64,000 nucleotides of DNA from Brachybacterium sacelli (lineage in GTDB: Bacteria > Actinomycetota > Actinomycetes > Actinomycetales > Dermabacteraceae): NCBI RefSeq assembly GCF_017876545.1, contig NZ_JAGIOD010000002.1, forward strand, positions 1,178,001-1,242,000. Direction: 5' to 3'. Made by a program: the position numbers and the translations under genes. Numbering within the stretch: the first letter of the stretch is position 1; the number at the start of each line of letters is the position of its first letter. Below the pieces are notes generated by a model that did no database searches, was not told the DNA's origin, and saw only the letters and a list, made by a program, of their open reading frames with translations. Shown here in pieces: positions 1-64,000 of the stretch.

Positions 1-242
1 TCGGGGCGGGCGCCGTGGTGCGAGGGCTGCGCTCCCAGCTCGACCTCGCCTACGAGGAGCCGATGTCGCGGATGAACCACCACCTCGCCGGTCTCGAGAC
101 CGTCTTCCTGCTCACCGATTCCGCCTACGCCCACATCTCCTCGTCCCTGGTGCGGGAGGTGCACGCCCTCGGCGGTGACGTCTCCGACATGCTCCCGTCA
201 CCGTCCCTGGACGCACTGCGCGCCGCCTCGCCCGTATCCTGA
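1..242 (+). CDS. coaD: Phosphopantetheine adenylyltransferase, 3' end only
   Basis: This is the C-terminal part of an open frame entering from the left edge. The residues MSRMNHHLAGLETVFL and SSSLVREVHALGGDVSDMLP match the conserved C-terminal half of CoaD, the enzyme that makes dephospho-CoA from phosphopantetheine and ATP in coenzyme A synthesis. The SSS.VRE..GGDVS block near the end is typical of the family. The stop is TGA at 240-242, and the next gene starts four bases later, so both are probably co-transcribed. The start, the nucleotide-binding HIGH-like motif and the promoter lie outside the window. Confidence 0.88.
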   Translation, partial: GAGAVVRGLRSQLDLAYEEPMSRMNHHLAGLETVFLLTDSAYAHISSSLVREVHALGGDVSDMLPSPSLDALRAASPVS

Positions 243-246
243 GCTC

Positions 247-843
247 ATGTCTGCCGACACCCCGCCCGTCTCCCCGCTCGATGTCGACCTGCGCGTCGAC
301 GCCGTCGACCTCATCGGCCGCACCGGTTCGCACCGGCATCTCGAGCGCACCGTCCCGGCCCCCGCCCGCGAGGTTGGCGGCGGCGCGATGCAGGCCCCCG
401 AGGGCCAGCCGCTCGCCGTCGAGGTCGAGCTCGAATCGGTCGTCGAGGGCATCTTCGCCCACGGCACCGTGACCGCCCATCTCGAGGGGGAGTGCTCGCG
501 CTGCCTCGACCCGGTCGAGCAGGACGTCACCGCGCGCCTGGACGAACTGTTCATGTACCCCGAGAAGGTCAAGGCCGACGAGCGCGAGGACACCATCATG
601 CTCACCGGCGACGCCGTCGAGCTGGGCACGCTGGTGCGGGACGCGCTCGCCGAGGAGGCCGATGACCGGCCCCTGTGCCGCGAGGACTGCCCGGGACTGT
701 GCGCCCAGTGCGGGTTCCGCATGGAGGACGACCCCGAGCATCACCACGACGTCATCGACGACCGCTTCGCCGCCCTGCAGGGCCTGTTCGAGGAGACCGA
801 GGAGAGCTCCGAGCAGGGCGCCTCCGAGGACGAGGAGCGCTGA
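247..843 (+). CDS. DUF177 (YceD-like) protein
   Basis: A 198-residue acidic protein of the DUF177/YceD family. Two cysteine-rich motifs, CSRCLDPV near residue 86 and CREDCPGLCAQCG near residue 143, are the usual conserved part of the family and suggest metal binding. The family is linked in other bacteria to 23S rRNA metabolism, and the gene normally sits between coaD and rpmF-rnc. No L32 gene (rpmF) lies between it and rnc here: the rnc start overlaps this stop, so rpmF must be elsewhere if present. The ATG at 247 was chosen because it follows the coaD stop by four bases; longer upstream starts would overlap coaD deeply. Confidence 0.85.
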   Translation: MSADTPPVSPLDVDLRVDAVDLIGRTGSHRHLERTVPAPAREVGGGAMQAPEGQPLAVEVELESVVEGIFAHGTVTAHLEGECSRCLDPVEQDVTARLDELFMYPEKVKADEREDTIMLTGDAVELGTLVRDALAEEADDRPLCREDCPGLCAQCGFRMEDDPEHHHDVIDDRFAALQGLFEETEESSEQGASEDEER

Positions 844-1595
844 TGGGTCGCCGGCGCCGCGCCACCGAGGCCACCGACCCCGCCGGCCTGCTCCGGGACC
901 TTCCGCTGGACGGCGCCCAGGCCGAGGACCTGCGCTCCTCCGAGCTGCTCGATCTCGCCCTGACCCACCGCTCCTTCTCCTACGAGCACGACGGGATCGC
1001 GCACAACGAACGCCTCGAGTTCCTCGGGGACGCCGTGCTGCAGCTGGCGATCACCGAGCAGCTGTACGCCACCCACCCCACGCTGCCCGAGGGCGATCTG
1101 GCCCGTCGCCGTGCCGCGACCGTGAGCACCCGCGCGCTCGCCGTGATCGCCTCCAAGCTCGACCTGGGCGCCTACGTGAAGCTGGGGCGGGGAGAGGACC
1201 TCACCGGCGGCCGCGCCAAGGCCTCCATCCTCGCCGACACCACCGAGGCCGTGATCGGCGCCGTCCACCTCGCCCTCGGCCAGAGCATCTCGCGCCGCTT
1301 CGTGCTCGACCTCATGGCCCCGCTGCTGGATTCCGACGAGTTCCTCGAGACCAGCTACGACTTCAAGTCCCGCCTGCAGGAGATCGCCGCGGCCGCGGGC
1401 GCCCGCCCCACCTACCGCCTCACCGAGGACGGCCTCGAGCACGCGAAGGTCTTCACCGCGACCGTGAGCGTCGAGGGCGTGGTCACCGCGCAGGGCGAAG
1501 GGGCCTCCAAGAAGGACGCCGAGCTCGCCGCGGCCCAGTCCGCGGTGCGCACCGTCCTGGCCGAGCGCGGCGAGTCGCTCATCCCCCGGGGCTGA
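843..1595 (+). CDS. rnc: Ribonuclease III
   Basis: A 250-residue double-strand-specific endoribonuclease acting in rRNA and mRNA processing. The catalytic signature NERLEFLGDAVL lies near residues 58-69, and the second acidic cluster (TTEAVIGAV) near residue 137 completes the metal site. The C-terminal third has the dsRNA-binding domain, with DFKSRLQE at its start and GEGASKKDAELAAA near the end. The ATG at 843 overlaps the TGA of the DUF177 gene, implying translational coupling. Length and domain order are normal for the family. Confidence 0.95.
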   Translation: MGRRRRATEATDPAGLLRDLPLDGAQAEDLRSSELLDLALTHRSFSYEHDGIAHNERLEFLGDAVLQLAITEQLYATHPTLPEGDLARRRAATVSTRALAVIASKLDLGAYVKLGRGEDLTGGRAKASILADTTEAVIGAVHLALGQSISRRFVLDLMAPLLDSDEFLETSYDFKSRLQEIAAAAGARPTYRLTEDGLEHAKVFTATVSVEGVVTAQGEGASKKDAELAAAQSAVRTVLAERGESLIPRG

Positions 1596-1599
1596 CGGC

Positions 1600-2556
1600 G
1601 TGCCCGAGCTGCCCGAGGTCGAGGTGGTCCGGCGCGGCCTCGAGCCCCGCACCGTCGGCCGCCGGATCGAGGACCTCGAGGTGCTCGATCCTCGGATCCT
1701 GCGCCGCCAGAGCGGGGGCGTCGACCGTCTGCGAGGGGCGCTGGCCGGCACCCGCATGACCGCCGCGGTGCGGCGCGGGAAGTTCCTGTGGTGGCGGCTG
1801 GCCGACGAGACCGGTCAGGACACCGGCGAGGCGCTGATGGCCCACCTGGGCATGAGCGGCCAGCTGCGCGTGCGCACCCCCGCCGAGGCGACCGCACCCG
1901 CAGCCTCCGAGGGCCCCGCCCCGGACCCGCTGCGCCACCGCCGCCTCAGCCTCCACCTCGATGACGGCACCGCGATCGACCTGATCGACCAGCGGATCTT
2001 CGGCGGCCTGTGGGCCAGCCCGCTCGAACCCGGCGCCGACGGCGCCCCGGCCGGGCTCGGCAGCCCGGATGCGCTGCTCCCCGCCGCTGCTGCCGGCCTC
2101 GCCCGTGACCTCCTCGACCCGGCGGCGGACCTGCCCGCCGTCGCCCGTGCGCTGCGCACCCGCCGCGCCGGCGTGAAATCGCTGCTGCTCGCCCAGGACC
2201 TGGTCAGCGGCATCGGCAACATCTACGCCGACGAGGCGCTGTGGGAGGCGCGCACCCGCTTCGACACCCCCGGTACGGCGCTCAGCCAGCGCCGGGCGCT
2301 CGCGATCCTGCGCGCGGCCGGCGAGGTCATGGAGCGCGCCCTGGCCGTCGGCGGCACCAGCTTCGACGCCCTGTACGTCGACGCCGACGGACGCAGCGGG
2401 TATTTCGCCCGCTCGCTGGCCGCCTACGGGCGGGACGGGAGCCCGTGCACCCGCTGCGGTACGGTGCTTCGACGGGTCCTCCACCAGGGACGGAGCAGCC
2501 ATTTCTGCCCCCGGTGTCAGCGTCCCGTCCCTCGATCCCGGAAGGATGTCCCGTGA
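1600..2556 (+). CDS. mutM: Formamidopyrimidine-DNA glycosylase
   Basis: A 318-residue Fpg/MutM base-excision repair enzyme that removes 8-oxoguanine and formamidopyrimidines and nicks the abasic site. The mature N-terminus PELPEVE carries the catalytic Pro and Glu. The conserved DNA-binding block (LVSGIGNIYADEALW) lies near residue 205. The C-terminus has a four-cysteine zinc finger (CTRCG and CPRC) followed by a short basic tail. The start is GTG, four bases after the rnc stop, and gives exactly the PELPEVE end required for activity. The order rnc-mutM is usual in actinobacteria. Confidence 0.95.
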   Translation: MPELPEVEVVRRGLEPRTVGRRIEDLEVLDPRILRRQSGGVDRLRGALAGTRMTAAVRRGKFLWWRLADETGQDTGEALMAHLGMSGQLRVRTPAEATAPAASEGPAPDPLRHRRLSLHLDDGTAIDLIDQRIFGGLWASPLEPGADGAPAGLGSPDALLPAAAAGLARDLLDPAADLPAVARALRTRRAGVKSLLLAQDLVSGIGNIYADEALWEARTRFDTPGTALSQRRALAILRAAGEVMERALAVGGTSFDALYVDADGRSGYFARSLAAYGRDGSPCTRCGTVLRRVLHQGRSSHFCPRCQRPVPRSRKDVP

Positions 2557-3188
2557 GCGCGACGAAGGAGCCCGATGAGGTCCGCGTGATGCTGGTCGAC
2601 GACCACGAGGTGGTCCGCCGCGGCATCGTCACGGTGATCGACGCCCAGGACGGCCTGAGCATCGTGGGGGAGGCGGCCTCGGTCGCGGAGGCGACCCGTC
2701 GCCTGCCCGCGATCCGCCCCGACGTGCTGGTGGTCGACCTGCAGCTGCCCGACGGCACCGGTCTCGACGTCATGAGGGCCGCCCGCAGCGCCGCCCCCGA
2801 GCAGCTGATGCTGGTGCTGACCAGCTTCGACGACGACGCCGCACTGGGTGAGTCCCGCGCGGCCGGCGCCGCCGGGCTGATGCTGAAGTCGGCCCGCTCG
2901 CAGGAGATCGTCGCCGCCATCCGCGCCGTGCACGAGGGCCGGTCGGTCTGGCCCGCCGATCATGTCGCCGAGGGCCCGGAGCTGTCGGAGTCCGATCAGC
3001 GCATCGTCGACCTGATCGGTGACGGTCACTCGAACCGGGAGATCGCCGAGGAGCTCGGCATCGCCGAGAAGACGGTCAAGAACCGCGTGACGGTGATCCT
3101 GCAGACCCTCGGCATGCAGCGCCGCACGCAGGTCGCGGCCATGGTGGCGGCACATCGCCGTGCCGGCTGGAAGCAGGGCCCTGCCTGA
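2553..3188 (+). CDS. NarL/FixJ-type response regulator
   Basis: A 211-residue response regulator. The receiver domain has the acidic pair D16-D17, the phosphoacceptor D62 in LVVDLQLPDG, and the switch and lysine positions in LTSF and MLKSA. The C-terminal LuxR-type helix-turn-helix has the typical GHSNREIAEELGIAEKTVKN segment. The GTG start overlaps the mutM stop (GTGA). The gene ends only 10 bp from the convergent sensor-kinase gene, its most likely partner. Since that kinase is the last gene of the cydABDC operon, control of respiratory genes by redox or oxygen is an attractive but unproven role. Confidence 0.9.
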   Translation: MSATKEPDEVRVMLVDDHEVVRRGIVTVIDAQDGLSIVGEAASVAEATRRLPAIRPDVLVVDLQLPDGTGLDVMRAARSAAPEQLMLVLTSFDDDAALGESRAAGAAGLMLKSARSQEIVAAIRAVHEGRSVWPADHVAEGPELSESDQRIVDLIGDGHSNREIAEELGIAEKTVKNRVTVILQTLGMQRRTQVAAMVAAHRRAGWKQGPA

Positions 3189-3198
3189 TCACCGCTGG

Positions 3199-4341
3199 TC
3201 ACACGGCCGGCAGGGTGACCCGCCAGGAGATCATCGTGCCCGGTTCGAGGGAGATCGCGTCGACCCAGCCGGAGTGACGCCGGGCCCGGCTGGACATGTT
3301 CGCCAGCCCGCTGCGCCGCTGCACCGACGGGTCGATCCCGCGCCCGTTGTCGGAGACGTTGATCTGCACCACCCGGTCCACGCCCTCGCTGTACACGCTC
3401 ACCGAGACCGCGACCGCGCTGGCGTGCGCGTGCCTCGCTGCGTTGGCCAGGCCCTCGCGCACCACCGCGACCACGTCCTCGGCGATCTCGGCGGGCAGCT
3501 CCGCGTCCATCTCCGCAGGGTGCGGGGGCAGCCGCAGCGCCGGCACGAAGCCCAGACCCGCGGCGGCCAGTCCCACCTCGTGGCGCAGCTGCTCGGTCAG
3601 CGTCGCCTCGAGCCGTTCGCGGCGCAGCGACTGCACGATCTGCCGGATCTGGGCGACCGCGTTCTCCACCCCCTGCACGGAGGCGGCGACCGAGGTGCGG
3701 ATACGGGTGTTCGAGGGCGGCTCGCCGGGGGCGGACAGCGCGTCGGTGAGGCCCTCGAGCTCCATCCCCACCGCGAACAGCTCCTGGATCGCGAGATCAT
3801 GCAGGTCGCGCGCGATCCGGCTGCGCTCGTCGTCGAGCTCGCCGGAGACGCCGAGGGTCGGGGCGCGCAGGGTGAGGGCGATGAGGCCGGCCAGGGCGTC
3901 GAGGCGTTCGCGGTCGGCCGCGGTGAAGGGGGCCGACGGGTCCTCCGGCCTGCCGCGCAGCACAGCGAGCACCCCGACCCCGTGCTCGGCGGCGTCGATC
4001 ACGGCCAGCAGCGCGCGATGCTCCTGCTCCCCGACCGCCAGGGACCCGATCTCCTCCAGGGCGTCGGCGTCGGCGTCCTCGAGCGCCCGGCCGGCGGGGG
4101 AGGAGGGGTCGATGCCGGCCCCGAGCAGCGCGGCGGCGTCGAGCCCGTCGACCAGCTCATGGGCCCAGACTCCCGGTGCGAGCGGGAGCACGAGGGAGGC
4201 GCTGCGAGCGTCGAGGTCGGTGCGGGCGGAGCGGACCAGCAGGTCCAGCAGGTCCTCCGTGTCCCCACCCGCGAGGACGGCGCCGGCGAGGTCCTGCACC
4301 CGCGGCCGGTCGGCCCGGGGCGGCGGGGTGGTCGTGGTCAT
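3199..4341 (-). CDS. Sensor histidine kinase, GAF plus HisKA_3/HATPase
   Basis: A 380-residue kinase without obvious membrane segments. Residues about 20-165 form a GAF-like sensor region. The dimerisation helix of the HisKA_3 family follows, with phosphoacceptor His181 in RSRIARDLHDLA. The ATPase domain has the N-box (VREGLANAARHA) and the G1 box (VSDNGRGID). This DevS/NreB/LiaS-like architecture usually pairs with NarL-type regulators, and such a regulator ends 10 bp away on the opposite strand. The ATG overlaps the cydC stop (ATGA), so it is translated with the cydABDC operon. The ligand is unknown; no heme-ligating residue can be assigned with confidence. Confidence 0.9.
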   Translation of the reverse strand: MTTTTPPPRADRPRVQDLAGAVLAGGDTEDLLDLLVRSARTDLDARSASLVLPLAPGVWAHELVDGLDAAALLGAGIDPSSPAGRALEDADADALEEIGSLAVGEQEHRALLAVIDAAEHGVGVLAVLRGRPEDPSAPFTAADRERLDALAGLIALTLRAPTLGVSGELDDERSRIARDLHDLAIQELFAVGMELEGLTDALSAPGEPPSNTRIRTSVAASVQGVENAVAQIRQIVQSLRRERLEATLTEQLRHEVGLAAAGLGFVPALRLPPHPAEMDAELPAEIAEDVVAVVREGLANAARHAHASAVAVSVSVYSEGVDRVVQINVSDNGRGIDPSVQRRSGLANMSSRARRHSGWVDAISLEPGTMISWRVTLPAV

Positions 4342-6005
4342 CGGCCCTCCTCGAGACGGGTACGGGCATTCTCGCCGATGTGGAGCACCGGGGTGGCGGG
4401 GGGAATCGCCTCGGGTCGATGGGTGACCACCACGACGGTGCTGTCCGCGGGCACGAGGGTGGTCTCGGCCGGATCCAGCAGCGCCCGCAGCAGGGCGTCC
4501 CCGCGGGCGGTGTCCAGGTGCTCGGTGGGCTCGTCCAGCAGCAGCACGGGGCCGCGGCGGATCACCGCCCGGGCCAGCAGCAGCCGCCGCCGCTCGCCGC
4601 CGGAGACGGTGGTGCCGTCCGACCCCAGCAGGGTGTCCAGGCCACGGGGGAGGGTCGCGACCCAGTCGTCGAGGCCGACGGCGGACAGGGCCGCGGTGAT
4701 CGTGCCGTCGTCGAGGTCGCTGCGGACCACCTTGAGGTTCTCCCGCAGCGTGGTGGCGAAGACGTGCGCGTCCTCGGCGAACAGGGTCACCGCCGAGCGC
4801 AGCGGGGCGTCGTCGGTGAGCTCGACGCGGCCCTCGAGCGGCTCGAGCAGCCCGGCGAGGGTGGCCAGCAGCGTCGACTTCCCGCTGCCGGAGGCCCCGA
4901 CCACGGCCAGGCGCGCGCCCGGCGGCAGCTCGAGGTCGAGGTCCGCCACCCGCGGCGCCCCGGCGCTCCATCCCGCGCTCAGCCCCACCGCCCGCAGCGT
5001 CGGGGCAGTACTGCGCGCGGACGACCGGTGCACTTCCGGCGTCGGCTGCCCGACGATCTCCGAGAGGCGAGCGGCGGCGGCCCGGGAGCGCGCGTACTGC
5101 GAGGCGGCCGCGGGCAGGGCGCTGGCGGCCTCGAAGGAGGACAGCGGCAGCAGCAGGAGCACCCCGACCTGCCCGGCCGAGGCGCCGCCCTCCGTCCATG
5201 CCGCCCCCGCGGCCAGCAGCGAGCCGGCCACCGCCAGGACCATCGCCAGCGGCACCGCGGCGGAGGCCACCGCGGCCGGCAGCGCGGCCCGGTCGACCGC
5301 CTTATCGTGCGCGGCCTGACGGGTGCGCAGCTCCGCCAGCGCCTGCTCGAGACGCCCGTCGATCCGCAGCGCGGTGGCGTCGTCGAGGATCTCCAGAGCG
5401 CCGGCACCCACCGCCGCACGGGAGGTGACCACGGCCTGCTCGGTGAGGCGGGCGGCACGGTAGGCCGCGAGCGGGGCGAGCAGGCTCGCCACCGCCAGGG
5501 CCACCAGCATGGTCACGGCCGCCAGGAGGGACAGGGGAGTGATCGTGGCCAGCACGACCACGCCCATCACCACCGCGACCAGTCCCGGCACGAGCGCGGT
5601 GACGACGTGGTCGCCGAGCTCCTGGGCGTCGTCCCCGAGCCGCGAGAGCAGGTCGCCGCGGCGCAGCCGGGTCAGCGCGTCATCGGTGCGTGAGGCCAGC
5701 GCGGTGAACAGGTTCGTGCGCAGGGAGACCACCCCGCGCAGGGCGACGTCGTGGGCCAACATGCGGTCCAGCCAGCGGAACACGCCGCGGGCGATGCCGA
5801 GCGCGCGCACCATCACCACCGCGACGGTCAGGTCCAGCACCGGCGGCATCGTCCAGGCCCTCGTGACCAGGTACGCCGAGACGGCGGCCAGCGCGAAGGC
5901 CGCCGCGAGGGTCGCGCAGGAGGCGAGCACCGCGGCCAGCAGTCGGCCGCGGGGGATCTCCAGGGCGCGCTCGGCGCGGCGCAGAGGGGTGACGGGGGCG
6001 GTCAT
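4338..6005 (-). CDS. cydC: Heterodimeric ABC exporter subunit CydC
   Basis: A 555-residue half-transporter with six predicted membrane helices in residues 1-310 and an ATP-binding domain after that. Walker A is GASGSGKST, the signature motif is VSGGERRR, and Walker B is PVLLLDEPTEHLD. CydDC exports reductant (glutathione or cysteine in E. coli, heme proposed) and is needed to assemble cytochrome bd. It lies between cydD and the kinase gene, overlapping both by 4 bp. CydC and CydD were told apart mainly by order; the reversed names would not change the functional call. Confidence 0.88.
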   Translation of the reverse strand: MTAPVTPLRRAERALEIPRGRLLAAVLASCATLAAAFALAAVSAYLVTRAWTMPPVLDLTVAVVMVRALGIARGVFRWLDRMLAHDVALRGVVSLRTNLFTALASRTDDALTRLRRGDLLSRLGDDAQELGDHVVTALVPGLVAVVMGVVVLATITPLSLLAAVTMLVALAVASLLAPLAAYRAARLTEQAVVTSRAAVGAGALEILDDATALRIDGRLEQALAELRTRQAAHDKAVDRAALPAAVASAAVPLAMVLAVAGSLLAAGAAWTEGGASAGQVGVLLLLPLSSFEAASALPAAASQYARSRAAAARLSEIVGQPTPEVHRSSARSTAPTLRAVGLSAGWSAGAPRVADLDLELPPGARLAVVGASGSGKSTLLATLAGLLEPLEGRVELTDDAPLRSAVTLFAEDAHVFATTLRENLKVVRSDLDDGTITAALSAVGLDDWVATLPRGLDTLLGSDGTTVSGGERRRLLLARAVIRRGPVLLLDEPTEHLDTARGDALLRALLDPAETTLVPADSTVVVVTHRPEAIPPATPVLHIGENARTRLEEGR

Positions 6006-7660
6006 CGGGACACCTCCACGGCGGTGACGTCGTCGGCGACCTCGACCAGGCGGGACCGGTGGGCGATGACGAGAACGGTGCGTCCCTGCGCGCGCAGGGT
6101 GCGGATCAGCTCGAGCACCACCTGCTCGGTGGCGCCGTCGAGGTGCGCGGTGGGCTCGTCGAGCACCACCAGCGGGGCGGGGGACAGCAGCGCGCGGGCG
6201 AGCGCGAGTCGCTGGCGCTGACCCAGGGAGAGGCCGCTGCCGGCCCGCCCCAGATCTGCCTCCCAGCCGCGCTCGGCGACCACCGCGTCCAGACCGGTCG
6301 CCGCGGCGACACGCTCGAGCTCGGCGTCCGGGGCCCCGGGCCGGGCGGAGGCCAAGACCTCGCGCAGGGTCCCCGGCGGCAGCACCGGTCGCTGGGGGAG
6401 CAGCGAGACCTGATCCCACAGGCCGCGGCGCTCCAGCTCCCGCACGTCGGTGATGCTGCCGTCGGCCTCGATCACCTCGGCCCGGCCCTCGTCCGGCTCC
6501 AGCAGCCCCAGCAGCACCTGGACCGCGGTCGTCTTGCCGGCTCCCGAGGGACCGGTCAGGGCCAGCACCCGCCCGGGGCGCAGCACGAGCTCGGCGCCCG
6601 AGGGCGCCTGGCCGTGCCGGGACCGGACGGAGACCCCGCGCAGCGCGAGCGTCGCGGAGCGCAGGTCCGGCGCGGGGGCCGACCCGTCGGCCGGCGGCTG
6701 CTCGTCGAGCACCGCGAAGGAGGCGCTGACGGCCGCGAGCCCGTCGGTGGAGGCGTGGTACTGGGCGCCGACGTTGCGCAGCGGCTGGTACACCTCCGGC
6801 GCGAGCACGAGCACCGCGAGGGCGGGGGCGAGATCCATCTCGCCGTACACCAGGCGCATGCCGATGCTCACGGCGATCAGCGCGACGCAGAGGGTGGCCA
6901 GCAGCTCGAGCACCATGGAGGAGAGGAAGGCGAACCGCAGCGACCCCATCGCCGAGGCGCGGTGGCGGTCCCCGAGGGCGCGCACCATCGTCTCGGGCCC
7001 TCGCTCCCGGCCCAGCGCCCGCAGGGTCGGGAGTCCGTCGACGAGGTCCAACAGCTGGGTCCACAGCGCGCGCATGTCCGCCAGCAGCTTCTCGGACCGG
7101 CCGACGGTGAGCTTGCCGACCAGCACCATGAACAGGGGCACCAGCGGCAGGGTGACGACGGCGATGACGGCGCTGAGGGGGTCGAGGATCCCGATCGTCA
7201 GCAGGCACAGCGGGGTGACGGTCACCGAGAGCATCAGCTGGGGGACGTAGCCGACCAGGTAGGGCCGCAGCTGCTCCACGCCGGTGGTGGCCAGCGACGT
7301 GAGATCGGCGCCCCGACCGGCGCCGCCTCGGGGCCCCAGGGTCGCCGCATGGGAGACGATCCGGCCCCGCAGCTCACCGATCGCATCGGTCGCGGCCCGG
7401 TGCGCCGTGCGCTGCTCGACCAGGACCGCCCCGGCCCGCAGCGCCAGCGCCGCGACCAGGACCAGCAGCAGACCGGGAGCGTCCTGCGGGACCTCCCGCG
7501 CGACCAGCAGCTGCGCCCCGATCCGGGCGATCACCAGGGCGGTGACGATCACGCACGCGGTCTGGACCAGCCCCAGCACGACGGTGCGCAGCACATGGCG
7601 GCGGGCGGCGCGGACCTCCCGCACCAGGCGGGGGTCCACGGGGGCGCGACGGGTGCTCAC
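6002..7660 (-). CDS. cydD: Heterodimeric ABC exporter subunit CydD
   Basis: A 552-residue half-transporter with an N-terminal transmembrane domain (first helix about residues 20-45) and a C-terminal ATPase. Walker A is GPSGAGKTT, the signature is LSLGQRQR, and Walker B is PLVVLDEPTAHLD. It is the partner of CydC in making periplasm-side conditions suitable for cytochrome bd assembly. The GTG start overlaps the cydB TGA (GTGA), and the stop overlaps cydC, so cydB-cydD-cydC is one translational chain. The alanine- and leucine-rich membrane part is otherwise normal for actinobacterial CydD. Confidence 0.88.
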   Translation of the reverse strand: MSTRRAPVDPRLVREVRAARRHVLRTVVLGLVQTACVIVTALVIARIGAQLLVAREVPQDAPGLLLVLVAALALRAGAVLVEQRTAHRAATDAIGELRGRIVSHAATLGPRGGAGRGADLTSLATTGVEQLRPYLVGYVPQLMLSVTVTPLCLLTIGILDPLSAVIAVVTLPLVPLFMVLVGKLTVGRSEKLLADMRALWTQLLDLVDGLPTLRALGRERGPETMVRALGDRHRASAMGSLRFAFLSSMVLELLATLCVALIAVSIGMRLVYGEMDLAPALAVLVLAPEVYQPLRNVGAQYHASTDGLAAVSASFAVLDEQPPADGSAPAPDLRSATLALRGVSVRSRHGQAPSGAELVLRPGRVLALTGPSGAGKTTAVQVLLGLLEPDEGRAEVIEADGSITDVRELERRGLWDQVSLLPQRPVLPPGTLREVLASARPGAPDAELERVAAATGLDAVVAERGWEADLGRAGSGLSLGQRQRLALARALLSPAPLVVLDEPTAHLDGATEQVVLELIRTLRAQGRTVLVIAHRSRLVEVADDVTAVEVSR

Positions 7661-8739
7661 TCCTGCTCGAACGCCTCGCGATAGCCCTTCTTGGCCTTCG
7701 CCAGCAGCTGCGAGCCCGGGGCGGGGCCCTCCTCGTCGGTGATCCGGTGGCGGAAGACCCGGTAGGTCCAGATCGAGTAGCCGATCACCACCGGCATGAC
7801 CACGCACAGCGCCACCAGCATCACGGTCAGGGTGTGCTCGGTGGAGGAGGCGTTCATGACCGTCAGCGAATGCGCAGGATCGTTGGTGGCGGGCATGACC
7901 TCGGGGAAGAGCCCGCCGAAGAGGGTGATCGTGGCCGCGGCGATCGCGGTGGTGGATCCGAGGAACGCGAAGCCCTCCCGGCGCGCCCTGTTCAGCGGGA
8001 GTACGGCCACCAGCGCGAGCGCCGCGACCAGCAGCGGGATCCAGGTCAGCGCCGTGTTCGAGTGGGCCAGCTGGAACCACAGCAGGAAGGCGGCGGCGGC
8101 CGCGATCGTCGGCCACACCAGGATCCCCGCGAGGCGGTTCGCGTCCTCGCGCAGCGGGCCGTCGATCTTCAGGGCCAGGTATCCGGTGCCGTGCAGCCAG
8201 AACAGCAGCACGAACACCACCCCGCCCAGCAGGGCGAAGGGGTTCAGCAGTCCCGGCAGGGAGGTGATGACCCAGGACCGCTCGTCGATCGCGACACCGG
8301 CGACGATGTTGGAGATCGCCACGCCCCACAGCAGCGGGGGTGCGAAGCCGCCGAGCACGTGGACGAGGTCCCAGCTGCGGCGCCAGCGGGCGTCGTCGAC
8401 CTTGTCGCGCCACTTGAAGGCGCACACCCGGACGATCAGCACCAGCAGCAGGGCCAGCAGGGCGAGGTAGAAGCCGGAGAACAACGTGGCGTACCACTCC
8501 GGGAAGGCCGCGAACAGCAGGGCGCCACCGGTGATGATCCAGACCTCGTTGCCGTCCCAGACGGGGCCGATGGTCGACAGGATCGTGCCGCGGGTCCGGT
8601 CACCGCGGCGCCAGAAGGCGGCCACGTTCATCTGGACCCCGAAGTCGAAGCCCTCGAGTACGAAGTAGCCGAGGAAGAAGAAGGCGATCAGGGCGAACCA
8701 CAGGGTCTGCAGGACCGTGGGCTGGAGCAGGGCGTCCAT
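7657..8739 (-). CDS. cydB: Cytochrome bd ubiquinol/menaquinol oxidase subunit II
   Basis: A 360-residue integral membrane protein with about eight hydrophobic helices. The N-terminus (WFALIAFFFLGYFVLEGFDFG) is characteristic of CydB, as is the GNEVWIITGG block. It forms the structural subunit of the high-affinity terminal oxidase with CydA. It lies 18 bp downstream of cydA and overlaps cydD by 4 bp. Its length is near the usual 340-380 residues. Confidence 0.95.
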   Translation of the reverse strand: MDALLQPTVLQTLWFALIAFFFLGYFVLEGFDFGVQMNVAAFWRRGDRTRGTILSTIGPVWDGNEVWIITGGALLFAAFPEWYATLFSGFYLALLALLLVLIVRVCAFKWRDKVDDARWRRSWDLVHVLGGFAPPLLWGVAISNIVAGVAIDERSWVITSLPGLLNPFALLGGVVFVLLFWLHGTGYLALKIDGPLREDANRLAGILVWPTIAAAAAFLLWFQLAHSNTALTWIPLLVAALALVAVLPLNRARREGFAFLGSTTAIAAATITLFGGLFPEVMPATNDPAHSLTVMNASSTEHTLTVMLVALCVVMPVVIGYSIWTYRVFRHRITDEEGPAPGSQLLAKAKKGYREAFEQE

Positions 8740-8757
8740 GAGCGGTGGGGTCCCTTC

Positions 8758-10314
8758 TCAGTAGTCGAAGGAGAGCGTTGGGGTGTCGAGTTCCGCGGTG
8801 TCCGGGTCGCGCTGAGGCAAGGGCACGCCCTTCAGCGCGGCCTTGCGCATCATGAGGAACCAGATCACCGCGAGCACGCCGTAGACGAGGGTGAAGGCCG
8901 ACAGCGACGTCGCGACCATCCAGGCGGGATGGCCGGAGACGGCCTGGGTCGTCATCAGCCGGATCGTGGGGTCGTCCGGGTTGGGATGGACGACCCAGGG
9001 CTGGCGGCCCATCTCGGTGAACACCCAGCCCGCAGCGTTGGCGAAGAAGGGCATCGGAATCGCCAGCACCGCGAACCACTGGAACAGCCGCGAGCCGGTG
9101 GTGCGGGCCTTCTCCCCGCGGCCGCGGGTGACCCACAGGGCCCAGAAGGCGAGGATCCCGCTGAAGGCCGCCAGTCCCATCATCAGCCGGAAGGACCAGT
9201 AGGTCACGAAGAGGTTGGGACGGTAGTCCGCGGCGGTCTCGTCGCCGTGCACGTCGGTGACGGTCTCGCCGAACTGCTCCTTGTACTGGGCGTTGAGGTC
9301 GTCCACGCCCTGCAGCTCGGCATCGAAGGTGTGGGTGGCGAGGAAGGAGGTGACGTACGGGACCTCGATGAGGTGGGTGACGCCGTCGCAGTCGGTCGAG
9401 AAGGCGTCGGGGCCGCCGACGGCGAGGATCGAGAAGGAGGCGCCCGTCTGGGTCTCGCACAGCGCCTCGGCCGAGGCCATCTTCATCGGCTGCTGCTTGA
9501 ACATGATCTGGGCCTGGAAGTCGCCGGAGACGACCAGCGCGATCGCGGCGATGAACATCGCGATCACGCCGAAGCGCACGGTGGGGCGGAACAGGTCGCG
9601 GGCCGCATGGTGATGGTCCTGCCCCTCCTCGGTCGCCAGGCCGATCGCGCGGGCCTTGTTGTGGTGGCGGACCATGTGCCAGGAGGCGATGCCGGTGACG
9701 AAGGCGGCCGCGACCAGCCAGGCCCCGGCGACGACGTGGGGGAAGGCCGCGAGGGTGGTGACATTGGTGAGCACCGCGAGCAGCGAGCCCTGCGAGGGGT
9801 CGAGCTCGGCGCGCCCGGTCTCCGGGTTCAGCGCCGCGCCGACGGGATGCTGCATGAAGGAGTTGGCGGCGACGATGAAGTACGCCGAGGCGGTGGTGCC
9901 GGCGGCCACGGCCCAGATCGTCAGCAGATGGATCTTCTCGGACATCCGGCCCCAGCCGAAGATCCACAGCCCCAGGAACACCGATTCGAGGAAGAAGGCC
10001 ACCAGGCCCTCCAGCGCGAGCGGCGCGCCGAACACGTCGCCGACGTAGCGGGCGTACTCGGACCAGTTCATGCCGAACTGGAACTCCTGGACGATGCCGG
10101 TGGCGATCCCGATGCCGAAGTTGACGATCAGCATGGAGCCGAAGAACTTCGTCATCCGCGTCCAGGCGTCCTTGCGCCCGGGGTCCTTCGAGAACAGTGC
10201 GGTGGTCTGCATCATCGCCACTAGCAGCGACAGACCGATGGTCAGCGGCACGAAGATGAAGTGGTACACGGTGGTGATGCCGAACTGCCACCGTGCGATG
10301 TCCAGGGCTTCCAT
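8758..10314 (-). CDS. cydA: Cytochrome bd oxidase subunit I
   Basis: A 518-residue quinol oxidase subunit that carries hemes b558, b595 and d and reduces O2 to water without pumping protons. The N-terminal WQFGITTVYHFIFVPLT block contains the heme ligand His equivalent to E. coli His19. The GRQPWVVHPN segment (about residues 425-434) is another conserved CydA block near the quinol side. It is the first gene of the five-gene minus-strand operon cydABDC-kinase. The region upstream to rne presumably carries divergent promoters. Terminal oxidases of this type are induced at low oxygen in many bacteria. Confidence 0.95.
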   Translation of the reverse strand: MEALDIARWQFGITTVYHFIFVPLTIGLSLLVAMMQTTALFSKDPGRKDAWTRMTKFFGSMLIVNFGIGIATGIVQEFQFGMNWSEYARYVGDVFGAPLALEGLVAFFLESVFLGLWIFGWGRMSEKIHLLTIWAVAAGTTASAYFIVAANSFMQHPVGAALNPETGRAELDPSQGSLLAVLTNVTTLAAFPHVVAGAWLVAAAFVTGIASWHMVRHHNKARAIGLATEEGQDHHHAARDLFRPTVRFGVIAMFIAAIALVVSGDFQAQIMFKQQPMKMASAEALCETQTGASFSILAVGGPDAFSTDCDGVTHLIEVPYVTSFLATHTFDAELQGVDDLNAQYKEQFGETVTDVHGDETAADYRPNLFVTYWSFRLMMGLAAFSGILAFWALWVTRGRGEKARTTGSRLFQWFAVLAIPMPFFANAAGWVFTEMGRQPWVVHPNPDDPTIRLMTTQAVSGHPAWMVATSLSAFTLVYGVLAVIWFLMMRKAALKGVPLPQRDPDTAELDTPTLSFDY

Positions 10315-10665
10315 GGATCCTCCTGGGTGTACGACACGCCGTCATGAAACCTAGACGGTCCCGTCACTGCTTCCCGGGGACCATGGTCCCCGCCGTCCAC
10401 CGCGCAGCGCCTCCGGGGCCGGAGGAACGTGCTGTGCCATACTGACGGCGGCACTCTCCTGCTCCGTACCGGGCGGGGGAACCTCCCGGCGTCGTCACGT
10501 CGGAGCACCGGCAACGCGTGTCCGCGACCGCTGTGCTCCCGCGATCGACATCGCAGCGCTTCCTTCCAGGGAGCTGCGCGACGGTGAGGGCCTCAGACTT
10601 CCGTCCCCAGGGACGATGACCATGCGGGACCAGGGTGCGATGGTTTCCCGGAAGGAGACGGCCCT
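10315..10665. other. Divergent intergenic region between cydA and rne
   Basis: This 351-bp stretch holds no convincing gene. It must contain the leftward promoter of cydA and the rightward promoter of rne. A GC-rich inverted repeat (CCGGG...CCCGG, about 10469-10490) lies in it. A strong ribosome-binding sequence, GAAGGAG, lies at about 10651-10658 just before the rne ATG. I could not identify -10/-35 boxes with confidence. Confidence 0.5.
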
Positions 10666-13362
10666 ATGGCTGACAGCACCCATCATCCCGAGAACGACTC
10701 CTCGGAGCCGACGAACACACCACCCCCCGCCCGGCGCCGACGTCGGGCCGGCGCCCCCGCCGGCGCCCCGGCCGGAGCCCCGGCTCCCCTCGCGGCGCCG
10801 GAGCCCACCGCGCCGCGGACCGTCGTCGCCCCGCAGTCCGAGACCGCGCCCGAGCCCGCGCCGGCGCCCACGACGACGCGCACCCGGCGCCGCGCCGGTG
10901 CCCCCGCCGGGGCGCCGGTGGTCCCCGCCGAGCCCGACCCCCAGGACGCCGTGACCCCCGAGGAGGTCGAGCCCGAGGACGTCACCGAGGAGGTCGAGCC
11001 CGCCGAGGATGCCGGTAACCCTGTCGTCGACGACCTGCGCGCTCTCGCCTCCGCCCGCGGTGCGAGCGACGGCGAGGACGAGGCCGACGAGGACCGCAGC
11101 CGCCGCCGCGAGCAGGTCCAGATGGACTTCGCCTCGCTGCTGTTCCAGGCGCCTACCCCGCAGCCCCGCACCACGGTCGGGGCGCACGACGCCCCCGTGG
11201 GCTCCGCGGAGCTGTCCTTCGAGGCCGCCGAGGAGTCGGAGGCGGAGACGACGGACGAGGAGGAGCCCACCGGGCGCTCCCGCTCCCGCCGTCGGACCGC
11301 GCGCCGCTCCGCGCCGCGCGAGGAGGACGCCCCGCAGGACGGTACCGACACCGCCGAGGACTCCACCGAGCAGGACGAGGAGGACGGCTCCGAGCGCGAC
11401 TCCGGCGGCTCGGGCGGCTCCCGTCGCCGCCGTCGGCGCGGCGGCCGCGGCCGCCGCGGTCGGGGACGCGGAGAGGACGAGGAGTCCGGCTCCTCGGACG
11501 AGGACGACTCCGACGAGGGCGAGAAGGACACCGCCGACCACGGCGAGGACAAGGGCGAGAAGAACGACGAGGACAACGCCGGCGGCTCCTCGAACTCTCC
11601 CGGTTCGCGTCGCCGTCGCCGTCGCCGCCGCTCCGGCAGCAGCGGCAACGACAGCTCCTCCTCGACGGACGATCCGCCGAACACCGTGGTCAAGGTCCGC
11701 GAGGCGCGCGACGAGGTCAAGGCCGTCAAGGGGTCGACCCGTCTCGAGGCCAAGCGCCAGCGTCGGCGCGAGGGCCGCGACAACGGCCGCAAGCGAAACG
11801 TCATCACCGAGGCCGAGTTCCTCGCCCGCCGCGAGTCCGTCAAGCGCTCGATGGTGGTCCGCGAGCGCCCCGGCCGCACCCAGATCGCCGTGCTCGAGGA
11901 CGACGTGCTGGTCGAGCACTACGTCGCCCAGAAGTCGCAGACCTCGATGGTCGGCAACGTCTACCTGGGCAAGGTCCAGAACGTGCTGCCCTCGATGGAG
12001 GCCGCCTTCGTCGACATCGGCAAGGGTCGCAACGCCGTGCTGTACGCCGGCGAGGTCAACTGGGACGCCGTCGGGCTCGAGGGTCAGCCGCGCCGCATCG
12101 AGCTCGCGCTCAAGAGCGGCGATCCGGTGCTGGTGCAGGTCACCAAGGACCCGATCGGTCACAAGGGCGCCCGCCTGACCAGTCAGATCTCCCTGCCGGG
12201 CCGCTATGTCGTGTTCGTGCCCGGCGGCTCCATGACGGGCATCTCCCGCAAGCTGCCGGACACCGAGCGCTCGCGGCTGAAGAAGCTCATGCGCCAGCTC
12301 ATCCCCGAGGACGCGGGCGTCATCGTGCGCACCGCCGCCGAGGGCGCGAGCGAGGCGGAGCTGACCCACGACGTCGAGCGTCTGCGCGGGCAGTGGGAGA
12401 AGATCCAGAAGGCGCAGAAGGCCAAGTCCGCGCCGGTGGCCCTCTCCCAGGAGCCCGACATCGCCATCAAGGTGGTGCGCGACGTCTTCAACGAGGACTT
12501 CACCTCCCTGATCGTCGAGGGCGGCAAGGTCTACGACGACGTCCACGCCTATGTCTCGGAGGTCGCCCCCGATCTGCTCGAGCGGGTCACCAAGCACGTC
12601 GGCGAGAAGGACGTGTTCGCCAAGCACCGCATCGACGAGCAGTTGCTGAAGGCCATGGACCGCAAGGTCTACCTGCCCTCCGGCGGGTCGCTGGTCATCG
12701 ACCGCACCGAGGCCATGACCGTGGTCGACGTGAACACGGGCAAGTTCACAGGGTCCGGCGGCTCCCTCGAGGAGACGGTCACCAAGAACAACCTCGAGGC
12801 GGCCGAGGAGATCGTCCGCCAGCTGCGGCTGCGCGACATCGGCGGCATCATCGTCATCGACTTCATCGACATGGTGCTCGAGGCCAATCGTGACCTGGTG
12901 CTGCGACGGCTCGTCGAGTGCCTGGGCCGGGACCGCACCAAGCACCAGGTCGCCGAGGTCACCTCGCTGGGCCTGGTGCAGATGACCCGCAAGCGCGTGG
13001 GACAGGGCCTGCTGGAGACCTTCTCCACCACCTGCGAGCACTGCAACGGCCGGGGCCATCACGTCGACATCGACGGGGACCACGGCAACGGCAACGGCGG
13101 CGGCGGTAACGGCGGTTCTGAGGACGCCTCCTCGAAGTCCTCCAAGCGTCGCAACCGGCGCTCGCGGGGCAACGGCGGCAGCGGCTCCTCGAAGGAGGAC
13201 TCGGGTTCCGAGGAGACCTCGGGCGAGGACTCCGGCCAGGACGTCCACCGCCTCGAGGACGACGAGAACAGCCGGGCCCAGGCCCGCGCCACGATCGCGT
13301 CGATCGCGGCGGCCTCCGGCAACCACACGCCGAGCGAGGAGCAGGACCCCTCGCAGGCCTGA
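10666..13362 (+). CDS. rne: Ribonuclease E/G family endoribonuclease
   Basis: An 898-residue RNase E/G. Residues 1-350 are low complexity, rich in Pro, Ala, Glu, Asp and Arg with several Arg-rich clusters (RRRRRRGG-like), an expected RNA- and protein-binding scaffold placed N-terminally as in actinobacteria. The catalytic core follows: an S1 domain (VGNVYLGKVQNVLPSMEAAFVDIG), the DNase I-like domain with VVDVNTGKFTG and GGIIVIDFIDM, and the zinc-link CEHCNGRG. A second disordered tail with Gly/Asn- and Ser-rich stretches ends the protein. The enzyme starts mRNA decay and processes 5S and tRNA precursors. The start ATG is preceded by a strong Shine-Dalgarno sequence. Confidence 0.95.
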   Translation: MADSTHHPENDSSEPTNTPPPARRRRRAGAPAGAPAGAPAPLAAPEPTAPRTVVAPQSETAPEPAPAPTTTRTRRRAGAPAGAPVVPAEPDPQDAVTPEEVEPEDVTEEVEPAEDAGNPVVDDLRALASARGASDGEDEADEDRSRRREQVQMDFASLLFQAPTPQPRTTVGAHDAPVGSAELSFEAAEESEAETTDEEEPTGRSRSRRRTARRSAPREEDAPQDGTDTAEDSTEQDEEDGSERDSGGSGGSRRRRRRGGRGRRGRGRGEDEESGSSDEDDSDEGEKDTADHGEDKGEKNDEDNAGGSSNSPGSRRRRRRRRSGSSGNDSSSSTDDPPNTVVKVREARDEVKAVKGSTRLEAKRQRRREGRDNGRKRNVITEAEFLARRESVKRSMVVRERPGRTQIAVLEDDVLVEHYVAQKSQTSMVGNVYLGKVQNVLPSMEAAFVDIGKGRNAVLYAGEVNWDAVGLEGQPRRIELALKSGDPVLVQVTKDPIGHKGARLTSQISLPGRYVVFVPGGSMTGISRKLPDTERSRLKKLMRQLIPEDAGVIVRTAAEGASEAELTHDVERLRGQWEKIQKAQKAKSAPVALSQEPDIAIKVVRDVFNEDFTSLIVEGGKVYDDVHAYVSEVAPDLLERVTKHVGEKDVFAKHRIDEQLLKAMDRKVYLPSGGSLVIDRTEAMTVVDVNTGKFTGSGGSLEETVTKNNLEAAEEIVRQLRLRDIGGIIVIDFIDMVLEANRDLVLRRLVECLGRDRTKHQVAEVTSLGLVQMTRKRVGQGLLETFSTTCEHCNGRGHHVDIDGDHGNGNGGGGNGGSEDASSKSSKRRNRRSRGNGGSGSSKEDSGSEETSGEDSGQDVHRLEDDENSRAQARATIASIAAASGNHTPSEEQDPSQA

Positions 13363-13429
13363 GTGCGGGCGGGGTGATGCGTTCCACAGCGTGTGACCGC
13401 GTTCTCGCAGGTCGGACCGCTTCTGGTGG

Positions 13430-13458
13430 TTGACCCGGGGTGCCGGGGATCGTAAGCT
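13430..13458 (+). promoter_or_regulatory. Probable sigma-70 promoter of rplU-rpmA
   Basis: A TTGACC -35 box (13430-13435) and TAAGCT -10 box (13453-13458) are separated by exactly 17 bp. This is the best promoter-like pair in the 256-bp gap between rne and rplU. It would give a transcript start near 13465 and a leader of about 150 nt. Confidence 0.6.
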
Positions 13459-13464
13459 GTTCCT

Positions 13465-13618
13465 TGGCGCAGAACGCGCCGCCGTCGTGTTCCCGGTGAG
13501 GATCGCGCGACCGCATCTCCCGCCTGCACAGGGCCGGTTGACGGTCGCAGGTCCGCGGTCCCACCGAGCAGGGCGCACGGCTCAAGGGCAGATCCGATTC
13601 ACAAGATGGAGCAGTGAC
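13465..13618 (+). promoter_or_regulatory. Long 5' leader of rplU-rpmA
   Basis: If the promoter at 13430-13458 is used, about 150 nt of untranslated RNA precede rplU. Ribosomal protein operons often carry autoregulatory leaders, so this segment is a candidate for an L21-binding structure. I did not resolve a definite fold by eye, and no conserved leader motif is claimed. Confidence 0.3.
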
Positions 13619-13927
13619 GTGGTGTACGCAATCGTCCGCGCAGGCGGTCGTCAGGAGAAGGTGTCGGTCGGTGACACCATCGTGATCAACCGCGTGGCAG
13701 GCGAGGCGGGCGACAGCATCGATCTCGCTCCCGTGCTGCTGGTCGACGGTGACACGGTGACCTCCGCCCAGGCCGAGCTGGCCAAGGTGAAGGTCTCCGC
13801 CGAGAAGGTCGAGGACCTCCGCGGCGACAAGATCCGTATCCTCCGCTACAAGAACAAGACCGGGTACAAGAAGCGCCAGGGCCACCGCCAGGAGCTCACC
13901 CGGCTGAAGATCACGGGCATCGCCTGA
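13619..13927 (+). CDS. rplU: 50S ribosomal protein L21
   Basis: A 102-residue bL21. The start [19 protein letters not shown] and the C-terminal [17 protein letters not shown] are diagnostic for the family. GTG at 13619 was chosen because it yields the normal [10 protein letters not shown] terminus; the frame is open further upstream but that sequence is not L21-like. rpmA follows after 36 bp, the almost universal rplU-rpmA arrangement. A promoter and long leader lie upstream. Confidence 0.97.
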
Positions 13928-13963
13928 GCGATCCCTTCGGACACAGAGAAGGATTGATTCCAG

Positions 13964-14218
13964 ATGGCATCAAAGAAGGGCGTCAGCTCCTCCAAGAACG
14001 GGCGTGACTCCAACGCCCAGCGCCTCGGCGTCAAGCGCTTCGGCGGCCAGGTCGTCGGTGCGGGCGAGATCCTCGTGCGCCAGCGCGGCACCAAGGTCCA
14101 CCCGGGCGACGGCGTGGGCCGCGGCAACGACGACACCCTGTTCGCGCTCACCGCGGGCACGGTCGAGTTCGGCCGCAAGCGCGATCGCCGCGTGGTCAGC
14201 GTCGTCGAGACGGTCTGA
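13964..14218 (+). CDS. rpmA: 50S ribosomal protein L27
   Basis: An 84-residue bL27. [21 protein letters not shown] at the start, [22 protein letters not shown] in the middle and a basic C-terminus are diagnostic. The N-terminal arm reaches the peptidyl-transferase centre, and no cleavable Firmicutes-type extension is present. A near-perfect hairpin 38 bp downstream of the stop probably ends the rplU-rpmA transcript. Confidence 0.97.
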
Positions 14219-14255
14219 GCACCCGCCCCGGGCTCCCCGGGGCACCAGCTGCCTT

Positions 14256-14286
14256 CGAGGGGCGGAGCAGACTGCTCCGCCCCTCG
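14256..14286 (+). terminator. Strong hairpin after rpmA
   Basis: CGAGGGGCGGAGCAG (14256-14270) is the exact reverse complement of 14272-14286, with one base between, giving about 14 paired bases and a minimal loop. No T-tract follows, as is common in high-GC actinobacteria. It separates rplU-rpmA from obgE and is probably a transcription terminator or a strong pause and processing structure. Confidence 0.75.
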
Positions 14287-14316
14287 ATGCATATCTCAAC
14301 CCCCTGGAGGGATCCC

Positions 14317-15849
14317 ATGGCCACATTCGTCGACCGCGTCGAGCTGCAGGTCGCCGGCGGAGCGGGCGGCCACGGTGCCGCCTCCATCCGGCGCGAGAAG
14401 TTCAAGCCGCTCGCCGGGCCCGACGGGGCCAACGGCGGCCGTGGCGGGGATGTGATCCTCGAGGTCGACTCCTCGACCACCACGCTGCTGACCTATCACC
14501 ACAAGCCGCACCAGAGGGCCACCAGCGGCGGCTTCGGCAAGGGGGACTTGCGTCACGGCGCCCGCGGCGAGGACCTCGTGCTGTCGGTGCCCGACGGCAC
14601 CGTGGTCACCGCCCAGGACGGCACCGTGCTGGCCGACCTGGTCGGCATCGGCACCCGCTTCGTGGCCGCCCGCGGCGGCTCCGGCGGCCTGGGCAATGCG
14701 GCGCTGGCCTCCACCAAGCGCAAGGCCCCCGGCTTCGCCCTGCTCGGTGAGCCTGGGCAGGAGCGCAGCCTCGTGCTCGAGCTGAAGTCCGTGGCCGACG
14801 TCGCGCTGGTGGGCTACCCCAGCGCCGGGAAGTCCTCGCTGATCGCCGCGATGAGCGCCGCCCGGCCCAAGATCGCCGACTACCCGTTCACGACCCTGGT
14901 GCCGAACCTCGGCGTGGTCGAGGCCGGCCAGTACCGTTACACGGTCGCCGACGTCCCGGGCCTGATCCCCGGGGCCAGCCTCGGCAAGGGGCTGGGACTG
15001 GACTTCCTGCGCCACATCGAGCGCTGTCACGTCCTGGTCCACGTGCTCGACGCGGCCGCCCTGGAGTCCGATCGCGATCCGCTGACGGACCTCGCGATCA
15101 TCGAGGAGGAGCTGGCCACCTACGCCGGCAGCCTCGACGAGGAGGCCGGGGCGCGGGTGCCGCTGATGGAGCGGCCCACCGTGATCGTGCTGAACAAGAC
15201 CGATCTGCCCGACGGCACGGAGATGGCCGAGATGGTCCACGAGCGCCTCGCCGAACGCGAGGTGCCGGTGCTGGACGTCTCCGCGATCTCCCACAAGGGG
15301 CTGCGCGAGCTCTCCTTCGTGCTCGGTGAACTCGTCGACCGGGCCCGCACCGAGCTGCCCGAGCCGGAGCCCGCCCCCATCGTGCTGACCCCGACCGCGG
15401 TCGATGCCGAGGACTTCCGCGTCGTGACCGAGCAGTTCGACGGCGCGACGGCCTACCGCGTCCAGGGCGACAAGCCCGAGCGCTGGGTGCGCCAGACCGA
15501 CTTCGCCAACGACGAGGCCGTCGGCTTCCTCGCGGACCGCCTGGCGCGGCTGGGCGTCGAGGACGACCTGCTCAAGGCGGGCGCCGTCGCGGGTTCCACC
15601 GTGCTGATCGGCCCCGGGGACGACGCGGTCGTCTTCGACTGGGAGCCGACGATGGTCGGCGGCGCCGAGCTGCTGGGCCGCCGCGGCACCGACCGCCGCA
15701 TGGAGGACCATCACCGTCCCACCCGCGACGAGAAGCGCGAGCAGCAGCGGGCCCGCACCGAGGCCCGCATGAACCGGATCGCGGCGATGGAGGCCGAGCG
15801 CCGCGACGGCCACTGGGCCGATCCCACCGTGGACGACGAGACCCGCTGA
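14317..15849 (+). CDS. obgE: Obg/CgtA GTPase
   Basis: A 510-residue essential GTPase acting in 50S assembly and stress response. The glycine-rich Obg fold covers residues 1-155 ([25 protein letters not shown]). The G domain follows, with G1 GYPSAGKSS, the switch I TLVPNLG, G3 DVPGLI and G4 NKTD. The C-terminal OCT domain (about residues 370-440) and a charged tail are present, as in actinobacteria. ATG at 14317 was chosen because GGAGGG lies at 14307-14312 and the protein begins [11 protein letters not shown]; an upstream in-frame ATG at 14287 lies on the terminator edge. Confidence 0.95.
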
Positions 15850-15851
15850 CC

Positions 15852-17012
15852 GTGGCCGGGTCGACCACCGCCGGCGCCGGGCTCCGGCAGCCCTCCCGCA
15901 TCACCGCCCGCGAGTCCCTCGCGTCGGCGGCACGGGTCGTGGTGAAGATCGGCTCCTCGAGCCTGACCGACGAGCGCGGCCGGCTGGACCAGTCGCGGGT
16001 CGCCGGGATCGCGGAGACCGCGGCGCAGCTCGTCGCCGGCGGCACCGAGGTCGTGATCGTGTCCTCGGGCGCGATCGCGGCCGCACTGGGACCGCTGGGC
16101 CTGTCCGAGCGGCCGTCCTCCGTCCCGCTGCAGCAGGCGGCCGCCAGCGTCGGCCAGGCCCTGCTGGCGACCTCCTGGTCCTCCGCCTTCGGCGCCCACG
16201 GCCGCACCACCGGGCAGGTGCTGCTCACGGAGTCCGACGTGATCCGGCCGCAGACCTACCGCAACGTGCGCAGCGCCCTGGAGTCCCTGCTCGACCTCTC
16301 CGCGATCCCGGTGGTCAACGAGAACGACACCACCGCCACCCACGAGATCCGCTTCGGTGACAACGACCGCCTGGCGGCCCTGGTCGCCCAGCTGCTCGGG
16401 GCCGATGCACTGTTCCTGCTGACCGACGTCGACGCCCTGTACACCGCGCCGCCCACGGAGCCGGACGCCGAGCGGATCGGGGTCGTCGAGGACGCGGCGC
16501 GCCTGAGCGACGTGAGCATCGGTTCGGTCGGCTCGAAGGTCGGCACCGGCGGCATGGTCACCAAGCTGTCGGCCGCCCAGCTCGCCTCGACCACGGGCAC
16601 GGCGGCCCTGATGACCTCTGCCGGGCAGTTCGCCGCCGCGGCCGCCGGGCACGACGTCGGCACCTTCTTCCCCGGCCATCACGGCCGTCGCCGCTCGCGC
16701 CTGGTGTGGCTGCGCTTCGCCACCCGCGGGGCGGGGACCCTGACCCTCGACGCGGGGGCCGCCGAGGCCGTGCGCAGCCGGCGCCGCTCGCTGCTCGCGG
16801 TGGGCATCACCGCGGTGGCCGGGACCTTCCCCGACGGGGCCCCGGTGGACATCGCCGACCCCGACGGCGCCGTGATCGCCCGGGGACTGACCTCCTTCAG
16901 CAGCGAGGAGCTGCGGGCCATGACCGGCCGCGGCTCCGACGAGCTGCGCGAGGCGCTGGGGGAGCGGTTCCGCCGTCCCGCCGTGCACCGTGACCAGCTG
17001 GTCGTGCTCTAG
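15852..17012 (+). CDS. proB: Glutamate 5-kinase with PUA domain
   Basis: A 386-residue enzyme making gamma-glutamyl phosphate, the first step of proline synthesis. The amino-acid kinase domain shows VVKIGSSSLTDERG near residue 30, VSSGAIAAAL, NENDTTAT and LLTDVDALYT. A C-terminal PUA domain (about residues 285-375) is present. The GTG start comes 2 bp after the obgE stop. In-frame downstream starts are possible, because the first 20 residues are not conserved. proA follows after 9 bp. Confidence 0.94.
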   Translation: MAGSTTAGAGLRQPSRITARESLASAARVVVKIGSSSLTDERGRLDQSRVAGIAETAAQLVAGGTEVVIVSSGAIAAALGPLGLSERPSSVPLQQAAASVGQALLATSWSSAFGAHGRTTGQVLLTESDVIRPQTYRNVRSALESLLDLSAIPVVNENDTTATHEIRFGDNDRLAALVAQLLGADALFLLTDVDALYTAPPTEPDAERIGVVEDAARLSDVSIGSVGSKVGTGGMVTKLSAAQLASTTGTAALMTSAGQFAAAAAGHDVGTFFPGHHGRRRSRLVWLRFATRGAGTLTLDAGAAEAVRSRRRSLLAVGITAVAGTFPDGAPVDIADPDGAVIARGLTSFSSEELRAMTGRGSDELREALGERFRRPAVHRDQLVVL

Positions 17013-17021
17013 ACTCCGGCC

Positions 17022-18296
17022 ATGACTGCCGCCGCTGCCGTAGCCCAGGTCGCCCGCGCCGCGAAGGACGCCCAGCCGCGCCTGGCCCGTCTGCACCGCG
17101 AGGCCAAGGACGCGGTGCTGCTGGCCATGGCGGAGGCTCTGGTGGACCGGGCCGACGAGATCGTCGCGGCCAATGCGCGCGACCTCGAGGCCGCCGACGC
17201 CGCCGGCATCGCCGCCGGCCTCCGCGACCGCCTCGCCCTGGACGTCGAGCGCGTCGGCTCGATCGCCCAGCAGCTGCGCGACGCCGCGGCGCTGCCCGAT
17301 CCCGTCGGCGAGGTGATGCGCGGCTCGGTGCTGTCGAACGGACTCGAGCTGCGCCAGGTCCGCGTCCCGATGGGCGTGATCGGCATGGTCTACGAGTCCC
17401 GGCCGAACGTGACGGTCGACGCCGCGGGGCTCGCCCTGAAGTCCGGCAACGCGGTGGTGCTGCGCGGCGGCTCCGCCGCCCTGCATTCCAACTCCGCGCT
17501 GATCGCGGTGCTGCGTTCCGTGCTCGCCGCCCATGACCTGCCCGAGGATCTGATCGCCGGGATCGACGAGCACGGTCGCGAGGGCGTGGACGCCCTCATG
17601 CGCGCCCGCGGCCTCGTCGACGTGCTGATCCCGCGCGGCGGTGCGGGACTGATCCGCCGGGTGGTGGAGAACTCCCTGGTCCCGGTGATCGAGACCGGCA
17701 CCGGCACCACCCACGTCCTGGTCGACGCCGACGCCGACCTGGACCAGGCCGAGGCCATCGTCGTGAACTCCAAGACCCAGCGGGTCGGGGTCTGCAACGC
17801 CCTGGAGACCCTGCTGGTCCACCGCGACATCGCCGAGCGGGCCCTACCCCGTCTCGCGGCCCCGCTCGCGGCGGCCGGGGTGCGCCTGCACGCGGACGAC
17901 GCGGCCCGCGCGATCCTCGCCGCGGCCGGCACCGGCGCCGAGGTGGTCCCCGCCACCGAGGAGGACTGGGACCTCGAGTACCTCGCCCTCGAGCTCGCCG
18001 TGAAGGTGGTGGAGGACCTCGACGAGGCGCTCGAGCACATCCGCGCCCACTCCAGCGGGCACACCGAGTCGATCCTCACCCGCGACCTGCGCTCCCAGCA
18101 GCGCTTCCTGTCCGAGGTCGATTCCGCCGTGGTCATGGCCAACGCCTCCACCCGCTTCTCCGACGGCGGCGAGTTCGGCTTCGGTGCGGAGATCGGCATC
18201 TCCACCCAGAAGCTCCACGCGCGCGGCCCGATGGGGCTGACGGAGCTGACCAGCGCCAAGTGGCTCGTGGTGGGACAGGGCCAGGTGCGGCCGTGA
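17022..18296 (+). CDS. proA: Gamma-glutamyl phosphate reductase
   Basis: A 424-residue NADPH-dependent reductase that converts gamma-glutamyl phosphate to glutamate semialdehyde. Conserved blocks are [33 protein letters not shown] and the catalytic Cys in [15 protein letters not shown]. The C-terminal segment ([11 protein letters not shown]) is also typical. A TAGACT hexamer at 17010-17015, including the proB stop codon, lies 6 bp before the ATG, so a leaderless internal promoter is possible, but no good -35 box was seen. Confidence 0.95.
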
Positions 18297-18384
18297 CCGC
18301 GCTCCCATCGGGGGCGTGGGGCCATGACCTCGACCCCCGCTGTGGGATGATGGGGCCGTCACTCGTGGAAAGGTCCCAACGCAC

Positions 18385-18564
18385 ATGATCGACCAGCTCA
18401 TGATCCTCGCCGAGAGCGGCGAACACGCCACCGGCGGAGTCACCCCGCCGATGGTGGGCATCGGCGTCTTCATCATCCTGATGATCCTGCTCGGCATCAC
18501 CTACCTCACCGGCGGGACCCACCAGCGCAAGCGGGACGAGACCCGCGAGCACGGCGACCACTGA
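18385..18564 (+). CDS. Small one-TM membrane protein between proA and nadD
   Basis: A 59-residue protein starting [14 protein letters not shown], with one hydrophobic helix at about residues 24-42 ([21 protein letters not shown]) and a charged C-terminal tail. GGAAAGG lies at about 18368-18374 upstream of the ATG. The stop is 5 bp before the nadD start, so it is in the operon. Small proteins of this shape are common at this site in related actinobacteria, which supports it as a real gene. No function is known to me. Confidence 0.75.
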
Positions 18565-18569
18565 TCGAC

Positions 18570-19178
18570 GTGGAGCAGCAGCGACGCCGGATCGGTGTGA
18601 TGGGTGGGACCTTCGATCCCATCCACCACGGCCACCTCGTCGCCGCCAGCGAGGTCCAGAGCGTCTTCGGCCTGGACGAGGTGGTCTTCGTCCCCACCGG
18701 CCGTCCCTGGCAGAAGTCCTCCCGGGAGATCTCCGACCCGGAGCACCGGTACCTGATGACCGTCGTGGCCACTGCCGCGAACCCGGTGTTCACCGTCTCG
18801 CGCGTCGACGTCGACCGGCCCGGCTCGACCTACACGATCGACACGCTCCGGGACCTGCACGACCAGCAGCCCGAGGCGGATCTGTTCTTCATCACGGGGG
18901 CCGACGCCCTGCAGTCTATCCTCACCTGGAAGGACTCCGAGGAGATCTTCTCCCTCGCGCACTTCGTCGGCGTCACCCGCCCCGGGCACGAGCTGGACAC
19001 CGCCGGTCTGCCGGCGGACGGGGTCACGCTCATCGAGGTCCCGGCGATGGCGATCAGCTCCACCGACTGCCGGGTGCGGGTCGCCGCCGGGGAACCGGTC
19101 TGGTACCTGGTGCCCGACGGCGTCGTCCAATACATCAACAAGTACGCCCTCTACACAGGAGGTGACGGCGATGACTGA
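18570..19178 (+). CDS. nadD: Nicotinate-nucleotide adenylyltransferase
   Basis: A 202-residue enzyme forming NaAD from NaMN and ATP in NAD synthesis. The N-terminal nucleotide-binding motif [15 protein letters not shown] is diagnostic, and the [10 protein letters not shown] block near residue 165 is the second nucleotidyltransferase motif (usually ISST.IR). GTG at 18570 gives a short MEQQRRR extension before the motif, as in relatives. The C-terminus overlaps the next gene by 8 bp. Confidence 0.95.
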
Positions 19179-19698
19179 GTCCGACACCACCCCGCGGCGC
19201 GGCCGTCGTGCCCGCGAGCTGGGCCCCGAGGAGAGTGCCGCTCTGCAGGAGACCCGGACCTCGGCCCCCGGCGTGCGCGGCGCCGTCGCCCCGCCGACGG
19301 CGGACGCCCCCGTGCCCACGCTGCGCAAGTTCGGCCGTCGCGCCCGTATCATCGAGCTCAGCGACGACGCCCCGGCCCCCGCGCCGGCTCCCGTCCCCGA
19401 GCAGCCCGCCTCGCGCGATCGCGACCTCGACGGCGTCGAGCTGGGGGAGCTGTCGGTGAGCGAGGCCCCCGAGCCCCGTCCCGCCCCGCGCTTCGACGGC
19501 AAGGTGCTGCACCGCCCCGAGCGCTCCGGCAGCCGCCCGCTGCTGTGGCTCGTGTGGGCCCTGATCGCCGTGGCCCTGATCGTGCTGGTCGTGCTGCTGC
19601 TGACCGGTGTGCTCGGTCCGGGCACGGCCTCCGACCTGGGGGCAGCCGCCCCCGACCTGTTCGTCGACCATCCCCTGCTGGAGGAACCGATCGCGTGA
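19171..19698 (+). CDS. Proline/alanine-rich one-TM protein
   Basis: A 175-residue protein with a disordered, charged N-terminal two-thirds and one strong membrane helix near residues 125-148 ([21 protein letters not shown]), then about 25 extracytoplasmic residues. ATG at 19171 was preferred over GTG at 19162 because AGGAGG at 19157-19162 fits this start. It lies where many actinobacteria have a LytR-type gene between nadD and rsfS, but it shows no LytR-CpsA-Psr domain. It overlaps nadD at the 5' end and rsfS at the 3' end. Function unknown. Confidence 0.8.
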
Positions 19699-20072
19699 GT
19701 GCTCCCGAAGAATCCCTCGACCTCGCCCGCGTGGCGGGCCGGGCCGCCGCCGGCAAGCTCGCCGAGGAGGTGATCGGCCTGGACGTCTCCGAGCAGGTCG
19801 TGATCACCGACGTGTTCCTCGTGTGCAGCGGCGACTCCGAGCGCCAGGTCTCCGCCATCGTCGACGGGGTCGAGGAGGCCCTGCTGACGGACCGCCGGCG
19901 CAAGCCCCTGCGCCGCGAGGGCGAGCGGGACGCGCGCTGGGTGCTGCTGGACTACGGCGACATCGTCGTGCACGTCCAGCACTCCGAGGACCGTGCCTTC
20001 TACGCGCTCGAGCGCCTGTGGCGCGACGCCCCGGTCATCGACCTGCAGATCGACGAGGACACCTCGGCGTGA
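19695..20072 (+). CDS. rsfS: Ribosomal silencing factor RsfS
   Basis: A 125-residue RsfS/Iojap protein, which binds L14 and blocks subunit joining under nutrient limitation. DVSEQVVITDVFLVCSG, RRKPLRREGERDARWVLLDY and the DIVVHVQHSEDRAFYALERLW block are diagnostic. The GTG start overlaps the previous stop (GTGA). The nadD-rsfS-phosphatase order is conserved in this group. Confidence 0.93.
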   Translation: MSAPEESLDLARVAGRAAAGKLAEEVIGLDVSEQVVITDVFLVCSGDSERQVSAIVDGVEEALLTDRRRKPLRREGERDARWVLLDYGDIVVHVQHSEDRAFYALERLWRDAPVIDLQIDEDTSA

Positions 20073-20722
20073 GGTCGCCGCACGCCCCGGGTGGCCACGT
20101 GCGCACCCGTCTCGTCCTCGTGCGCCACGGGCAGACGGACTACAACCGCGAGGGACGCCTGCAGGGGCAGGTCGACATCCCGCTGAACGAGGCCGGCACC
20201 CGGCAGGCCGCCGTGCTCGCCGCCACGGTCGCCGAGAACCCGCCGGACCTCCTCGTCTCCTCCCCGCTGGAGCGGGCCCGTGACACCGCGGCGATCGTCG
20301 GCGACGCCTCTGGGCTGGACGTCACCACCGACGAGGCGTTCCTCGAGCGCGGCTTCGGCCGCTGGGAGGGCCTGCGCGGCGAAGAGATCCGCCGGCACTG
20401 GCCGGCCGAGCACGCCGACTGGCGCGCCCACCGTCCCGTGCACGGACTGGGCGTGGAGGACCGACCCGCGGTGGGCGAGCGGGTCGCGGCCGCCTGCCGT
20501 CAGCTGGTCGCCGAGAACACCGGCGGCACCGTCATGGTGATCGCCCACGGCGCCGCCATCACCCTGGGGATCACGGCCCTGCTGGGCCTGGACGCCGACG
20601 GCTTCCGCGGCGTCGCGGGCCTGGAGAACTGCCACCGCTCGGTGCTCGAGCCGCTGACCTCGGACACCACCGGTGAACTGATGAGGTTGGTGTCACACAA
20701 CCTCCCCCCGGATTTCCACTGA
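20069..20722 (+). CDS. Histidine phosphatase (phosphoglycerate mutase-like)
   Basis: A protein of about 217 residues in the histidine phosphatase superfamily. The catalytic LVLVRHGQTDYNREGRLQG motif is near the start, the second catalytic His is in VMVIAHGAAI, and SSPLERARDTA is also typical. The GTG at 20069 overlaps the rsfS stop by 4 bp; GTG at 20099, nearer the RHG motif, is an alternative. The substrate cannot be read from sequence; broad acid-phosphatase or glucosyl-3-phosphoglycerate phosphatase roles are known for relatives. The 3' end lies directly left of the ICE insertion, and the recombinase frame runs antisense through it. Confidence 0.9.
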   Translation: MRSPHAPGGHVRTRLVLVRHGQTDYNREGRLQGQVDIPLNEAGTRQAAVLAATVAENPPDLLVSSPLERARDTAAIVGDASGLDVTTDEAFLERGFGRWEGLRGEEIRRHWPAEHADWRAHRPVHGLGVEDRPAVGERVAAACRQLVAENTGGTVMVIAHGAAITLGITALLGLDADGFRGVAGLENCHRSVLEPLTSDTTGELMRLVSHNLPPDFH

Positions 20723-22505
20723 CCCGGGGAGCGATGTAATATCGATGAGTCGCCTGATGGGGCGACGCCCGACACGGGGCTATGGCGCAGTTGGTAGCGC
20801 GCTTCCATGGCATGGAAGAGGTCAGGGGTTCGAATCCCCTTAGCTCCACCCCGCGCACAAGGCTCGAACCCTTGCCAACAGAATCGTTGGCTGGGGTTCG
20901 GGCCTTGTCGCCGTTCTGGGTCCAGTTGAGGGCGTTGGCGTTGACCTCGGGATCGAGCAGCATCTCGAAGGGCCGGTTGTTCTCGACGCGTAGCTGGTCG
21001 TCCTCGTCGATGTAGACCTTGGTGAAGAAGGCCTGGTTGCACAAGCGCCGGTTGGCGTCGTCGCACCGTTGGTAGATGTCGGCGCAGTCAGTGAGCAGGT
21101 TCAGCGCATCGTCGAGGTGGGTACGGGCGTCGGCGTAGTCGCCGTGGTGGGCGTCGATACGCCGGTTGACGCTGTCGAGTTCGCCGAGGATGCGATCCTG
21201 TTCCCGTCTCAGTACCGGCAGAGGTACGGCGTCGGCGTAGTGGGCTTGCATGAGCCGGTCTTGTTCGTGTTCGAGCCGGTCGCGGTGCTTGGTGAGGCGT
21301 TCGAGTTCGTCGGTTTCGGCGGCCATGAGCCGGTCGAACTCGTGATGCATCATCCCCGACAGGGCATCGCGCTGTGCGGGGCTGATCTGCACGCGCGTGT
21401 AGTAGTTCTCGATCAGTTTCTCGACGTCTTCGATGAGCATCGCTTGTCGGGTGCAGTCGGTGCGCTTGGAGTGCCGGCCCGAGCACACGAAGTAGCTGTA
21501 GACCTTCCCGTGTCGGTTCTTGGCGTTGGACACGATGAGCCGGGACCCGCACTGGCCGCAGTGGATGGTGCCTTTGAGGTAGTGGTCGTGGACCTGTGTG
21601 GCCTCGGCGGCGGTCTTGTGCGCGGTGAGCACGGACTGGACCTGGTACCAGACCTCGGGAGGGACGAGGGCGGTGTGGGTGCCTTTGTAGCGGGTGCCGC
21701 GGTAGATGACATCGCCCTTGTAGTAGGGGTTGGTCAGCAGCCGGTGCACCGAGGACACCGCCAGCGCCTTGGCAGGCCGCTTCGGGGTAGGCACGCTGAC
21801 CAGTCCGCGAGAGGTCAGCTCGTCGTGGAGCTGGCTGACTGTCCAGTTGCCCGAGGCGTAGGCCTTGAAGGCCCACTCGATCAGCGGTGCGCGGTCGGGG
21901 TCGAGTTCGACGGCGCGGACCTCACGGCCCATCTCGTCGCGGTTGCGGACGTTGAGGTAGCCGATGGGGGCCTTGCCGAGGGTGCCGCCGCCGATGGCTT
22001 TCTGGGTCATGCCTTTGGTGACCTCGGTGGCGAGGTTGCGGGAGTAGAACTCCGCGATGGTGGACATGATCCCGTGCAGCAGCATCCCCGAGGGGGTTTC
22101 GTCGATGTTCTCCGTGGCCGAGACCAGCAGCACGCCGGCCTGTTGGAGGGCCAGGTGGATGGTCACGTCGTCGGCGCGGTTGCGGGCGAGTCGGTCGACC
22201 TTGTGGACGATGCAGTAGGCGACCTTGTTGGCCTTGACGTATTGGATCATCCGCATCAGCTCGGGCCGGTCGGCGGACTTGGCCGAGGCTCCGGCGTCGA
22301 CGAACTCCTCGATGATGGCCGCGCCGAGCTGGTCGGCCTTGCGGCGCACCGCCTCACGTTGGGCGGGGATGGAGAAGCCTTCGTCGGTGCCGCCCTTGGA
22401 GGCCTGTTCGCGGGTGGAGACCCGCAGGTAAGAGATGGCGACTGCCGTGCTGATCGGTGGTTCGATCAGACTGGCCGCCGGATCGGCAGCAGTAGTGGTG
22501 GTCAT
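20571..22505 (-). CDS. Large serine recombinase (ICE integrase)
   Basis: The frame from ATG 22505 encodes 644 residues. The resolvase domain has nucleophile Ser30 in YLRVSTREQ and the conserved KVDRLARN. A recombinase domain follows (GYLNVRN, NPYYKGDVIYRG), then a zinc ribbon with CGQCG and YFVCSGR, and a coiled coil at about residues 430-490. Residues 1-552 are element-encoded. From residue 553 the frame runs antisense through tRNA-Ala (GFEPLTSSMPWKRATN) and into the host phosphatase gene, stopping at 20571. The natural stop was evidently on the other side of the attachment site, and integration replaced the C-terminus. The enzyme should integrate and excise the element. Confidence 0.92.
   Translation of the reverse strand: MTTTTAADPAASLIEPPISTAVAISYLRVSTREQASKGGTDEGFSIPAQREAVRRKADQLGAAIIEEFVDAGASAKSADRPELMRMIQYVKANKVAYCIVHKVDRLARNRADDVTIHLALQQAGVLLVSATENIDETPSGMLLHGIMSTIAEFYSRNLATEVTKGMTQKAIGGGTLGKAPIGYLNVRNRDEMGREVRAVELDPDRAPLIEWAFKAYASGNWTVSQLHDELTSRGLVSVPTPKRPAKALAVSSVHRLLTNPYYKGDVIYRGTRYKGTHTALVPPEVWYQVQSVLTAHKTAAEATQVHDHYLKGTIHCGQCGSRLIVSNAKNRHGKVYSYFVCSGRHSKRTDCTRQAMLIEDVEKLIENYYTRVQISPAQRDALSGMMHHEFDRLMAAETDELERLTKHRDRLEHEQDRLMQAHYADAVPLPVLRREQDRILGELDSVNRRIDAHHGDYADARTHLDDALNLLTDCADIYQRCDDANRRLCNQAFFTKVYIDEDDQLRVENNRPFEMLLDPEVNANALNWTQNGDKARTPANDSVGKGSSLVRGVELRGFEPLTSSMPWKRATNCAIAPCRASPHQATHRYYIAPRVSGNPGGGCVTPTSSVHRWCPRSAARAPSGGSSPGPRRRGSRRRPGPAGP
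20714..20742 (+). promoter_or_regulatory. Candidate tRNA-Ala promoter
   Basis: TAATAT at 20737-20742 is a good -10 box, and TTCCAC at 20714-20719 is a weak -35 box at exactly 17 bp spacing. The -35 overlaps the end of the phosphatase gene. Transcription would start near 20750, about 25 bp before the tRNA. Confidence 0.5.
20776..20848 (+). tRNA. tRNA-Ala (anticodon GGC)
   Basis: A 73-nt tRNA with acceptor stem GGGGCTA/TAGCTCC (one G-T pair), D stem GCGC/GCGC, anticodon stem CTTCC/GGAAG, anticodon GGC at 20809-20811 and a T stem-loop AGGGG-TTCGAAT-CCCCT. CCA is not encoded; CCC follows. It reads the GCC codon, heavily used in this genome. Its 3' end borders the integrative element, so this gene is the probable attachment target and stays intact after insertion. 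Confidence 0.97.
20857..20908 (-). terminator. Long hairpin at the tRNA/recombinase junction
   Basis: A 23-nt arm at 20857-20879 (ACAAGGCTCGAACCC...) is complementary to 20886-20908 with three mismatches, around a 6-nt loop. It lies 9 bp after the tRNA and inside the 3' part of the recombinase frame. It could end tRNA transcription, pause the recombinase transcript, or form part of the attachment site. The arm contains a CTCGAACCC stretch that resembles a tRNA T-loop read in antisense. Confidence 0.55.
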
Positions 22506-22692
22506 CGGGTCCTTCACTCTCACGCGATTCGACCCTCGCGCTCCCAAAAGACTGGGAGGGGATGTTGATCGTGAGAGCAGCCATCGATGTGGCTGTAGGG
22601 CGAGACCCGACGGGGTCACGGTTTTGCGTGTTGCCCACCCATGCGGGTGAGGTTTAGGACCACAACACCCCGCGCACGCGAGGCTTGCACGT
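22506..22692. other. Recombinase upstream region
   Basis: No gene was seen in these 187 bp, which separate the recombinase ATG from the stop of the next minus-strand gene. It must carry the recombinase promoter or a long leader, but no boxes were clear. Confidence 0.4.
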
Positions 22693-22938
22693 TCATTCTA
22701 CCAACGGGGCTGCGACACCCGCCTTGGTACTGGGTGCGGTGGTGCCGCGGTCGCTGTAGGTCTCGGGGGTCTCGGTGGCGCGGCGTTCGGCGCGGCTGTG
22801 CCCGGTCTCCTGCAAGGTCAACCGGATCAGGACCTCGGCGAGCTTGTGCAGGTCCGCCTGGTCGCGGTGTACTGCGCGGGCCGAGAATGACCGGTCCTCA
22901 TACCGGCGCCGGTCGGTCTTCTTCACATAGGTGCCCAT
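22693..22938 (-). CDS. Small ICE protein, unknown function
   Basis: An 81-residue basic protein starting MGTYVKKTDRRRYEDRS. It contains an amphipathic segment (VHRDQADLHKLAEVLIRLTLQE) and a disordered tail. The ATG shares one base with the TGA of the DUF4913 gene upstream, so translation is coupled. No motif was recognised. Its site next to the recombinase would suit a recombination accessory factor, but nothing in the sequence proves it. Confidence 0.65.
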   Translation of the reverse strand: MGTYVKKTDRRRYEDRSFSARAVHRDQADLHKLAEVLIRLTLQETGHSRAERRATETPETYSDRGTTAPSTKAGVAAPLVE

Positions 22939-23555
22939 CAGTCCCGCACCTCCCCGGTCACCGGATCGACATCGAGGTCGTCGTCGAGGCTGGCGTAGAA
23001 CTCGTCCTCGGCGTCCTGGCGGCTGCGGACCTGTGCTTGGACGAACTGGACGAACTCGGCGTCCCGGTCGGCGATCACGACATCCTCGACCGGCGGCCCG
23101 GGTTCTTCGCCGGGCCAGGTGGTCTGTCGGGTGGGCCGGTCGCGGTCGATGCGGGTGCCGGAGGCGGCGACCCAGTCCCGCAGCCGGGCGCGGGTGTCGG
23201 CGAAGTCGCGATGCCAGCCGATCGCGGCGGAGGCATTCTGTTCGGGGTCGTAGGCACCCAGCCAGTGCAGGTGCAAAGCCGACAGTTCCCAGACGAGTTC
23301 GGGATGATGGTGCCAGAACGGCGGAACCACCGAGGCCGGTAGTCCGTAGGTGTGGCGCAGCCAGTTCACCCACCGGTTCAGCGCGAGCCATTCCTGTTCC
23401 AGGTCGTGGGCGGACAGCAGGTTCCAGTTCACCGGGTGCGGTGTCTCGGGCACGTCGGCGTCACTGACCTGTGGTGGCCCGGCGAACACGTCCGGCTCAT
23501 CCACCTCTGGCTCGTCGTTGTCGAGCGGGTCGGGTTCGGGAATGTGATCGGTCAT
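22938..23555 (-). CDS. DUF4913 domain protein
   Basis: A 205-residue acidic protein. Residues about 40-140 (WLALNRWVNWLRHTYG, VPPFWHHHPELVWELSALHLHW) match the DUF4913 family, found almost only in actinobacterial conjugative elements. The N-terminus is Asp/Glu/Pro-rich and disordered. It lies between the SSB-like gene and the 81-residue gene in the same operon. Its biochemical role is unknown; the context says conjugation accessory protein. Confidence 0.75.
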   Translation of the reverse strand: MTDHIPEPDPLDNDEPEVDEPDVFAGPPQVSDADVPETPHPVNWNLLSAHDLEQEWLALNRWVNWLRHTYGLPASVVPPFWHHHPELVWELSALHLHWLGAYDPEQNASAAIGWHRDFADTRARLRDWVAASGTRIDRDRPTRQTTWPGEEPGPPVEDVVIADRDAEFVQFVQAQVRSRQDAEDEFYASLDDDLDVDPVTGEVRD

Positions 23556-23574
23556 GATGATCGGCTCCCGGCGT

Positions 23575-24018
23575 TCACAGGCCGATGGCCGCGGACTGCG
23601 GTGCCTGAGCTGGCCGAGTGGGCGGCTCGACGGCGGCTGCTTCGCGTTCGGCGGCGCGGCGCGGTGTGCGGTCGACGTCGTAGCGGGTGCGGGCGGTGTC
23701 ATGGCCGATCTTCTTGGCCACGAACTCCTCGCTCTCGACCGCTTGGCCGTCACGTTCGTAGTTGATCTCGCGGGCATAGCCCTCGGCAATGAAGTTGTCG
23801 CCCTTGGCGAACCTCGCGTGGGCATGCTCGGCGGATCGGCCGAACATCACCAGATGGTGGTAGGTCGTCTCGGTCTGGGTGAACGAGCCGTCGTCCTCGC
23901 GGCGGAAGTGCTCCTTGCCGACCCGGGCGTAGAACCGCGGGTCACCCTTCGAGGTCTGGCTGAGCTGGGGGTCCGAAGCGATGAACCCCGAGAACGACTC
24001 CTGCGTGCGGATAGCCAT
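23575..24018 (-). CDS. Single-stranded DNA-binding protein-like (OB fold)
   Basis: A 147-residue protein beginning MAIRTQESFSGFIASDPQLS. The pattern of residues 1-100 (FSGFIASDPQL, RFYARVG, TTYHHLVMFGRSAEHAHARFAKGDNFIAEGY) matches the SSB OB fold, with a disordered C-terminus lacking the DDDIPF-type tip of the host SSB. It probably protects transferred single strands in the recipient. A strong AGGAGGAGAG Shine-Dalgarno lies upstream. A short M-H-L leader ORF precedes it (24039-24083). Confidence 0.8.
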   Translation of the reverse strand: MAIRTQESFSGFIASDPQLSQTSKGDPRFYARVGKEHFRREDDGSFTQTETTYHHLVMFGRSAEHAHARFAKGDNFIAEGYAREINYERDGQAVESEEFVAKKIGHDTARTRYDVDRTPRRAAEREAAAVEPPTRPAQAPQSAAIGL

Positions 24019-24038
24019 CAGACTCTCCTCCTGACACA

Positions 24039-24083
24039 TCACGCGACCCCACGTGTAGGGCCGCTCGTGCCAGACAGGTGCAC
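24039..24083 (-). promoter_or_regulatory. Leader ORF with GTGCACCTG element before the SSB-like gene
   Basis: On the minus strand, GTGCACCTG (24075-24083) opens a 14-residue frame, MHLSGTSGPTRGVA, that stops 20 bp before the SSB-like ATG. The same element occurs upstream of several other ICE genes (see findings). Whether it is translated or acts as a DNA or RNA element is not known. Confidence 0.45.
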
Positions 24084-24101
24084 CCACCCGCCCAAACGTG
24101 G

Positions 24102-25889
24102 TCAGGAGCCCGGGCGGCGCAGCAGCGCTTCGATCTCGGCCCGGTCGGTCTTGAGCTGAGCTGCATCAGGACGCGAGGGCCAAGGACGCAGATCGGTGAC
24201 GATCGGTGGCGCAGAGCGCAGGAGGGTCACACCCGTACCGAACGGGAGCGTCCTGATCCGGTCCGGGGGCAGGATCGGCACTCGACGCACCGAACGCTGA
24301 TTCGATCGCGTCCCGTGGTCACCGAGGGTCACGCTGTCGGTGTACTCGTCGCGTTCCCCGATCAGGGTGGAGAGGTCTTGGAGGTCGCGGGAGTTGGAGG
24401 CGCCGCCGAGGATGATCTTCACGATGGAGGCGTCCCAGATCGCCCCGGCGGCGTTGTCGGACCACTTCTCCCGCGCCTGGGCGAGGGACTGTAAGACCGG
24501 GAGTGTGGTGATGCCGGTGCCGCCACCCTCGGCCATCAGCGCCGGTAGCGACGGCAACGGTGCGAGGTTGCCGATCTCATCGAGTGCCAGCAGCAGCGGT
24601 GGGTCCAGACGTGCGCCGGGTGAGCGTGCGGCGATCCGGCGGGCGGTTTCGATGAGGTCTTCGACGAACGCCGCCACGAGTGCTGCGGATGCGCCGGCTC
24701 CGGCTCCGGTGGCGAGCAGGTAGAGGGTGCCGCGCTGGCGGATGAAGGTCTCGGGGTCGAAGTCCTCGCCCGGCCGTGGTGAGACGGCGTCGAGGACGCG
24801 GGGATCGGCAAGGGCTCCGAGGGCGAGTGCGACGCCTTGCCAGATCGAGTCCCTGGTTTTGGGGTCCGAGTCGATCATCGCCCCGAGGGAGTCGGCCCAC
24901 CCTGTGGCGGCCTGGGTGGTGTTGGTGAGGATGGCGACGGCTTCGGCGGCGGCGGTGGGGTCGAGGGTCCAGCGGAACAGCTCCGCGGGTGGCCGGTGGT
25001 CCAGTGCTGCGGCGTGCAGGAGGGCTTGGAGGGCGGTGCGCGTTTTCCCTTCCCAGAACCCGCCGGATTCCACCCCGCCGCTGCTGAGCCCGGTGGTGGA
25101 GGCGAGGCCGGTGGCGCGGATCATCGCCGTTAGCGGGTCATCGCAGCCGCGGATCGGTGACCAGCGCATCCCGGCGGGGATGCCCTCGGCCAGGTGCTGG
25201 GGGTCGAACACCGCCACCGGCCGACCATCTCGCTGGCGAGCTTTGAGGGTGGCGGTGAGGTTGTCCGGCCGTGTGGATGTGGTGACGACCGCGCCGGGTG
25301 CGTCGAGGATGGCGTTGATGACCACGTGCAGGCCTTTGCCGGAGCGGGGTGGGCCGATGAGCAGGACCGAGTCCTCCACGCTCGCCCATACCTGCCTGCC
25401 CTGCGAGCGTCCGAGCAGGTAGCCCACATCGGAGGGCGTGGGCTCATCGAGCGAGGGACGCAGTGTCGCGGCCCGGCGCAGGAGTGTCTTGGCGGAGGCG
25501 GTCTGGATGACCTCGTGGGCGGTAGCGATCCCGGCCAGGCGGCGTGGGTCGGTCTCGACCTTGCGCGAGTGGCGGCGCAGCCGCACCCACACCGACCCGG
25601 CGGCCGTCGCGAGGACGGCAAGCAGGACTGCGGTCACGATCCAGTACGCGACTGGGCTCAATCCGTCGGCATCGAGCGCGGCGGCGGGTTCGGTGGGGTT
25701 GAACAGCACACCGAGTCCCGAGGCCGGCCCGGCAGTGGGTTGGGATGCGCCGGTCAGGAACGCCGCCACGCTCCCTGCGGCGCGCAGGATGAGCGCGGCA
25801 CCGAAGGCGCTGATCAGGGCGATGATGGCGGCGTTGGTCAGCTCATCGCCCAGGCTCCCGGTCTGCCGCCCCGACGCCGGTCCGGTCAT
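24102..25889 (-). CDS. TraG/VirD4-type conjugation coupling ATPase
   Basis: A 595-residue coupling protein that links the relaxase-DNA complex to the secretion channel. Two membrane helices lie near residues 20-47 and 80-103. The ATPase domain has Walker A GPPRSGKG (about residues 179-186) and Walker B LLLALDEIGNLAPLPSLPALMAEG-type sequence, with the TTLPVLQSLAQAREKW block following. The C-terminal TraG-D segment (DRIRTLPFGTGVTLLRSAPPI) is also present. It overlaps the preceding gene by 4 bp (ATGA). It is shorter than full VirD4, as usual in actinobacterial elements. Confidence 0.9.
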   Translation of the reverse strand: MTGPASGRQTGSLGDELTNAAIIALISAFGAALILRAAGSVAAFLTGASQPTAGPASGLGVLFNPTEPAAALDADGLSPVAYWIVTAVLLAVLATAAGSVWVRLRRHSRKVETDPRRLAGIATAHEVIQTASAKTLLRRAATLRPSLDEPTPSDVGYLLGRSQGRQVWASVEDSVLLIGPPRSGKGLHVVINAILDAPGAVVTTSTRPDNLTATLKARQRDGRPVAVFDPQHLAEGIPAGMRWSPIRGCDDPLTAMIRATGLASTTGLSSGGVESGGFWEGKTRTALQALLHAAALDHRPPAELFRWTLDPTAAAEAVAILTNTTQAATGWADSLGAMIDSDPKTRDSIWQGVALALGALADPRVLDAVSPRPGEDFDPETFIRQRGTLYLLATGAGAGASAALVAAFVEDLIETARRIAARSPGARLDPPLLLALDEIGNLAPLPSLPALMAEGGGTGITTLPVLQSLAQAREKWSDNAAGAIWDASIVKIILGGASNSRDLQDLSTLIGERDEYTDSVTLGDHGTRSNQRSVRRVPILPPDRIRTLPFGTGVTLLRSAPPIVTDLRPWPSRPDAAQLKTDRAEIEALLRRPGS

Positions 25890-26458
25890 GGCAGCCGCCG
25901 GACCTGGACTGTGCCTGAGACCCGGCCCAGCAGCACGACCTCCCCGGCGTCGTCGTCGAGCAGGCCAGCGAGGCGGCTGGTGTCGAGCAGGGCGCGGGCG
26001 TGACCCGTGCCGGTGGCATTGGTGTGGGCGAGGACGAGGGCGACGGCGATGTCCTCGCCGGGCACGAACCCTTCGCCGGTGACCTCCACCAGCTCCGGCA
26101 CCTGCTTGGATTTGGAGTGCTTCCCGCGCGGTTTCCTTTGCTTGGTCTCTGCGGGTTGTGGGGGTGTGGGTTTGCGGGCGTGGATGAGGTCGGTGAACAC
26201 GGTCCCGTCGCTCTCGCGGACCTCGATCCGAACCGCGACCGTGCGGTCCTTCGTGATGGCGTCCAGCAGGGCGCCGAGGGTGCCCCGCGTCCACACCTGT
26301 CCCTCAGCAGGGGCCGGGAAGGCGGCACCGTCGACGGTGACCTCCAGGGCACCGGTCTCGGTGACCGTGATGACCACATGCGGCAACACCACCGGCGGCG
26401 CATCGGGTGGCGTGTTGCGGCGGCCGCGGCGAGACGGAAGATCGGCGTTGGAACCCAT
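25886..26458 (-). CDS. Conserved ICE protein, unknown function
   Basis: A 190-residue soluble protein. The first part (VVITVTETGALEVTVDGAAF) and the LDAITKDRTVAVRIEVRESDG block look beta-rich, a basic Pro/Lys linker follows (KQRKPRGKHSKSK), and the C-terminus (VALVLAHTNATGTGHARALLD) is compact. ATG at 26458 is preferred; GTG at 26473 in the same frame adds MHLAG and coincides with the recurring GTGCACCTG element. It is coupled to the VirD4 gene by ATGA. I recognise no catalytic motif; it is a likely coupling-protein partner by context only. Confidence 0.65.
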   Translation of the reverse strand: MGSNADLPSRRGRRNTPPDAPPVVLPHVVITVTETGALEVTVDGAAFPAPAEGQVWTRGTLGALLDAITKDRTVAVRIEVRESDGTVFTDLIHARKPTPPQPAETKQRKPRGKHSKSKQVPELVEVTGEGFVPGEDIAVALVLAHTNATGTGHARALLDTSRLAGLLDDDAGEVVLLGRVSGTVQVRRLP

Positions 26459-26584
26459 ACCGGCCAGGTGCACGGGCTCTGCCCTGTGAGCACGGCCGTG
26501 TGCGAGTTCATCGGCTGGTCATCTCCGGGCCGTACCGTCAAGACCCAGGACGGCGGCACGAACAGAAGGGGCGGGTGGGTGCGG

Positions 26585-27538
26585 ATGCGGGTGGGGACAT
26601 GGAACGTGGAGAACCTGTTCACCCCCGCCGCCGGCACCGGCTACGGGCCGACCGAGAAGGCCGTGTTCGAGGCAAAGATCGCAGGTCTTGCCTCCACGAT
26701 CACCGACGCCGAGTTGGATGTGGTGGCGGTGCAGGAGGTCGGCGACGAGGACGCCTTCACCGCCCTAATCGACGCGCTCGGGTCAGGGTGGGACGGTGAG
26801 CTGTCCACTCGGTTCGCGACCCCGCACACGATCCGTAACGGCATCCTCTCCCGCCTGCCCATCGAGACCGTCAGCGAGCACGAGGCGATCCCCGACGAGC
26901 TGCAAGGCGTCCCGGTCGACGACGCCGGTACGGCGTTGACCGCGATGGGCCGCGGCGCCCTCCACATCCGCGTCACCGCCCGCGGTCAGGCGGTGGACGT
27001 GGTGAGCGTGCACTTGAAGTCCAAGCTCATCACCTACTCCGGTGGCCGGTTCACCCCACGCGACGAGGCCGAGCGCGCCAGATATGCCGCCTACGCGTTG
27101 TATCGGCGGGCGGCCGAGGCCGTCGCCGTGCGCGGTTTCGCCGATGCGCTGATCGACGCCCAGGGCGACGAGAGGCATCTGGTGGTGGCCGGGGACTTCA
27201 ACGACGAAGCGGCCGCGGCGACCACGCAGATTATCCACGGCCCGGCCGGCAGTGAGATCGGCACACCGGGTGAGAACCGTCCCGATCAGGGCGACGCGCA
27301 CCGGTTGTTCAACCTGGCCCCGCTGATCCCCGAAGAGCTGCGGTTCTCCCGCGTCTACCGCGGCCGCGGCGAGCTGATCGACCACCTGTTCGTCACCAAC
27401 GCCACCCGCCAGGCCGTCACCGACGCCACCACCCTCACCGGCGGCGAACCCCTGCCCTCCATCGACGACACCCCCACGACCCGGCGTGATTCGCCGTACT
27501 CCGACCACGCCCTGGTGGTCGCCACCCTCGACCTGTAG
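26585..27538 (+). CDS. Endonuclease/exonuclease/phosphatase family protein
   Basis: A 317-residue EEP-fold hydrolase. MRVGTWNVENLF (metal-site Asn), VVAVQEVGD (metal-site Glu), VVSVHLKSKL, the LVVAGDFNDE catalytic Asp/Asn motif and the terminal PYSDHALVV His are all in order, so it looks active. It may hydrolyse DNA, RNA or phosphoesters. It is on the plus strand inside an otherwise minus-strand transfer cluster and ends 3 bp from the virB4 stop, which marks it as inserted cargo. GTG at 26579 is an alternative start. No signal peptide is visible. Confidence 0.85.
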   Translation: MRVGTWNVENLFTPAAGTGYGPTEKAVFEAKIAGLASTITDAELDVVAVQEVGDEDAFTALIDALGSGWDGELSTRFATPHTIRNGILSRLPIETVSEHEAIPDELQGVPVDDAGTALTAMGRGALHIRVTARGQAVDVVSVHLKSKLITYSGGRFTPRDEAERARYAAYALYRRAAEAVAVRGFADALIDAQGDERHLVVAGDFNDEAAAATTQIIHGPAGSEIGTPGENRPDQGDAHRLFNLAPLIPEELRFSRVYRGRGELIDHLFVTNATRQAVTDATTLTGGEPLPSIDDTPTTRRDSPYSDHALVVATLDL

Positions 27539-27541
27539 ACC

Positions 27542-29035
27542 TCAGGCGGGATTCTGAACGCCGGTATAGCGCTGGTCCGTCCGGAAGAGTTCCAGCTCAG
27601 CGGGATGCAACTGGTGCTGGGTCACGAAGCTCCTGGCCTTGATCCGCCACAACCCCTGACCCACGCCGAGGGACGGGAGCAGCTTCTGCTCGGTGCCGGT
27701 CAGTCCGAGCGCGGTGGCGGTGGGGCCGAGCTGGTCGGACTCCTGCCGGTACACGATCCGCGTCTCCGCATTCGCCAACAGGCTGTTGGCGAGAGAGCGC
27801 ATCGCTGAGCCGACGTCACCGACGTTGTCCAGGTCGGAGAGCTTGTGGAAGATCAGCATGTTCGCGATCCCGTAATGCCGCGCCAGCCGCCAGTGCGCAT
27901 CCATCCGCTTCAACAACGCCGGGTGGGACATCAGCCGCCAGGCCTCGTCATAGATCACCCACCGCTGCCCACCGTTTGGGTCGAGCAGCGCTGACTCCAT
28001 CCACGCCGACGAGCAGGTCATCAGCACCGAGATGAGCGTGCTGTTCTCGGTGACCCGCGACAGATCGAGGCTGATCATCGGCAACGACGGATCGAAGGCG
28101 ACGGTGGAGGGGCCGTCGAAGAGTCCTTGGAGGTCGCCGGCAACAAGCCTGCGCAGGGCGTGTCCGACGAGCCGGCCGTCCTCTGCGAGACGCCCGCCCG
28201 TGTCGCCGGTGGGGTTGAGGATGTGGTCGACGACGGTGGGCAGGATCGGCACGTCGTTCTCCCGCACCGTGGCAGTCAACGCGAGGTCGATCGCGGTGTG
28301 CTCCAACGGCGTGAGCCCTCGCGCCAGCACCGTCTCAGCCAGCGCGCCGATGAGGTCACGGCGACGGGAGGCCACGGTCGTCTTCCACTGCTCATCGGTT
28401 AGCCCGCCGGGGCGGTGTCCTTCGTCGAGGGGGTTGAGGCGAGTGTTGAGGCCGTGGCCGAGGACGATCGCGCGTCCGCCGACTGCCTCGGCCACGGCGG
28501 TGTGTTCGCCTTTCGGGTCGCCGGGGACGTAGACGCGGCGCCCGAACGGCAGGCTGCGCGTGTAGAGGGACTTGGCGAGGGAGGACTTTCCAGAGCCGAC
28601 GATGCCAGCGAGCACCACGTTGGGTGCGGTGATGATGCCGCGGGCGTACAAGACCCAGGGGTCGTAGACGAACGATCCGCCGGAGTAGAGGTCTTGGCCG
28701 ACGAACACCCCGTCGGAGCCGAGCCCGCCTTCGGCGACGAACGGATACGCCCCCGCCAATGTCGCCGAGGTGTCCTGATGGCGCGGGAGCCGGAACCGGC
28801 CCGGTAACCTGAGCGCTGCGGGGCCGGGTTCGCCGGCGGCGGGCAGGTAGCGGGTGGCGCGGCGTTCGGCGCGCTCAGCGTCCGCCTTCGCGCGTGTGGC
28901 GGCCTTGTCGGCGGCGTCCTGCTCGACCTGAAGCCTCGCCGCTGCCTTTCGGCGCTGCTTGCGCAGCTGGCGGCGCTCCTTCGCGGGGGCGACGAGAACC
29001 GATGTGTGCAGCCGCTCCCGTTCGGCGCCGGTCAC
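27542..29035 (-). CDS. VirB4-type conjugation ATPase
   Basis: A 497-residue VirB4/TraC/ConE-type ATPase that powers pilus or channel assembly. The N-terminus is a basic coiled coil (RRQLRKQRRKAAARLQ). Walker A is GIVGSGKS at about residues 144-151, followed by YVPGDPKGEHTAVAEAVGG. Walker B is RWVIYDEAWRLM, and the C-terminal motif GLWRIKARSFVTQHQLHP is typical. It lacks the long N-terminal domain of proteobacterial VirB4; the SCO6880-family protein upstream may supply that part. The GTG start overlaps the preceding gene by 4 bp. Confidence 0.9.
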   Translation of the reverse strand: MTGAERERLHTSVLVAPAKERRQLRKQRRKAAARLQVEQDAADKAATRAKADAERAERRATRYLPAAGEPGPAALRLPGRFRLPRHQDTSATLAGAYPFVAEGGLGSDGVFVGQDLYSGGSFVYDPWVLYARGIITAPNVVLAGIVGSGKSSLAKSLYTRSLPFGRRVYVPGDPKGEHTAVAEAVGGRAIVLGHGLNTRLNPLDEGHRPGGLTDEQWKTTVASRRRDLIGALAETVLARGLTPLEHTAIDLALTATVRENDVPILPTVVDHILNPTGDTGGRLAEDGRLVGHALRRLVAGDLQGLFDGPSTVAFDPSLPMISLDLSRVTENSTLISVLMTCSSAWMESALLDPNGGQRWVIYDEAWRLMSHPALLKRMDAHWRLARHYGIANMLIFHKLSDLDNVGDVGSAMRSLANSLLANAETRIVYRQESDQLGPTATALGLTGTEQKLLPSLGVGQGLWRIKARSFVTQHQLHPAELELFRTDQRYTGVQNPA

Positions 29036-30267
29036 AGCGACAACCCCCGCGGGGAACCGGTGGAAGCGCTGGCTGGGCCGGCGTACCAGTCTCGGTCCGG
29101 GCCGAGGGCAGCGCCCCGGGCAGCCGACGCATCACGAGCCGGTGCGGGGTCCCGGTGTGGCTGCTCGTTGACGACCGCCGAGGGCGGCCGCTCGACCTCG
29201 TGCAGTGCGGGGTCTGGTGGGGTGTCGAACTCGCGGTACAGGCCCACATGCCCCAGGGCGTGGTTGTAGGTCAGCGCGTACCCCGCGGCAGTGACGGTCC
29301 GGTCGGTGCCGCTCGCTGGCGGCTGGTCGTCGTGGACGTAGCCGTTCTCCAACGCCGCGGCGGTGGTCTCGTCGCCGTAGTCCCAACTCTTGAGGTTTTC
29401 GATGGCGGCGTCGGCGCCGTCGCGGTCGATCAGATCGAGCATCGCATCGGCCTCCTCGCCCTGGAGGAAGGCCACGTCGAGCCAGCGCCTCCCCACCTGC
29501 GCGGGTCCGGCGACGCGCCCGGTGGGGTCGTGCTCGATCAGCTCGGCCAGGGCGTCCGTGCTGATGCGTGCGGCCTCGGCCACCCACGCCGGGAACAGAC
29601 CCTCGTGCTCCGGGCTGCTGCCGGGATGGTCGAGTGCGTACTGGCGAGCCTCACCCGCCGCGCTCAGGAAGGTCGCGAGGTCACGGAACGCGCGGTTGGG
29701 GTCGACGGGGGTGCCGGCGCCGGTGAACAGGTCTCGGCCCGCCACTGCTTCGCCGGTACTGGTGTCGGCGATCCGGTAGGCGTAGCGCTGATGCTCACCC
29801 ACCGGCGCATCCGGCAACACCGTCAACGCGAGCGACCCCGCCTGCACGGTCGTGGTCGCGGGGTCGCCACGGAGCCGGGCGGCCAGCCGTTCTCGGGCGG
29901 CGTCTCGGTCGACGACCGGTTCGGGGTGCCAGGCGATCCTCCCGGAGTGGGAGAACGCCGTGTCGAGCCGGTCGTAAGCCTGATCGAGCAGCGTGCCGGC
30001 CTGGTGCAGCTCATCGGCCGCAGCCAGCGCGGACGTCGCGCCCGCGGCGGGGTTGCCGTCATCGTCGAACGCCCGATCCCGCGCGTTCAGGTGGGTGGTG
30101 GCGAGGTGGTCGAGGATTTGACGCAGCGACCGAACCCCCGCTACGAGGTCACCAAACACCCGGTAGGTGTCGGCCGGGTCATCGAACACGCGGGAGGCGT
30201 GGGCCAGGCCCCGCAGCGCCTCGGAGGCTTCGGCCGCATCAGCGAGCGGGTCGTGGAAGGTGGGCAT
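29032..30267 (-). CDS. ICE protein between virB4 and SCO6880 genes
   Basis: A 411-residue acidic, Ala/Asp-rich soluble protein. Residues 1-110 are helical (EALRGLAHASRVFDDPADTYRVFGDL, DELHQAGTLLDQAYDRL). The region near residues 140-170 (TVQAGSLALTVLPDAPVG) looks beta-rich, and the C-terminus is disordered and ends SPRGLSL. GGAGG lies 6 bp before ATG 30267. It is found with virB4 in actinobacterial elements, but no enzymatic motif was recognised. A leader with a strong hairpin precedes it. Confidence 0.7.
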   Translation of the reverse strand: MPTFHDPLADAAEASEALRGLAHASRVFDDPADTYRVFGDLVAGVRSLRQILDHLATTHLNARDRAFDDDGNPAAGATSALAAADELHQAGTLLDQAYDRLDTAFSHSGRIAWHPEPVVDRDAARERLAARLRGDPATTTVQAGSLALTVLPDAPVGEHQRYAYRIADTSTGEAVAGRDLFTGAGTPVDPNRAFRDLATFLSAAGEARQYALDHPGSSPEHEGLFPAWVAEAARISTDALAELIEHDPTGRVAGPAQVGRRWLDVAFLQGEEADAMLDLIDRDGADAAIENLKSWDYGDETTAAALENGYVHDDQPPASGTDRTVTAAGYALTYNHALGHVGLYREFDTPPDPALHEVERPPSAVVNEQPHRDPAPARDASAARGAALGPDRDWYAGPASASTGSPRGLSL

Positions 30268-30298
30268 CACAGCCTCCAAGGCATGGCGCGCGAACAGA

Positions 30299-30332
30299 GA
30301 GGGGCGAGCCCGGCAGTTCGGGCTCGCCCCTC
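30299..30332 (-). promoter_or_regulatory. Perfect 14-bp hairpin in the leader of the 411-residue gene
   Basis: Bases 30299-30312 and 30319-30332 are perfectly complementary around a 6-nt loop (GCAGTT as read on the plus strand). It lies between the GTGCACCTG element (GTG at 30340) and the gene start at 30267. It could end the upstream T4SS transcript or act as an attenuator. The short frame from 30340 (MHLRGEPELPGSPLS...) passes through the hairpin, so ribosomes on it would melt the structure. Confidence 0.6.
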
Positions 30333-30389
30333 AGGTGCACGCACCACGCCACCGCCTTGACTGGGTCGGGGGCCGGCGCCTGTGCGCGA

Positions 30390-31862
30390 TCAGACGCGAC
30401 GGCACAACGGCAGTGCAGCGGCGGTGAACGCCGCAGCCTGCTGGCCCACCAGGAGCCGGGTCTCGCAGGAGGCTTGGATGGCGGCCTGCTCGATCGCTGC
30501 CACCCCGGCCTCAAGTTCCTCGACGGTGGGCGCGGAGACACTGAGGAGGCCGGTGTAGCGCAGGACGCCGTGGCCGGCGGTCAGGTCGGCTTCCTGCTGG
30601 AGCACGTCCTGATACTCCGCGGTCTGGGCGGCGTCTTCGATCTGCCCGATCTTCGCCCGCTGCGCGGCATCGGAGATGTGCTCGACCTTCTTCTTGCGGA
30701 TATCCCTGGCGGCCTGGTCGGAGCGCATCGGGGTGCAGATCAGCGAGAACGACCGCTGAATCCCGGTCGACAAGAGCACCGGCGACAAGAAGCCGGGATA
30801 GACCAGCGAGCGGGGCCACTCGGAGACCCAGAGCACGGCGTGGTGGGCGGAGTCGGTGCGCAGCCGGGTCCAGGACTCGTTGACCGCGACCGGCCCGGCG
30901 GTGGCGAGGGACTGGCCGAGTTCGCCGTGGCGTTCCAGGGTGGCGGCGATGGCCGGGTCGTACGCGCTGCGGAGGATGACGGCGATCTCGCCTGGGCTCA
31001 GCCATCCCGAGGGCGTCAGGTCGGCCGAGCGGAGCGCCGCGACCAAAGTGGACATCTCTTGGCGGAGCACGGCGGCGGCACCCCGGATGCCGCCGCCGGC
31101 GGTTCTGATCTGCCGTGCGGCGTTCTTCATGTCCAGCGCCAGGCTCAGGGTGGTGGCGTGGCGTTCGCCGGCGGGTCCGGCGCGGTCGATCAGCTGGGAG
31201 TAGGTGGTCGCGGCCCAAGTGTCGTCGGCGGTGCCGTGGGCGGCCCACCATTCGGCCAGTCCGGTGCCGGAGTCCGGCAGGGTGCGTTCGAGGACTTGGA
31301 GGGTGGCGATGCGCCCGGAGCGGCAGACGGTGGCCAGGACGCGGCCCCAGGAGGTGACCCGCCGTTCCTGCTCGCCGGGGTCGAGGAGCACGAACGCCGG
31401 ATGGGACACCTCGCAGACCACGGTGAGGGTCTGGGCGTGGGGGTCGTGGATCATCCCGGCGTTCGTTTCGGGGTCGGTGTATTCGCGCAGTCGCCCCATG
31501 TCACCGGGCAGAGCGAGGGTGCCGACCGGCCGGGGTGTGACGACTCGGCGACGGTAGAGGAGTTGTCCGCCGGTCGAACGCCAGAGCCACCAGAACGCGA
31601 CCGGCAGCCACTCCACCGCCGGGCGTCCGGCGATGGGTATCCACGTCAAGGCGGCGGCCACGACCCAGATGGGTGCGGTGTAGGCGAGGAGGATGCCGCC
31701 CCCGGCGTAGAGAGCTCCGACGATGGACAGGATGCCGGTGGCGAGGGTGATGAGCTGCGACAGGGACAGCCCCAACAACACCCCGCGGCGGGTGAGGCGG
31801 GAGAACTTCACCGGCACCAGCTCCGCCGAAGATGCGGAGGGCTCGTTCTGCTTGGTAGGCAC
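30390..31862 (-). CDS. SCO6880-family conjugation membrane protein
   Basis: A 490-residue protein of the SCO6880 family, a constant part of actinobacterial type IV transfer systems. Two hydrophobic stretches at about residues 28-50 and 55-77 anchor it in the membrane (PrgI/VirB3-like position), and a long cytoplasmic domain follows (DMGRLREYTDPETNAGMIHD, ESWTRLRTDSAHHAVLWVSEWPR). It is thought to replace the VirB3 and N-terminal VirB4 functions. GTG start with AAGGAG at proper spacing. It follows the VirB6-like gene by 6 bp. Confidence 0.85.
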   Translation of the reverse strand: MPTKQNEPSASSAELVPVKFSRLTRRGVLLGLSLSQLITLATGILSIVGALYAGGGILLAYTAPIWVVAAALTWIPIAGRPAVEWLPVAFWWLWRSTGGQLLYRRRVVTPRPVGTLALPGDMGRLREYTDPETNAGMIHDPHAQTLTVVCEVSHPAFVLLDPGEQERRVTSWGRVLATVCRSGRIATLQVLERTLPDSGTGLAEWWAAHGTADDTWAATTYSQLIDRAGPAGERHATTLSLALDMKNAARQIRTAGGGIRGAAAVLRQEMSTLVAALRSADLTPSGWLSPGEIAVILRSAYDPAIAATLERHGELGQSLATAGPVAVNESWTRLRTDSAHHAVLWVSEWPRSLVYPGFLSPVLLSTGIQRSFSLICTPMRSDQAARDIRKKKVEHISDAAQRAKIGQIEDAAQTAEYQDVLQQEADLTAGHGVLRYTGLLSVSAPTVEELEAGVAAIEQAAIQASCETRLLVGQQAAAFTAAALPLCRRV

Positions 31863-31868
31863 GGTGGC

Positions 31869-33323
31869 TCACTCCTTCCCGGTGGGCTTGGAGGCAGGCG
31901 GCGGTGGCTGCTTCGTCGGACGCGACTCCGACTGCGACGGCCCGCCGGTTGGTGGTTTCGGTGCCGGCGTTGACGGCGGTGGCGCCTGCGCGGCCGGTGG
32001 GGTGCTGCCGGCCTGTCCGGCGGAGTCGGCGGCGGCCTCGCCCTGCCCACCGAGTGCCTTGCCGGCCTTGGGTCCGGCGGTCGCGGCGTCCTTGGCGACC
32101 TTCGCCACCACCACGGCCGCGGCTGCGGGACCAGCCGCCGCAGCGCCGGCCCCAGCACCGGCGCCCGCGCCTGCTCCACCGCTTGCCCCGGCACCGGCGC
32201 CGCTGCTCGCGGCCGCCTTGCCACCACCGGCCCCGGCCGAGCCAGCAGTGCCGCTGGATGCCTGAGGCTTCGGGTCTTTGGGCTCCGGTGGCTTCTTCCC
32301 ACCACCACCGTCGCCGTTCCCGCCGCCTCCACCACCAGACTTGCCGCTGCTGTCATCGAGGATCTTCTTCGGCTCGTTCCCGCCCTGCGGCTTGGCGGGG
32401 GTGGGGACGGGCCTGTTGAGGGCGTTCTTGGCGTCCTGCTCCGAGCCGATGGCGTGATACATGTCGAACCCGACGAAGCTCAAGAACTTGTAGGTCAGGT
32501 AGGGGGCGAAGGCGGCCATGGCCATCAGCACGATCCCGGCGATCGGGTCCGCCACGGAGGACAGGTCCCCATCGATCGGTGCGCTGACTTGGGTGATGGC
32601 GACCAGGAACATCACGACCAGGACGAGCTTGGAGACGATGAGGGCGATGACGAACATCGCCCACTTGCTGATCCACCCCTTCGTCGCATCCCACGACGCC
32701 CCGGAGAACGCCAGCGGGGCGAGCACGATCGCGACCAGCAGCAGCGCCTTCCGCACCAGAAGACTGAGCCAGACGATGGCGGCTGCGCTGATGGCGAGGC
32801 CGGCGAGGAAGATCGTGATGATCGCACCGACCCCCGGGGCGGCGATGTTGATCCCCACCAACCCGGCAGCGAGCAAGGTGATCTTGTCGCCCATCGACTC
32901 GGTGGTTTCGCCGGCGGCCTGGATGATCCCGATACAGAGCTGATCGACGATCTCCAACGACAGCGCGGTCAGGGTGATGACCACGAACGACCCCAGCACG
33001 GACTTCGCGAGCCCGAGTGCGGCTCGGGACAGTGCGGTGGGGTCGCGGCGGATCAGCCCGGTGATGAGTTGGAGGCAGAAGAACAGCAGCATCACGAACA
33101 CGGCGATGCCGAACAGGATGTTGTAGACCGCCACATACTCATCGCTGGTGACGTCCACGAGGGTGGTGGTGTCGAAGACGCTCCAGACGGCCTCGAACAG
33201 CCAGCCCGCGGCAGCACCCATGGCCTGAGCGAGCCAGTCGAACGGTGCCGCAACCAGGCTGGCGGCGGCTTCTCCCGCGGTATCGCAGACCGAGGAGATG
33301 ATGGGGACATCGCATACGCCCAC
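31869..33323 (-). CDS. VirB6/TrbL-like multi-spanning channel protein
   Basis: A 484-residue polytopic membrane protein. About seven hydrophobic helices lie in residues 60-300 (VYNILFGIAVFVMLLFFCLQLITG, VLGSFVVITLTALSLEIV, IITIFLAGLAISAAAIVWLSLLV, and others). The last 160 residues are a disordered Gly/Pro/Ala/Lys-rich tail with runs such as GGGGGG and repeated AGAGAGA. Topology and position fit VirB6/TrbL, the inner-membrane channel. GTG at 33323 was chosen because AGGGAG lies at a good distance; GTG 33332 sits directly on it. Confidence 0.8.
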   Translation of the reverse strand: MGVCDVPIISSVCDTAGEAAASLVAAPFDWLAQAMGAAAGWLFEAVWSVFDTTTLVDVTSDEYVAVYNILFGIAVFVMLLFFCLQLITGLIRRDPTALSRAALGLAKSVLGSFVVITLTALSLEIVDQLCIGIIQAAGETTESMGDKITLLAAGLVGINIAAPGVGAIITIFLAGLAISAAAIVWLSLLVRKALLLVAIVLAPLAFSGASWDATKGWISKWAMFVIALIVSKLVLVVMFLVAITQVSAPIDGDLSSVADPIAGIVLMAMAAFAPYLTYKFLSFVGFDMYHAIGSEQDAKNALNRPVPTPAKPQGGNEPKKILDDSSGKSGGGGGGNGDGGGGKKPPEPKDPKPQASSGTAGSAGAGGGKAAASSGAGAGASGGAGAGAGAGAGAAAAGPAAAAVVVAKVAKDAATAGPKAGKALGGQGEAAADSAGQAGSTPPAAQAPPPSTPAPKPPTGGPSQSESRPTKQPPPPASKPTGKE

Positions 33324-33363
33324 CGCAATCACTCCCTATGCAGAGTCGAAGGGTTGGGCGGGA

Positions 33364-33705
33364 TCAGACCTGCTGGCCGACGTCCCAGAAGAAGTTGATC
33401 AACGTGACGCTGGCGCCACAGATCACGGCGGCACCGCAGGAGACGAGGACGCCGATCTTGCCCCGGCCGGCGAGGTGGGGGTTGCTGGAGTTGGCGCCGA
33501 AGCCCCACACGATCGCGCTGATGATCAGGGCCAAGACGCTGAGGATGAGACCGATGGTCATCACCGCGCCGACGATCGTGCGCAGCTGGCTAATGCCCGG
33601 CAGTCCCGTGTCGTTGGGGTCGATGGTGATATCCATCGGCAGCACCACCGGCCACGTTGTGGCGGCAGCGGAGGTGGTTTCGGTGATCAGGCTCAGGACG
33701 GTCAT
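33364..33705 (-). CDS. Pilin-like two-TM conjugation protein, copy 1
   Basis: A 113-residue protein with an extracytoplasmic N-terminal part and two membrane helices (about residues 48-70 and 88-106), ending FFWDVGQQV. Shape and place match the DUF6112/VirB2-like proteins of actinobacterial transfer systems. It is paralogous to the next upstream protein, which ends LIDLGQQI. AAGGAG lies upstream of the ATG. A 19-residue leader ORF overlaps its start by 4 bp. Confidence 0.78.
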   Translation of the reverse strand: MTVLSLITETTSAAATTWPVVLPMDITIDPNDTGLPGISQLRTIVGAVMTIGLILSVLALIISAIVWGFGANSSNPHLAGRGKIGVLVSCGAAVICGASVTLINFFWDVGQQV

Positions 33706-33761
33706 GGCGGGGTGCTCCTTCGGGCATCGGCGAGATGGGGGTTCTCGCCGACCAGGTGCAC
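33702..33761 (-). CDS. Putative coupled leader peptide MHLVGENPHLADARRSTPP
   Basis: GTG at 33761, part of the recurring GTGCACCTG element, opens a 19-residue frame whose TGA overlaps the ATG of the pilin-like gene as ATGA. The Shine-Dalgarno of the downstream gene (AAGGAG) lies inside this frame. That arrangement suits translational coupling. There is no direct proof that it is translated, and no clear ribosome-binding site of its own was seen, which would fit a leaderless transcript. Confidence 0.45.
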   Translation of the reverse strand: MHLVGENPHLADARRSTPP

Positions 33762-33813
33762 CGCCCGCCCCACACAGTCGAAGCCGATGAGGGGTCCGCT
33801 GGTGGGGCGGGGT

Positions 33814-34080
33814 TCAGATTTGCTGGCCGAGGTCGATCAGCCAGTTCAACCACGCCACCCCACCGCCGGCCAAGACCGCGGCACCCAGGGCGGTCCAGGC
33901 GCCGATCCTGGCTTTGGTGGCGGCGGCGTGGTGGCCGTTCGCGGTCGACAGTGCCCACACGATGGCGCAGACGATCAACATCAGCACGGCGATGATAAGC
34001 ACGAAGGTCAGCAGGGCACCGATGACCTCGCGCAGGTCACCGATGCCACCGAGGCCGTCGAAGTCGGGAAACACATCCAT
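33814..34080 (-). CDS. Pilin-like two-TM conjugation protein, copy 2
   Basis: An 88-residue paralogue of the downstream 113-residue protein, with helices at about residues 20-43 and 62-80 and the shared ending WLIDLGQQI. The N-terminus MDVFPDFDGLGGIGDLREVIGA matches DPNDTGLPGISQLRTIVGA of copy 1. It is the first gene of the transfer block reading leftward from the divergent region 34081-34195. Two related small subunits may form a mixed pilus or channel. Confidence 0.75.
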   Translation of the reverse strand: MDVFPDFDGLGGIGDLREVIGALLTFVLIIAVLMLIVCAIVWALSTANGHHAAATKARIGAWTALGAAVLAGGGVAWLNWLIDLGQQI

Positions 34081-34106
34081 GACGACTCAGCTCCCAACCG
34101 GTGCTA

Positions 34107-34152
34107 GCAATTATTCGAAGCGTTCGAAATGTCCATGCTGACGAGGTGCGTC
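34107..34152. repeat. Direct repeat A with two TTCGAA sites
   Basis: An imperfect repeat of about 45 bp shared with 34672-34715. It contains ATTCGAAGCGTTCGAAAT, two TTCGAA palindromes, and ends with the recurring GAGGTGCGT element (34143-34151). It lies between divergent genes (34080 leftward and 34196 rightward), a good place for an operator. Confidence 0.6.
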
Positions 34153-34195
34153 GGCCGTGTCGGGTGGTCGACTGGGCAGCGGTTAGCGTTGAAGT

Positions 34196-34642
34196 GTGGA
34201 CGTCTGGACCGACGAACCGGGTGTGGTGGAGCTACCTGATGGGCGACGCATCCGTGGCACCGGGGTGCGCAAGCCGCGCGGGGACGTGCCCGCCCCGGAC
34301 TTCGCGGTCTATCTGCTTCGCCGCGACTCAGCGCCCATGCCTTGGCCTCATCGCTGGGTCCGCTGGCGAGACTTCCGATTGCCCGACTCGACCGAGGATG
34401 CGGTGGTGGCATTGCGTGAGGCATGGGAACGTGCCAGTGAGCAGCGTGTCGAGATCGCCTGTGGTCGCGGCATCGGGCGGACCGGGACGGCTCTTGCCCT
34501 GCTGGCGACCATGAGTGGTGCCGTACCGGAGGACACAATGGCATGGGTCCGTGCTCAGTATCACCGGCGTGCCGTCGAGACTCGGAAACAACGCCGCTGG
34601 GTTGAGACAACCGCGGCTTCGTTTCATGCAGAGAGTGACTGA
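34196..34642 (+). CDS. Protein-tyrosine-phosphatase-like protein
   Basis: A 148-residue protein with the signature CGRGIGRTGTALALL near residue 88, matching the Cys-x5-Arg active site of dual-specificity and tyrosine phosphatases (CxxGxGRTG type). An upstream conserved Asp candidate lies in WRDFRLPDS. Size and motif suggest an active small phosphatase of unknown substrate. It is flanked by imperfect repeats A and B and lies on the plus strand inside the leftward transfer block, so it is accessory cargo. GTG start; GTG 34194 is out of frame. Confidence 0.8.
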   Translation: MDVWTDEPGVVELPDGRRIRGTGVRKPRGDVPAPDFAVYLLRRDSAPMPWPHRWVRWRDFRLPDSTEDAVVALREAWERASEQRVEIACGRGIGRTGTALALLATMSGAVPEDTMAWVRAQYHRRAVETRKQRRWVETTAASFHAESD

Positions 34643-34671
34643 ATCTGCCAGGCGCTAGTCAACCAGCGTAG

Positions 34672-34715
34672 GCAAGTATTCAAGACGTTCGAAATCCACG
34701 TCATTCAGGTGCGTC
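34672..34715. repeat. Direct repeat B, partner of 34107-34152
   Basis: GCAAGTATTCAAGACGTTCG and the following bases match repeat A with a small gap, ending in CAGGTGCGT (34706-34714). One of the two TTCGAA sites is degenerate here. The repeats flank the phosphatase gene in direct orientation, as left by a duplication or an insertion of that gene. Confidence 0.6.
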
Positions 34716-34849
34716 AGTCCCTCCCCGAAGAGATCGCTCAGAGGGTTGGGGACATCCGGCGCCCCGCTCCGATGACGCCGATAGCCTTCCTAAACCCCTT
34801 GCCGTCCACTACCTAGTAGTTCGACGGTGCTGGCACTGCGATTCTCCCA

Positions 34850-34878
34850 TTCGAGTCGAGGGCGGTGGAGCATAGACT
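34850..34878 (+). promoter_or_regulatory. Candidate leaderless promoter of the DUF4037 gene
   Basis: TTCGAG (34850-34855) and TAGACT (34873-34878) are 17 bp apart. The ATG at 34888 begins about 9 bp after the -10 box, so the transcript would be almost leaderless, and no Shine-Dalgarno is present. Confidence 0.5.
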
Positions 34879-34887
34879 TGGACGCAT

Positions 34888-35958
34888 ATGAGCGGTGAGG
34901 TCATGTCGGGGCTGGCCCTGGCGGAAGCGTTCTACACACGAGCGGTGGCTCCGCTCGTGGCGGTCCCGCATGCCGCCTGTCTCCTGGGGGAAGGCTCCGA
35001 GGTGCTCGGATTCGACACTTCCCAGTCGCGGGACCATGAGTGGGGGCCGCGTGTGCAAATTTTCGTGGACACTGCACACGTCGATACCGTCCGGGCGCGG
35101 ATGCGCCATCTTCCCCCGGTGTTCGAAGGGTTCGACACGGCCTGGTTCTCCCTGGCCACCGGCACCGTCACCCATCACGTTCATGTGACGACGCTGGACG
35201 AATGGGTCACCGAGGCGCTCGGCCTCGACCCTCGCAAGGGGATGGACGCCGCAGCGTGGCTCGGGCTACCCCAACAGCGTCTGCTCCATGTCACCGCCGG
35301 TCGGGTGTTCCACGACGACGATGGCGAGCTGACCCGCGTCCGTCGTCTGCTGACCTGGTATCCCGATGATGTCTGGGCGTGGATGATGCTCTCGGGCTGG
35401 CATCTGATCGGCAACACCGAGCCGATGCGCGGCCGGTGCATTGAGACCGGCGACCTGCTCGGTGAGCGTCTGCTGACGGCCCGACTGTGCCGCCTGATCA
35501 TGGAGCTGACATTTCTCCAAGAACGCCACTACTGGCCCTATGACAAGTGGTTCGGAGCCGCGTTCGCCCGCCGCAATGCGGCGGCGACACTCTCCAAAAT
35601 GTTGGAGCAAGCGCTAACGGGCAAGGAACCTGATGCGACTATCGCTCTGCGAGATGCGGTCACCTGGCTCGGTCACCACCACAACACGCTCGGTGTCGGC
35701 GTGCAGGTCGCACCCCGATACGGCCCGTTCGAGGTCGGCATCAACAACGCAGTCCGTCCGTATGAAACAGCGAACGCCGGCGACTACGTACAAGCCCTAC
35801 GCGAGTCGATCACCAACGACACCCTCCGGAATCTCATCCAGGTCGGCTCGATCGACCAGCTCACCCACAGCGACGACGCCATCGTCACCCACACCGACTG
35901 GGCCGCACGCTTCAGGCACGAGTACCGGGACGCGATCACACGTTCCGCACACGAATAG
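34888..35958 (+). CDS. DUF4037 domain protein
   Basis: A 356-residue protein. GEGSEVLGFDTSQSRDHEWGPRVQIF near residue 35 has the GS...D.D nucleotidyltransferase-like pattern of DUF4037 proteins, and WYPDDVWAWMMLSGWHLIG is another conserved block. The C-terminus is helical. The family has a nucleotidyltransferase fold, but its reaction is unknown. It ends exactly where the convergent hydrolase gene ends (35958/35959). With the phosphatase-like gene to its left it forms a two-gene plus-strand insert in the conjugation cluster. Confidence 0.8.
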   Translation: MSGEVMSGLALAEAFYTRAVAPLVAVPHAACLLGEGSEVLGFDTSQSRDHEWGPRVQIFVDTAHVDTVRARMRHLPPVFEGFDTAWFSLATGTVTHHVHVTTLDEWVTEALGLDPRKGMDAAAWLGLPQQRLLHVTAGRVFHDDDGELTRVRRLLTWYPDDVWAWMMLSGWHLIGNTEPMRGRCIETGDLLGERLLTARLCRLIMELTFLQERHYWPYDKWFGAAFARRNAAATLSKMLEQALTGKEPDATIALRDAVTWLGHHHNTLGVGVQVAPRYGPFEVGINNAVRPYETANAGDYVQALRESITNDTLRNLIQVGSIDQLTHSDDAIVTHTDWAARFRHEYRDAITRSAHE

Positions 35959-37623
35959 CTAGTTGGCCGGCACGGTGACGTGCAGGTGATCGAAGTGCCC
36001 GCCGGTCACGTCGTCGGGGTCGTGCATGCCGCCGCCGTCGTAGGGCCGCCACCCCTCGGCGTCGCGGGCCAGCGACCAGATCAGGCCGTCCCAGATCAAG
36101 TACTCCACCCCGAGGGTTTCGGCGTGGTCCTTCATCCAGTTCGTGACCTCCCAGCCCAGTTCGCGCTGCTCAGGCGTCGGGTGCTCACCGATGGCGTTGC
36201 CGAACGTCCCGTCACAGGCGCGCCCGAGGGGGTGTTCGGAGATGGTGCCGGGGCGGGGTGAGTAGCAGGCCCAGGAGGTGTCTGGGAACGCGGCGATGGT
36301 CTGGGTGTAGAGGTGCAGCATCCGCGCGGTGATCTGCCCATCCGACGTCGGGTCGTCCACGAGGCGGTCCGGGTCACCGTCGACCGGGTCCGGTTCACCA
36401 CCGGGCGTGCCATCACTGGTGTCGCAGTCACCGCCTGGTGCACCGGTCTCCGGTTCGGGCAGGTCCGCGGCGTCGTGGGCGTTCAGCCAGGCGGCGGGGT
36501 CGGTGTGCTCACCGTTCGTGCCGCCGAGACGGACCTCGAAATGCAGATGCGGACCCGTGGAGTTGCCGGAGCTGCCGGTGTCGCCGATGTGCTGCCCGGC
36601 CGTCACGGTGTCGCCGGGGGCCACGTGGATGCCGTGCTCCCACATGTGCGCATACGCTGTGGCGACCGTGGCGCCGTCGATCTGATGCTCGATGACGATG
36701 AGGCCGCCGTAGCCGCCGGAGAACTCCGCCACCGTCACCCGGCCGTCCGCTGCGGCGAGGAGGGGTGTGCCGTCGGGTGCGGCGAAGTCGGTGCCGGTGT
36801 GGAAGGAGTCCTCGCCGGTGATGGGGTGGATGCGTGGTCCGTACTCGGAAGTGAGGACCCAGGTGCCTTCGGGCATCGGGAACACCACCCGCGACGACCC
36901 CACCGCCACCGGCTGTGCAGCCGGGACCACGGCATCACCGGCGGACGCGCCCGCCCCGGCGGTCGTAGTGGTGGTGAGGGTGGACAGGATGGTCTCGGCG
37001 ACCGGCTCGTAGTTGCGGTACCGGTCCGGATACGCGCTGACTTCGACGGCTTGGGCGGCCTCGCCCTTGTCCATCTCCTCCCATCCGGGAATGTCCAACA
37101 AGCCCCGTGGTGAGGGGTGGTTGGGTCCGGTGGGGCCGCCGAAGAACGCCTGCGCCTGGTAGACGGGGTCCATCAGCTCGGCGACCGTGCCCCACCCGGA
37201 CTGAGGCCGCATCTGAAACAAGCCCAGGCTGTCGTGGTCGGAGCCGTCGCCGTCGTTCGGATAGTCACCGGATTCCGGGTAGGTTCCCGTGTTGGCGAGC
37301 ATCCGCAGCGTTGATTCGGTCAGTGCCGCCATGAGCGCGATCACCAGCCCGTCGCGGGTGATCCCGTCGATGCTGTTGCCGGTCTCGATGATCGTCGCGG
37401 CATGGGTGAGCTGTTGCCGGTTCAGCGTGAACGTCTCCCCGTTCGCCGTGGTGACCTCCAGTTCGTCGGGGACGTCGCCGACGGTGACGTTCGAGCCGCC
37501 GGGGATGGTGCAGGAGCCGGTGGCGCTCAGGGCGGGGTTCATCACCACGCCGATCCCGATCAACACCAGCGATGGTGCGAGGAAGACCAGTGCGAGGGCG
37601 GCGATGGCGAGCTTCTTCAACAC
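35959..37623 (-). CDS. Conjugation peptidoglycan hydrolase: transglycosylase-like, M23, C-terminal domain
   Basis: A 554-residue secreted or anchored hydrolase. Residues 5-28 are a signal or anchor helix. Residues about 60-200 resemble a lysozyme-like transglycosylase (ALMAALTESTLRML, DSLGLFQMRPQSGWG). An M23 peptidase domain follows (TSEYGPRIHPITGEDSFHTGTDFA, HxH in GPHLHFEVR). The last 130 residues (HPLGRACDGTFGN, WDGLIWS, GGHFDHLHV) match an ARB_07466-like C-terminal domain common in actinobacterial ICE hydrolases. It should open the cell wall for the transfer channel, as VirB1 does. Confidence 0.9.
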   Translation of the reverse strand: MLKKLAIAALALVFLAPSLVLIGIGVVMNPALSATGSCTIPGGSNVTVGDVPDELEVTTANGETFTLNRQQLTHAATIIETGNSIDGITRDGLVIALMAALTESTLRMLANTGTYPESGDYPNDGDGSDHDSLGLFQMRPQSGWGTVAELMDPVYQAQAFFGGPTGPNHPSPRGLLDIPGWEEMDKGEAAQAVEVSAYPDRYRNYEPVAETILSTLTTTTTAGAGASAGDAVVPAAQPVAVGSSRVVFPMPEGTWVLTSEYGPRIHPITGEDSFHTGTDFAAPDGTPLLAAADGRVTVAEFSGGYGGLIVIEHQIDGATVATAYAHMWEHGIHVAPGDTVTAGQHIGDTGSSGNSTGPHLHFEVRLGGTNGEHTDPAAWLNAHDAADLPEPETGAPGGDCDTSDGTPGGEPDPVDGDPDRLVDDPTSDGQITARMLHLYTQTIAAFPDTSWACYSPRPGTISEHPLGRACDGTFGNAIGEHPTPEQRELGWEVTNWMKDHAETLGVEYLIWDGLIWSLARDAEGWRPYDGGGMHDPDDVTGGHFDHLHVTVPAN

Positions 37624-37637
37624 GACATGTCACCGAC

Positions 37638-38327
37638 CTACTGGAGGGGGTTGTCGAGCTGGGACAGCCGCAGCAGATGACAGGTCTCGTAGGTCGGGCC
37701 GCAGACCACGAAGATCGTGAACGCCACCGAGTGCTCGGAGGTCACCGGTTCGTCATTCCACAGGCCCGCACGGTGGCGGGTGCCCTCGATCGTGACCGCG
37801 ACCGTGCCCTCGGCAAGCTGACCCGGCTGCGCCTGCTCCACAGCCGTCGCCCACGCGTCAGGGACGAACGTGTTGTCGATGGTGAGGTGCTGGGTGGTGG
37901 CGTACTGCCGCAGCTCCAGCCAGGCATCCCGGCTCGGGAGGTAGGCGGCGATGTCGGAGGCGAGCCCGGCCTGCTCCGTACCGGTGGGGTCGCCGACGTC
38001 GAGGACCACGCTGGTGTAGTCCAGGGGCATGAATCCGCTGGCAGTGTCCCACTCGAACAGTACGGTGGCGACGTTGCGTACGAAGGCCTGCGGATCATCC
38101 GACGCCCGCACTACCGGCAGCCGCGGTGTGGCCGTGGGCACCGGATCGGACGGCGCGGTGACACTCGGCTCAGGGCGGCCACCATCATCGTCCCGGTCCG
38201 GACTGGGCGGTCCGACCAGGAGGCCGTAGACGCCCACAGCGGCCAGTACGAGGACGACGACCGCCGCGGTGAGGGCGGCGATGAGTCGGCGGCGGGTCCG
38301 GGGGTCGGAGAGGTCGGGAGTCTTCAT
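37638..38327 (-). CDS. One-TM conjugation protein (VirB8/TcpC-like position)
   Basis: A 229-residue protein with a short cytoplasmic N-terminus, one membrane helix at about residues 15-38 (LIAALTAAVVVLVLAAVGVYGLLVG), a Pro/Asp-rich linker and an extracytoplasmic domain of about 150 residues. The topology is that of VirB8/TcpC-like channel proteins, but I see no decisive motif. It is 14 bp upstream of the M23 hydrolase gene. ATG 38327 is used; an in-frame GTG at 38354 adds MVAGAHLVG, again the recurring element. Confidence 0.7.
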   Translation of the reverse strand: MKTPDLSDPRTRRRLIAALTAAVVVLVLAAVGVYGLLVGPPSPDRDDDGGRPEPSVTAPSDPVPTATPRLPVVRASDDPQAFVRNVATVLFEWDTASGFMPLDYTSVVLDVGDPTGTEQAGLASDIAAYLPSRDAWLELRQYATTQHLTIDNTFVPDAWATAVEQAQPGQLAEGTVAVTIEGTRHRAGLWNDEPVTSEHSVAFTIFVVCGPTYETCHLLRLSQLDNPLQ

Positions 38328-38377
38328 GCCCACCAGGTGCGCACCCGCCACCAACGGAGGTAGAGGGAGGGTGACCG

Positions 38378-39391
38378 TCAGAGGGCGCGTAGATGGGCGC
38401 GAGCCGGCACTGGCTCATCGTCAGCGGCGTCGCGGTCGCGCAGGGTGCGCAGTTCCTCGGCGAAGCGGCTGGTGCCCTCGGCAGTGGTCAGGAAGGACTC
38501 GATCTGCTCATCGCTCAGCTCAGAGGCGAGATGTTCGACGTCGTAGTGGGTCCACCACTGGTCCAGCTCGCCCCAGGTCAGTACGAACGCCCGCACCGGG
38601 TACTGGGCGGGTTCGCCCTTGTTGTCGGTGACCGGTCGGGGCCGTGGCGGGCGCTTACCGGTCTTCGTTTGCTTGGCGCGGGCGAGGGCGTCGGCGGCGA
38701 GCTGATGCAGGTCGATCTCGCGTTCTGCCTGCGCGCTCTGGGCGGCGGCGCGGATCGCCTCAAAGATCGGATGCACGGGAGCGCCAGCGTCGATGCGCTC
38801 CAGCTCAGCGCTCACCTGTGCTCGGAGTTCGGCGGGTTGGGCGGGGTCTTCGGCGATCTTCTGGAGGTAGCCGATCTTCTCCAGCGTCGTGTGCGAGGCA
38901 CCGCCGGGGATCATCGCTGCCGCTTGTTGACGTGCCTCGCCCAGTGCTCCTGACGGTCCCGCAAAATTTGCGGGACCGTCAGCGCCGGGTTGGTTCTGGG
39001 CACTGAACTGGGTGGCTGCCTTCCTGCGGTCGGCGTCCTCGGCCATCAACACCCGAAGTTCGCGGTAGAGGGCGGCGGCCTCGGTCTGGGTCAGCGGCTT
39101 GTGCAGGACATTGTCGTCCTGCTCGGCCAGCAGGTGTCCGAGGCGGTCGGAGATGCCTGAGCGGACCCAGACGTTGACCTTGCGCCAGCCGAGCTTCTTG
39201 ATCGCCGCTAGCCGGCGCGCCCCGCACACCAGCACTCCGTCGGGGGTGATGGTGATCGGCTGCAACAACCCGTCCCGCTCGATCGAGGCGGCGAGTCCGT
39301 CGATGTCGCCGAACGCGGTGCGGTGCCGGCGCCCGACCCGGATCGAGTCGACGGCGCGCTCCAGCTCGATGTAGCCCGCCGGTGCGGTCAT
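38378..39391 (-). CDS. ParB/Spo0J-like nuclease-fold protein
   Basis: A 337-residue protein. Residues 10-110 are a ParB N-terminal domain (IRVGRRHRTAFGDIDGLAASIERDGLLQPITI, VCGARRLAAIKKLGW), with the GxRR CTP-binding motif. A helix-turn-helix-like region follows (LTQTEAAALYRELR). No parA gene lies beside it, so a role in replication or transfer regulation of the element is more likely than classical partition. The stop of the next upstream gene overlaps its ATG by 4 bp. Confidence 0.85.
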   Translation of the reverse strand: MTAPAGYIELERAVDSIRVGRRHRTAFGDIDGLAASIERDGLLQPITITPDGVLVCGARRLAAIKKLGWRKVNVWVRSGISDRLGHLLAEQDDNVLHKPLTQTEAAALYRELRVLMAEDADRRKAATQFSAQNQPGADGPANFAGPSGALGEARQQAAAMIPGGASHTTLEKIGYLQKIAEDPAQPAELRAQVSAELERIDAGAPVHPIFEAIRAAAQSAQAEREIDLHQLAADALARAKQTKTGKRPPRPRPVTDNKGEPAQYPVRAFVLTWGELDQWWTHYDVEHLASELSDEQIESFLTTAEGTSRFAEELRTLRDRDAADDEPVPARAHLRAL

Positions 39392-40281
39392 GACCGATCA
39401 CCGCCAGGGTGGTCGTGGTGGCCGGGTGCGGCCAGGGAGATGGTCAGGATGAGGTCGTCGTCGCGCAGCAGTACCGGCAGGGTCTCGCCGATCAGCAGTC
39501 GCAGCAGCACACCCCGCCCAGCGGTCGTGGCGGAGTAGGCGGGGTGGGGGTTGCCCAACAAGGCGCGCAGCAGCGCGGTCCACGAGGAACGCGGGATGTC
39601 CAGCAGGGCGCGGGCGTGCTTGTCCCGGCGCAGTGCCTCGTAGGCGGCCTGGCGGGTGCCGGTCTTGGTCAGCGCGCCGCAGACATGCTCGACCCCGGCC
39701 CGGGCGGTGGCCGGGTCCCAGCCCAGCAGTGTGAACAGGGCGATGACGTCCTCGGCCGCGGACCCGGCGGACATGCACGCCCGATCCGAGCCGCGGCCAC
39801 CATCGGAGCCTGACCCGGTGGCGTCCATCTCCGCGTCGGCGTCATCGTGGGGGTCGGTCATGTGGAAGGCGGGGTGGTAATCGGTCAGCGGGTTCTCCCG
39901 GTCGGAGAACCGCTCGGGGTCGTGGAACGCCGAGACGTGCGGGCGCCTCGCTTGGTGGACCGAGCAGAGCAGTCCTTGGGCGCGTTCCTCGAAGATGCAG
40001 GTGATCCGCACCCCGTGGGTGACCATCGCCCACGGGTCATCGGCCCGCCGCGTGGAGGCGTACTGCATGGCGTCGAACGCCGCCGTTGCTGCCTCCCACG
40101 GGTCCAGGCCGTGCTTGCGCGCCAGCGGGGTGTACTTCTCCGCGGCGTAGGCCATCAGCTCGCGTGCGGCCGGGTCGGAGGCCCAGGCTCCCTCACCAGC
40201 CTCGTGCAGCCGGTTCAGCAGGGCACGCAGGCCCTCACCGGTGGTGAAGTCTGCGCCGTCGTGGTTTGTTGTGGTGGTCAT
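39388..40281 (-). CDS. ICE protein, unknown function (297 residues)
   Basis: A 297-residue protein starting MTTTTNHDGADF. The first 120 residues are helical (LRALLNRLHEAGEGAW, WEAATAAFDAMQYASTRRADDPWAMVT) and recall the helical style of sigma-like proteins. A Asp/Gly/Ser-rich linker near residues 145-165 and a helical C-terminal domain follow (RQAAYEALRRDKHARALLDIP). No catalytic motif was recognised. It overlaps parB by 4 bp, and they are surely co-expressed. Confidence 0.65.
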   Translation of the reverse strand: MTTTTNHDGADFTTGEGLRALLNRLHEAGEGAWASDPAARELMAYAAEKYTPLARKHGLDPWEAATAAFDAMQYASTRRADDPWAMVTHGVRITCIFEERAQGLLCSVHQARRPHVSAFHDPERFSDRENPLTDYHPAFHMTDPHDDADAEMDATGSGSDGGRGSDRACMSAGSAAEDVIALFTLLGWDPATARAGVEHVCGALTKTGTRQAAYEALRRDKHARALLDIPRSSWTALLRALLGNPHPAYSATTAGRGVLLRLLIGETLPVLLRDDDLILTISLAAPGHHDHPGGDRS

Positions 40282-40287
40282 GGCCGG

Positions 40288-40683
40288 TCACCTGTTCATC
40301 CCGACACTGGAGCGCACCGGCCCCGTGGGGCTGGTGCCGCTGCGGCCGAAGGCGGACAGCGGCGGCAACCGGCGCGCCCGGTCGGCGAGGTCGTGGGCAC
40401 GGTTCGCGATCGGGGCGCGGGCGCGGCGGGCCAGCTCGGCCTCGAAGTCGATACCTCGCCCCGACAGCGTCGCCCCGTGCCGAGCGATCAGGTCCGTGGG
40501 CCGCACCCACTCCACACCCCGCGCCAGCCTCTCGTGTCCGGGCGTATCGTGGTCGCCGTTTCGGCGGACGTGGGCGGCTTCCACCGCATCCGGCGTACTG
40601 GTCGCATCGACCGACTCCCGCTCGCCTTCGTGCTCAGGGGTCGGCCGTCGCCGCTCGTGTTGTTCGTGTGGGTTCCCGTTCAT
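40288..40683 (-). CDS. Small hydrophilic ICE protein
   Basis: A 131-residue charged, largely disordered protein beginning MNGNPHEQHERRR. A possible structured segment is WVRPTDLIARHGATLSGRGIDFEAELARRAR. The ATG overlaps the DUF2637 stop (ATGA), and its stop is 6 bp before the next gene. The coupling on both sides supports it as real, but no family was recognised. Confidence 0.6.
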   Translation of the reverse strand: MNGNPHEQHERRRPTPEHEGERESVDATSTPDAVEAAHVRRNGDHDTPGHERLARGVEWVRPTDLIARHGATLSGRGIDFEAELARRARAPIANRAHDLADRARRLPPLSAFGRSGTSPTGPVRSSVGMNR

Positions 40684-41426
40684 CGGGTCGCCTCCTCACC
40701 ATCGTTGCTGTCAGGAAGGTGCGCACCGGCGAACCAGCGCCCGACCGTGGACGGGTGCACGCCGAGTTCGCGGGCGATGCGCTTGTTCGACCAACCCACC
40801 CGGCGCAGCTCGGCCGCCCGGTTCCTGCGCTCCAGAGCTGCTGTGGCTGTAGAGGTGTCGGGCACGTTCGCGCCCGCCCCATGTGCGAAGTCGTCGGCAC
40901 GACGTGGCGCCGTCAGCTCTCGCGGCTGCGACGGCTCCGGCGCGTCGCGGACTGCACGGCTCGGCGTCGCGAGGCCGGGTGAGGCCTCATCGGGACCTGC
41001 TGTGCCGGGAGCGGGGCGGGTGAGGATGACGGTCAGGTGGGTGATCGCCAGCAGCACTACCGGCGGCACCGCCGCCACCGACGCGGCCAGCACACCAGGC
41101 ACATCGGCATCGGCGGCCACGACGGCGTGGATCGCGTTGGCGGTCACCGAGACCGCGGCACCGCCGATCAGCAGCACCCACGGATACCACGCCGTCTTCT
41201 GCCCGGCGAGGGCGACGACGGCGACGGTGGCCACGACGATGATGCCGTCCACGATCAACGGCCACGCCCACGCCTGCCCCGCACCGACACCGCTTCGGGC
41301 CGCGAGGTCCGCCAGCGCGGTGAAAGACAGCCAGAAGGCGCCGGCGGCGATGAACACCGTCCCGGACACCGCTGTCACCACCGCCCACCGGCGACTTGCC
41401 GTCCTGCTTGCGAACGGGGTGGTCAT
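40680..41426 (-). CDS. DUF2637 membrane protein with C-terminal HTH
   Basis: A 248-residue protein with four membrane helices in residues 10-135 (AVVTAVSGTVFIAAGAFWLS, WAWPLIVDGIIVVATVAVVAL, WVLLIGGAAVSVTANAIH, and a last one), matching DUF2637, a family of actinobacterial plasmid and ICE proteins. A C-terminal helix-turn-helix follows (RRVGWSNKRIARELGVHPSTVGRWFAG). DNA-binding at the membrane, as in spread or regulatory functions, is inferred. The ATG shares bases with the primase stop (TGATG). Confidence 0.82.
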   Translation of the reverse strand: MTTPFASRTASRRWAVVTAVSGTVFIAAGAFWLSFTALADLAARSGVGAGQAWAWPLIVDGIIVVATVAVVALAGQKTAWYPWVLLIGGAAVSVTANAIHAVVAADADVPGVLAASVAAVPPVVLLAITHLTVILTRPAPGTAGPDEASPGLATPSRAVRDAPEPSQPRELTAPRRADDFAHGAGANVPDTSTATAALERRNRAAELRRVGWSNKRIARELGVHPSTVGRWFAGAHLPDSNDGEEATR

Positions 41427-42382
41427 CACAGCCCCCGCACACTCGACGGTCCGGTTGACGGGCGGGCGGGGTCACGGCTGAACCAGCCGTCCGCGGCCAG
41501 CCGCGACTCCCCGAGTACCGACGACGACGATGGGTCTCGTCGGGCGGGTTCGCCGCGGACGGTGCGGTAGGCGGACCGGACCGTGGCGGTGATCTCTCGC
41601 GGTCCGAAGTCCGACTTCGCTGCCGTCAGCACGGCATCGAGGGCATCAGTGAGCGGGACGCCGCCCTCGGCGAGACGGCAGGACGCCCAAAACAGCTTCA
41701 GGTTGCGGTCGGTGTCCTGCCGGTCCAGCCACGCCGCCAACCGCTGCGCATCTTCCCGGCCCACCGGCCGCCAGGTCTTGGGCCGCGGGCGAGGTGCGGG
41801 GCGGGGGTCGAGGAAATCCCGCAGCGCGTCGGAGTCCAGCAGGCCAGTCCGGCCGGTGTTGACCTCTTCGACCCGGTAGCCGACCGTGGTGCCCTCGATG
41901 GAGCGGGTAGATGGCGGGACGATGATGTAGCCGCCGTCGCCGCGGAAGTCGATCCCGGCGCGCCCGGCCTGCCACGACCGCTGCTCCGTACCGGGTCTCG
42001 CCGGGTAGTAGGCGTGCAGTCCGCCGGTGGGCGTGCGCACCAACAGCTCCCACCCGTCCACCAGCCCGGCGCGGTGGGCGCGGTCGAAGCTGGTCCGGCC
42101 GTCGACCGGGCCGTGCACATCCACATCCACCACGACCGTGCCCGAGGCGGCGCCGGTCGGGACGCCGATGTTCGCGCCCGGTGACTGCCGCCACCACGCC
42201 TCGATCTGATCCAGGTTCGTGGTGGCGTCGTGGAAGCCGTGTTCGGTGGCCGGCCGCTTCCCCCACGGTGCGCAGGGGAAGACCGGCACCCCCGCGGCGG
42301 CGAACTCCCGCGCGGCCGCCGACAGCGGCCACGCCCCGCTCATCCGAAGCAGCACCGAGGAGACCGCACCGTGCTCGGCCAT
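41426..42382 (-). CDS. Bifunctional DNA primase/polymerase
   Basis: A 318-residue archaeo-eukaryotic-type prim-pol. The N-terminus (AAREFAAAGVPVFPCAPWGKRPATEHGFHDAT) and catalytic VVVDVDVHGPVDG with the two metal Asp residues are diagnostic. A conserved His motif follows (GGLHAYY). The C-terminal 120 residues are a helical PriCT-like domain. It lacks a helicase domain. It probably primes the transferred strand or supports autonomous replication of the excised element. Translation is coupled to the ArdC gene upstream (TGATG). Confidence 0.9.
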   Translation of the reverse strand: MAEHGAVSSVLLRMSGAWPLSAAAREFAAAGVPVFPCAPWGKRPATEHGFHDATTNLDQIEAWWRQSPGANIGVPTGAASGTVVVDVDVHGPVDGRTSFDRAHRAGLVDGWELLVRTPTGGLHAYYPARPGTEQRSWQAGRAGIDFRGDGGYIIVPPSTRSIEGTTVGYRVEEVNTGRTGLLDSDALRDFLDPRPAPRPRPKTWRPVGREDAQRLAAWLDRQDTDRNLKLFWASCRLAEGGVPLTDALDAVLTAAKSDFGPREITATVRSAYRTVRGEPARRDPSSSSVLGESRLAADGWFSRDPARPSTGPSSVRGL

Positions 42383-43494
42383 CACAGCCCCCGCCCGTCG
42401 AGCGCCGGCACCGGGACGGGGCGCACACCTGGTTCAAGCAACGACGCCACCTGCCGCAACGGGGCCGGTTCCGGTACCGGTTGTACGTCAGCGGGTGTCT
42501 CGCGGTTGGCCGCGTCCCGGTCCAAACCGGGCGGAGCGCCGTCACCGACCTGCGCGGTGTCGAGCGGGTCCAGGATCGCTAGGGCGGTCTTGCGGACCCG
42601 TTCCCCGGTGGCCTTGACGAGTTCGACCGGCTCTTTCCCGTCGACGCGGGCCGCCCAGGTGGAGACGTACGGGATCGTGTAACCGCTGGTGTCCATCCCG
42701 TGGGCGGCGCCGATCATCAGCGCGACGGACTCGGCTTCGACTTCTCCGATGCCGCGATGCTGACGGGCCGCCTCTGCGTCGGGGCCGTGCAGGAGGACGT
42801 GGCCGAGTTCGTGGGCGAGGGTCTTGACCTGGGCGGCGGGGTCCATGTTCTCCCGCACCGCCACGGTGTTCGCGGTGTAGTCGGTCATCCCGTTCGCGCC
42901 GTGGATCATGCCCTCGTGCGGCACCCGCAGCACCGCGAACCCGGCCGCCTCGACCTGCGCGGCCAGCCCGTCCCACAGCCCGGCGGGCGCTTCGCCTTCC
43001 AGCAGGCGCGGTACCGGTGGTTCGGGGATCGGGTCGCCGGTGGTCTGGGAGGCGTCCCACACATACGCCGGACGGACGCCCACCATCTTGGAACGCACCA
43101 CCTCACCAGCACGCGGCCTCTCACCCTTCCCCAGACGGCGCCACGAGTCCGCATCCGCAGGGTCGGCCGAGGCGAACCTGCCGGTCACGGGCGCCAGAAT
43201 CTGATAGCCGGGCTGGCCCTTCTCCACTTGCCGCCCGAGGGCCTGCCACTGCTTGTAGCCGGCCACATACGACGGGAACGGCTCCGGCACCCGGCCCTGC
43301 TCATAGGCACCCTGATGCTGCACCCAGATCAGCAGGGTGTTGTTGAAGCTCCTGGACCGGAACCGGGCCGCGAACGCCAGCGCCCTTGCCCAATCCGGGC
43401 CGGACACGAGCCGTTCGACCGCGCCGGTCAGCTTCTCGTGCAGTTCGTCAAGCTTCGCCTCCCGCGCATGGCGGGCCTCCTGCCTCGTTGCCAT
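42382..43494 (-). CDS. ArdC-type antirestriction/metallopeptidase protein
   Basis: A 370-residue protein. Residues about 10-130 match the ArdC N-terminal ssDNA-binding domain (FAARFRSRSFNNTLLIWVQ, GYKQWQALGRQVEKGQPGYQIL). A zinc peptidase-like domain with HELGHVLLH near residue 235 and downstream Glu (EVEAESVALMIG) follows, then a disordered tail. ArdC proteins protect incoming ssDNA from restriction in other elements. GGGAGGAGG precedes the ATG by 10 bp. The gene starts the primase operon. Confidence 0.88.
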   Translation of the reverse strand: MATRQEARHAREAKLDELHEKLTGAVERLVSGPDWARALAFAARFRSRSFNNTLLIWVQHQGAYEQGRVPEPFPSYVAGYKQWQALGRQVEKGQPGYQILAPVTGRFASADPADADSWRRLGKGERPRAGEVVRSKMVGVRPAYVWDASQTTGDPIPEPPVPRLLEGEAPAGLWDGLAAQVEAAGFAVLRVPHEGMIHGANGMTDYTANTVAVRENMDPAAQVKTLAHELGHVLLHGPDAEAARQHRGIGEVEAESVALMIGAAHGMDTSGYTIPYVSTWAARVDGKEPVELVKATGERVRKTALAILDPLDTAQVGDGAPPGLDRDAANRETPADVQPVPEPAPLRQVASLLEPGVRPVPVPALDGRGL

Positions 43495-43746
43495 CTGCTC
43501 TGGCCTCCTCCCGACATAGACCGCGCCCAGCAGAGGGCGGCGGTGCACCAACGAGGTGCGCCAGGAGAACCAGCAGGTATGTCGAGACGGTGAGCGGACT
43601 ACGAGGTCGGTAGGTTGGCCGTCAGGAGAACTCGTGGTGCGCCTGACGTAGGACATACCGGCCTACCGGGAATCTCGAGCCATCTGGGGTTCGGGGCCGG
43701 GATGCTCCCGATATCCCGCTCGTGATGCTCAGATCGGGACCGGCGT
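43495..43746. other. Upstream region of ardC, downstream of araC-like gene
   Basis: No gene was seen in these 252 bp. It contains the recurring element (GAGGTGCGC at 43553-43561, reading toward the ArdC gene) and presumably the promoter of the ArdC-primase operon. The AraC-type gene from the right ends at 43747. Confidence 0.5.
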
Positions 43747-44661
43747 TCAGCTAACGCGAAAGGTCAGTTGCCGGTACCGGGTTGGGGTGACCCCGACGTA
43801 CTTGCGGAACTGCTGGGCGGCGTGTCCGCGGCTGCGCCAGCCGACCTCCCGCATCGCGGTCTCGATCGGCAGGTCGGTCTCCCGCAACGACTTGGCAAGG
43901 TGCTCCGCGCGCAGCATGGTCAGATACGCCAAGGGCGTCTTGCCGAAGGCGCCGGTGAACACCCGGCTGAGCTGCGAGGGCGACAGATGCACTCTCGCGG
44001 CCAGAGCGTCGAGGGTCCACTGCTCCGCGGGCGCGTTGCGAAGTAGCTCGGCGGCCCGGCGAGCCTCGGCACGCAACGGCGCGAACTGGCGATGCCGTGG
44101 CAGCGTGGGCCGGATATGCGCACGCTGCAACGCCGACATCCGCACCGGGGAAACCTTGACGAACGGGGCGATCACGTGGGCGATGCTGAACCACAGCGCC
44201 TGTATCCGGTAGAAGTTCCGGGGGAAGCCACCGTCGATGCTCCGCTCGACCAGCTCATCCAGCCACGGCATCAGCATCCCGGCGCGCTCCTCACCGAGGC
44301 GGAGTATCTGCGCCGGCTCTGAGTAGACCGTCTCGGCGAGACTTTGGGCTTCGAGCCGATCCTGCAACAGCCCGGCGTGCCGCCAGAACACCTGGTCGAT
44401 CACGTAGTCGGTGTCCAGGTAAATGGTGGTGACGGTGATATGCCCCTCGGGCTCCGAGCCACACAGCACGTTCGCACCGAGAATCACCGCGTCGCCCACG
44501 TTGGCGGGCTTCCGCCCGAACTCACTGAACAAGATCGCCGAGCCCGACCTGACGACGATCACCGTCACACAGTCGTACGCCACCGGACCTACCGGCGAAT
44601 GGATCGTCCGCGTCCGCGCGAGGATCGGCTGATGATCGTTCGACCTCAACGGCATCGGCAT
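43747..44661 (-). CDS. AraC-family transcription regulator
   Basis: A 304-residue regulator. The N-terminal 190 residues form a cupin-like ligand region (VIVVRSGSAILFSEFGRKPANVGDAVIL). The C-terminal 100 residues hold two helix-turn-helix units, WTLDALAARVHLSPSQLSRVFTGAFG and LPIETAMREVGWRSRGHAAQQFRKYVGVTPTRYR. It is a single-gene unit with no obvious adjacent target enzyme; such regulators are common ICE cargo. Ligand unknown. Confidence 0.9.
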   Translation of the reverse strand: MPMPLRSNDHQPILARTRTIHSPVGPVAYDCVTVIVVRSGSAILFSEFGRKPANVGDAVILGANVLCGSEPEGHITVTTIYLDTDYVIDQVFWRHAGLLQDRLEAQSLAETVYSEPAQILRLGEERAGMLMPWLDELVERSIDGGFPRNFYRIQALWFSIAHVIAPFVKVSPVRMSALQRAHIRPTLPRHRQFAPLRAEARRAAELLRNAPAEQWTLDALAARVHLSPSQLSRVFTGAFGKTPLAYLTMLRAEHLAKSLRETDLPIETAMREVGWRSRGHAAQQFRKYVGVTPTRYRQLTFRVS

Positions 44662-44681
44662 CCCGTGACGCGATGAGGTCG

Positions 44682-45017
44682 CTAAGGTCGCGCGAGGCGG
44701 TGCGTGATCGCCTCGTGTGCTCGGGTCAGTTCGATTTCGAGTCGCCGGACGGTTTCCGGTGACAGGTCGCCACTCGTCGCGCGCACGGCGACTACTTCGT
44801 ATACAGCTCGAACGAATTCGGTCACAGCGCGCTGGGCCGCTGAGTGCACGGCACGGTCCCCTCCGAGGTCGGCGCGTCGAGCCTCAGCAGCCACTCGGCG
44901 CGATGTTACGGCGGGCGCTGTGATGCCTTCTCGGCCACGGTCGGTGATCGCTCGACGAGGGCGAGCATTTCGTCGGTTGGCTGGCCACCAACAGGGCCCC
45001 CGGTCAAAGCCGCTCAT
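44682..45017 (-). CDS. Possible small hypothetical protein
   Basis: A 111-residue frame from ATG 45017. The C-terminal 50 residues (AQRAVTEFVRAVYEVVAVRATSG, LSPETVRRLEIELTRAHEAITHRL) look like a real helical protein, while the N-terminal part is Arg-rich and unconvincing. It may be a degenerate gene whose true N-terminus is lost. It lies 20 bp upstream of the AraC gene. Confidence 0.35.
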   Translation of the reverse strand: MSGFDRGPCWWPANRRNARPRRAITDRGREGITAPAVTSRRVAAEARRADLGGDRAVHSAAQRAVTEFVRAVYEVVAVRATSGDLSPETVRRLEIELTRAHEAITHRLARP

Positions 45018-45104
45018 GTCGCGCGGAATCCAGGGCCGGGTGGTGCTCGAGCAGGCGGCTGGCCCTGCTCTCGGGCGGTGCATGGTGTGCGTCAGCAGCC
45101 TTGC

Positions 45105-46685
45105 TCAGAGGACTTGGAGGAGTCCGACGTTGGCGGTGGTGCGGTCGAGGATTTCTGGGCCGCGGCGTTCGAGTTGCCTGCTGGCGGGTCGGGTGGCCAG
45201 AAGGATGGAGCATGCGCCGATGGCGATGCCGAGCGGGGCGCCGGCCCATTGCAACCAGGTGGCATCGCTGACCACGCCGATGAGCACCGCTGTGAGCGGG
45301 AGGAGCAGGGCGGTGGCGATCGCGGTGGCGATGATGGTGATGGAGATGAATTGTCGTGGCCCGAGGATGAGGCGGAAGGGCAGTTGGGCGCCGACGCCGG
45401 TGCGGGGCATCGCCCACGCAATGAGGGTGCTCATGAGAACGGATGCGGCGATGCCGGTGCCGAGCATCACCGGCACGCTGGCGGCGAGCCAGGGGATGGC
45501 GTAGGTGGCGGGCTCACCGGCGGCCAAGATGGGGATCACGGTCAGCAGGACCACGGGCGGGGTGTGGACGATGAGCCAGGCGAGCTGTTTGGCCAGGACG
45601 TCGGCGCGGGCGGCGCCGGGGGCGGTCAGGGTAGTCCAGAGCCGGTCTGCTTCGAAGCCGTAGAGGTTGGCGGCGATGAAGATCGCGACCACGAGCGCGC
45701 AGAGTCCGCCGTAGGGCAGCATGCCCGGTACGCCCATCGCGGCCATCAGCACCCCGAGTGCGATGCCGGAGCAGATGGCGACCAGCAGGGACATGGTGCG
45801 GCGTTCATCGCGCGCCCACAGCAGTAGCTCCTTGCGCAGCGAGGCAGCCAGCGGCGACGCCACGGCGCGGGTGCGCGCGGTGGCCCCGGTGGCGGGGCGC
45901 GCGATCGTGGTGCGGATGACGCTGCGGGCCACTAGCGCGGACCATGCCGCCCGTAGCAGGCCGCATGCGACGGCCAGCCCGAGCAGTGGCACCAGGGTCG
46001 CCACGGCATCGGCTCGTGTCGCGCCCTCGATCGCGGAGACGGCCCAGCCGGTGGGCAGAAGCCGCAACGTCTGGGATAGGGCGGGGTTGTTCTGGGCGAT
46101 GAGCTGATCGGCGGCGTCGTCGAGGGCGAAGCGCAGCACCCAGGCACAGGAAGCGATGAGTGCAAACGCGGCCTGGCCGATGACCCGCCAGCCCCGGGCG
46201 CTCAGGCTGGTGCCGATCGAGGCGACCACGACCCGGCTCAGCAACAGGATCAGCACCAGTTGCAGCCCGGCCGCCACGACAGCGACCAGCACGCTCAGCA
46301 CACCACCGCGGAAGGAGAAGACCACCAGCCCGGCCAAGGCGATGACTGTGAGGATCGCCGCCGGGCTGAGCAGCACGTTGGCGAAGGCGCCGGCCATCAT
46401 GGTGCGGGTACGCAGGGGCAGTAGCGCCAGGTGTCCCGGGTCGGGGGTGTCGCGGATGCCCAGCAGCAGCGGCACCACGATCCACAGCACCCCGATCCCC
46501 AGCACGCCGGCGGCCAGGAGGTCGACGTTGACCGCCGTGGTGTCGAACTCGATCGCGCCCAGGCTCGCGGTCCCCAGCGCGAGGGCGAAGCCGATCAGAG
46601 CAAAGACCCCACCGAAGACGAGAGTGAATCGGGTGCGGGTGTGGCGGCGCTCGGTGCGCGCCCACCGAATCAGCGTCCGAACCAT
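45105..46685 (-). CDS. ABC-2-type exporter permease
   Basis: A 526-residue membrane protein with about 12 hydrophobic helices (LVFGGVFALIGFALALGTASLG, VLGIGVLWIVVPLLLGI and others), the layout of duplicated ABC-2 permeases. It overlaps the ATPase gene by 16 bp, and both are under the TetR gene. This organisation is typical of drug or toxic-lipid exporters, but the substrate cannot be read from sequence. Confidence 0.85.
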   Translation of the reverse strand: MVRTLIRWARTERRHTRTRFTLVFGGVFALIGFALALGTASLGAIEFDTTAVNVDLLAAGVLGIGVLWIVVPLLLGIRDTPDPGHLALLPLRTRTMMAGAFANVLLSPAAILTVIALAGLVVFSFRGGVLSVLVAVVAAGLQLVLILLLSRVVVASIGTSLSARGWRVIGQAAFALIASCAWVLRFALDDAADQLIAQNNPALSQTLRLLPTGWAVSAIEGATRADAVATLVPLLGLAVACGLLRAAWSALVARSVIRTTIARPATGATARTRAVASPLAASLRKELLLWARDERRTMSLLVAICSGIALGVLMAAMGVPGMLPYGGLCALVVAIFIAANLYGFEADRLWTTLTAPGAARADVLAKQLAWLIVHTPPVVLLTVIPILAAGEPATYAIPWLAASVPVMLGTGIAASVLMSTLIAWAMPRTGVGAQLPFRLILGPRQFISITIIATAIATALLLPLTAVLIGVVSDATWLQWAGAPLGIAIGACSILLATRPASRQLERRGPEILDRTTANVGLLQVL

Positions 46686-47455
46686 GCCAGCAGCTCCTCG
46701 TTCACCGGTTCGGAGCCGGCCAGCCGCATGAACGCCTCCTCCAGGCTGCCCTCGGCGCGGACCTCGGCCAACGTGCCGTCGGCGGCGACCCTGCCGGCGA
46801 CCATGACCGCGACGTGGGTGCAGATGCTCTCCACCAGCAGCATCGAGTGGCTGGAGATGACCACCGCACCCCCAGAGCGCACGTACTCCATCAACACCCG
46901 GCGGATGGCCAAGGCCGAGACTGGATCGACGGACTCGAACGGCTCATCGAGGATCAGCAGGCCCGGATTGTGCAGCATCGCGGTGGCGATGCCGATCTTC
47001 TTGGTCATGCCCGCCGAGTAGTCCGCGATCAATGTCGATGCGGCCCCGCCCAGTTCCATCAGGTCGATGAGACTGTCGGTGCGCTGCTCGATCTCATCCC
47101 GCTCCAGCCCGCGCAAGGCACCCAGCAGATGCAGCAGCTCGCGCGCGGTGAGCCGGTCCGGCAGCGCGTACCCATCCGGGAGGACGCCGAACAGGGCTTT
47201 GGCGGCCACCGGGTCGCCCCACACATCGTGACCGAACACCCGCACGCCGCCCGCATCGGGACGAAGCAGGCCCACCGCCATGGACAGCGTCGTCGTCTTG
47301 CCCGCCCCATTCGGACCCACGATCCCGTAGCAGGCTCCCGCCGGCACGGCCAGGCTCACGTCATCGACGGCGGTCTTGGCCCCGAAGGTCTTACGCAGCC
47401 CTTCGATCTGCAACGCCGAAACGGGGGCGGTCGGTGGCGTCTGCTGGTTTGTCAT
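46670..47455 (-). CDS. ABC exporter ATP-binding protein
   Basis: A 261-residue ATPase with Walker A GPNGAGKTT, an atypical signature YSAGMTKK in place of LSGGQ, Walker B LLILDEPFESVD and the H-loop SSHSM. This signature variant is common in ABC-2 bacterial exporters. It overlaps the TetR stop by 4 bp (ATGA) and the permease start by 16 bp, so regulator and transporter form one translational unit. Confidence 0.92.
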   Translation of the reverse strand: MTNQQTPPTAPVSALQIEGLRKTFGAKTAVDDVSLAVPAGACYGIVGPNGAGKTTTLSMAVGLLRPDAGGVRVFGHDVWGDPVAAKALFGVLPDGYALPDRLTARELLHLLGALRGLERDEIEQRTDSLIDLMELGGAASTLIADYSAGMTKKIGIATAMLHNPGLLILDEPFESVDPVSALAIRRVLMEYVRSGGAVVISSHSMLLVESICTHVAVMVAGRVAADGTLAEVRAEGSLEEAFMRLAGSEPVNEELLAWFGR

Positions 47456-48081
47456 GACGTCATCTCCTTGGCGACCATCCGCCCGACCGCCTCGCACAGA
47501 CGGGTCGAGAACGCCAGCGCATCCGTGCCGGGCTCGGCGGCGAACACCCCGGGCAACGCGTCGATGGTCGAGCGGATCATCACGGCGACCGTACGGGCGT
47601 GGACGTGGCCGAACTCCCCGGCGTGCTGGCCATTGAGGAGCATCTGCTCCACCACAGAGATCAGCGCGTCGCTATCGGCGTGGCTGTAACGCAGCCGCCC
47701 ATCGGAGTCGCGCAGGTTGCGGAAGATCTCACCCACACCCGCAAGGCGCTGCTGGTTGGTCCAGGCGAACATCACGCAGCCGTGCAGATACGCATCCAGC
47801 TTCTCCCGGTGCCCCTGGGCAGACTCCATCGCCGCCAGCAGATCCGGGGCGGCCTTGGCATAGACCTCCTCCACCGCCGCCTCCAGCAGCTCCTGCTTCG
47901 ACCCGAAGTGATACAACACAACGCTCTTGGACACCTCCGCACGCCTGGCCACCTCCGCGACCGAGGTTCCCGTGAACCCCAACTCGGCCAGCGCCTCCAA
48001 CGCGCACTCGATGAACTGGCTACGCCGGGCACGCTCCAAGAACGTCAACGATTGACCTTCTGATCCATCTTTCGACCGCAT
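47452..48081 (-). CDS. TetR-family regulator of the ABC exporter
   Basis: A 209-residue TetR repressor. The N-terminal helix-turn-helix is FIECALEALAELGFTGTSVAEVARRAEVSKSVVLYHFGSK. It is the first gene of the regulator-ATPase-permease operon. A likely operator is the sequence just upstream (48081-48110), where TTAGACCATGC and GGTCGTGCGATC are seen, though no perfect palindrome was found. Confidence 0.92.
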   Translation of the reverse strand: MRSKDGSEGQSLTFLERARRSQFIECALEALAELGFTGTSVAEVARRAEVSKSVVLYHFGSKQELLEAAVEEVYAKAAPDLLAAMESAQGHREKLDAYLHGCVMFAWTNQQRLAGVGEIFRNLRDSDGRLRYSHADSDALISVVEQMLLNGQHAGEFGHVHARTVAVMIRSTIDALPGVFAAEPGTDALAFSTRLCEAVGRMVAKEMTS

Positions 48082-48124
48082 GGTCTAAGAATAGATCGCA
48101 CGACCTGCGACCGCAAATCCGACC

Positions 48125-48322
48125 TCAGCCGTCGCCTGATGGCACCAGATAGCCCGAGTCCGACAAAGCGCAGTTACTCTTGCGCCCCCACGGTGTACTT
48201 TCCTCCACGTAGTAGCGCGTGAGCGGCGTCGACAGCGAGCGGTCTCCATCGGCCGCGGCGACAGAGCGCAGGAGGTGCTTGTAGCCGTCGCCGGCGCTCA
48301 TCACCCGCATCGGGACCGTCAT
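48125..48322 (-). pseudogene. MobF relaxase N-terminal fragment, minus strand
   Basis: From ATG 48322 the frame encodes MTVPMRVMSAGDGYKHLLRS and continues to TRYYVEESTPWGRK before leaving homology, 65 residues in all. It is nearly identical to residues 1-45 of the full relaxase at 52098, including the catalytic YY pair. The rest of the relaxase is missing. It is a truncated copy left by recombination. Confidence 0.85.
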
Positions 48323-48420
48323 ACAGGGCAGGCGAGCGCCCACCATCGCCCCGTACGCATCGGCCGACTCACGGCCTCTGATCGGCGGTATCATCAGTTG
48401 ACTCGGGCGGCTGTCGAGCG

Positions 48421-48770
48421 GTCGTCGAGTTCCTAGGCGGCGGTTGCAGCGTTTCGATCGCTGCCGCCATGTGCGACTACAGCCCCGAGCAGGGTGCCAG
48501 GCACGAGGCCGGCCTGCTTGCTTGCCCACGGTCGGTCGGACATGCTGGCAAGGTAAGCCCCTGCAGAGGATGTCACCGACGGGATACGGCCAGTCGATGG
48601 TGATGACGTCACCGAGATTCTGTGCGTCAGGCCAGTGGTGAGCGAACACGCGGGCGAACCGGTTCGTTGACCTCGGAGAACCCAACGGTCTCGGCATTGA
48701 AGACGTGTTAGACGGCGAGGTCGAGGCCGCCGCATCCGGAGAACAGCGACCCGCAGCCGGCGGTCGGGCG
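48421..48770 (-). pseudogene. Decayed C5-cytosine DNA methyltransferase
   Basis: Reading the minus strand in changing frames gives SLFSGCGGLDLAV, stop, HVFNAETVGFSEVNEPV, frameshift, ARVFAHHWPDAQNLGDVITI, then ILCRGLPCQHV with the catalytic PCQ, and after further shifts GL-stop-SHMAAAIETLQP. These are the SAM-binding motif I and motif IV of Dcm-type enzymes, in order. A TAA, a TAG in place of a Trp and at least two frameshifts make it inactive. It lies upstream, on the same strand, of the relaxase fragment at 48125. Confidence 0.82.
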
Positions 48771-49006
48771 AAGGGCTGGTGTCGTACATGAGGGCGCTCC
48801 GGCAGTTCAGCGACCCCGGACCCGAACCCCCCAGAGGGGTCCATTCACCGGACTGAACACTTGCCAGGTGCACGGCCCTCCGCCCACCATGACGAGCACG
48901 GACGCACTCCTGGTCTTGAAGCCGCCGCTAGGCGACCACGGAGCCGACCCCGGCCCGCCCTCTTGACCACCTCCCCTCAAAGCTGCCACGCGTCTTGCAG
49001 GTCGAG

Positions 49007-49028
49007 GCCGTCAACCTAGGTTGACGGC
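49007..49028. repeat. Perfect 22-bp palindrome
   Basis: GCCGTCAACC followed by TA and GGTTGACGGC is fully self-complementary. It contains TTGACG on both strands, lies 53 bp upstream of the plus-strand relaxase fragment, and could be an operator or a remnant of a transfer origin. No second copy was seen in the window. Confidence 0.6.
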
Positions 49029-49080
49029 GCGTTCGCGCGGTCGTCGCCCGCTCACCTGACCACCGAAAGGCGGTGGCGCG

Positions 49081-49230
49081 GTGACGGTCTCGATGCGCGT
49101 GATGTCGGCGGGTGATGGCTATAAGTACCTGCTGCGCACGATCGCGGCCGCGGACGGTGACCGCGAGCTGTCAACACCGCTGACGAGGTACTACGCGGAG
49201 GCGGGAACGCCGTGGGGGGAGCAAAGGTAG
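49081..49230 (+). pseudogene. MobF relaxase N-terminal fragment, plus strand
   Basis: GTG at 49081 opens MTVSMRVMSAGDGYKYLLRT and the frame ends after RYYAEAGTPWGEQR with TAG, 49 residues. It matches the first 45 residues of the relaxase at 52098 but differs from it and from the minus-strand copy at several positions, so it is not a recent duplicate. It has the YY pair but no helicase or His-triad region. Confidence 0.85.
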
Positions 49231-49431
49231 CTCCGTCTCGATCGCTTGGTCCTGCTGTTCTCAATCTACTGTGAACGCGGGTGCAGTGTTCAGCCTGCGC
49301 CCCGGGTCTCTAGCTTCTCGGCCAGAGCCGGTACTGGACGACGTGGGGCTGAACTCGCGCCGACACGCGGCAACCGGCCAGTGGTGTTCAGCTTGCGTAG
49401 GCGAGGTCTAGAGGTAGATCGTTCACGTCTG

Positions 49432-50007
49432 CTACAAGCCGTTGCAGGTCGGGGTGGTCTCGTAGGCGTTTTGAAGCTCGTCGTGGCGTTCTATTGCGCG
49501 CGCGAGTCGGGGTGCGGCGGTGTATGCGGTCTGGGCGGCGCTGGCTATCTGCGCGGCAGCGAGAGGGCCGACGCGGGAGGCGGAGTCCTCGATGAACTCG
49601 ATGGCGTCGGTGACGGCATCTTGTCGTTCCTCGAAGCTCTCCTGCATCTCGGCGAGCACAGCGTCGCCGTCCTCCACGGGCGGTGCGCCTGCGGAGTCCA
49701 GCACGGCGCGCGCTTGGCCGATCTCGGTCTCGACGAGTTCGAGGTGTGCCACCAGTTCAGCGGCCGTGTCCGGGTCGGAGACATCCGCCCAGTCGAGTTC
49801 ACGGCGCTCATTGGCGACGGTCGCGATGGAATCGACTGCCCCGCACACCTCATCGAGCCACGGATCGAGCTCCCCGCCGACCGTCGTCGTGGAGTCCGGT
49901 GCGTCCGCGCTGTCGTGGTCGGTGAAGCCACATCCTGTCAGCGCGAGAACACCCGCCAGGGTGCACGCCACCGCCGAACGCGTGGCACGTACTGCGCGCC
50001 GGCTCAT
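49432..50007 (-). CDS. Putative lipoprotein
   Basis: A 191-residue protein with a lipoprotein signal: basic start MSRRAVRATRS, hydrophobic core and the lipobox LTGC near residue 26, followed by an acidic, helical domain rich in Glu, Asp and Ala (coiled-coil-like). It is divergent from the TetR gene across the perfect palindrome at 50058-50099 and so probably shares its control. Function unknown. Confidence 0.82.
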   Translation of the reverse strand: MSRRAVRATRSAVACTLAGVLALTGCGFTDHDSADAPDSTTTVGGELDPWLDEVCGAVDSIATVANERRELDWADVSDPDTAAELVAHLELVETEIGQARAVLDSAGAPPVEDGDAVLAEMQESFEERQDAVTDAIEFIEDSASRVGPLAAAQIASAAQTAYTAAPRLARAIERHDELQNAYETTPTCNGL

Positions 50008-50057
50008 CTCGCTTTCCTTTCGCTCGCAGGCTCGCCCCCGCCCATCCAGGTGCCGCC

Positions 50058-50099
50058 ATGAACACGATACTAGCACAGGTGTGCTAGTATCGTGTTCAT
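50058..50099. promoter_or_regulatory. 42-bp perfect inverted repeat, divergent operator-promoter
   Basis: Two 20-bp arms starting ATGAACACGATACTAG are exactly complementary around a central GG. TAGTAT is present on both strands at -10 distance from the start codons, so the same symmetric site probably serves both directions, and TetR mRNA from 50098 would be leaderless. It is the obvious binding site for the adjacent TetR protein, controlling both itself and the lipoprotein. Confidence 0.8.
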
Positions 50100-50736
50100 G
50101 GCACAGGTGAACCATCAGGAGCGGCGGCGCGAGATCGTCGAGGCGGTGTGGCGGCTGCTGGAGAAGGGCGGCGTCGAGGCGGCGTCGGTGCGCGGTGTCA
50201 TCGCCGAGACCGGGTTGTCGTCGGGGTCGATACGGTTCTTCTTCTCCACCCAGGCCGGCTTGCACGAGTTCGCGATGTCCAGCCTCGCCGAGCGCGTCCA
50301 GGAGCGCATTCGCCGCGCCGCGGTGGAGCCCGACCTGGGACAGCGGGCGGTGGCGATGGTGAGCGAGCTGATGCCGCTGCGTGATGACACCGAGCGGGAA
50401 CTGGGCGTCTGGATGGCGTTCGTCGCCAAGGCCCGCCACGACCCGGCGCTGGCCCGGATCGTGGCCGAGCAGGCCACCGCGATCCGGGAGTTCCTGACCA
50501 CCGTCCTCGGCGACCTGGTGACGCTGGGGCTCAGACCACCCGCGGCCGACATCGAGTCCGAGGTGATCCACCTCAACGCCGTCATCGACGGCCTCACCTT
50601 CGAACTGCTGACCGCGCCTGGCCTGATCAGCCGCGATCAGGCCACCGCCACGCTTCGGCGCGCACTGCTGTGCGACCAGGAACAGCCCGAGGACGCCGAA
50701 CAGCCGGAGAACGACAAGGAGCGCCACCATGACTGA
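50098..50736 (+). CDS. TetR-family regulator (self-regulated)
   Basis: A 212-residue TetR protein. The helix-turn-helix is EIVEAVWRLLEKGGVEAASVRGVIAETGLSSGSIRFFFST. ATG 50098 is at the edge of the 42-bp palindrome. The end overlaps the 78-residue membrane protein gene by 8 bp. The last 20 residues are acidic and disordered. It probably represses the following chain of small membrane proteins and the divergent lipoprotein. Confidence 0.9.
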   Translation: MAQVNHQERRREIVEAVWRLLEKGGVEAASVRGVIAETGLSSGSIRFFFSTQAGLHEFAMSSLAERVQERIRRAAVEPDLGQRAVAMVSELMPLRDDTERELGVWMAFVAKARHDPALARIVAEQATAIREFLTTVLGDLVTLGLRPPAADIESEVIHLNAVIDGLTFELLTAPGLISRDQATATLRRALLCDQEQPEDAEQPENDKERHHD

Positions 50737-50965
50737 CCCCCAACGCCCCGCCCCCACCTCGAACCAGCCGGAGACCTCGCAGAAGTGGGCGCCGTGGTGG
50801 ATCTATCTGATCGTGCTGCTCGGCGCCAACTACCTGCGCGCCTTGGTCCTGCCGGGCGACTCGCTGCCGCTGCCGGCGACCGTGGCGATCGCCGTCGGTC
50901 AAGCGGCCGTGCTGTTCGTGATCGTCACCGCGATCTGGCGCCTCACCCGGCGCGGCGAAGAATGA
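50729..50965 (+). CDS. Small two-TM membrane protein
   Basis: A 78-residue protein with helices at about residues 22-44 (WAPWWIYLIVLLGANYLRALV) and 49-70 (LPATVAIAVGQAAVLFVIVTAIW) and a basic end. AAGGAG precedes the ATG inside the TetR gene. It overlaps both neighbours, part of a four-gene coupled chain. No family recognised. Confidence 0.75.
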   Translation: MTDPQRPAPTSNQPETSQKWAPWWIYLIVLLGANYLRALVLPGDSLPLPATVAIAVGQAAVLFVIVTAIWRLTRRGEE

Positions 50966-51024
50966 ACGGACACACCATGACTCGTGTACGAACCAAACGA
51001 TCCGCACCGGGAGCGTCGTCGTGA
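50962..51024 (+). CDS. 20-residue coupled ORF between membrane-protein genes
   Basis: ATG 50962 overlaps the previous stop (ATGA), and its TGA (51022-51024) overlaps the GTG of the next gene. The product starts MNGHTMTRVRT and is basic. It may exist only to carry ribosomes from one gene to the next; a coding function is unproven. Confidence 0.4.
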   Translation: MNGHTMTRVRTKRSAPGASS

Positions 51025-51647
51025 TCGCGGCGATCATCGCCGCCGAGGTCGCGTTCTGGGTGCTGCTGCTCGCCGGGCTCGCGCTGCGCTACCTTGTCCG
51101 TGCGAGGCGCCTGAGCACCCTTGTGCTCGCCGCCGTGCCGCTGGTCGACCTCGCGCTGCTGGTCCTCGTCGCGGTCGACGTGATGCGCGGCTCCCCGCCG
51201 ACACGGCCGCACGCGTTCGCGGCTCTGTACCTGGGCATCACCGTAGCCTTCGGCCACCACATCATTCAGCACACCGACGCATGGTTCCGGTACCGCTTCG
51301 CGGGCGGACCGAAACCACTCAAGGCACCCAAGGGCTCGACTGCCGAAGTCCGCGCGATCTGGCGTGAATGGTTCCGCGTCGTGCTCGCCGCGGCCCTCGG
51401 CGCAACCTGCCTGCTGGTCATGATCGCACTCGAAGGATGGCACCTGCCCGCCAGCGTCGACGACGCCGCCGGCCATCCCTACTGGGCCACCCTGTTGCTC
51501 CTGCCGATCATCACCGCAGTCTGGTTCCTCGCCGGACCCGCCTTCGCAGGACGCGGCGACCCCGCACGCGATCGACAGCCCGCAACCCCCACCGACGCAA
51601 CATCCCTGACCCTTCACGAACCGAGAGCTGGAGCCGAGCGGCCATGA
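51021..51647 (+). CDS. Polytopic membrane protein, unknown
   Basis: A 208-residue protein with about five hydrophobic helices (residues 2-26, 35-55, 67-85, 116-137 and 150-172) and a disordered Pro/Arg-rich tail. A conserved-looking HHIIQHTDAWFRYRF stretch lies between helices 3 and 4. GTG start overlapping the 20-residue ORF; the stop overlaps the next gene (ATGA). The family was not recognised. Context: a TetR-controlled accessory operon. Confidence 0.75.
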   Translation: MIAAIIAAEVAFWVLLLAGLALRYLVRARRLSTLVLAAVPLVDLALLVLVAVDVMRGSPPTRPHAFAALYLGITVAFGHHIIQHTDAWFRYRFAGGPKPLKAPKGSTAEVRAIWREWFRVVLAAALGATCLLVMIALEGWHLPASVDDAAGHPYWATLLLLPIITAVWFLAGPAFAGRGDPARDRQPATPTDATSLTLHEPRAGAERP

Positions 51648-51961
51648 GCGACCTGGGAAGATTCGTGGAGCAGCGCATCGCCGAGAACACCCTGCCGCCA
51701 TCTGTCCAACGCGCCTACCAGACGATCTACGCGCTCAGCGACACGATCCGCGCCGATGGCAAGACCAACGACTGGGTCTCCTGGCTGACCGGAACCTCCG
51801 CCGCCGTGATAGTCGGCGAGTACATCCTCGGCGCCGACCCAGCCAGCGACGCCACACGCATCAGCGAGACCCTCAGAGCCACGCTGGCCCGCACCTGGCA
51901 CGAACACCCCGACTACGACGACACCTGGAACGACCTCGCCCCCGACCCGAATCCTCGATAA
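51644..51961 (+). CDS. Small soluble hypothetical protein
   Basis: A 105-residue protein starting MSDLGRFVEQRIAENTLPPS, with a helical pattern and an Asp/Pro-rich end. ATG 51644 overlaps the preceding stop (ATGA). It is the last gene of the TetR-led operon. About 135 bp without a gene follow before the relaxase start. Confidence 0.65.
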   Translation: MSDLGRFVEQRIAENTLPPSVQRAYQTIYALSDTIRADGKTNDWVSWLTGTSAAVIVGEYILGADPASDATRISETLRATLARTWHEHPDYDDTWNDLAPDPNPR

Positions 51962-52097
51962 CTGACAACGACCACGGACTACGGCCCGAAACGCTGCTGC
52001 GAGTCGCCTGTCGACCACAGCGGTGATCCCGGGGGCTTCACCTGGCCATGTCGCCTTCGGCGGCGATACGTCCATGGAGCGAGCGCACCTCACCGGC

Positions 52098-55000
52098 ATG
52101 ACGGTCTCAATGCGGGTCATGAGCGCCGGCGACGGCTACAAGTACCTCCTACGCTCCGTCGCGGCCGCAGACGGCGACCGCTCGCTGTCGACACCGCTGA
52201 CGCGGTACTACGTGGAGGAAGGTACACCACCGGGCCAATGGCTCGGGTCCGGCGTCGCCTCACTCGGCAAGGGCCAGCTCGCGGTGGGGGATCGGGTGTC
52301 GGAGGCCCAACTCCAGCTCTTGATGGGCATGGGCCGTGATCCGATCACCGGCGACCCACTCGGCCGCGCGTTCCCCGCCTATAAGTCCGTGCCTGAGCGG
52401 ATCGAGGCACGGATCGCGGACCTCGACCCGGACCTGAGTCCGGGCGCGAAGGGCGAGGCGATCGCGCAGATCGAGGCCGAGGAGACCGAGCGCGGCAAGC
52501 GGCGGGCGGTGGCCGGGTTCGACTTCACCTTCTCGGTCCCGAAGTCCGCGTCGGCGTTGTGGGCGGTCGCCGACGCAGGGACGCAGGCGCTCATCGGTCA
52601 GGCGCATCATGCGGCGGTTGCAGAGGTGGTTGCGTTCATGGAGCGCGAGGTTGCAGCCACCCGCACCGGCGCAACCGCCGGCGACGGAGCCGTTGCTCAG
52701 GTCGATGTCACCGGCCTGGTCGCCACGGCATTCGATCACTTCGACTCCCGCGCCGGCGACCCCCACCTGCACACCCATGTCGTGGTCTCCAACAAGGTGC
52801 AGACCGCGTTCGACGGCAAATGGCGATCGCTGGATGGGCGGCCGATGCACGCCGCCGTGGTCGCGCTGTCGGAGCTGCACGAGGGGGTGTTCGCCGACCA
52901 CATGACCCGCACCTTCGGCGTCGAGTGGGAAGCCCGCGACATGGGCCGAGACCGCAACCCAGCATGGGCAATCAGCACCGTGCCCGAGGAGTTGGTCCAG
53001 GAGTTCTCCACTCGTGCCCGGCACATCGACGCCGAGAAGGACAGACTCATCGCCGAGTACGTCGCCAAGCACGGCCGCCAACCCTCCACAGCCACGATCA
53101 TCAAGCTCCGCGCCCAAGCCACCCTCGCCACACGCCCGGAGAAGGAAGTGCGGTCGCTGGCCGAACTGACTGTCGAGTGGCGCGCCCGCGCCACCGGGGT
53201 GCTCGGACAGGACGCCACCATATGGGCGCGCGAGGCGACCGACAACGACAAGGCGTTGCTGCTGCGTGCCGATGACGTGCCGTTGGATGCGATCGCCGAA
53301 CTCGGGCAGACGGTGGTCGGGGTGGTGGGTGAGAAGCGGTCCACGTGGCGGCGGTGGAACCTGATGGCCGAGGCGTCCCGGCAGACGATGGGCTGGCGGT
53401 TCGCCACCATGCAAGATCGTGAGGCCGTCGTGGGGATGATCGCCGACGCCGCCGAACAAGCCTCGCTGCGGTTGACGCCGCCCGACCTCGCCACCTCACC
53501 GGCAGTGTTCCGGCGGGTGGACGGCACGAGCGTGTTCCGTCCCAAGCACTCGACGGTGTTCTCCTCCGAGCTGCTGCTGGAGGCTGAGGATCGACTGCTC
53601 GACCGCTCCCGCACCATGACCGCACACGCCGTGCCTGTCGCGACGGTGGAGGGGATCACCGCTCGGCCCGATGCCGAGGGCCGGATGCTCGGCGAGGATC
53701 AGGCAGACGCGCTGATGAAGATCGCCGTGTCCGGCCGTGCTCTCGATGTGCTGGTCGGGGCTGCCGGGGCCGGGAAGACCACGGCGATGTCCGCGCTTCG
53801 CCGCGCGTGGGAGACCGAACACGGCGAGGGGTCCGTGGTCGGGCTGGCACCGTCCGCGGTGGCCGCCCAGGTACTCGCCGACGACCTCGGCATCGCAACG
53901 GAGAACACGGCGAAGTGGTGGCAGAACCACCTCATCCACGGAACCGACTTCGAGGCCGGTCAGCTCGTCATCATCGACGAAGCCTCCCTGGCCGGCACCC
54001 TCTCGTTGGATCGCATCACGCATCTGGCCGAGCGAGCGGGTGCGAAGGTGCTGTTGGTCGGCGACTACGCGCAGCTCCAGTCCGTGGACGCCGGCGGCGC
54101 GTTCGGGCTCCTCGTCGGTGACCGGGAGGATGCGCCCGAGCTGGTCGACGTGCACCGGTTCATCAACGAGTGGGAGAAGACCGCCTCCCTCGCTCTGCGC
54201 CACGGCCGTACGCAGGTGATCGACACCTACTTCGACCATGACCGCATCCGCGACGGTGAGGCCGAGGCGATGACTGATGCCGCATACGCCGCATGGCGCG
54301 CGGACCGGAGTCAGGGCTTGGTGTCGGTGTTAATCGCTGAGACCCGCGATGACGTGACCACTCTGAACCAGCGCGCCCGCGCCGATCTGATCCTCGAGGG
54401 CACGTTGAAGCCGGGCTGGGAGGTGGAACTCACTGATGGGACCACGGCGGGGGTCGGGGACACGATCATCACCCGCCGCAATGACCGCCGCCTACGGGCC
54501 GGGAAGACGTGGGTGCGCAACGGCGACACCTGGACCATCACCGGCGTTCATGACGACGGGTCGGTCACGATCCGCAAGACCGGCCGCCGGTTCGGCGGCT
54601 CCCTCGTCCTCCCCGCCGCCTACGTGTCCGATCATGTCGATCTTGGATACGCAGTCACCGCGCATAGGGCGCAGGGCGTCACTGTCGATACCGCGCATGT
54701 GCTGGTGGAGCCGACCACCACTCGGGAGAACTTCTATGTCGCGATGACCCGCGGCAAGCACGCCAACCGCGCCTACGTGATCCTCGACCGGCCCGACGAG
54801 CACGCCCACCCGCATCCCAGCGACAACGCCGACGCCACCGGCCGATCCGTTCTGTTCGGCGTGCTCCAACACGTCGGTGCCGAGCTGTCCGCGCACGAGA
54901 CCATCACCGCCGAACAGGAGCACTGGGGCTCGATCGCCCACCTCGCCGCCGAGTACGAGACGATTGCTGCCGCGGCCCAACGAGACCGGTGGGCCACCCT

Positions 55001-55649
55001 GATTCGATCCTCCGGCCTGACCGCCGAGCAGGCGGACGCCGCCGTCGAGTCGGAGGCGTTCGGAGCGCTCACCGCCGAGCTGCGCCGCGCCGAGGCCAAC
55101 CACCACGACGTCGATCGCCTGTTCCCGCGCCTGGTCGCCGCGCGAGGATTCGATGACGCTGATGACATCGCTTCCGTCCTGCACTACCGGGTCGCGCGCG
55201 CTACCGCGCGCCCGGCCGGCTCGGGCCGCACCCGCAAGGCACCACGGCTCATCGCCGGACTGATCCCATCCGCCGATGGTCCGATGGCCGGCGACATGCG
55301 CCACGCGCTCGATGAGCGACGCGAGCTGATCGAGGCCCGTACCGACGCGGTGCTCGACACCGCACGCCAGGCCGGCGAGCCCTGGACAAAACCACTGGGT
55401 CAGCCACCCCGCGATCCACGCAAGGCAGCGGCGTGGCGACGGTACGCCCGCACCGTCGCCGCCTACCGCGACCGGTACGGCATCACTGAAGACTCGCCCC
55501 TCGGCCCGGAACCGGAGAACGCGGCACAGAAGATCGACGCGGCTCGCGCAAGAAGCGCACTTGCACAGGCAGAGGAAGCCGCTCGCCGGTCCGCAGCCGT
55601 CACCGAGCGTCGCCCGGTCGAGCGAACTTCTCCCGGGCGGAGCCTGTGA
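52098..55649 (+). CDS. MobF relaxase-helicase (TrwC/TraI-like)
   Basis: A 1183-residue conjugative relaxase. The relaxase domain has catalytic Tyr37-Tyr38 in TRYYVEE and the metal-binding His triad in DPHLHTHVVV (about residues 221-230). The helicase domain has Walker A GAAGAGKTT (about 554), Walker B LVIIDEASLAG, motif III LVGDYAQLQSVDAGGAF and C-terminal AHRAQGVTVDTAHV and FYVAMTRGKHANRAYV. It nicks oriT and unwinds the strand sent through the VirD4 channel. ATG 52098 was chosen because both relaxase fragments start with the same residues; the frame is open to 52023. A GCGCACCTC element lies 15 bp upstream. Confidence 0.95.
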   Translation: MTVSMRVMSAGDGYKYLLRSVAAADGDRSLSTPLTRYYVEEGTPPGQWLGSGVASLGKGQLAVGDRVSEAQLQLLMGMGRDPITGDPLGRAFPAYKSVPERIEARIADLDPDLSPGAKGEAIAQIEAEETERGKRRAVAGFDFTFSVPKSASALWAVADAGTQALIGQAHHAAVAEVVAFMEREVAATRTGATAGDGAVAQVDVTGLVATAFDHFDSRAGDPHLHTHVVVSNKVQTAFDGKWRSLDGRPMHAAVVALSELHEGVFADHMTRTFGVEWEARDMGRDRNPAWAISTVPEELVQEFSTRARHIDAEKDRLIAEYVAKHGRQPSTATIIKLRAQATLATRPEKEVRSLAELTVEWRARATGVLGQDATIWAREATDNDKALLLRADDVPLDAIAELGQTVVGVVGEKRSTWRRWNLMAEASRQTMGWRFATMQDREAVVGMIADAAEQASLRLTPPDLATSPAVFRRVDGTSVFRPKHSTVFSSELLLEAEDRLLDRSRTMTAHAVPVATVEGITARPDAEGRMLGEDQADALMKIAVSGRALDVLVGAAGAGKTTAMSALRRAWETEHGEGSVVGLAPSAVAAQVLADDLGIATENTAKWWQNHLIHGTDFEAGQLVIIDEASLAGTLSLDRITHLAERAGAKVLLVGDYAQLQSVDAGGAFGLLVGDREDAPELVDVHRFINEWEKTASLALRHGRTQVIDTYFDHDRIRDGEAEAMTDAAYAAWRADRSQGLVSVLIAETRDDVTTLNQRARADLILEGTLKPGWEVELTDGTTAGVGDTIITRRNDRRLRAGKTWVRNGDTWTITGVHDDGSVTIRKTGRRFGGSLVLPAAYVSDHVDLGYAVTAHRAQGVTVDTAHVLVEPTTTRENFYVAMTRGKHANRAYVILDRPDEHAHPHPSDNADATGRSVLFGVLQHVGAELSAHETITAEQEHWGSIAHLAAEYETIAAAAQRDRWATLIRSSGLTAEQADAAVESEAFGALTAELRRAEANHHDVDRLFPRLVAARGFDDADDIASVLHYRVARATARPAGSGRTRKAPRLIAGLIPSADGPMAGDMRHALDERRELIEARTDAVLDTARQAGEPWTKPLGQPPRDPRKAAAWRRYARTVAAYRDRYGITEDSPLGPEPENAAQKIDAARARSALAQAEEAARRSAAVTERRPVERTSPGRSL

Positions 55650-55681
55650 TCTGAGCCCGAGGGAATGTCGGTGCGGCGGCG

Positions 55682-55687
55682 TAGAAT
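55682..55687 (+). promoter_or_regulatory. -10 box of the CBASS operon (leaderless)
   Basis: TAGAAT lies 6 bp before the CapV ATG at 55694, giving transcription at or next to the A of the ATG. No Shine-Dalgarno is present. No clear -35 was found. Confidence 0.5.
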
Positions 55688-55693
55688 AGTTAC

Positions 55694-56800
55694 ATGGGTG
55701 TAGTTCCCGCAAGTTCGACCGATCCCGGAGGCGAGATGCCGACCGGACAGGCCGACGCGCCCGGACGGCAGGACCATCCATCCACGACGATCGAGCCAAG
55801 CACCCCATCCGTCGATCGCTTCCAGATCCTCGCCCTGGATGGCGGGGGAACCAAGGCACTGTTCACCGCCCACGTGCTCGCGCGCCTTGAACAGGACCTC
55901 GACGTCAGCATCAAGGACTCCTTCGACATGATCGCAGGCACATCGGCGGGCGGGATCGTCGCACTCGCGCTGGGTGCCGGTCTCACCCCGAGCGAGATCG
56001 TCGAGCACTACGAAGAACTGGTCGAGGCAGTCTTCCCGGCCACACGCCGGCGACTCTGGCGGCGGCCACGTCAACTCACTGCACCCATCTACGACGGCGA
56101 TGCGCTGCGTACCGCCTTGACGAAGGTGCTCGGCGAAGGGCTGCTGGGAGACAGCGGGAAGCGGTTGGTCATCCCGGCGTGGGACGTGCAACGAGGCTCC
56201 GTGCACATCTTCAAGACGCCGCACCACACACGGCTCGCCCGAGACTGGCGCATCCCGATGGTGGACATCGCGATGGCGACCTCGGCGGCGCCGCTCTACT
56301 TCCCTGCCGCGCGTGTCGATGGACACCGCCTCATCGACGGCGGCGTGTGGGCGAATAACCCCTCTGTCGTCGCGATCGCCGAGGCCGTGAGCATGCTCGA
56401 CGTACCGCTCGCCTCGATCAGGGTGCTCAACGTCGGCACCATCGACCAGCTCACGAACCATCCCAAGCGCCTCGACCGCGGCGGGCTTTTCAACTGGGCG
56501 AAGCCGATCGCGCCACTGATCCTCACAGCCGGCAGCCGTGGCGGACAGGGCATCGCTGAGCATCTGATCGGCAAGGCCGCTTTCACGAGGTTCGATGCTC
56601 TCGTCCCGGGCGGACTGTACGCACTCGACGCGGCAGACCCGAGCGATGTCGCCGGCCTCGCCGCCTCCGTGAGCCGCGAGCTCAGCCCCATCTACACCGC
56701 GCGGTTCGCAGATCATCGCGCGGCTGACTACACGCCGTTGATCGGAGACCGACACCGCGGCGACCCGACCAGCACGTCGACCACGGAGGTCTCCCGATGA
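55694..56800 (+). CDS. capV: CBASS effector: patatin-like phospholipase CapV
   Basis: A 368-residue patatin-family lipase. The oxyanion loop is ALDGGGTKAL (about residues 48-56), the nucleophile is Ser84 in AGTSAGG, and the catalytic Asp215 is in LIDGGVWANNP. The family is a known CBASS effector that degrades membrane phospholipid when bound by a cyclic nucleotide made by the neighbouring CD-NTase, killing the infected cell. The first 40 residues are disordered. The stop overlaps the CD-NTase ATG (ATGA). All catalytic parts are intact. Confidence 0.93.
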   Translation: MGVVPASSTDPGGEMPTGQADAPGRQDHPSTTIEPSTPSVDRFQILALDGGGTKALFTAHVLARLEQDLDVSIKDSFDMIAGTSAGGIVALALGAGLTPSEIVEHYEELVEAVFPATRRRLWRRPRQLTAPIYDGDALRTALTKVLGEGLLGDSGKRLVIPAWDVQRGSVHIFKTPHHTRLARDWRIPMVDIAMATSAAPLYFPAARVDGHRLIDGGVWANNPSVVAIAEAVSMLDVPLASIRVLNVGTIDQLTNHPKRLDRGGLFNWAKPIAPLILTAGSRGGQGIAEHLIGKAAFTRFDALVPGGLYALDAADPSDVAGLAASVSRELSPIYTARFADHRAADYTPLIGDRHRGDPTSTSTTEVSR

Positions 56801-57792
56801 AGCTCACTGACTACTTCAACGTCCTGCTCAAGGACACCGTCAACCTCGGCCAGGTGAAGCTCGACTCGCTCGACTCTCGCGTCGAGGCAGTCTACAAGGC
56901 GTTGAAGGCCGACGAGCAGATCGGGCACCTGATCCTCGGCAAGACGCCCCAGGGCTCGTGGGCGCACAAGACCATCATCAATCCGGTGGGCAGCAACGAG
57001 TTCGACGCGGACTTCATGCTCGACATGAGCGAGAACGCGGACTGGTCTGACAGTCCCAAGAAGTACATCGAGGAGGTCTACGCGGCTCTGCACCGGCACA
57101 GCACCTACGGCAACATGCCGCACTCACGCAAGTGCCGTTGCGTCCGACTCGTCTACGCGAACTCCATGCACCTCGACATCGTGCCGCACCTCAACCTCGC
57201 CGATGGACGTGAAGTCATCGTCAACCGCGACGACAACGACTGGGAGCAGACCGACCCCCAGGGTTTCACGGACTGGATGAGGGACAAGGACACGCTCGCG
57301 AAGGGCAACCTCCGCAAGGTCATCCGGCTGATGAAGTACCTGCGCGACCACAAGAATTCCTTCACCGGGACCCGGTCGATCCTCCTGACGACACTGCTCG
57401 GCGAGCAAGTCACCGAGCTGCGCACGCTGCTCGACCCCGGCTACTACAGCGACGTCCCGACCACCCTCCTGCACCTCGTGAAGGACCTCGACGCCTGGCT
57501 CCAGGCGCGCCCGATCAAGCCCTCCATTCCGGACCCGTCCGGATCCGGGGTCACCTTCGACCATCGGTGGGAGCAGTCGACCTACAGCTACTTCCGAGAC
57601 CGCATCCATGTCCACGCCGCCGAGATCGAGGAAGCATACGAGGAGGAGAACAGGGAGCGCAGCATCGAGCTGTGGCAGGGCATTTTCGGTGACGGCTTCA
57701 AGGCCCCGGCCACCTCGTCCAGCAGCGCGAAGTTCCCAGCAGCAGCTCCCGCGGCCGCTTCCACCGTGGGGCGGTCTGGCCGCGCGGGATGA
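56797..57792 (+). CDS. CD-NTase (cGAS/DncV-like nucleotidyltransferase)
   Basis: A 331-residue nucleotidyltransferase. The active site reads QGSWAHKT (Gly53-Ser54), then EFDADFMLD (Asp70, Asp72) and the third Asp127 in HLDIVPHL. It should make a cyclic di- or trinucleotide on phage infection. The C-terminus is a flexible Ala/Ser-rich tail ending GRSGRAG; a free, small terminal residue is what Cap2 ligases conjugate to targets. The clade cannot be assigned without alignment. It overlaps capV and cap2 by 4 bp each. Confidence 0.92.
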   Translation: MKLTDYFNVLLKDTVNLGQVKLDSLDSRVEAVYKALKADEQIGHLILGKTPQGSWAHKTIINPVGSNEFDADFMLDMSENADWSDSPKKYIEEVYAALHRHSTYGNMPHSRKCRCVRLVYANSMHLDIVPHLNLADGREVIVNRDDNDWEQTDPQGFTDWMRDKDTLAKGNLRKVIRLMKYLRDHKNSFTGTRSILLTTLLGEQVTELRTLLDPGYYSDVPTTLLHLVKDLDAWLQARPIKPSIPDPSGSGVTFDHRWEQSTYSYFRDRIHVHAAEIEEAYEEENRERSIELWQGIFGDGFKAPATSSSSAKFPAAAPAAASTVGRSGRAG

Positions 57793-59543
57793 GCCGCCGC
57801 AACCGGGCCACGCTCTCGACCTGGCAGAAGCATCTCGTTGACGAGCTGAGGTCACTCGCCAGGGATCGTCCCCATGACGTGCGGATAGTCGAGCAGCCTC
57901 GGCTCGACTCTGACGGCGACGCCACCCTCCGACTTCGGCTCCACACCGCAGATATCCCTCACCGCCCCCGCGGGCTGGAACTTGGAGACGACGAGGAGTT
58001 CATCGTCAAGATTCGCCCCTCTCTGTTCGCGCCCCCGAGCGCCGAGGTTGACCACACACGCTTCCTCGGTTTCCCGCATGTCCTCCAAGGGCAACGGCTC
58101 TGCATCTATCTCGACCCCTCCCGCGAGTGGCGGCCGTCCGCCGGAATGGCCGGATATCTCAGCCGACTGTGGGACTGGCTCACCGATGCAGCGGCCGGAG
58201 CATTCGATCCCTCGACCGCGATGTACCACGCTGTCGGAGGAGTGCTCCACCACGCCGACGCCACACCCACCATCGTCGTCCGCGAACCCGGGCCGCCGAA
58301 GCGGCAGCAGATCGCCCGGCTCGTCGCCCGCTCACCGCACCGCTACGACCTCACCTACTCGACCGACCGCGACGGACACCGCACACCCGTCTTCGTCCTC
58401 GCGAGCGACCTTCCCTTCGGCGCGGCATCCACCTTCGCGCTGTTCCTAACGCTCCTGGACGACCCGCACCTTGACCGCGCCGAAGGACGACCACCAGAGG
58501 TCTCACCGCAGTCGCCCGCGTTCCTTACCTCGCTCCTCGCCAGCGCTCTACGAAACCCTGACGGTACCGAGCAGTACTTCGTGCTTGCTGTGCCGCACCC
58601 CGCAGGGGGACCGCACCATCTTCTCGGCGGACGCCTTCCCGCAACTACCGCCGACGCCCTGCGACGCCTCGCCAAGAAGCACGGCACTGCGGTCAACCTC
58701 GATCCCGCGATCATCAACGCCGACATCCCGATCGAATGGTGCAACATGTCCGACGAACGGCAAGAGGTCACGACCCGGCGCGACGACAACCGTCCCGTCA
58801 ACGGCTTCCAAGGAAAGACCGTTCACATCTGGGGCTGCGGTGGCCTGGGCTCATGGCTCGCCGAGTTCATCGCACGCGCCGGAGCCAGCGCCATCACCGT
58901 CTGCGACCCCGGCACCATCACCGGCGGACTCCTCGTCCGACAGAATTACACCGAAGCCGACATCGGCCAGACCAAGGCCGACGCCCTCGCCACACGCCTC
59001 CGCGCGATCCGCGACGACCTGACCGTGACGGTCGCAGAAGGAAGCGTCCCCGACCCAGCCGTCTCCCTCTCCGCGGACCTCATCATCGACGCCACCGTCA
59101 GCCACAGCATCACCACCTACCTAGACACCCTTGCCGGCGAAGACCGCACGGCACTCATCGCCCAGGTCGCCACCGACGCGAGGACGGGATCGCTCGGTAT
59201 CGCCAACATCTGCGCGCCCGGCGACACCTGTACGCCGTCTGAGCTTGACGACCAGGCAGGCCGCTCGGTAGTGGCCGATGGCGGGTTGGAGCTGTACCAC
59301 CGGCTCTGGGAGGACGCAGCCGAAGGCGACGAACTGACTCCCACGAGGGGATGCTCCGTACCCACGTTCCACGGCTCGGCCGCGGACCTCGCTGCCGTCG
59401 CCGCGACACTCGTCAACATGATCGGCCTGCACCTCCAACAGGCAGAGGCACCTGTTTCAGGGACCCACCTCATCGCCCTGCCACACGCACCAGCCGGCCC
59501 ACGGCATCACTTCCTTCCTGCGGCGTCGGACACTCGCGGATGA
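57789..59543 (+). CDS. cap2: Cap2: E2-E1 ubiquitin-ligase-like CBASS protein
   Basis: A 584-residue protein that in characterised type II CBASS links the CD-NTase C-terminus to target proteins and primes its activity. The E2-like domain carries Cys105 in GQRLCIYLDPSREW. The middle is a linker domain. The E1/ThiF domain has the nucleotide motif WGCGGLGSWLAEF (about residues 348-360) and the E1 catalytic Cys522 in RGCSVPTFHG. Both positions agree with E2 and E1 cysteines of known Cap2 proteins. No JAB (Cap3) domain is fused, and no cap3 gene follows. Confidence 0.92.
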   Translation: MSRRNRATLSTWQKHLVDELRSLARDRPHDVRIVEQPRLDSDGDATLRLRLHTADIPHRPRGLELGDDEEFIVKIRPSLFAPPSAEVDHTRFLGFPHVLQGQRLCIYLDPSREWRPSAGMAGYLSRLWDWLTDAAAGAFDPSTAMYHAVGGVLHHADATPTIVVREPGPPKRQQIARLVARSPHRYDLTYSTDRDGHRTPVFVLASDLPFGAASTFALFLTLLDDPHLDRAEGRPPEVSPQSPAFLTSLLASALRNPDGTEQYFVLAVPHPAGGPHHLLGGRLPATTADALRRLAKKHGTAVNLDPAIINADIPIEWCNMSDERQEVTTRRDDNRPVNGFQGKTVHIWGCGGLGSWLAEFIARAGASAITVCDPGTITGGLLVRQNYTEADIGQTKADALATRLRAIRDDLTVTVAEGSVPDPAVSLSADLIIDATVSHSITTYLDTLAGEDRTALIAQVATDARTGSLGIANICAPGDTCTPSELDDQAGRSVVADGGLELYHRLWEDAAEGDELTPTRGCSVPTFHGSAADLAAVAATLVNMIGLHLQQAEAPVSGTHLIALPHAPAGPRHHFLPAASDTRG

Positions 59544-59696
59544 GATAGCACGGGTTTACGTCTGTCCGGGCTCGGGCGTAAAGTGGGGGCCGAGGCAGGT
59601 TCTCCTCGATTGCGGGTCCTTCGGGACGGCCCAGCTTGGGCGCTCATACACGTACTGCCTCCTCGACGGAGAGACACGTGTGACGAGAGGCCCGCC
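59544..59696. other. Gap between CBASS and the next small operon
   Basis: No gene in these 153 bp. A small inverted repeat TTTACG...CGTAAA (59555-59582) could be a weak terminator of the CBASS operon. GAGAGG precedes the next ATG. Confidence 0.4.
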
Positions 59697-60077
59697 ATGA
59701 TCCGCCTGATCTGGACGCTCAGCGCCCACACTCGCTACTACCTGCGCCGCTACATGCCGACCAATCGGCTGCTCGACGCGATCCGACGCCGACGCAACTT
59801 GAAGTGGGGCATCCCCGCGATGCTCCTGGCCGTGCCCTACCTGCTGATTGCGAGCATCTGCACCAAGGCCCTCGACCAGGGGGCACCAGGCTGGTTGCAT
59901 CTGGTCGTGTTGTGGGCGGTGTGGAACGCGATGAAGTTCATCGTCATGGGACCGGTCAGCCTGATCCTCCTGATCCGCGCCCGGACCCAGGAAGCCATCG
60001 CCCGGCACCGCGACCGGCAGGCCACCCGCGACCGCTCGGAGTCCCAGGTGCCTATGACCGTAGCGGCGGCCCGATGA
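59697..60077 (+). CDS. Small two-TM ICE protein
   Basis: A 126-residue protein with a basic N-terminus, two hydrophobic helices (about residues 40-60 and 68-95, GIPAMLLAVPYLLIASICTK and LVVLWAVWNAMKFIVMGPVSLILLI) and a basic tail. Relatives in actinobacterial ICEs are sometimes called sulfate permease, which the sequence does not support. The start at 59697 follows GAGAGG. It overlaps the resolvase-like gene (ATGA), so the pair works together. Confidence 0.72.
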   Translation: MIRLIWTLSAHTRYYLRRYMPTNRLLDAIRRRRNLKWGIPAMLLAVPYLLIASICTKALDQGAPGWLHLVVLWAVWNAMKFIVMGPVSLILLIRARTQEAIARHRDRQATRDRSESQVPMTVAAAR

Positions 60078-60460
60078 ACGCCGCCACCTACACCTACGCC
60101 GCTCGCCCTACCCCCGAGGCGCACGAGCGGCAGCAGACCGCTTGCCTGGCGCTTGCACGCGACCTCGACCTTGATGTCACTCGCAGATACAGCGATGAAG
60201 CCGGCGAACGCTCGGAGCTGACACGACTGCTCGCTGACGCTGCAACCGGCGAGTTCTCCGCCCTGGTGATCGCGCGGCTGGACCGTCTCGGGCGGACGAT
60301 CCCCGTTGCCCCGCACGTCCTGGCAGACCTCGACACTGCTGGTGTATGCGTGTATGCGGTCGATCGTGGCACGTACCCCCTCACTGACCGGATGACGTTG
60401 GCAGACATCCTGACCGCCACGATCCGACCGTGCACGTGCGGCAGGCACCTCACGCGCTGA
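60074..60460 (+). CDS. Resolvase-like protein lacking the catalytic serine
   Basis: A 128-residue protein with the N-terminal serine-recombinase fold: the ALARDLDLDVTRRYSDEAGERSE pattern and the conserved IARLDRLGR with its active-site Arg residues are kept. The nucleophile region, normally YARVST, reads YAARPT, so the serine is absent, and there is no C-terminal DNA-binding domain. It is probably not a recombinase; a regulatory or decoy role is a guess. It is coupled to the two-TM gene. Confidence 0.75.
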   Translation: MNAATYTYAARPTPEAHERQQTACLALARDLDLDVTRRYSDEAGERSELTRLLADAATGEFSALVIARLDRLGRTIPVAPHVLADLDTAGVCVYAVDRGTYPLTDRMTLADILTATIRPCTCGRHLTR

Positions 60461-60588
60461 CCCCGAGCACGGCGTGGACTCGGCCGAATCGCGACGCCAG
60501 TCCCGGTCAGTGCGCGCTTGGCGGCTTGCTGGCTGACCCGAGTGGCCGGCATGCGGGGGATCAGCGATGCTCTGACGGTCCTGGCCCG

Positions 60589-60594
60589 TAGACT
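60589..60594 (+). promoter_or_regulatory. -10 box upstream of the ATPase-subtilase pair
   Basis: TAGACT, identical to the box before the DUF4037 gene, lies 36 bp before the ATPase start. A -35 candidate was not clear. GGGAGGTGA at 60618-60626 is the ribosome-binding site. Confidence 0.4.
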
Positions 60595-60629
60595 TGGGAT
60601 AACACGCGGCGTACGGCGGGAGGTGAGTG

Positions 60630-61595
60630 GTGGCCGGATCAGGAGAGCACTTCAAGGCGCTCGTACGAAGCCACGGAAGCGGCGACGACGAGGCGTTCTA
60701 CTCAGTCGCGCTACAGGTTGCCGCTCAGGCGGCTCGGCAGGGGCACCACCATCTCGCGGCTGACCTCAAAGCCGCAGTTGACCACTCACGTGTCGAGCGG
60801 CCGAAAAAGGTCACCTCAATCGCTCAACCGCGAGGCGATCTTTCAGAACTCGTTATCGCCTCTCACCCAGCCGTTGGCTTGAAAGACTTGGTTCTGCCGG
60901 ATGAGCTTGCCGCGCAGGTGCGACGTGTCCTCAGTGAGCAGCGCCAACGCAAGCAGCTCCTGGATCACGGCTTTGAGCCCGCGCATCGCCTCCTGTTCGA
61001 GGGGCCGCCTGGTACGGGCAAGACGATGACCGCGGCAGTCCTGGCTCACGAGCTCTCTCTGCCCTTGCTGACGATCAGGCTCGACAGCCTGCTGAGCAAG
61101 TTCATGGGCGAGACCGCCAGTAAGCTGCGCGTCATCTTCGATGCAGTGGGCGCGCAGCGCGGGGTGTACTTGTTCGATGAGTTCGACGCGCTCGGTGGCG
61201 ACCGAGCAGGAAACGACGTAGGTGAGGCCCGACGCATCCTGAACTCCTTCCTGGTGTTCCTGGAGAACAGTTCTCCCGAGAGCATCGTCATCGCTGCCAC
61301 CAACCACCGGTCGATTCTGGACAAGGCCCTGTTCCGACGTTTCGACATGGTTCTCAACTACTCACTGCCGGACGCGAAACAGGCCGCCGCCGTGATGCGC
61401 GGCAGGCTCGGGTCTCTCGCCAAGGGCGTCCGTTGGGCCGCACTGGCAGAGCACATGGCAGGGCTCTCCCATGCGGACCTCGTGAGGGCTGCGGAGTCTG
61501 CCGCCAAGAGCGTCATCCTCGCTGGCGGAACACGAGTGAGTGCCGACGACATTCGACAGTCGCTTAAATCGCGGCAGGCGGCGAGCCTTGGCTGA
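60630..61595 (+). CDS. AAA+ ATPase (IetA-like)
   Basis: A 321-residue classical AAA ATPase. Walker A is GPPGTGKT (about residues 125-132), Walker B is GVYLFDEFDAL, sensor 1 is AATNH and the arginine finger is in LFRRFDMVL. It is followed directly by a subtilase gene. This AAA-plus-subtilase pair is the layout of the IetAS antiphage system, first known as a plasmid-incompatibility locus of Agrobacterium. GTG 60630 is favoured over GTG 60627 because GGAGG at 60619-60623 then has a 6-bp gap. Confidence 0.88.
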   Translation: MAGSGEHFKALVRSHGSGDDEAFYSVALQVAAQAARQGHHHLAADLKAAVDHSRVERPKKVTSIAQPRGDLSELVIASHPAVGLKDLVLPDELAAQVRRVLSEQRQRKQLLDHGFEPAHRLLFEGPPGTGKTMTAAVLAHELSLPLLTIRLDSLLSKFMGETASKLRVIFDAVGAQRGVYLFDEFDALGGDRAGNDVGEARRILNSFLVFLENSSPESIVIAATNHRSILDKALFRRFDMVLNYSLPDAKQAAAVMRGRLGSLAKGVRWAALAEHMAGLSHADLVRAAESAAKSVILAGGTRVSADDIRQSLKSRQAASLG

Positions 61596-64000
61596 GGGGC
61601 AGGAACACCTCAGTCACCTTCTGGTAGAAGATCGAGCGGCAGACGAGGAGTTTCGCCGACGGGGTGGACCGGACCCGAAGATCCGTCCGGTCGAAGACCG
61701 TGCCGGTCACGGCGGCGGGCGGCTGAACGAGTTGCAGTCCGCGTTCTCTAGCGGTGACGAGACCCGTGAAGAACAACTCACAGACGACGAGCTACGTGCC
61801 TTGGGCACCATCATCACGTTGGAGGGCTCTGACCCCGCGTATCCGCTCAAGCTCGACACTCTCCAACAGCTCACCTCGCACCGCGATCCGCAGCGCAGGC
61901 GCCCCAAGTGGCTCCTTCTCTCGGTCCTCCCCGCGGACTCGGGTTCTCGCATCCCCGAGCGAGCGACCGTATGGGTCAGCGACGACTACCGTGCGAAGTT
62001 CCTGCAGCTCTTCGAGGACTACCTGGCGAAGGAGTCACCGAAAGGCAAACCGCGCAACAACGAACTCGTCGCGAACATCGCACGCATCCGCGCCACCATC
62101 CTGGGTGACCTTTGGCAGTCCGAGGGTCGCCCGCCAGAAGGTACGACGACATGGTGGGAACTATGGCTACGCCCAAACGCTGACGGCCCCGATCTGCTAC
62201 GGCGCTTCGCCGAAGCCTCCGGACTGACCATCTCGCAGCGTCTCCTCCGGCTCGTGGACCGCGACGTCATGTGGGTCGAGGCGACGTGGGCGCAGCTAGA
62301 AGTCCTACCGTTCACCGCGGTGCCGCTGGCCGAAATCCGGCGCCCGGAATTCATCGACTCCATAGAAGACCTCACCGCCGAGGAGCAAGCCGAGTACGTC
62401 GACGACCTGGCCAAGCGACTGGAACCTGCCGACGAACTCCAGCCCGCCGTCTGCCACCTCGACACGGGCGTAGCGAGAACTCACGTCCTCATCGAGCAGT
62501 CCCTGGCACCCCAGGACCTGCACACCGTGATCGGCGTCAGCGGCTTCGATCAAGACGGACACGGCACCAAGATGGCCGGCATCGCGCTGCTGGGAGCCGC
62601 GGTCGACCGCCACCTGCTCGGATCGGACTCCGTTGTGCTGCGACACCGACTGGAGTCGGTTCGCATCCTTCCGACCAAGACCGAGAAGCCGCACGAACCC
62701 CGCGCGTACGGAGACGTCACCGTCCAAGCCGTGTCGCTGCCCGAAATCGCAGCGACACGGCCCCGGGTGTTCTGCATGCCGGTCAGCACCAGTACCGACA
62801 CCCCCGGCAACCCAGGTCAGCCCACGCTGTGGTCGGCCACCGTCGACGCACTGGCCGTCGGCGCCAACGTCGTCAGCAACGGCGACGAACTCCGGCTACT
62901 CGCGCCACCAGACAGCGAAGCAGCAAGACTCCTGATCGTGTCCGCCGGAAACGTCACCGGCACCTACGTCGCCGACCACCTCGCCGAATCCGACACCTCT
63001 CCGGTTCGAGATCCCGGCCAAGCCTGGAACGCACTCACCGTCGGCGCCTACACCGACCTCGACGCGGTCCCGACCGATCCGGCCTTCGCAGGCTGGACCC
63101 CCGTCGCGCGGAAGGGCGACCTCTCGCCCCACAGTCGCACGTCTCTGCCGTTCGGAAACAGGCCCTGGCCGATCAAGCCCGACATCGTCATGGAAGGCGG
63201 CAACGTCCTCCATGACACCGCCTCCATGTTCGAGCCGAATCACCCGGCGCTGTCCCTGCGAACCACCGGGCACACAAACGACCAGGCTCTGGCATCGGCC
63301 AACGCAACCAGCGCCGCGACCGCGCAAGCCTCCCGGCTTGCAGCGCTCGTCATGGCCACCTATCCCGAGTACTGGCCCGAGACGATCCGAGCACTCCTCG
63401 TCCACTCCGCGCAGTGGACACCCATCATGCGCGACGAAATCGATCGAGCGGGGCAGAGCGGACTTCAAGCCAAACAGATGCTGCTACGCCGATACGGCTG
63501 GGGCGTCCCGACCGAGGAACGCGTGTTGTTCTCCTCCGATCGGTCCGTAACCCTGGTCGTACAGGACGAGTTCACCCCTTTCGAGGGCGATGAGTTCAAG
63601 GTCCCGTCGTTCCGGCTGCACGACCTTCCTTGGCCGCGCGAAGTACTGCAAGACCTGGGCTCCGCTTCCGTGACCCTGCGCGTCACCCTCTCCTACTTCA
63701 TCGAGCCGACGGCGTCCCGACGAGGATGGCGTCAGCGGTACAAGTACGCATCACACGGACTCCGGTTCGAGCTACAAGACCCCCTTGAATCTGAGGCCCA
63801 TTTCGTTCAGCGAGTGAACCGTGAAGCCCGCACCGAGGAAGCCGGCGGGCGCCCCACAAGCGGACAAGTGTCGTGGCTCGTCGGCGCCAACCAACGCCTG
63901 TACGGCTCACTGCATCAAGACATCTGGGAGACCTACGGTTCAGCACTCGCCGACACCGGAAAGATCGCCGTCTACCCCGTCGGCGGCTGGTGGAAGAACA
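61588..64000 (+). CDS. Subtilase-family serine protease (IetS-like), 3' part cut by the window
   Basis: The frame is open from TTG 61588 to the window edge (804 residues). The S8 triad is complete: Asp292 in CHLDTGV, His325 in QDGHGTKMAGI and Ser575 in NATSAATAQASRLAAL; oxyanion Asn455 is in SAGN. A 290-residue N-terminal domain precedes the protease, and no signal peptide is seen, so it acts in the cytoplasm. It overlaps the ATPase stop by 8 bp. TTG 61588 is the likely start, though TTG 61732 is in frame. ATPase-controlled proteolysis causing abortive infection is inferred from the IetAS family. Confidence 0.88.
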   Translation, partial: MAEGQEHLSHLLVEDRAADEEFRRRGGPDPKIRPVEDRAGHGGGRLNELQSAFSSGDETREEQLTDDELRALGTIITLEGSDPAYPLKLDTLQQLTSHRDPQRRRPKWLLLSVLPADSGSRIPERATVWVSDDYRAKFLQLFEDYLAKESPKGKPRNNELVANIARIRATILGDLWQSEGRPPEGTTTWWELWLRPNADGPDLLRRFAEASGLTISQRLLRLVDRDVMWVEATWAQLEVLPFTAVPLAEIRRPEFIDSIEDLTAEEQAEYVDDLAKRLEPADELQPAVCHLDTGVARTHVLIEQSLAPQDLHTVIGVSGFDQDGHGTKMAGIALLGAAVDRHLLGSDSVVLRHRLESVRILPTKTEKPHEPRAYGDVTVQAVSLPEIAATRPRVFCMPVSTSTDTPGNPGQPTLWSATVDALAVGANVVSNGDELRLLAPPDSEAARLLIVSAGNVTGTYVADHLAESDTSPVRDPGQAWNALTVGAYTDLDAVPTDPAFAGWTPVARKGDLSPHSRTSLPFGNRPWPIKPDIVMEGGNVLHDTASMFEPNHPALSLRTTGHTNDQALASANATSAATAQASRLAALVMATYPEYWPETIRALLVHSAQWTPIMRDEIDRAGQSGLQAKQMLLRRYGWGVPTEERVLFSSDRSVTLVVQDEFTPFEGDEFKVPSFRLHDLPWPREVLQDLGSASVTLRVTLSYFIEPTASRRGWRQRYKYASHGLRFELQDPLESEAHFVQRVNREARTEEAGGRPTSGQVSWLVGANQRLYGSLHQDIWETYGSALADTGKIAVYPVGGWWKN

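Follow-up and report, generated by a model that had tools for sequence, protein, structure and literature searches.

A putative ICE-specific promoter element before transfer genes of an actinobacterial ICE family, with g297 as its candidate sigma-like reader

The element and its sites in the window

The window, that is the whole stretch of 64,000 nucleotides of Brachybacterium sacelli DNA analysed here, contains an ICE in which the short element GYGCACCTS recurs before different genes. All 11 places at which an earlier note had located it were read back correctly, eight of them as exact copies (minus strand: 24075, 26465, 30332, 33753, 38334, 43553 and 48865; plus strand: 52083) and three with one mismatch (34143, ACGCACCTC; 34706, ACGCACCTG; 49050, GCTCACCTG). 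The two spacings to start codons reported there were also recovered, a short one of 15 nt from the element to the ATGs at 26458, 38327 and 52098, and a long one of 56-73 nt to the starts at 24018, 30267, 33705, 34080 and 43494. The full element is TGGG-N7-GYGCACCTG-NYN-G-N-Y-R, and the site coordinates given below run from its first T to its final purine.

On the minus strand, and with scores from a profile whose training set contains these same sites (threshold 13), the element lies before the SSB gene (ATG 24018; element 24068..24094, exact GTGCACCTG at 24075-24083, score 28.0), where the proposed leader is 50 nt long and contains a Shine-Dalgarno (SD) sequence, before a 195-aa ORF upstream of the coupling protein (26458..26484, 21.7; length counted from GTG 26473), before the gene at 29035-30267 (30325..30351, 22.4; leader with a hairpin and an SD), before the DUF6112 gene at 33367-33705 (33746..33772, 25.0; leader), before a 229-aa gene (38327..38353, 26.3), before the ArdC-like gene at 42385-43494 (43546..43572, 19.4; leader with an SD) and near the gene at 48128-48844, where it adjoins a truncated copy of the relaxase 5' end (48858..48884, 14.2); on the plus strand, it precedes the MobF relaxase gene (52072..52098, 16.6), which starts at 52098 and is matched by the TrwC relaxase and MobF models. 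For the 195-aa ORF, the 229-aa gene and the relaxase, we propose that the ATG (26458, 38327 and 52098, respectively) is itself the +1 base and that the mRNA is leaderless.

Two weak copies on the minus strand fall below the profile threshold. One, ACGCACCTC (34136..34162), lies before the DUF6112 gene at 33817-34080 and has the ATG of a 10-codon ORF at its proposed +1; the other, ACGCACCTG (34699..34725), is similar to the copy at 34143, has the GTG of a 14-codon ORF at this base and is perhaps a remnant. A third weak copy, GCTCACCTG, precedes the truncated relaxase 5'-end copy (49081-49230) on the plus strand (49039..49065), and a variant, GCGCACCTT, is found at 40716-40724, within the end of the minus-strand SpdB gene.

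Conservation, orientation and start-codon register

The bare 9-mer is hardly enriched, with 10 copies in the window compared to a mean of 6.29 expected (8 of 100 shuffles reach 10), and two of the ten copies, at 156 and 6140, lie outside the ICE. What goes beyond chance is not the number of copies but their position, orientation and conservation. Across 43 ICE stretches and ten gene classes (SSB, 195-aa ORF, g29, both DUF6112, g229, g297, g131, ArdC and MobF, where the two DUF6112 queries may match one gene), 120 of 296 orthologues have an exact sense copy near the start (-130 to +40), compared to four antisense copies; orthologues with an unaligned N-terminus or a contig-end position were dropped, and the recombinase and g239 were left out of the count. 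By class, exact copies were found for SSB in 18/26, the 195-aa ORF in 7/25, the class of the gene at 29035-30267 in 11/22, DUF6112 in 21/42, the 229-aa gene in 19/33 and ArdC in 11/28 orthologues. In eight other classes from the same stretches (T4CP, VirB4, SCO6880, SCO6881, M23, ParB, SpdB and PrimPol), the numbers are 7 of 252 orthologues in sense and three copies in antisense; in the window, genes of these classes mostly overlap the preceding gene or lie no more than about 30 nt from it. The strand bias was also seen in 59 further loci that had no part in building the 29-base profile (loci sharing 200 identical consecutive bases with the training set or with another locus were excluded, and close relatives may remain): 201 sense sites and one antisense site score above 15, and the exact 9-mer occurs 234 times in sense and 37 times in antisense, with a shuffle expectation of 46 per strand. 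The claim of a shared regulatory element standing in sense before different ICE genes is supported, and the element passed two of the refuting checks set in the earlier note, those on strand bias and on recurrence at the same positions in relatives. Searching 47 genomes with the extended pattern gave 27 matches, nine within the fetched ICE stretches and 18 elsewhere, whereas the reversed control gave 22, indicating that the pattern is at background level outside ICEs.

In the 59 further loci, ATGs near the element peak exactly at its final purine (53 of 234 sites, compared to seven at neighbouring bases). At these near sites the start codon is locked to +15, with no SD-like 5-mer in 60 sites, and where no start codon falls on the final purine, a leader with an SD usually follows. 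The site logo has YR at -1/+1, and the second box of the putative promoter lies at -26. We infer that the final purine (+15) is the transcription start, +1, followed by the gene either directly or after a leader, which unites the two spacings. Numbered in this way, the element would read T-26 G G G ... G-15 Y G C A C C T G-7 N Y N G N Y-1 R+1. An ATG or GTG coinciding with +1 would give a leaderless mRNA, and any other start codon would be reached through a leader, mostly of 10-60 nt, with an SD. Promoters of this type would precede many transfer cistrons that are uncoupled from the previous one (SSB, DUF6112, ArdC, relaxase and others), suggesting that the transfer genes form one regulon. We consider it fairly probable that the element is a promoter private to this actinobacterial type IV secretion ICE family, with g297 as its most likely reader.

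Candidate readers of the element

g297 (39388..40281, minus strand) is an unannotated protein of 297 aa, which we propose, based on AlphaFold prediction and structure comparison, to be an ICE-encoded sigma-like factor. On the same strand, its gene is overlapped at its end by that of a ParB-N-like protein (38378..39391), and the conserved gene g131 (40288..40683) lies between it and the gene for an SpdB-type protein (40680..41429). The predicted N-terminal domain of g297 resembles sigma region 2, in that VIA rows 1-29 are all sigma or transcription-initiation entries, with Foldseek E-values that are not significant. No Pfam sigma model matched 28 g297 members at E-values up to 10, no NCBIfam sigma model matched 100 members at E-values up to 1, and hhalign comparisons with 18 ECF sigma factors were insignificant. 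The C-terminal domain, predicted by itself and compared, gave no assignment, whether to sigma region 4 or otherwise. The exact element is found near 21 of 35 g297 orthologues and before 46 of 64 further g297 loci, in loci named Brachybacterium, Brevibacterium, Rhodococcus, Gordonia, Dietzia, Nocardioides, Microbacterium, Kocuria and others; the window copy of g297 starts 6 nt after the g131 stop and has no element at its start. g297 is most likely the reader of the element, as a highly divergent sigma-like protein that would bind RNA polymerase and whose region-2-like domain would recognize the -12 box. As part of the same operon, and preceded by the element in most relatives, it might act in a positive feedback loop.

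The SpdB-type protein, which combines a DUF2637 membrane part with a conserved C-terminal HTH (GWSNKxIARxLGVHPSTVGRW), is a possible rival or partner of g297. Much less probably than being read by g297 itself, the element could be an operator or promoter recognized by another ICE protein, foremost this HTH, which would act alone or, in a split sigma factor, as the region-4-like partner of g297. Pfam HTH models match this segment, which by eye seems better conserved than the rest of the C-terminal tails compared, and the protein, encoded in the same operon, fits the element distribution equally well. Among the 33 ICE stretches measuring 30 kb or more, two or more elements are present in 24 of 27 with SpdB and in 0 of 6 without, although the SpdB counts depend on the manner of search (a strict HTH motif matched 60 of 79 loci). 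Three of these six element-poor stretches (G257, G255 and G308) have g297 but no SpdB was found in them; they are just three, and their g297 is divergent (52, 38 and 35% identical), but the equally divergent g297 of G151a (37%) is accompanied by seven elements. An SpdB HTH regulator alone leaves unexplained why start codons fall on one fixed base of an element in core-promoter position. A possible split between g297 and the SpdB HTH would be similar to SigO/RsoA, the two-subunit sigma factor of B. subtilis, in which the functions of region 2 and region 4 reside on two proteins; the partner would here be membrane-anchored, unlike in SigO/RsoA.

Other explanations and known systems

The earlier note had offered a shared operator, an anti-terminator or a leader peptide. 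Shared regulation is supported, whereas the anti-terminator and the leader peptide are not, and a promoter reads better. The sequence M-H-L-x-G is simply the element read in frame, and this frame fits the gene, 15 being divisible by three; the near-site frame is indeed open into the gene, but C occupies the middle position of GYG in 51% of far and 56% of near sites, giving GCG, which is not a start codon, and the far sites of the window share no common reading frame, making a leader peptide or attenuator highly implausible. An element acting in RNA, where a protein or small RNA would bind GYGCACCUG in intercistronic leaders and control the transfer genes, deserves more weight, and we regard it as unlikely, somewhat more so than an SpdB reader. 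A number of sites are located in short gaps between cistrons of apparently long operons, stable hairpins are found downstream of many far sites, and in g297 leaders the element and the SD are complementary to each other. On the other hand, no covarying helix in fixed register emerges from the best-scoring column pairs across 114 sites, the near-site ATG is locked to +15 without an SD, and the few antisense copies in ICEs are by eye at no conserved places. Rfam at gathering thresholds found only a tRNA in the window. Sigma-54 (RpoN) promoters have the consensus GG-N10-GC at -24/-12, and the logo does contain GG and GC at this 10-base spacing; however, the element runs on to CACCTG, giving a longer and different -12 box, and Sigma54_DBD (PF04552) was found in 0 of 47 host-family genomes, compared to 4 of 14 control genomes, so that this reading is about as improbable as the leader peptide. 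A chance origin, with a GC-rich 9-mer matching at random in a GC-rich genome, is compatible with the modest count in the window but is the least credible explanation in view of the strand bias and conservation.

Among known systems, the phage late sigma factor T4 gp55 and similar phage sigma-like factors are small and have a region-2-like part, as g297 may have according to its predicted fold, and the structure matches of g297 include a complex containing gp55 (7d7c) as well as a sigma-like factor from a phage. Factors of the gp55 type belong to other hosts and other promoters, and g297 differs in having a further domain and was not found in 50,697 phage records. SetCD of the SXT/R391 ICEs activates ordinary promoters, unlike the element described here, which occupies the core-promoter position. 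Like the proposed g297, SetCD is an ICE-encoded transcription factor that activates transfer (PMC4344509). SigN (ZpdN) of the B. subtilis plasmid pBS32 resembles the proposed g297 in being an element-borne, in its case plasmid-encoded, sigma factor that activates its own expression; it has been studied by experiment and is tied to cell death after DNA damage (PMC6751061). Unlike SigN, g297 matches no sigma profile, is encoded in chromosomal ICEs and has its putative promoters before conjugation genes.

In a sister clade that lacks g297, the corresponding places carry another element, GGTGCCCCC, suggesting that private promoter codes are specific to each ICE clade. One might tentatively speculate that this large ICE family possesses its own initiation system, consisting of a region-2-type domain and a substitute for region 4, maybe with help from the SpdB HTH, that uses GC-rich boxes at -26/-12 instead of -35/-10, often starts leaderless messages and has a private code in each clade. 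In the literature searched, as far as its texts were covered, no description was found of how transfer is switched on in these actinobacterial chromosomal elements. If our reading is true, g297 would be a sigma-like factor missed by current profiles, with promoters unlike the -35/-10 type, and a private promoter class together with a candidate initiation factor would make the question of transfer activation testable.

The element in the window and in related ICEs

A T4SS-type ICE lies within 20.5-56 kb of the window, in a genome of 4.87 Mb and two contigs that carries two more ICEs of the same family, where the element precedes several of the same genes. The gene set comprises a serine recombinase, an SSB, a TraG-type coupling protein, a VirB4-like ATPase, SCO6880 and SCO6881 family proteins, two DUF6112 proteins, an M23 peptidase, a ParB-N-like protein, an SpdB-type DUF2637 protein with an HTH, a primase-polymerase, an ArdC-like protein and a MobF relaxase. 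A shortened second copy of the relaxase 5' end (49081-49230, plus strand) is flanked by divergent elements (48858-49230); the region from there to the intact relaxase, which starts at 52098, could be an insertion close to a possible oriT. Directly after the relaxase, a patatin-like phospholipase adjoins a DncV-like (SMODS) nucleotidyltransferase (55694-57789, plus strand), a pair resembling a CBASS-type defence system, with the phospholipase as effector and the nucleotidyltransferase as synthase.

The places and distances that the earlier note gave for copies of the element GYGCACCTS were all correct on reading back. By number alone, the window shows no excess of the bare 9-mer (10 observed versus 6.29 expected), and related ICEs were therefore examined. 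They were sought via DUF6112 (PF19607), which matched 11 of 47 genomes of the host family (E up to 0.001) and 42 of 396 genomes of the order (E up to 1e-12); regions around many, not all, of these matches formed a comparison set of 43 ICE stretches including the window. In this set, 120 of 296 orthologues of ten gene classes have an exact sense copy nearby (antisense 4), against 7 of 252 orthologues of eight other classes (antisense 3). In these counts, both DUF6112 queries may match a single gene, and orthologues whose N-terminus did not align are left out. Alignment of the exact sites gave TGGG-N7-GYGCACCTG-NYN-G-N-Y-R for both spacing types, namely 25 unique near sites, with the start codon at +15 from the first G of GYGCACCTG, and 88 unique far sites, with the start codon further on. 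Because near sites are defined by that start codon, their +15 letters are uninformative; far sites, selected for no start codon at +15, have a pyrimidine at +14 in 90% and a purine at +15 in 91%.

In three stretches of a sister clade (G244, G147 and G408), neither the element nor g297, a 297-aa ICE protein (39391-40281, minus strand, in the window), was found. All three carry the 9-mer GGTGCCCCC directly before mobF, and two of the three have it before DUF6112; the other 40 stretches (1.36 Mb) contain 5 and 9 copies on the two strands. It is perhaps a parallel, second private promoter code of this clade.

Start-codon register and a proposed promoter

Searching with g297 gave 80 named loci (the best 80 of 411), spread over many genera of Actinobacteria; 64 of them were new to the set, including some duplicates. 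The exact element precedes g297 in sense in 46 of the 64 and in antisense in none, and 56 of the 64 score at least 13. In 59 non-duplicate loci (1.13 Mb; duplicates filtered solely by exact 200-base match), the 9-mer has 234 sense and 37 antisense occurrences, versus 46 expected per strand, while the 29-base element profile exceeds 15 at 201 sense sites and 1 antisense site. The offsets of any ATG have their maximum at +15 (53 cases, flanked by 6 at +14 and 1 at +16), and 14 ATGs lie at +28, among them g297 starts of the kind found in the 64-locus survey. A second, smaller group of 17 ATGs at +9 takes the form GYGCACCTSATG. Among the 201 profile sites, 60 have an ORF of at least 60 codons starting between +13 and +17 (50 at +15, 7 at +13, 3 at +14), versus 12, 16, 8 and 16 at four shifted control positions. 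None of these 60 starts is preceded by a Shine-Dalgarno (SD)-like 5-mer, which is partly guaranteed by the fixed letters of the element; for 118 of the remaining 141 sites, a start with an SD before it lies no more than 130 nt away.

Leaderless mRNA is translated efficiently in Actinobacteria, and a start codon fixed at one element base, without an SD, is consistent with a leaderless mRNA starting at that base. Where the element lies further from the gene, an SD-bearing leader usually comes next. For many g297 leaders, the transcript proposed here would open with AGGAGGTGCC, the SD itself, and orthologues of g229, another conserved ICE gene, carry the element in either arrangement. At the level of sequence, the element, gene set, register and conservation are established; we infer that the element functions as an ICE-wide promoter with transcription starting at the +15 purine. 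The recurrence described in the earlier note is confirmed, with its interpretation corrected accordingly. The leader peptide it considered is ruled out by the C/T position of the element. RNA-level explanations would have the element act from inside the transcript. Over 114 sites, the column pairs that score best do not add up to a helix in a fixed register.

Candidate readers of the element

Considering the 33 ICE stretches that are 30 kb or longer, at least two elements scoring above 15 were found in 24 of 30 with g297 and 0 of 3 without it, in 24 of 27 with SpdB (40680-41429, minus strand, in the window) and 0 of 6 without it, and in 20 of 23 with an AraC-type regulator and 4 of 10 without one. 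This distribution does not single out g297, because ParB and g229 share it identically and the profile was trained on the same ICE set. SpdB discriminates slightly better, since G257, G255 and G308 have g297, no SpdB that was found and at most one element each, and its HTH is therefore the main rival to g297 as reader of the element, or its partner. In these three stretches g297 is divergent (52%, 38% and 35% identity, respectively) and some CACCT-containing sites are still present before genes; G151a has g297 at 37% identity, yet 7 elements.

The HTH motif of SpdB, GWSNKxIARxLGVHPSTVGRW, which lies beside the DUF2637 membrane part, is strikingly conserved across genera, and SpdB may serve the transcription system as a membrane-anchored partner. 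Inside the 3' end of its gene, an element variant, GCGCACCTT (40716-40724, minus strand; residues AHL), is present in the window, G000a and G000b, and in G009 as GCGCACCTC; it may be a promoter of the conserved ICE gene g131.

Residues 165-297 of g297 (39391-39789, minus strand) form a helical domain, predicted with good confidence (pLDDT 87, pTM 0.80), and this C-terminal domain is conserved throughout the family. Passages on Frankia AICEs describe regulators of Pra, KorSA, XRE and GntR types (PMC3218068), and others describe a Brevibacterium ICE that has ParB and SSB and for which ssDNA transfer is proposed (PMC6579920); in the former passages the word sigma appears solely as a company name, and in the latter it does not appear. 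A self-activating sigma factor encoded on a plasmid has a precedent in SigN of pBS32 (PMC6751061). Taken together, we propose that these ICEs carry a promoter element whose probable reader is g297, a cryptic sigma-like factor of predicted fold and putative function.
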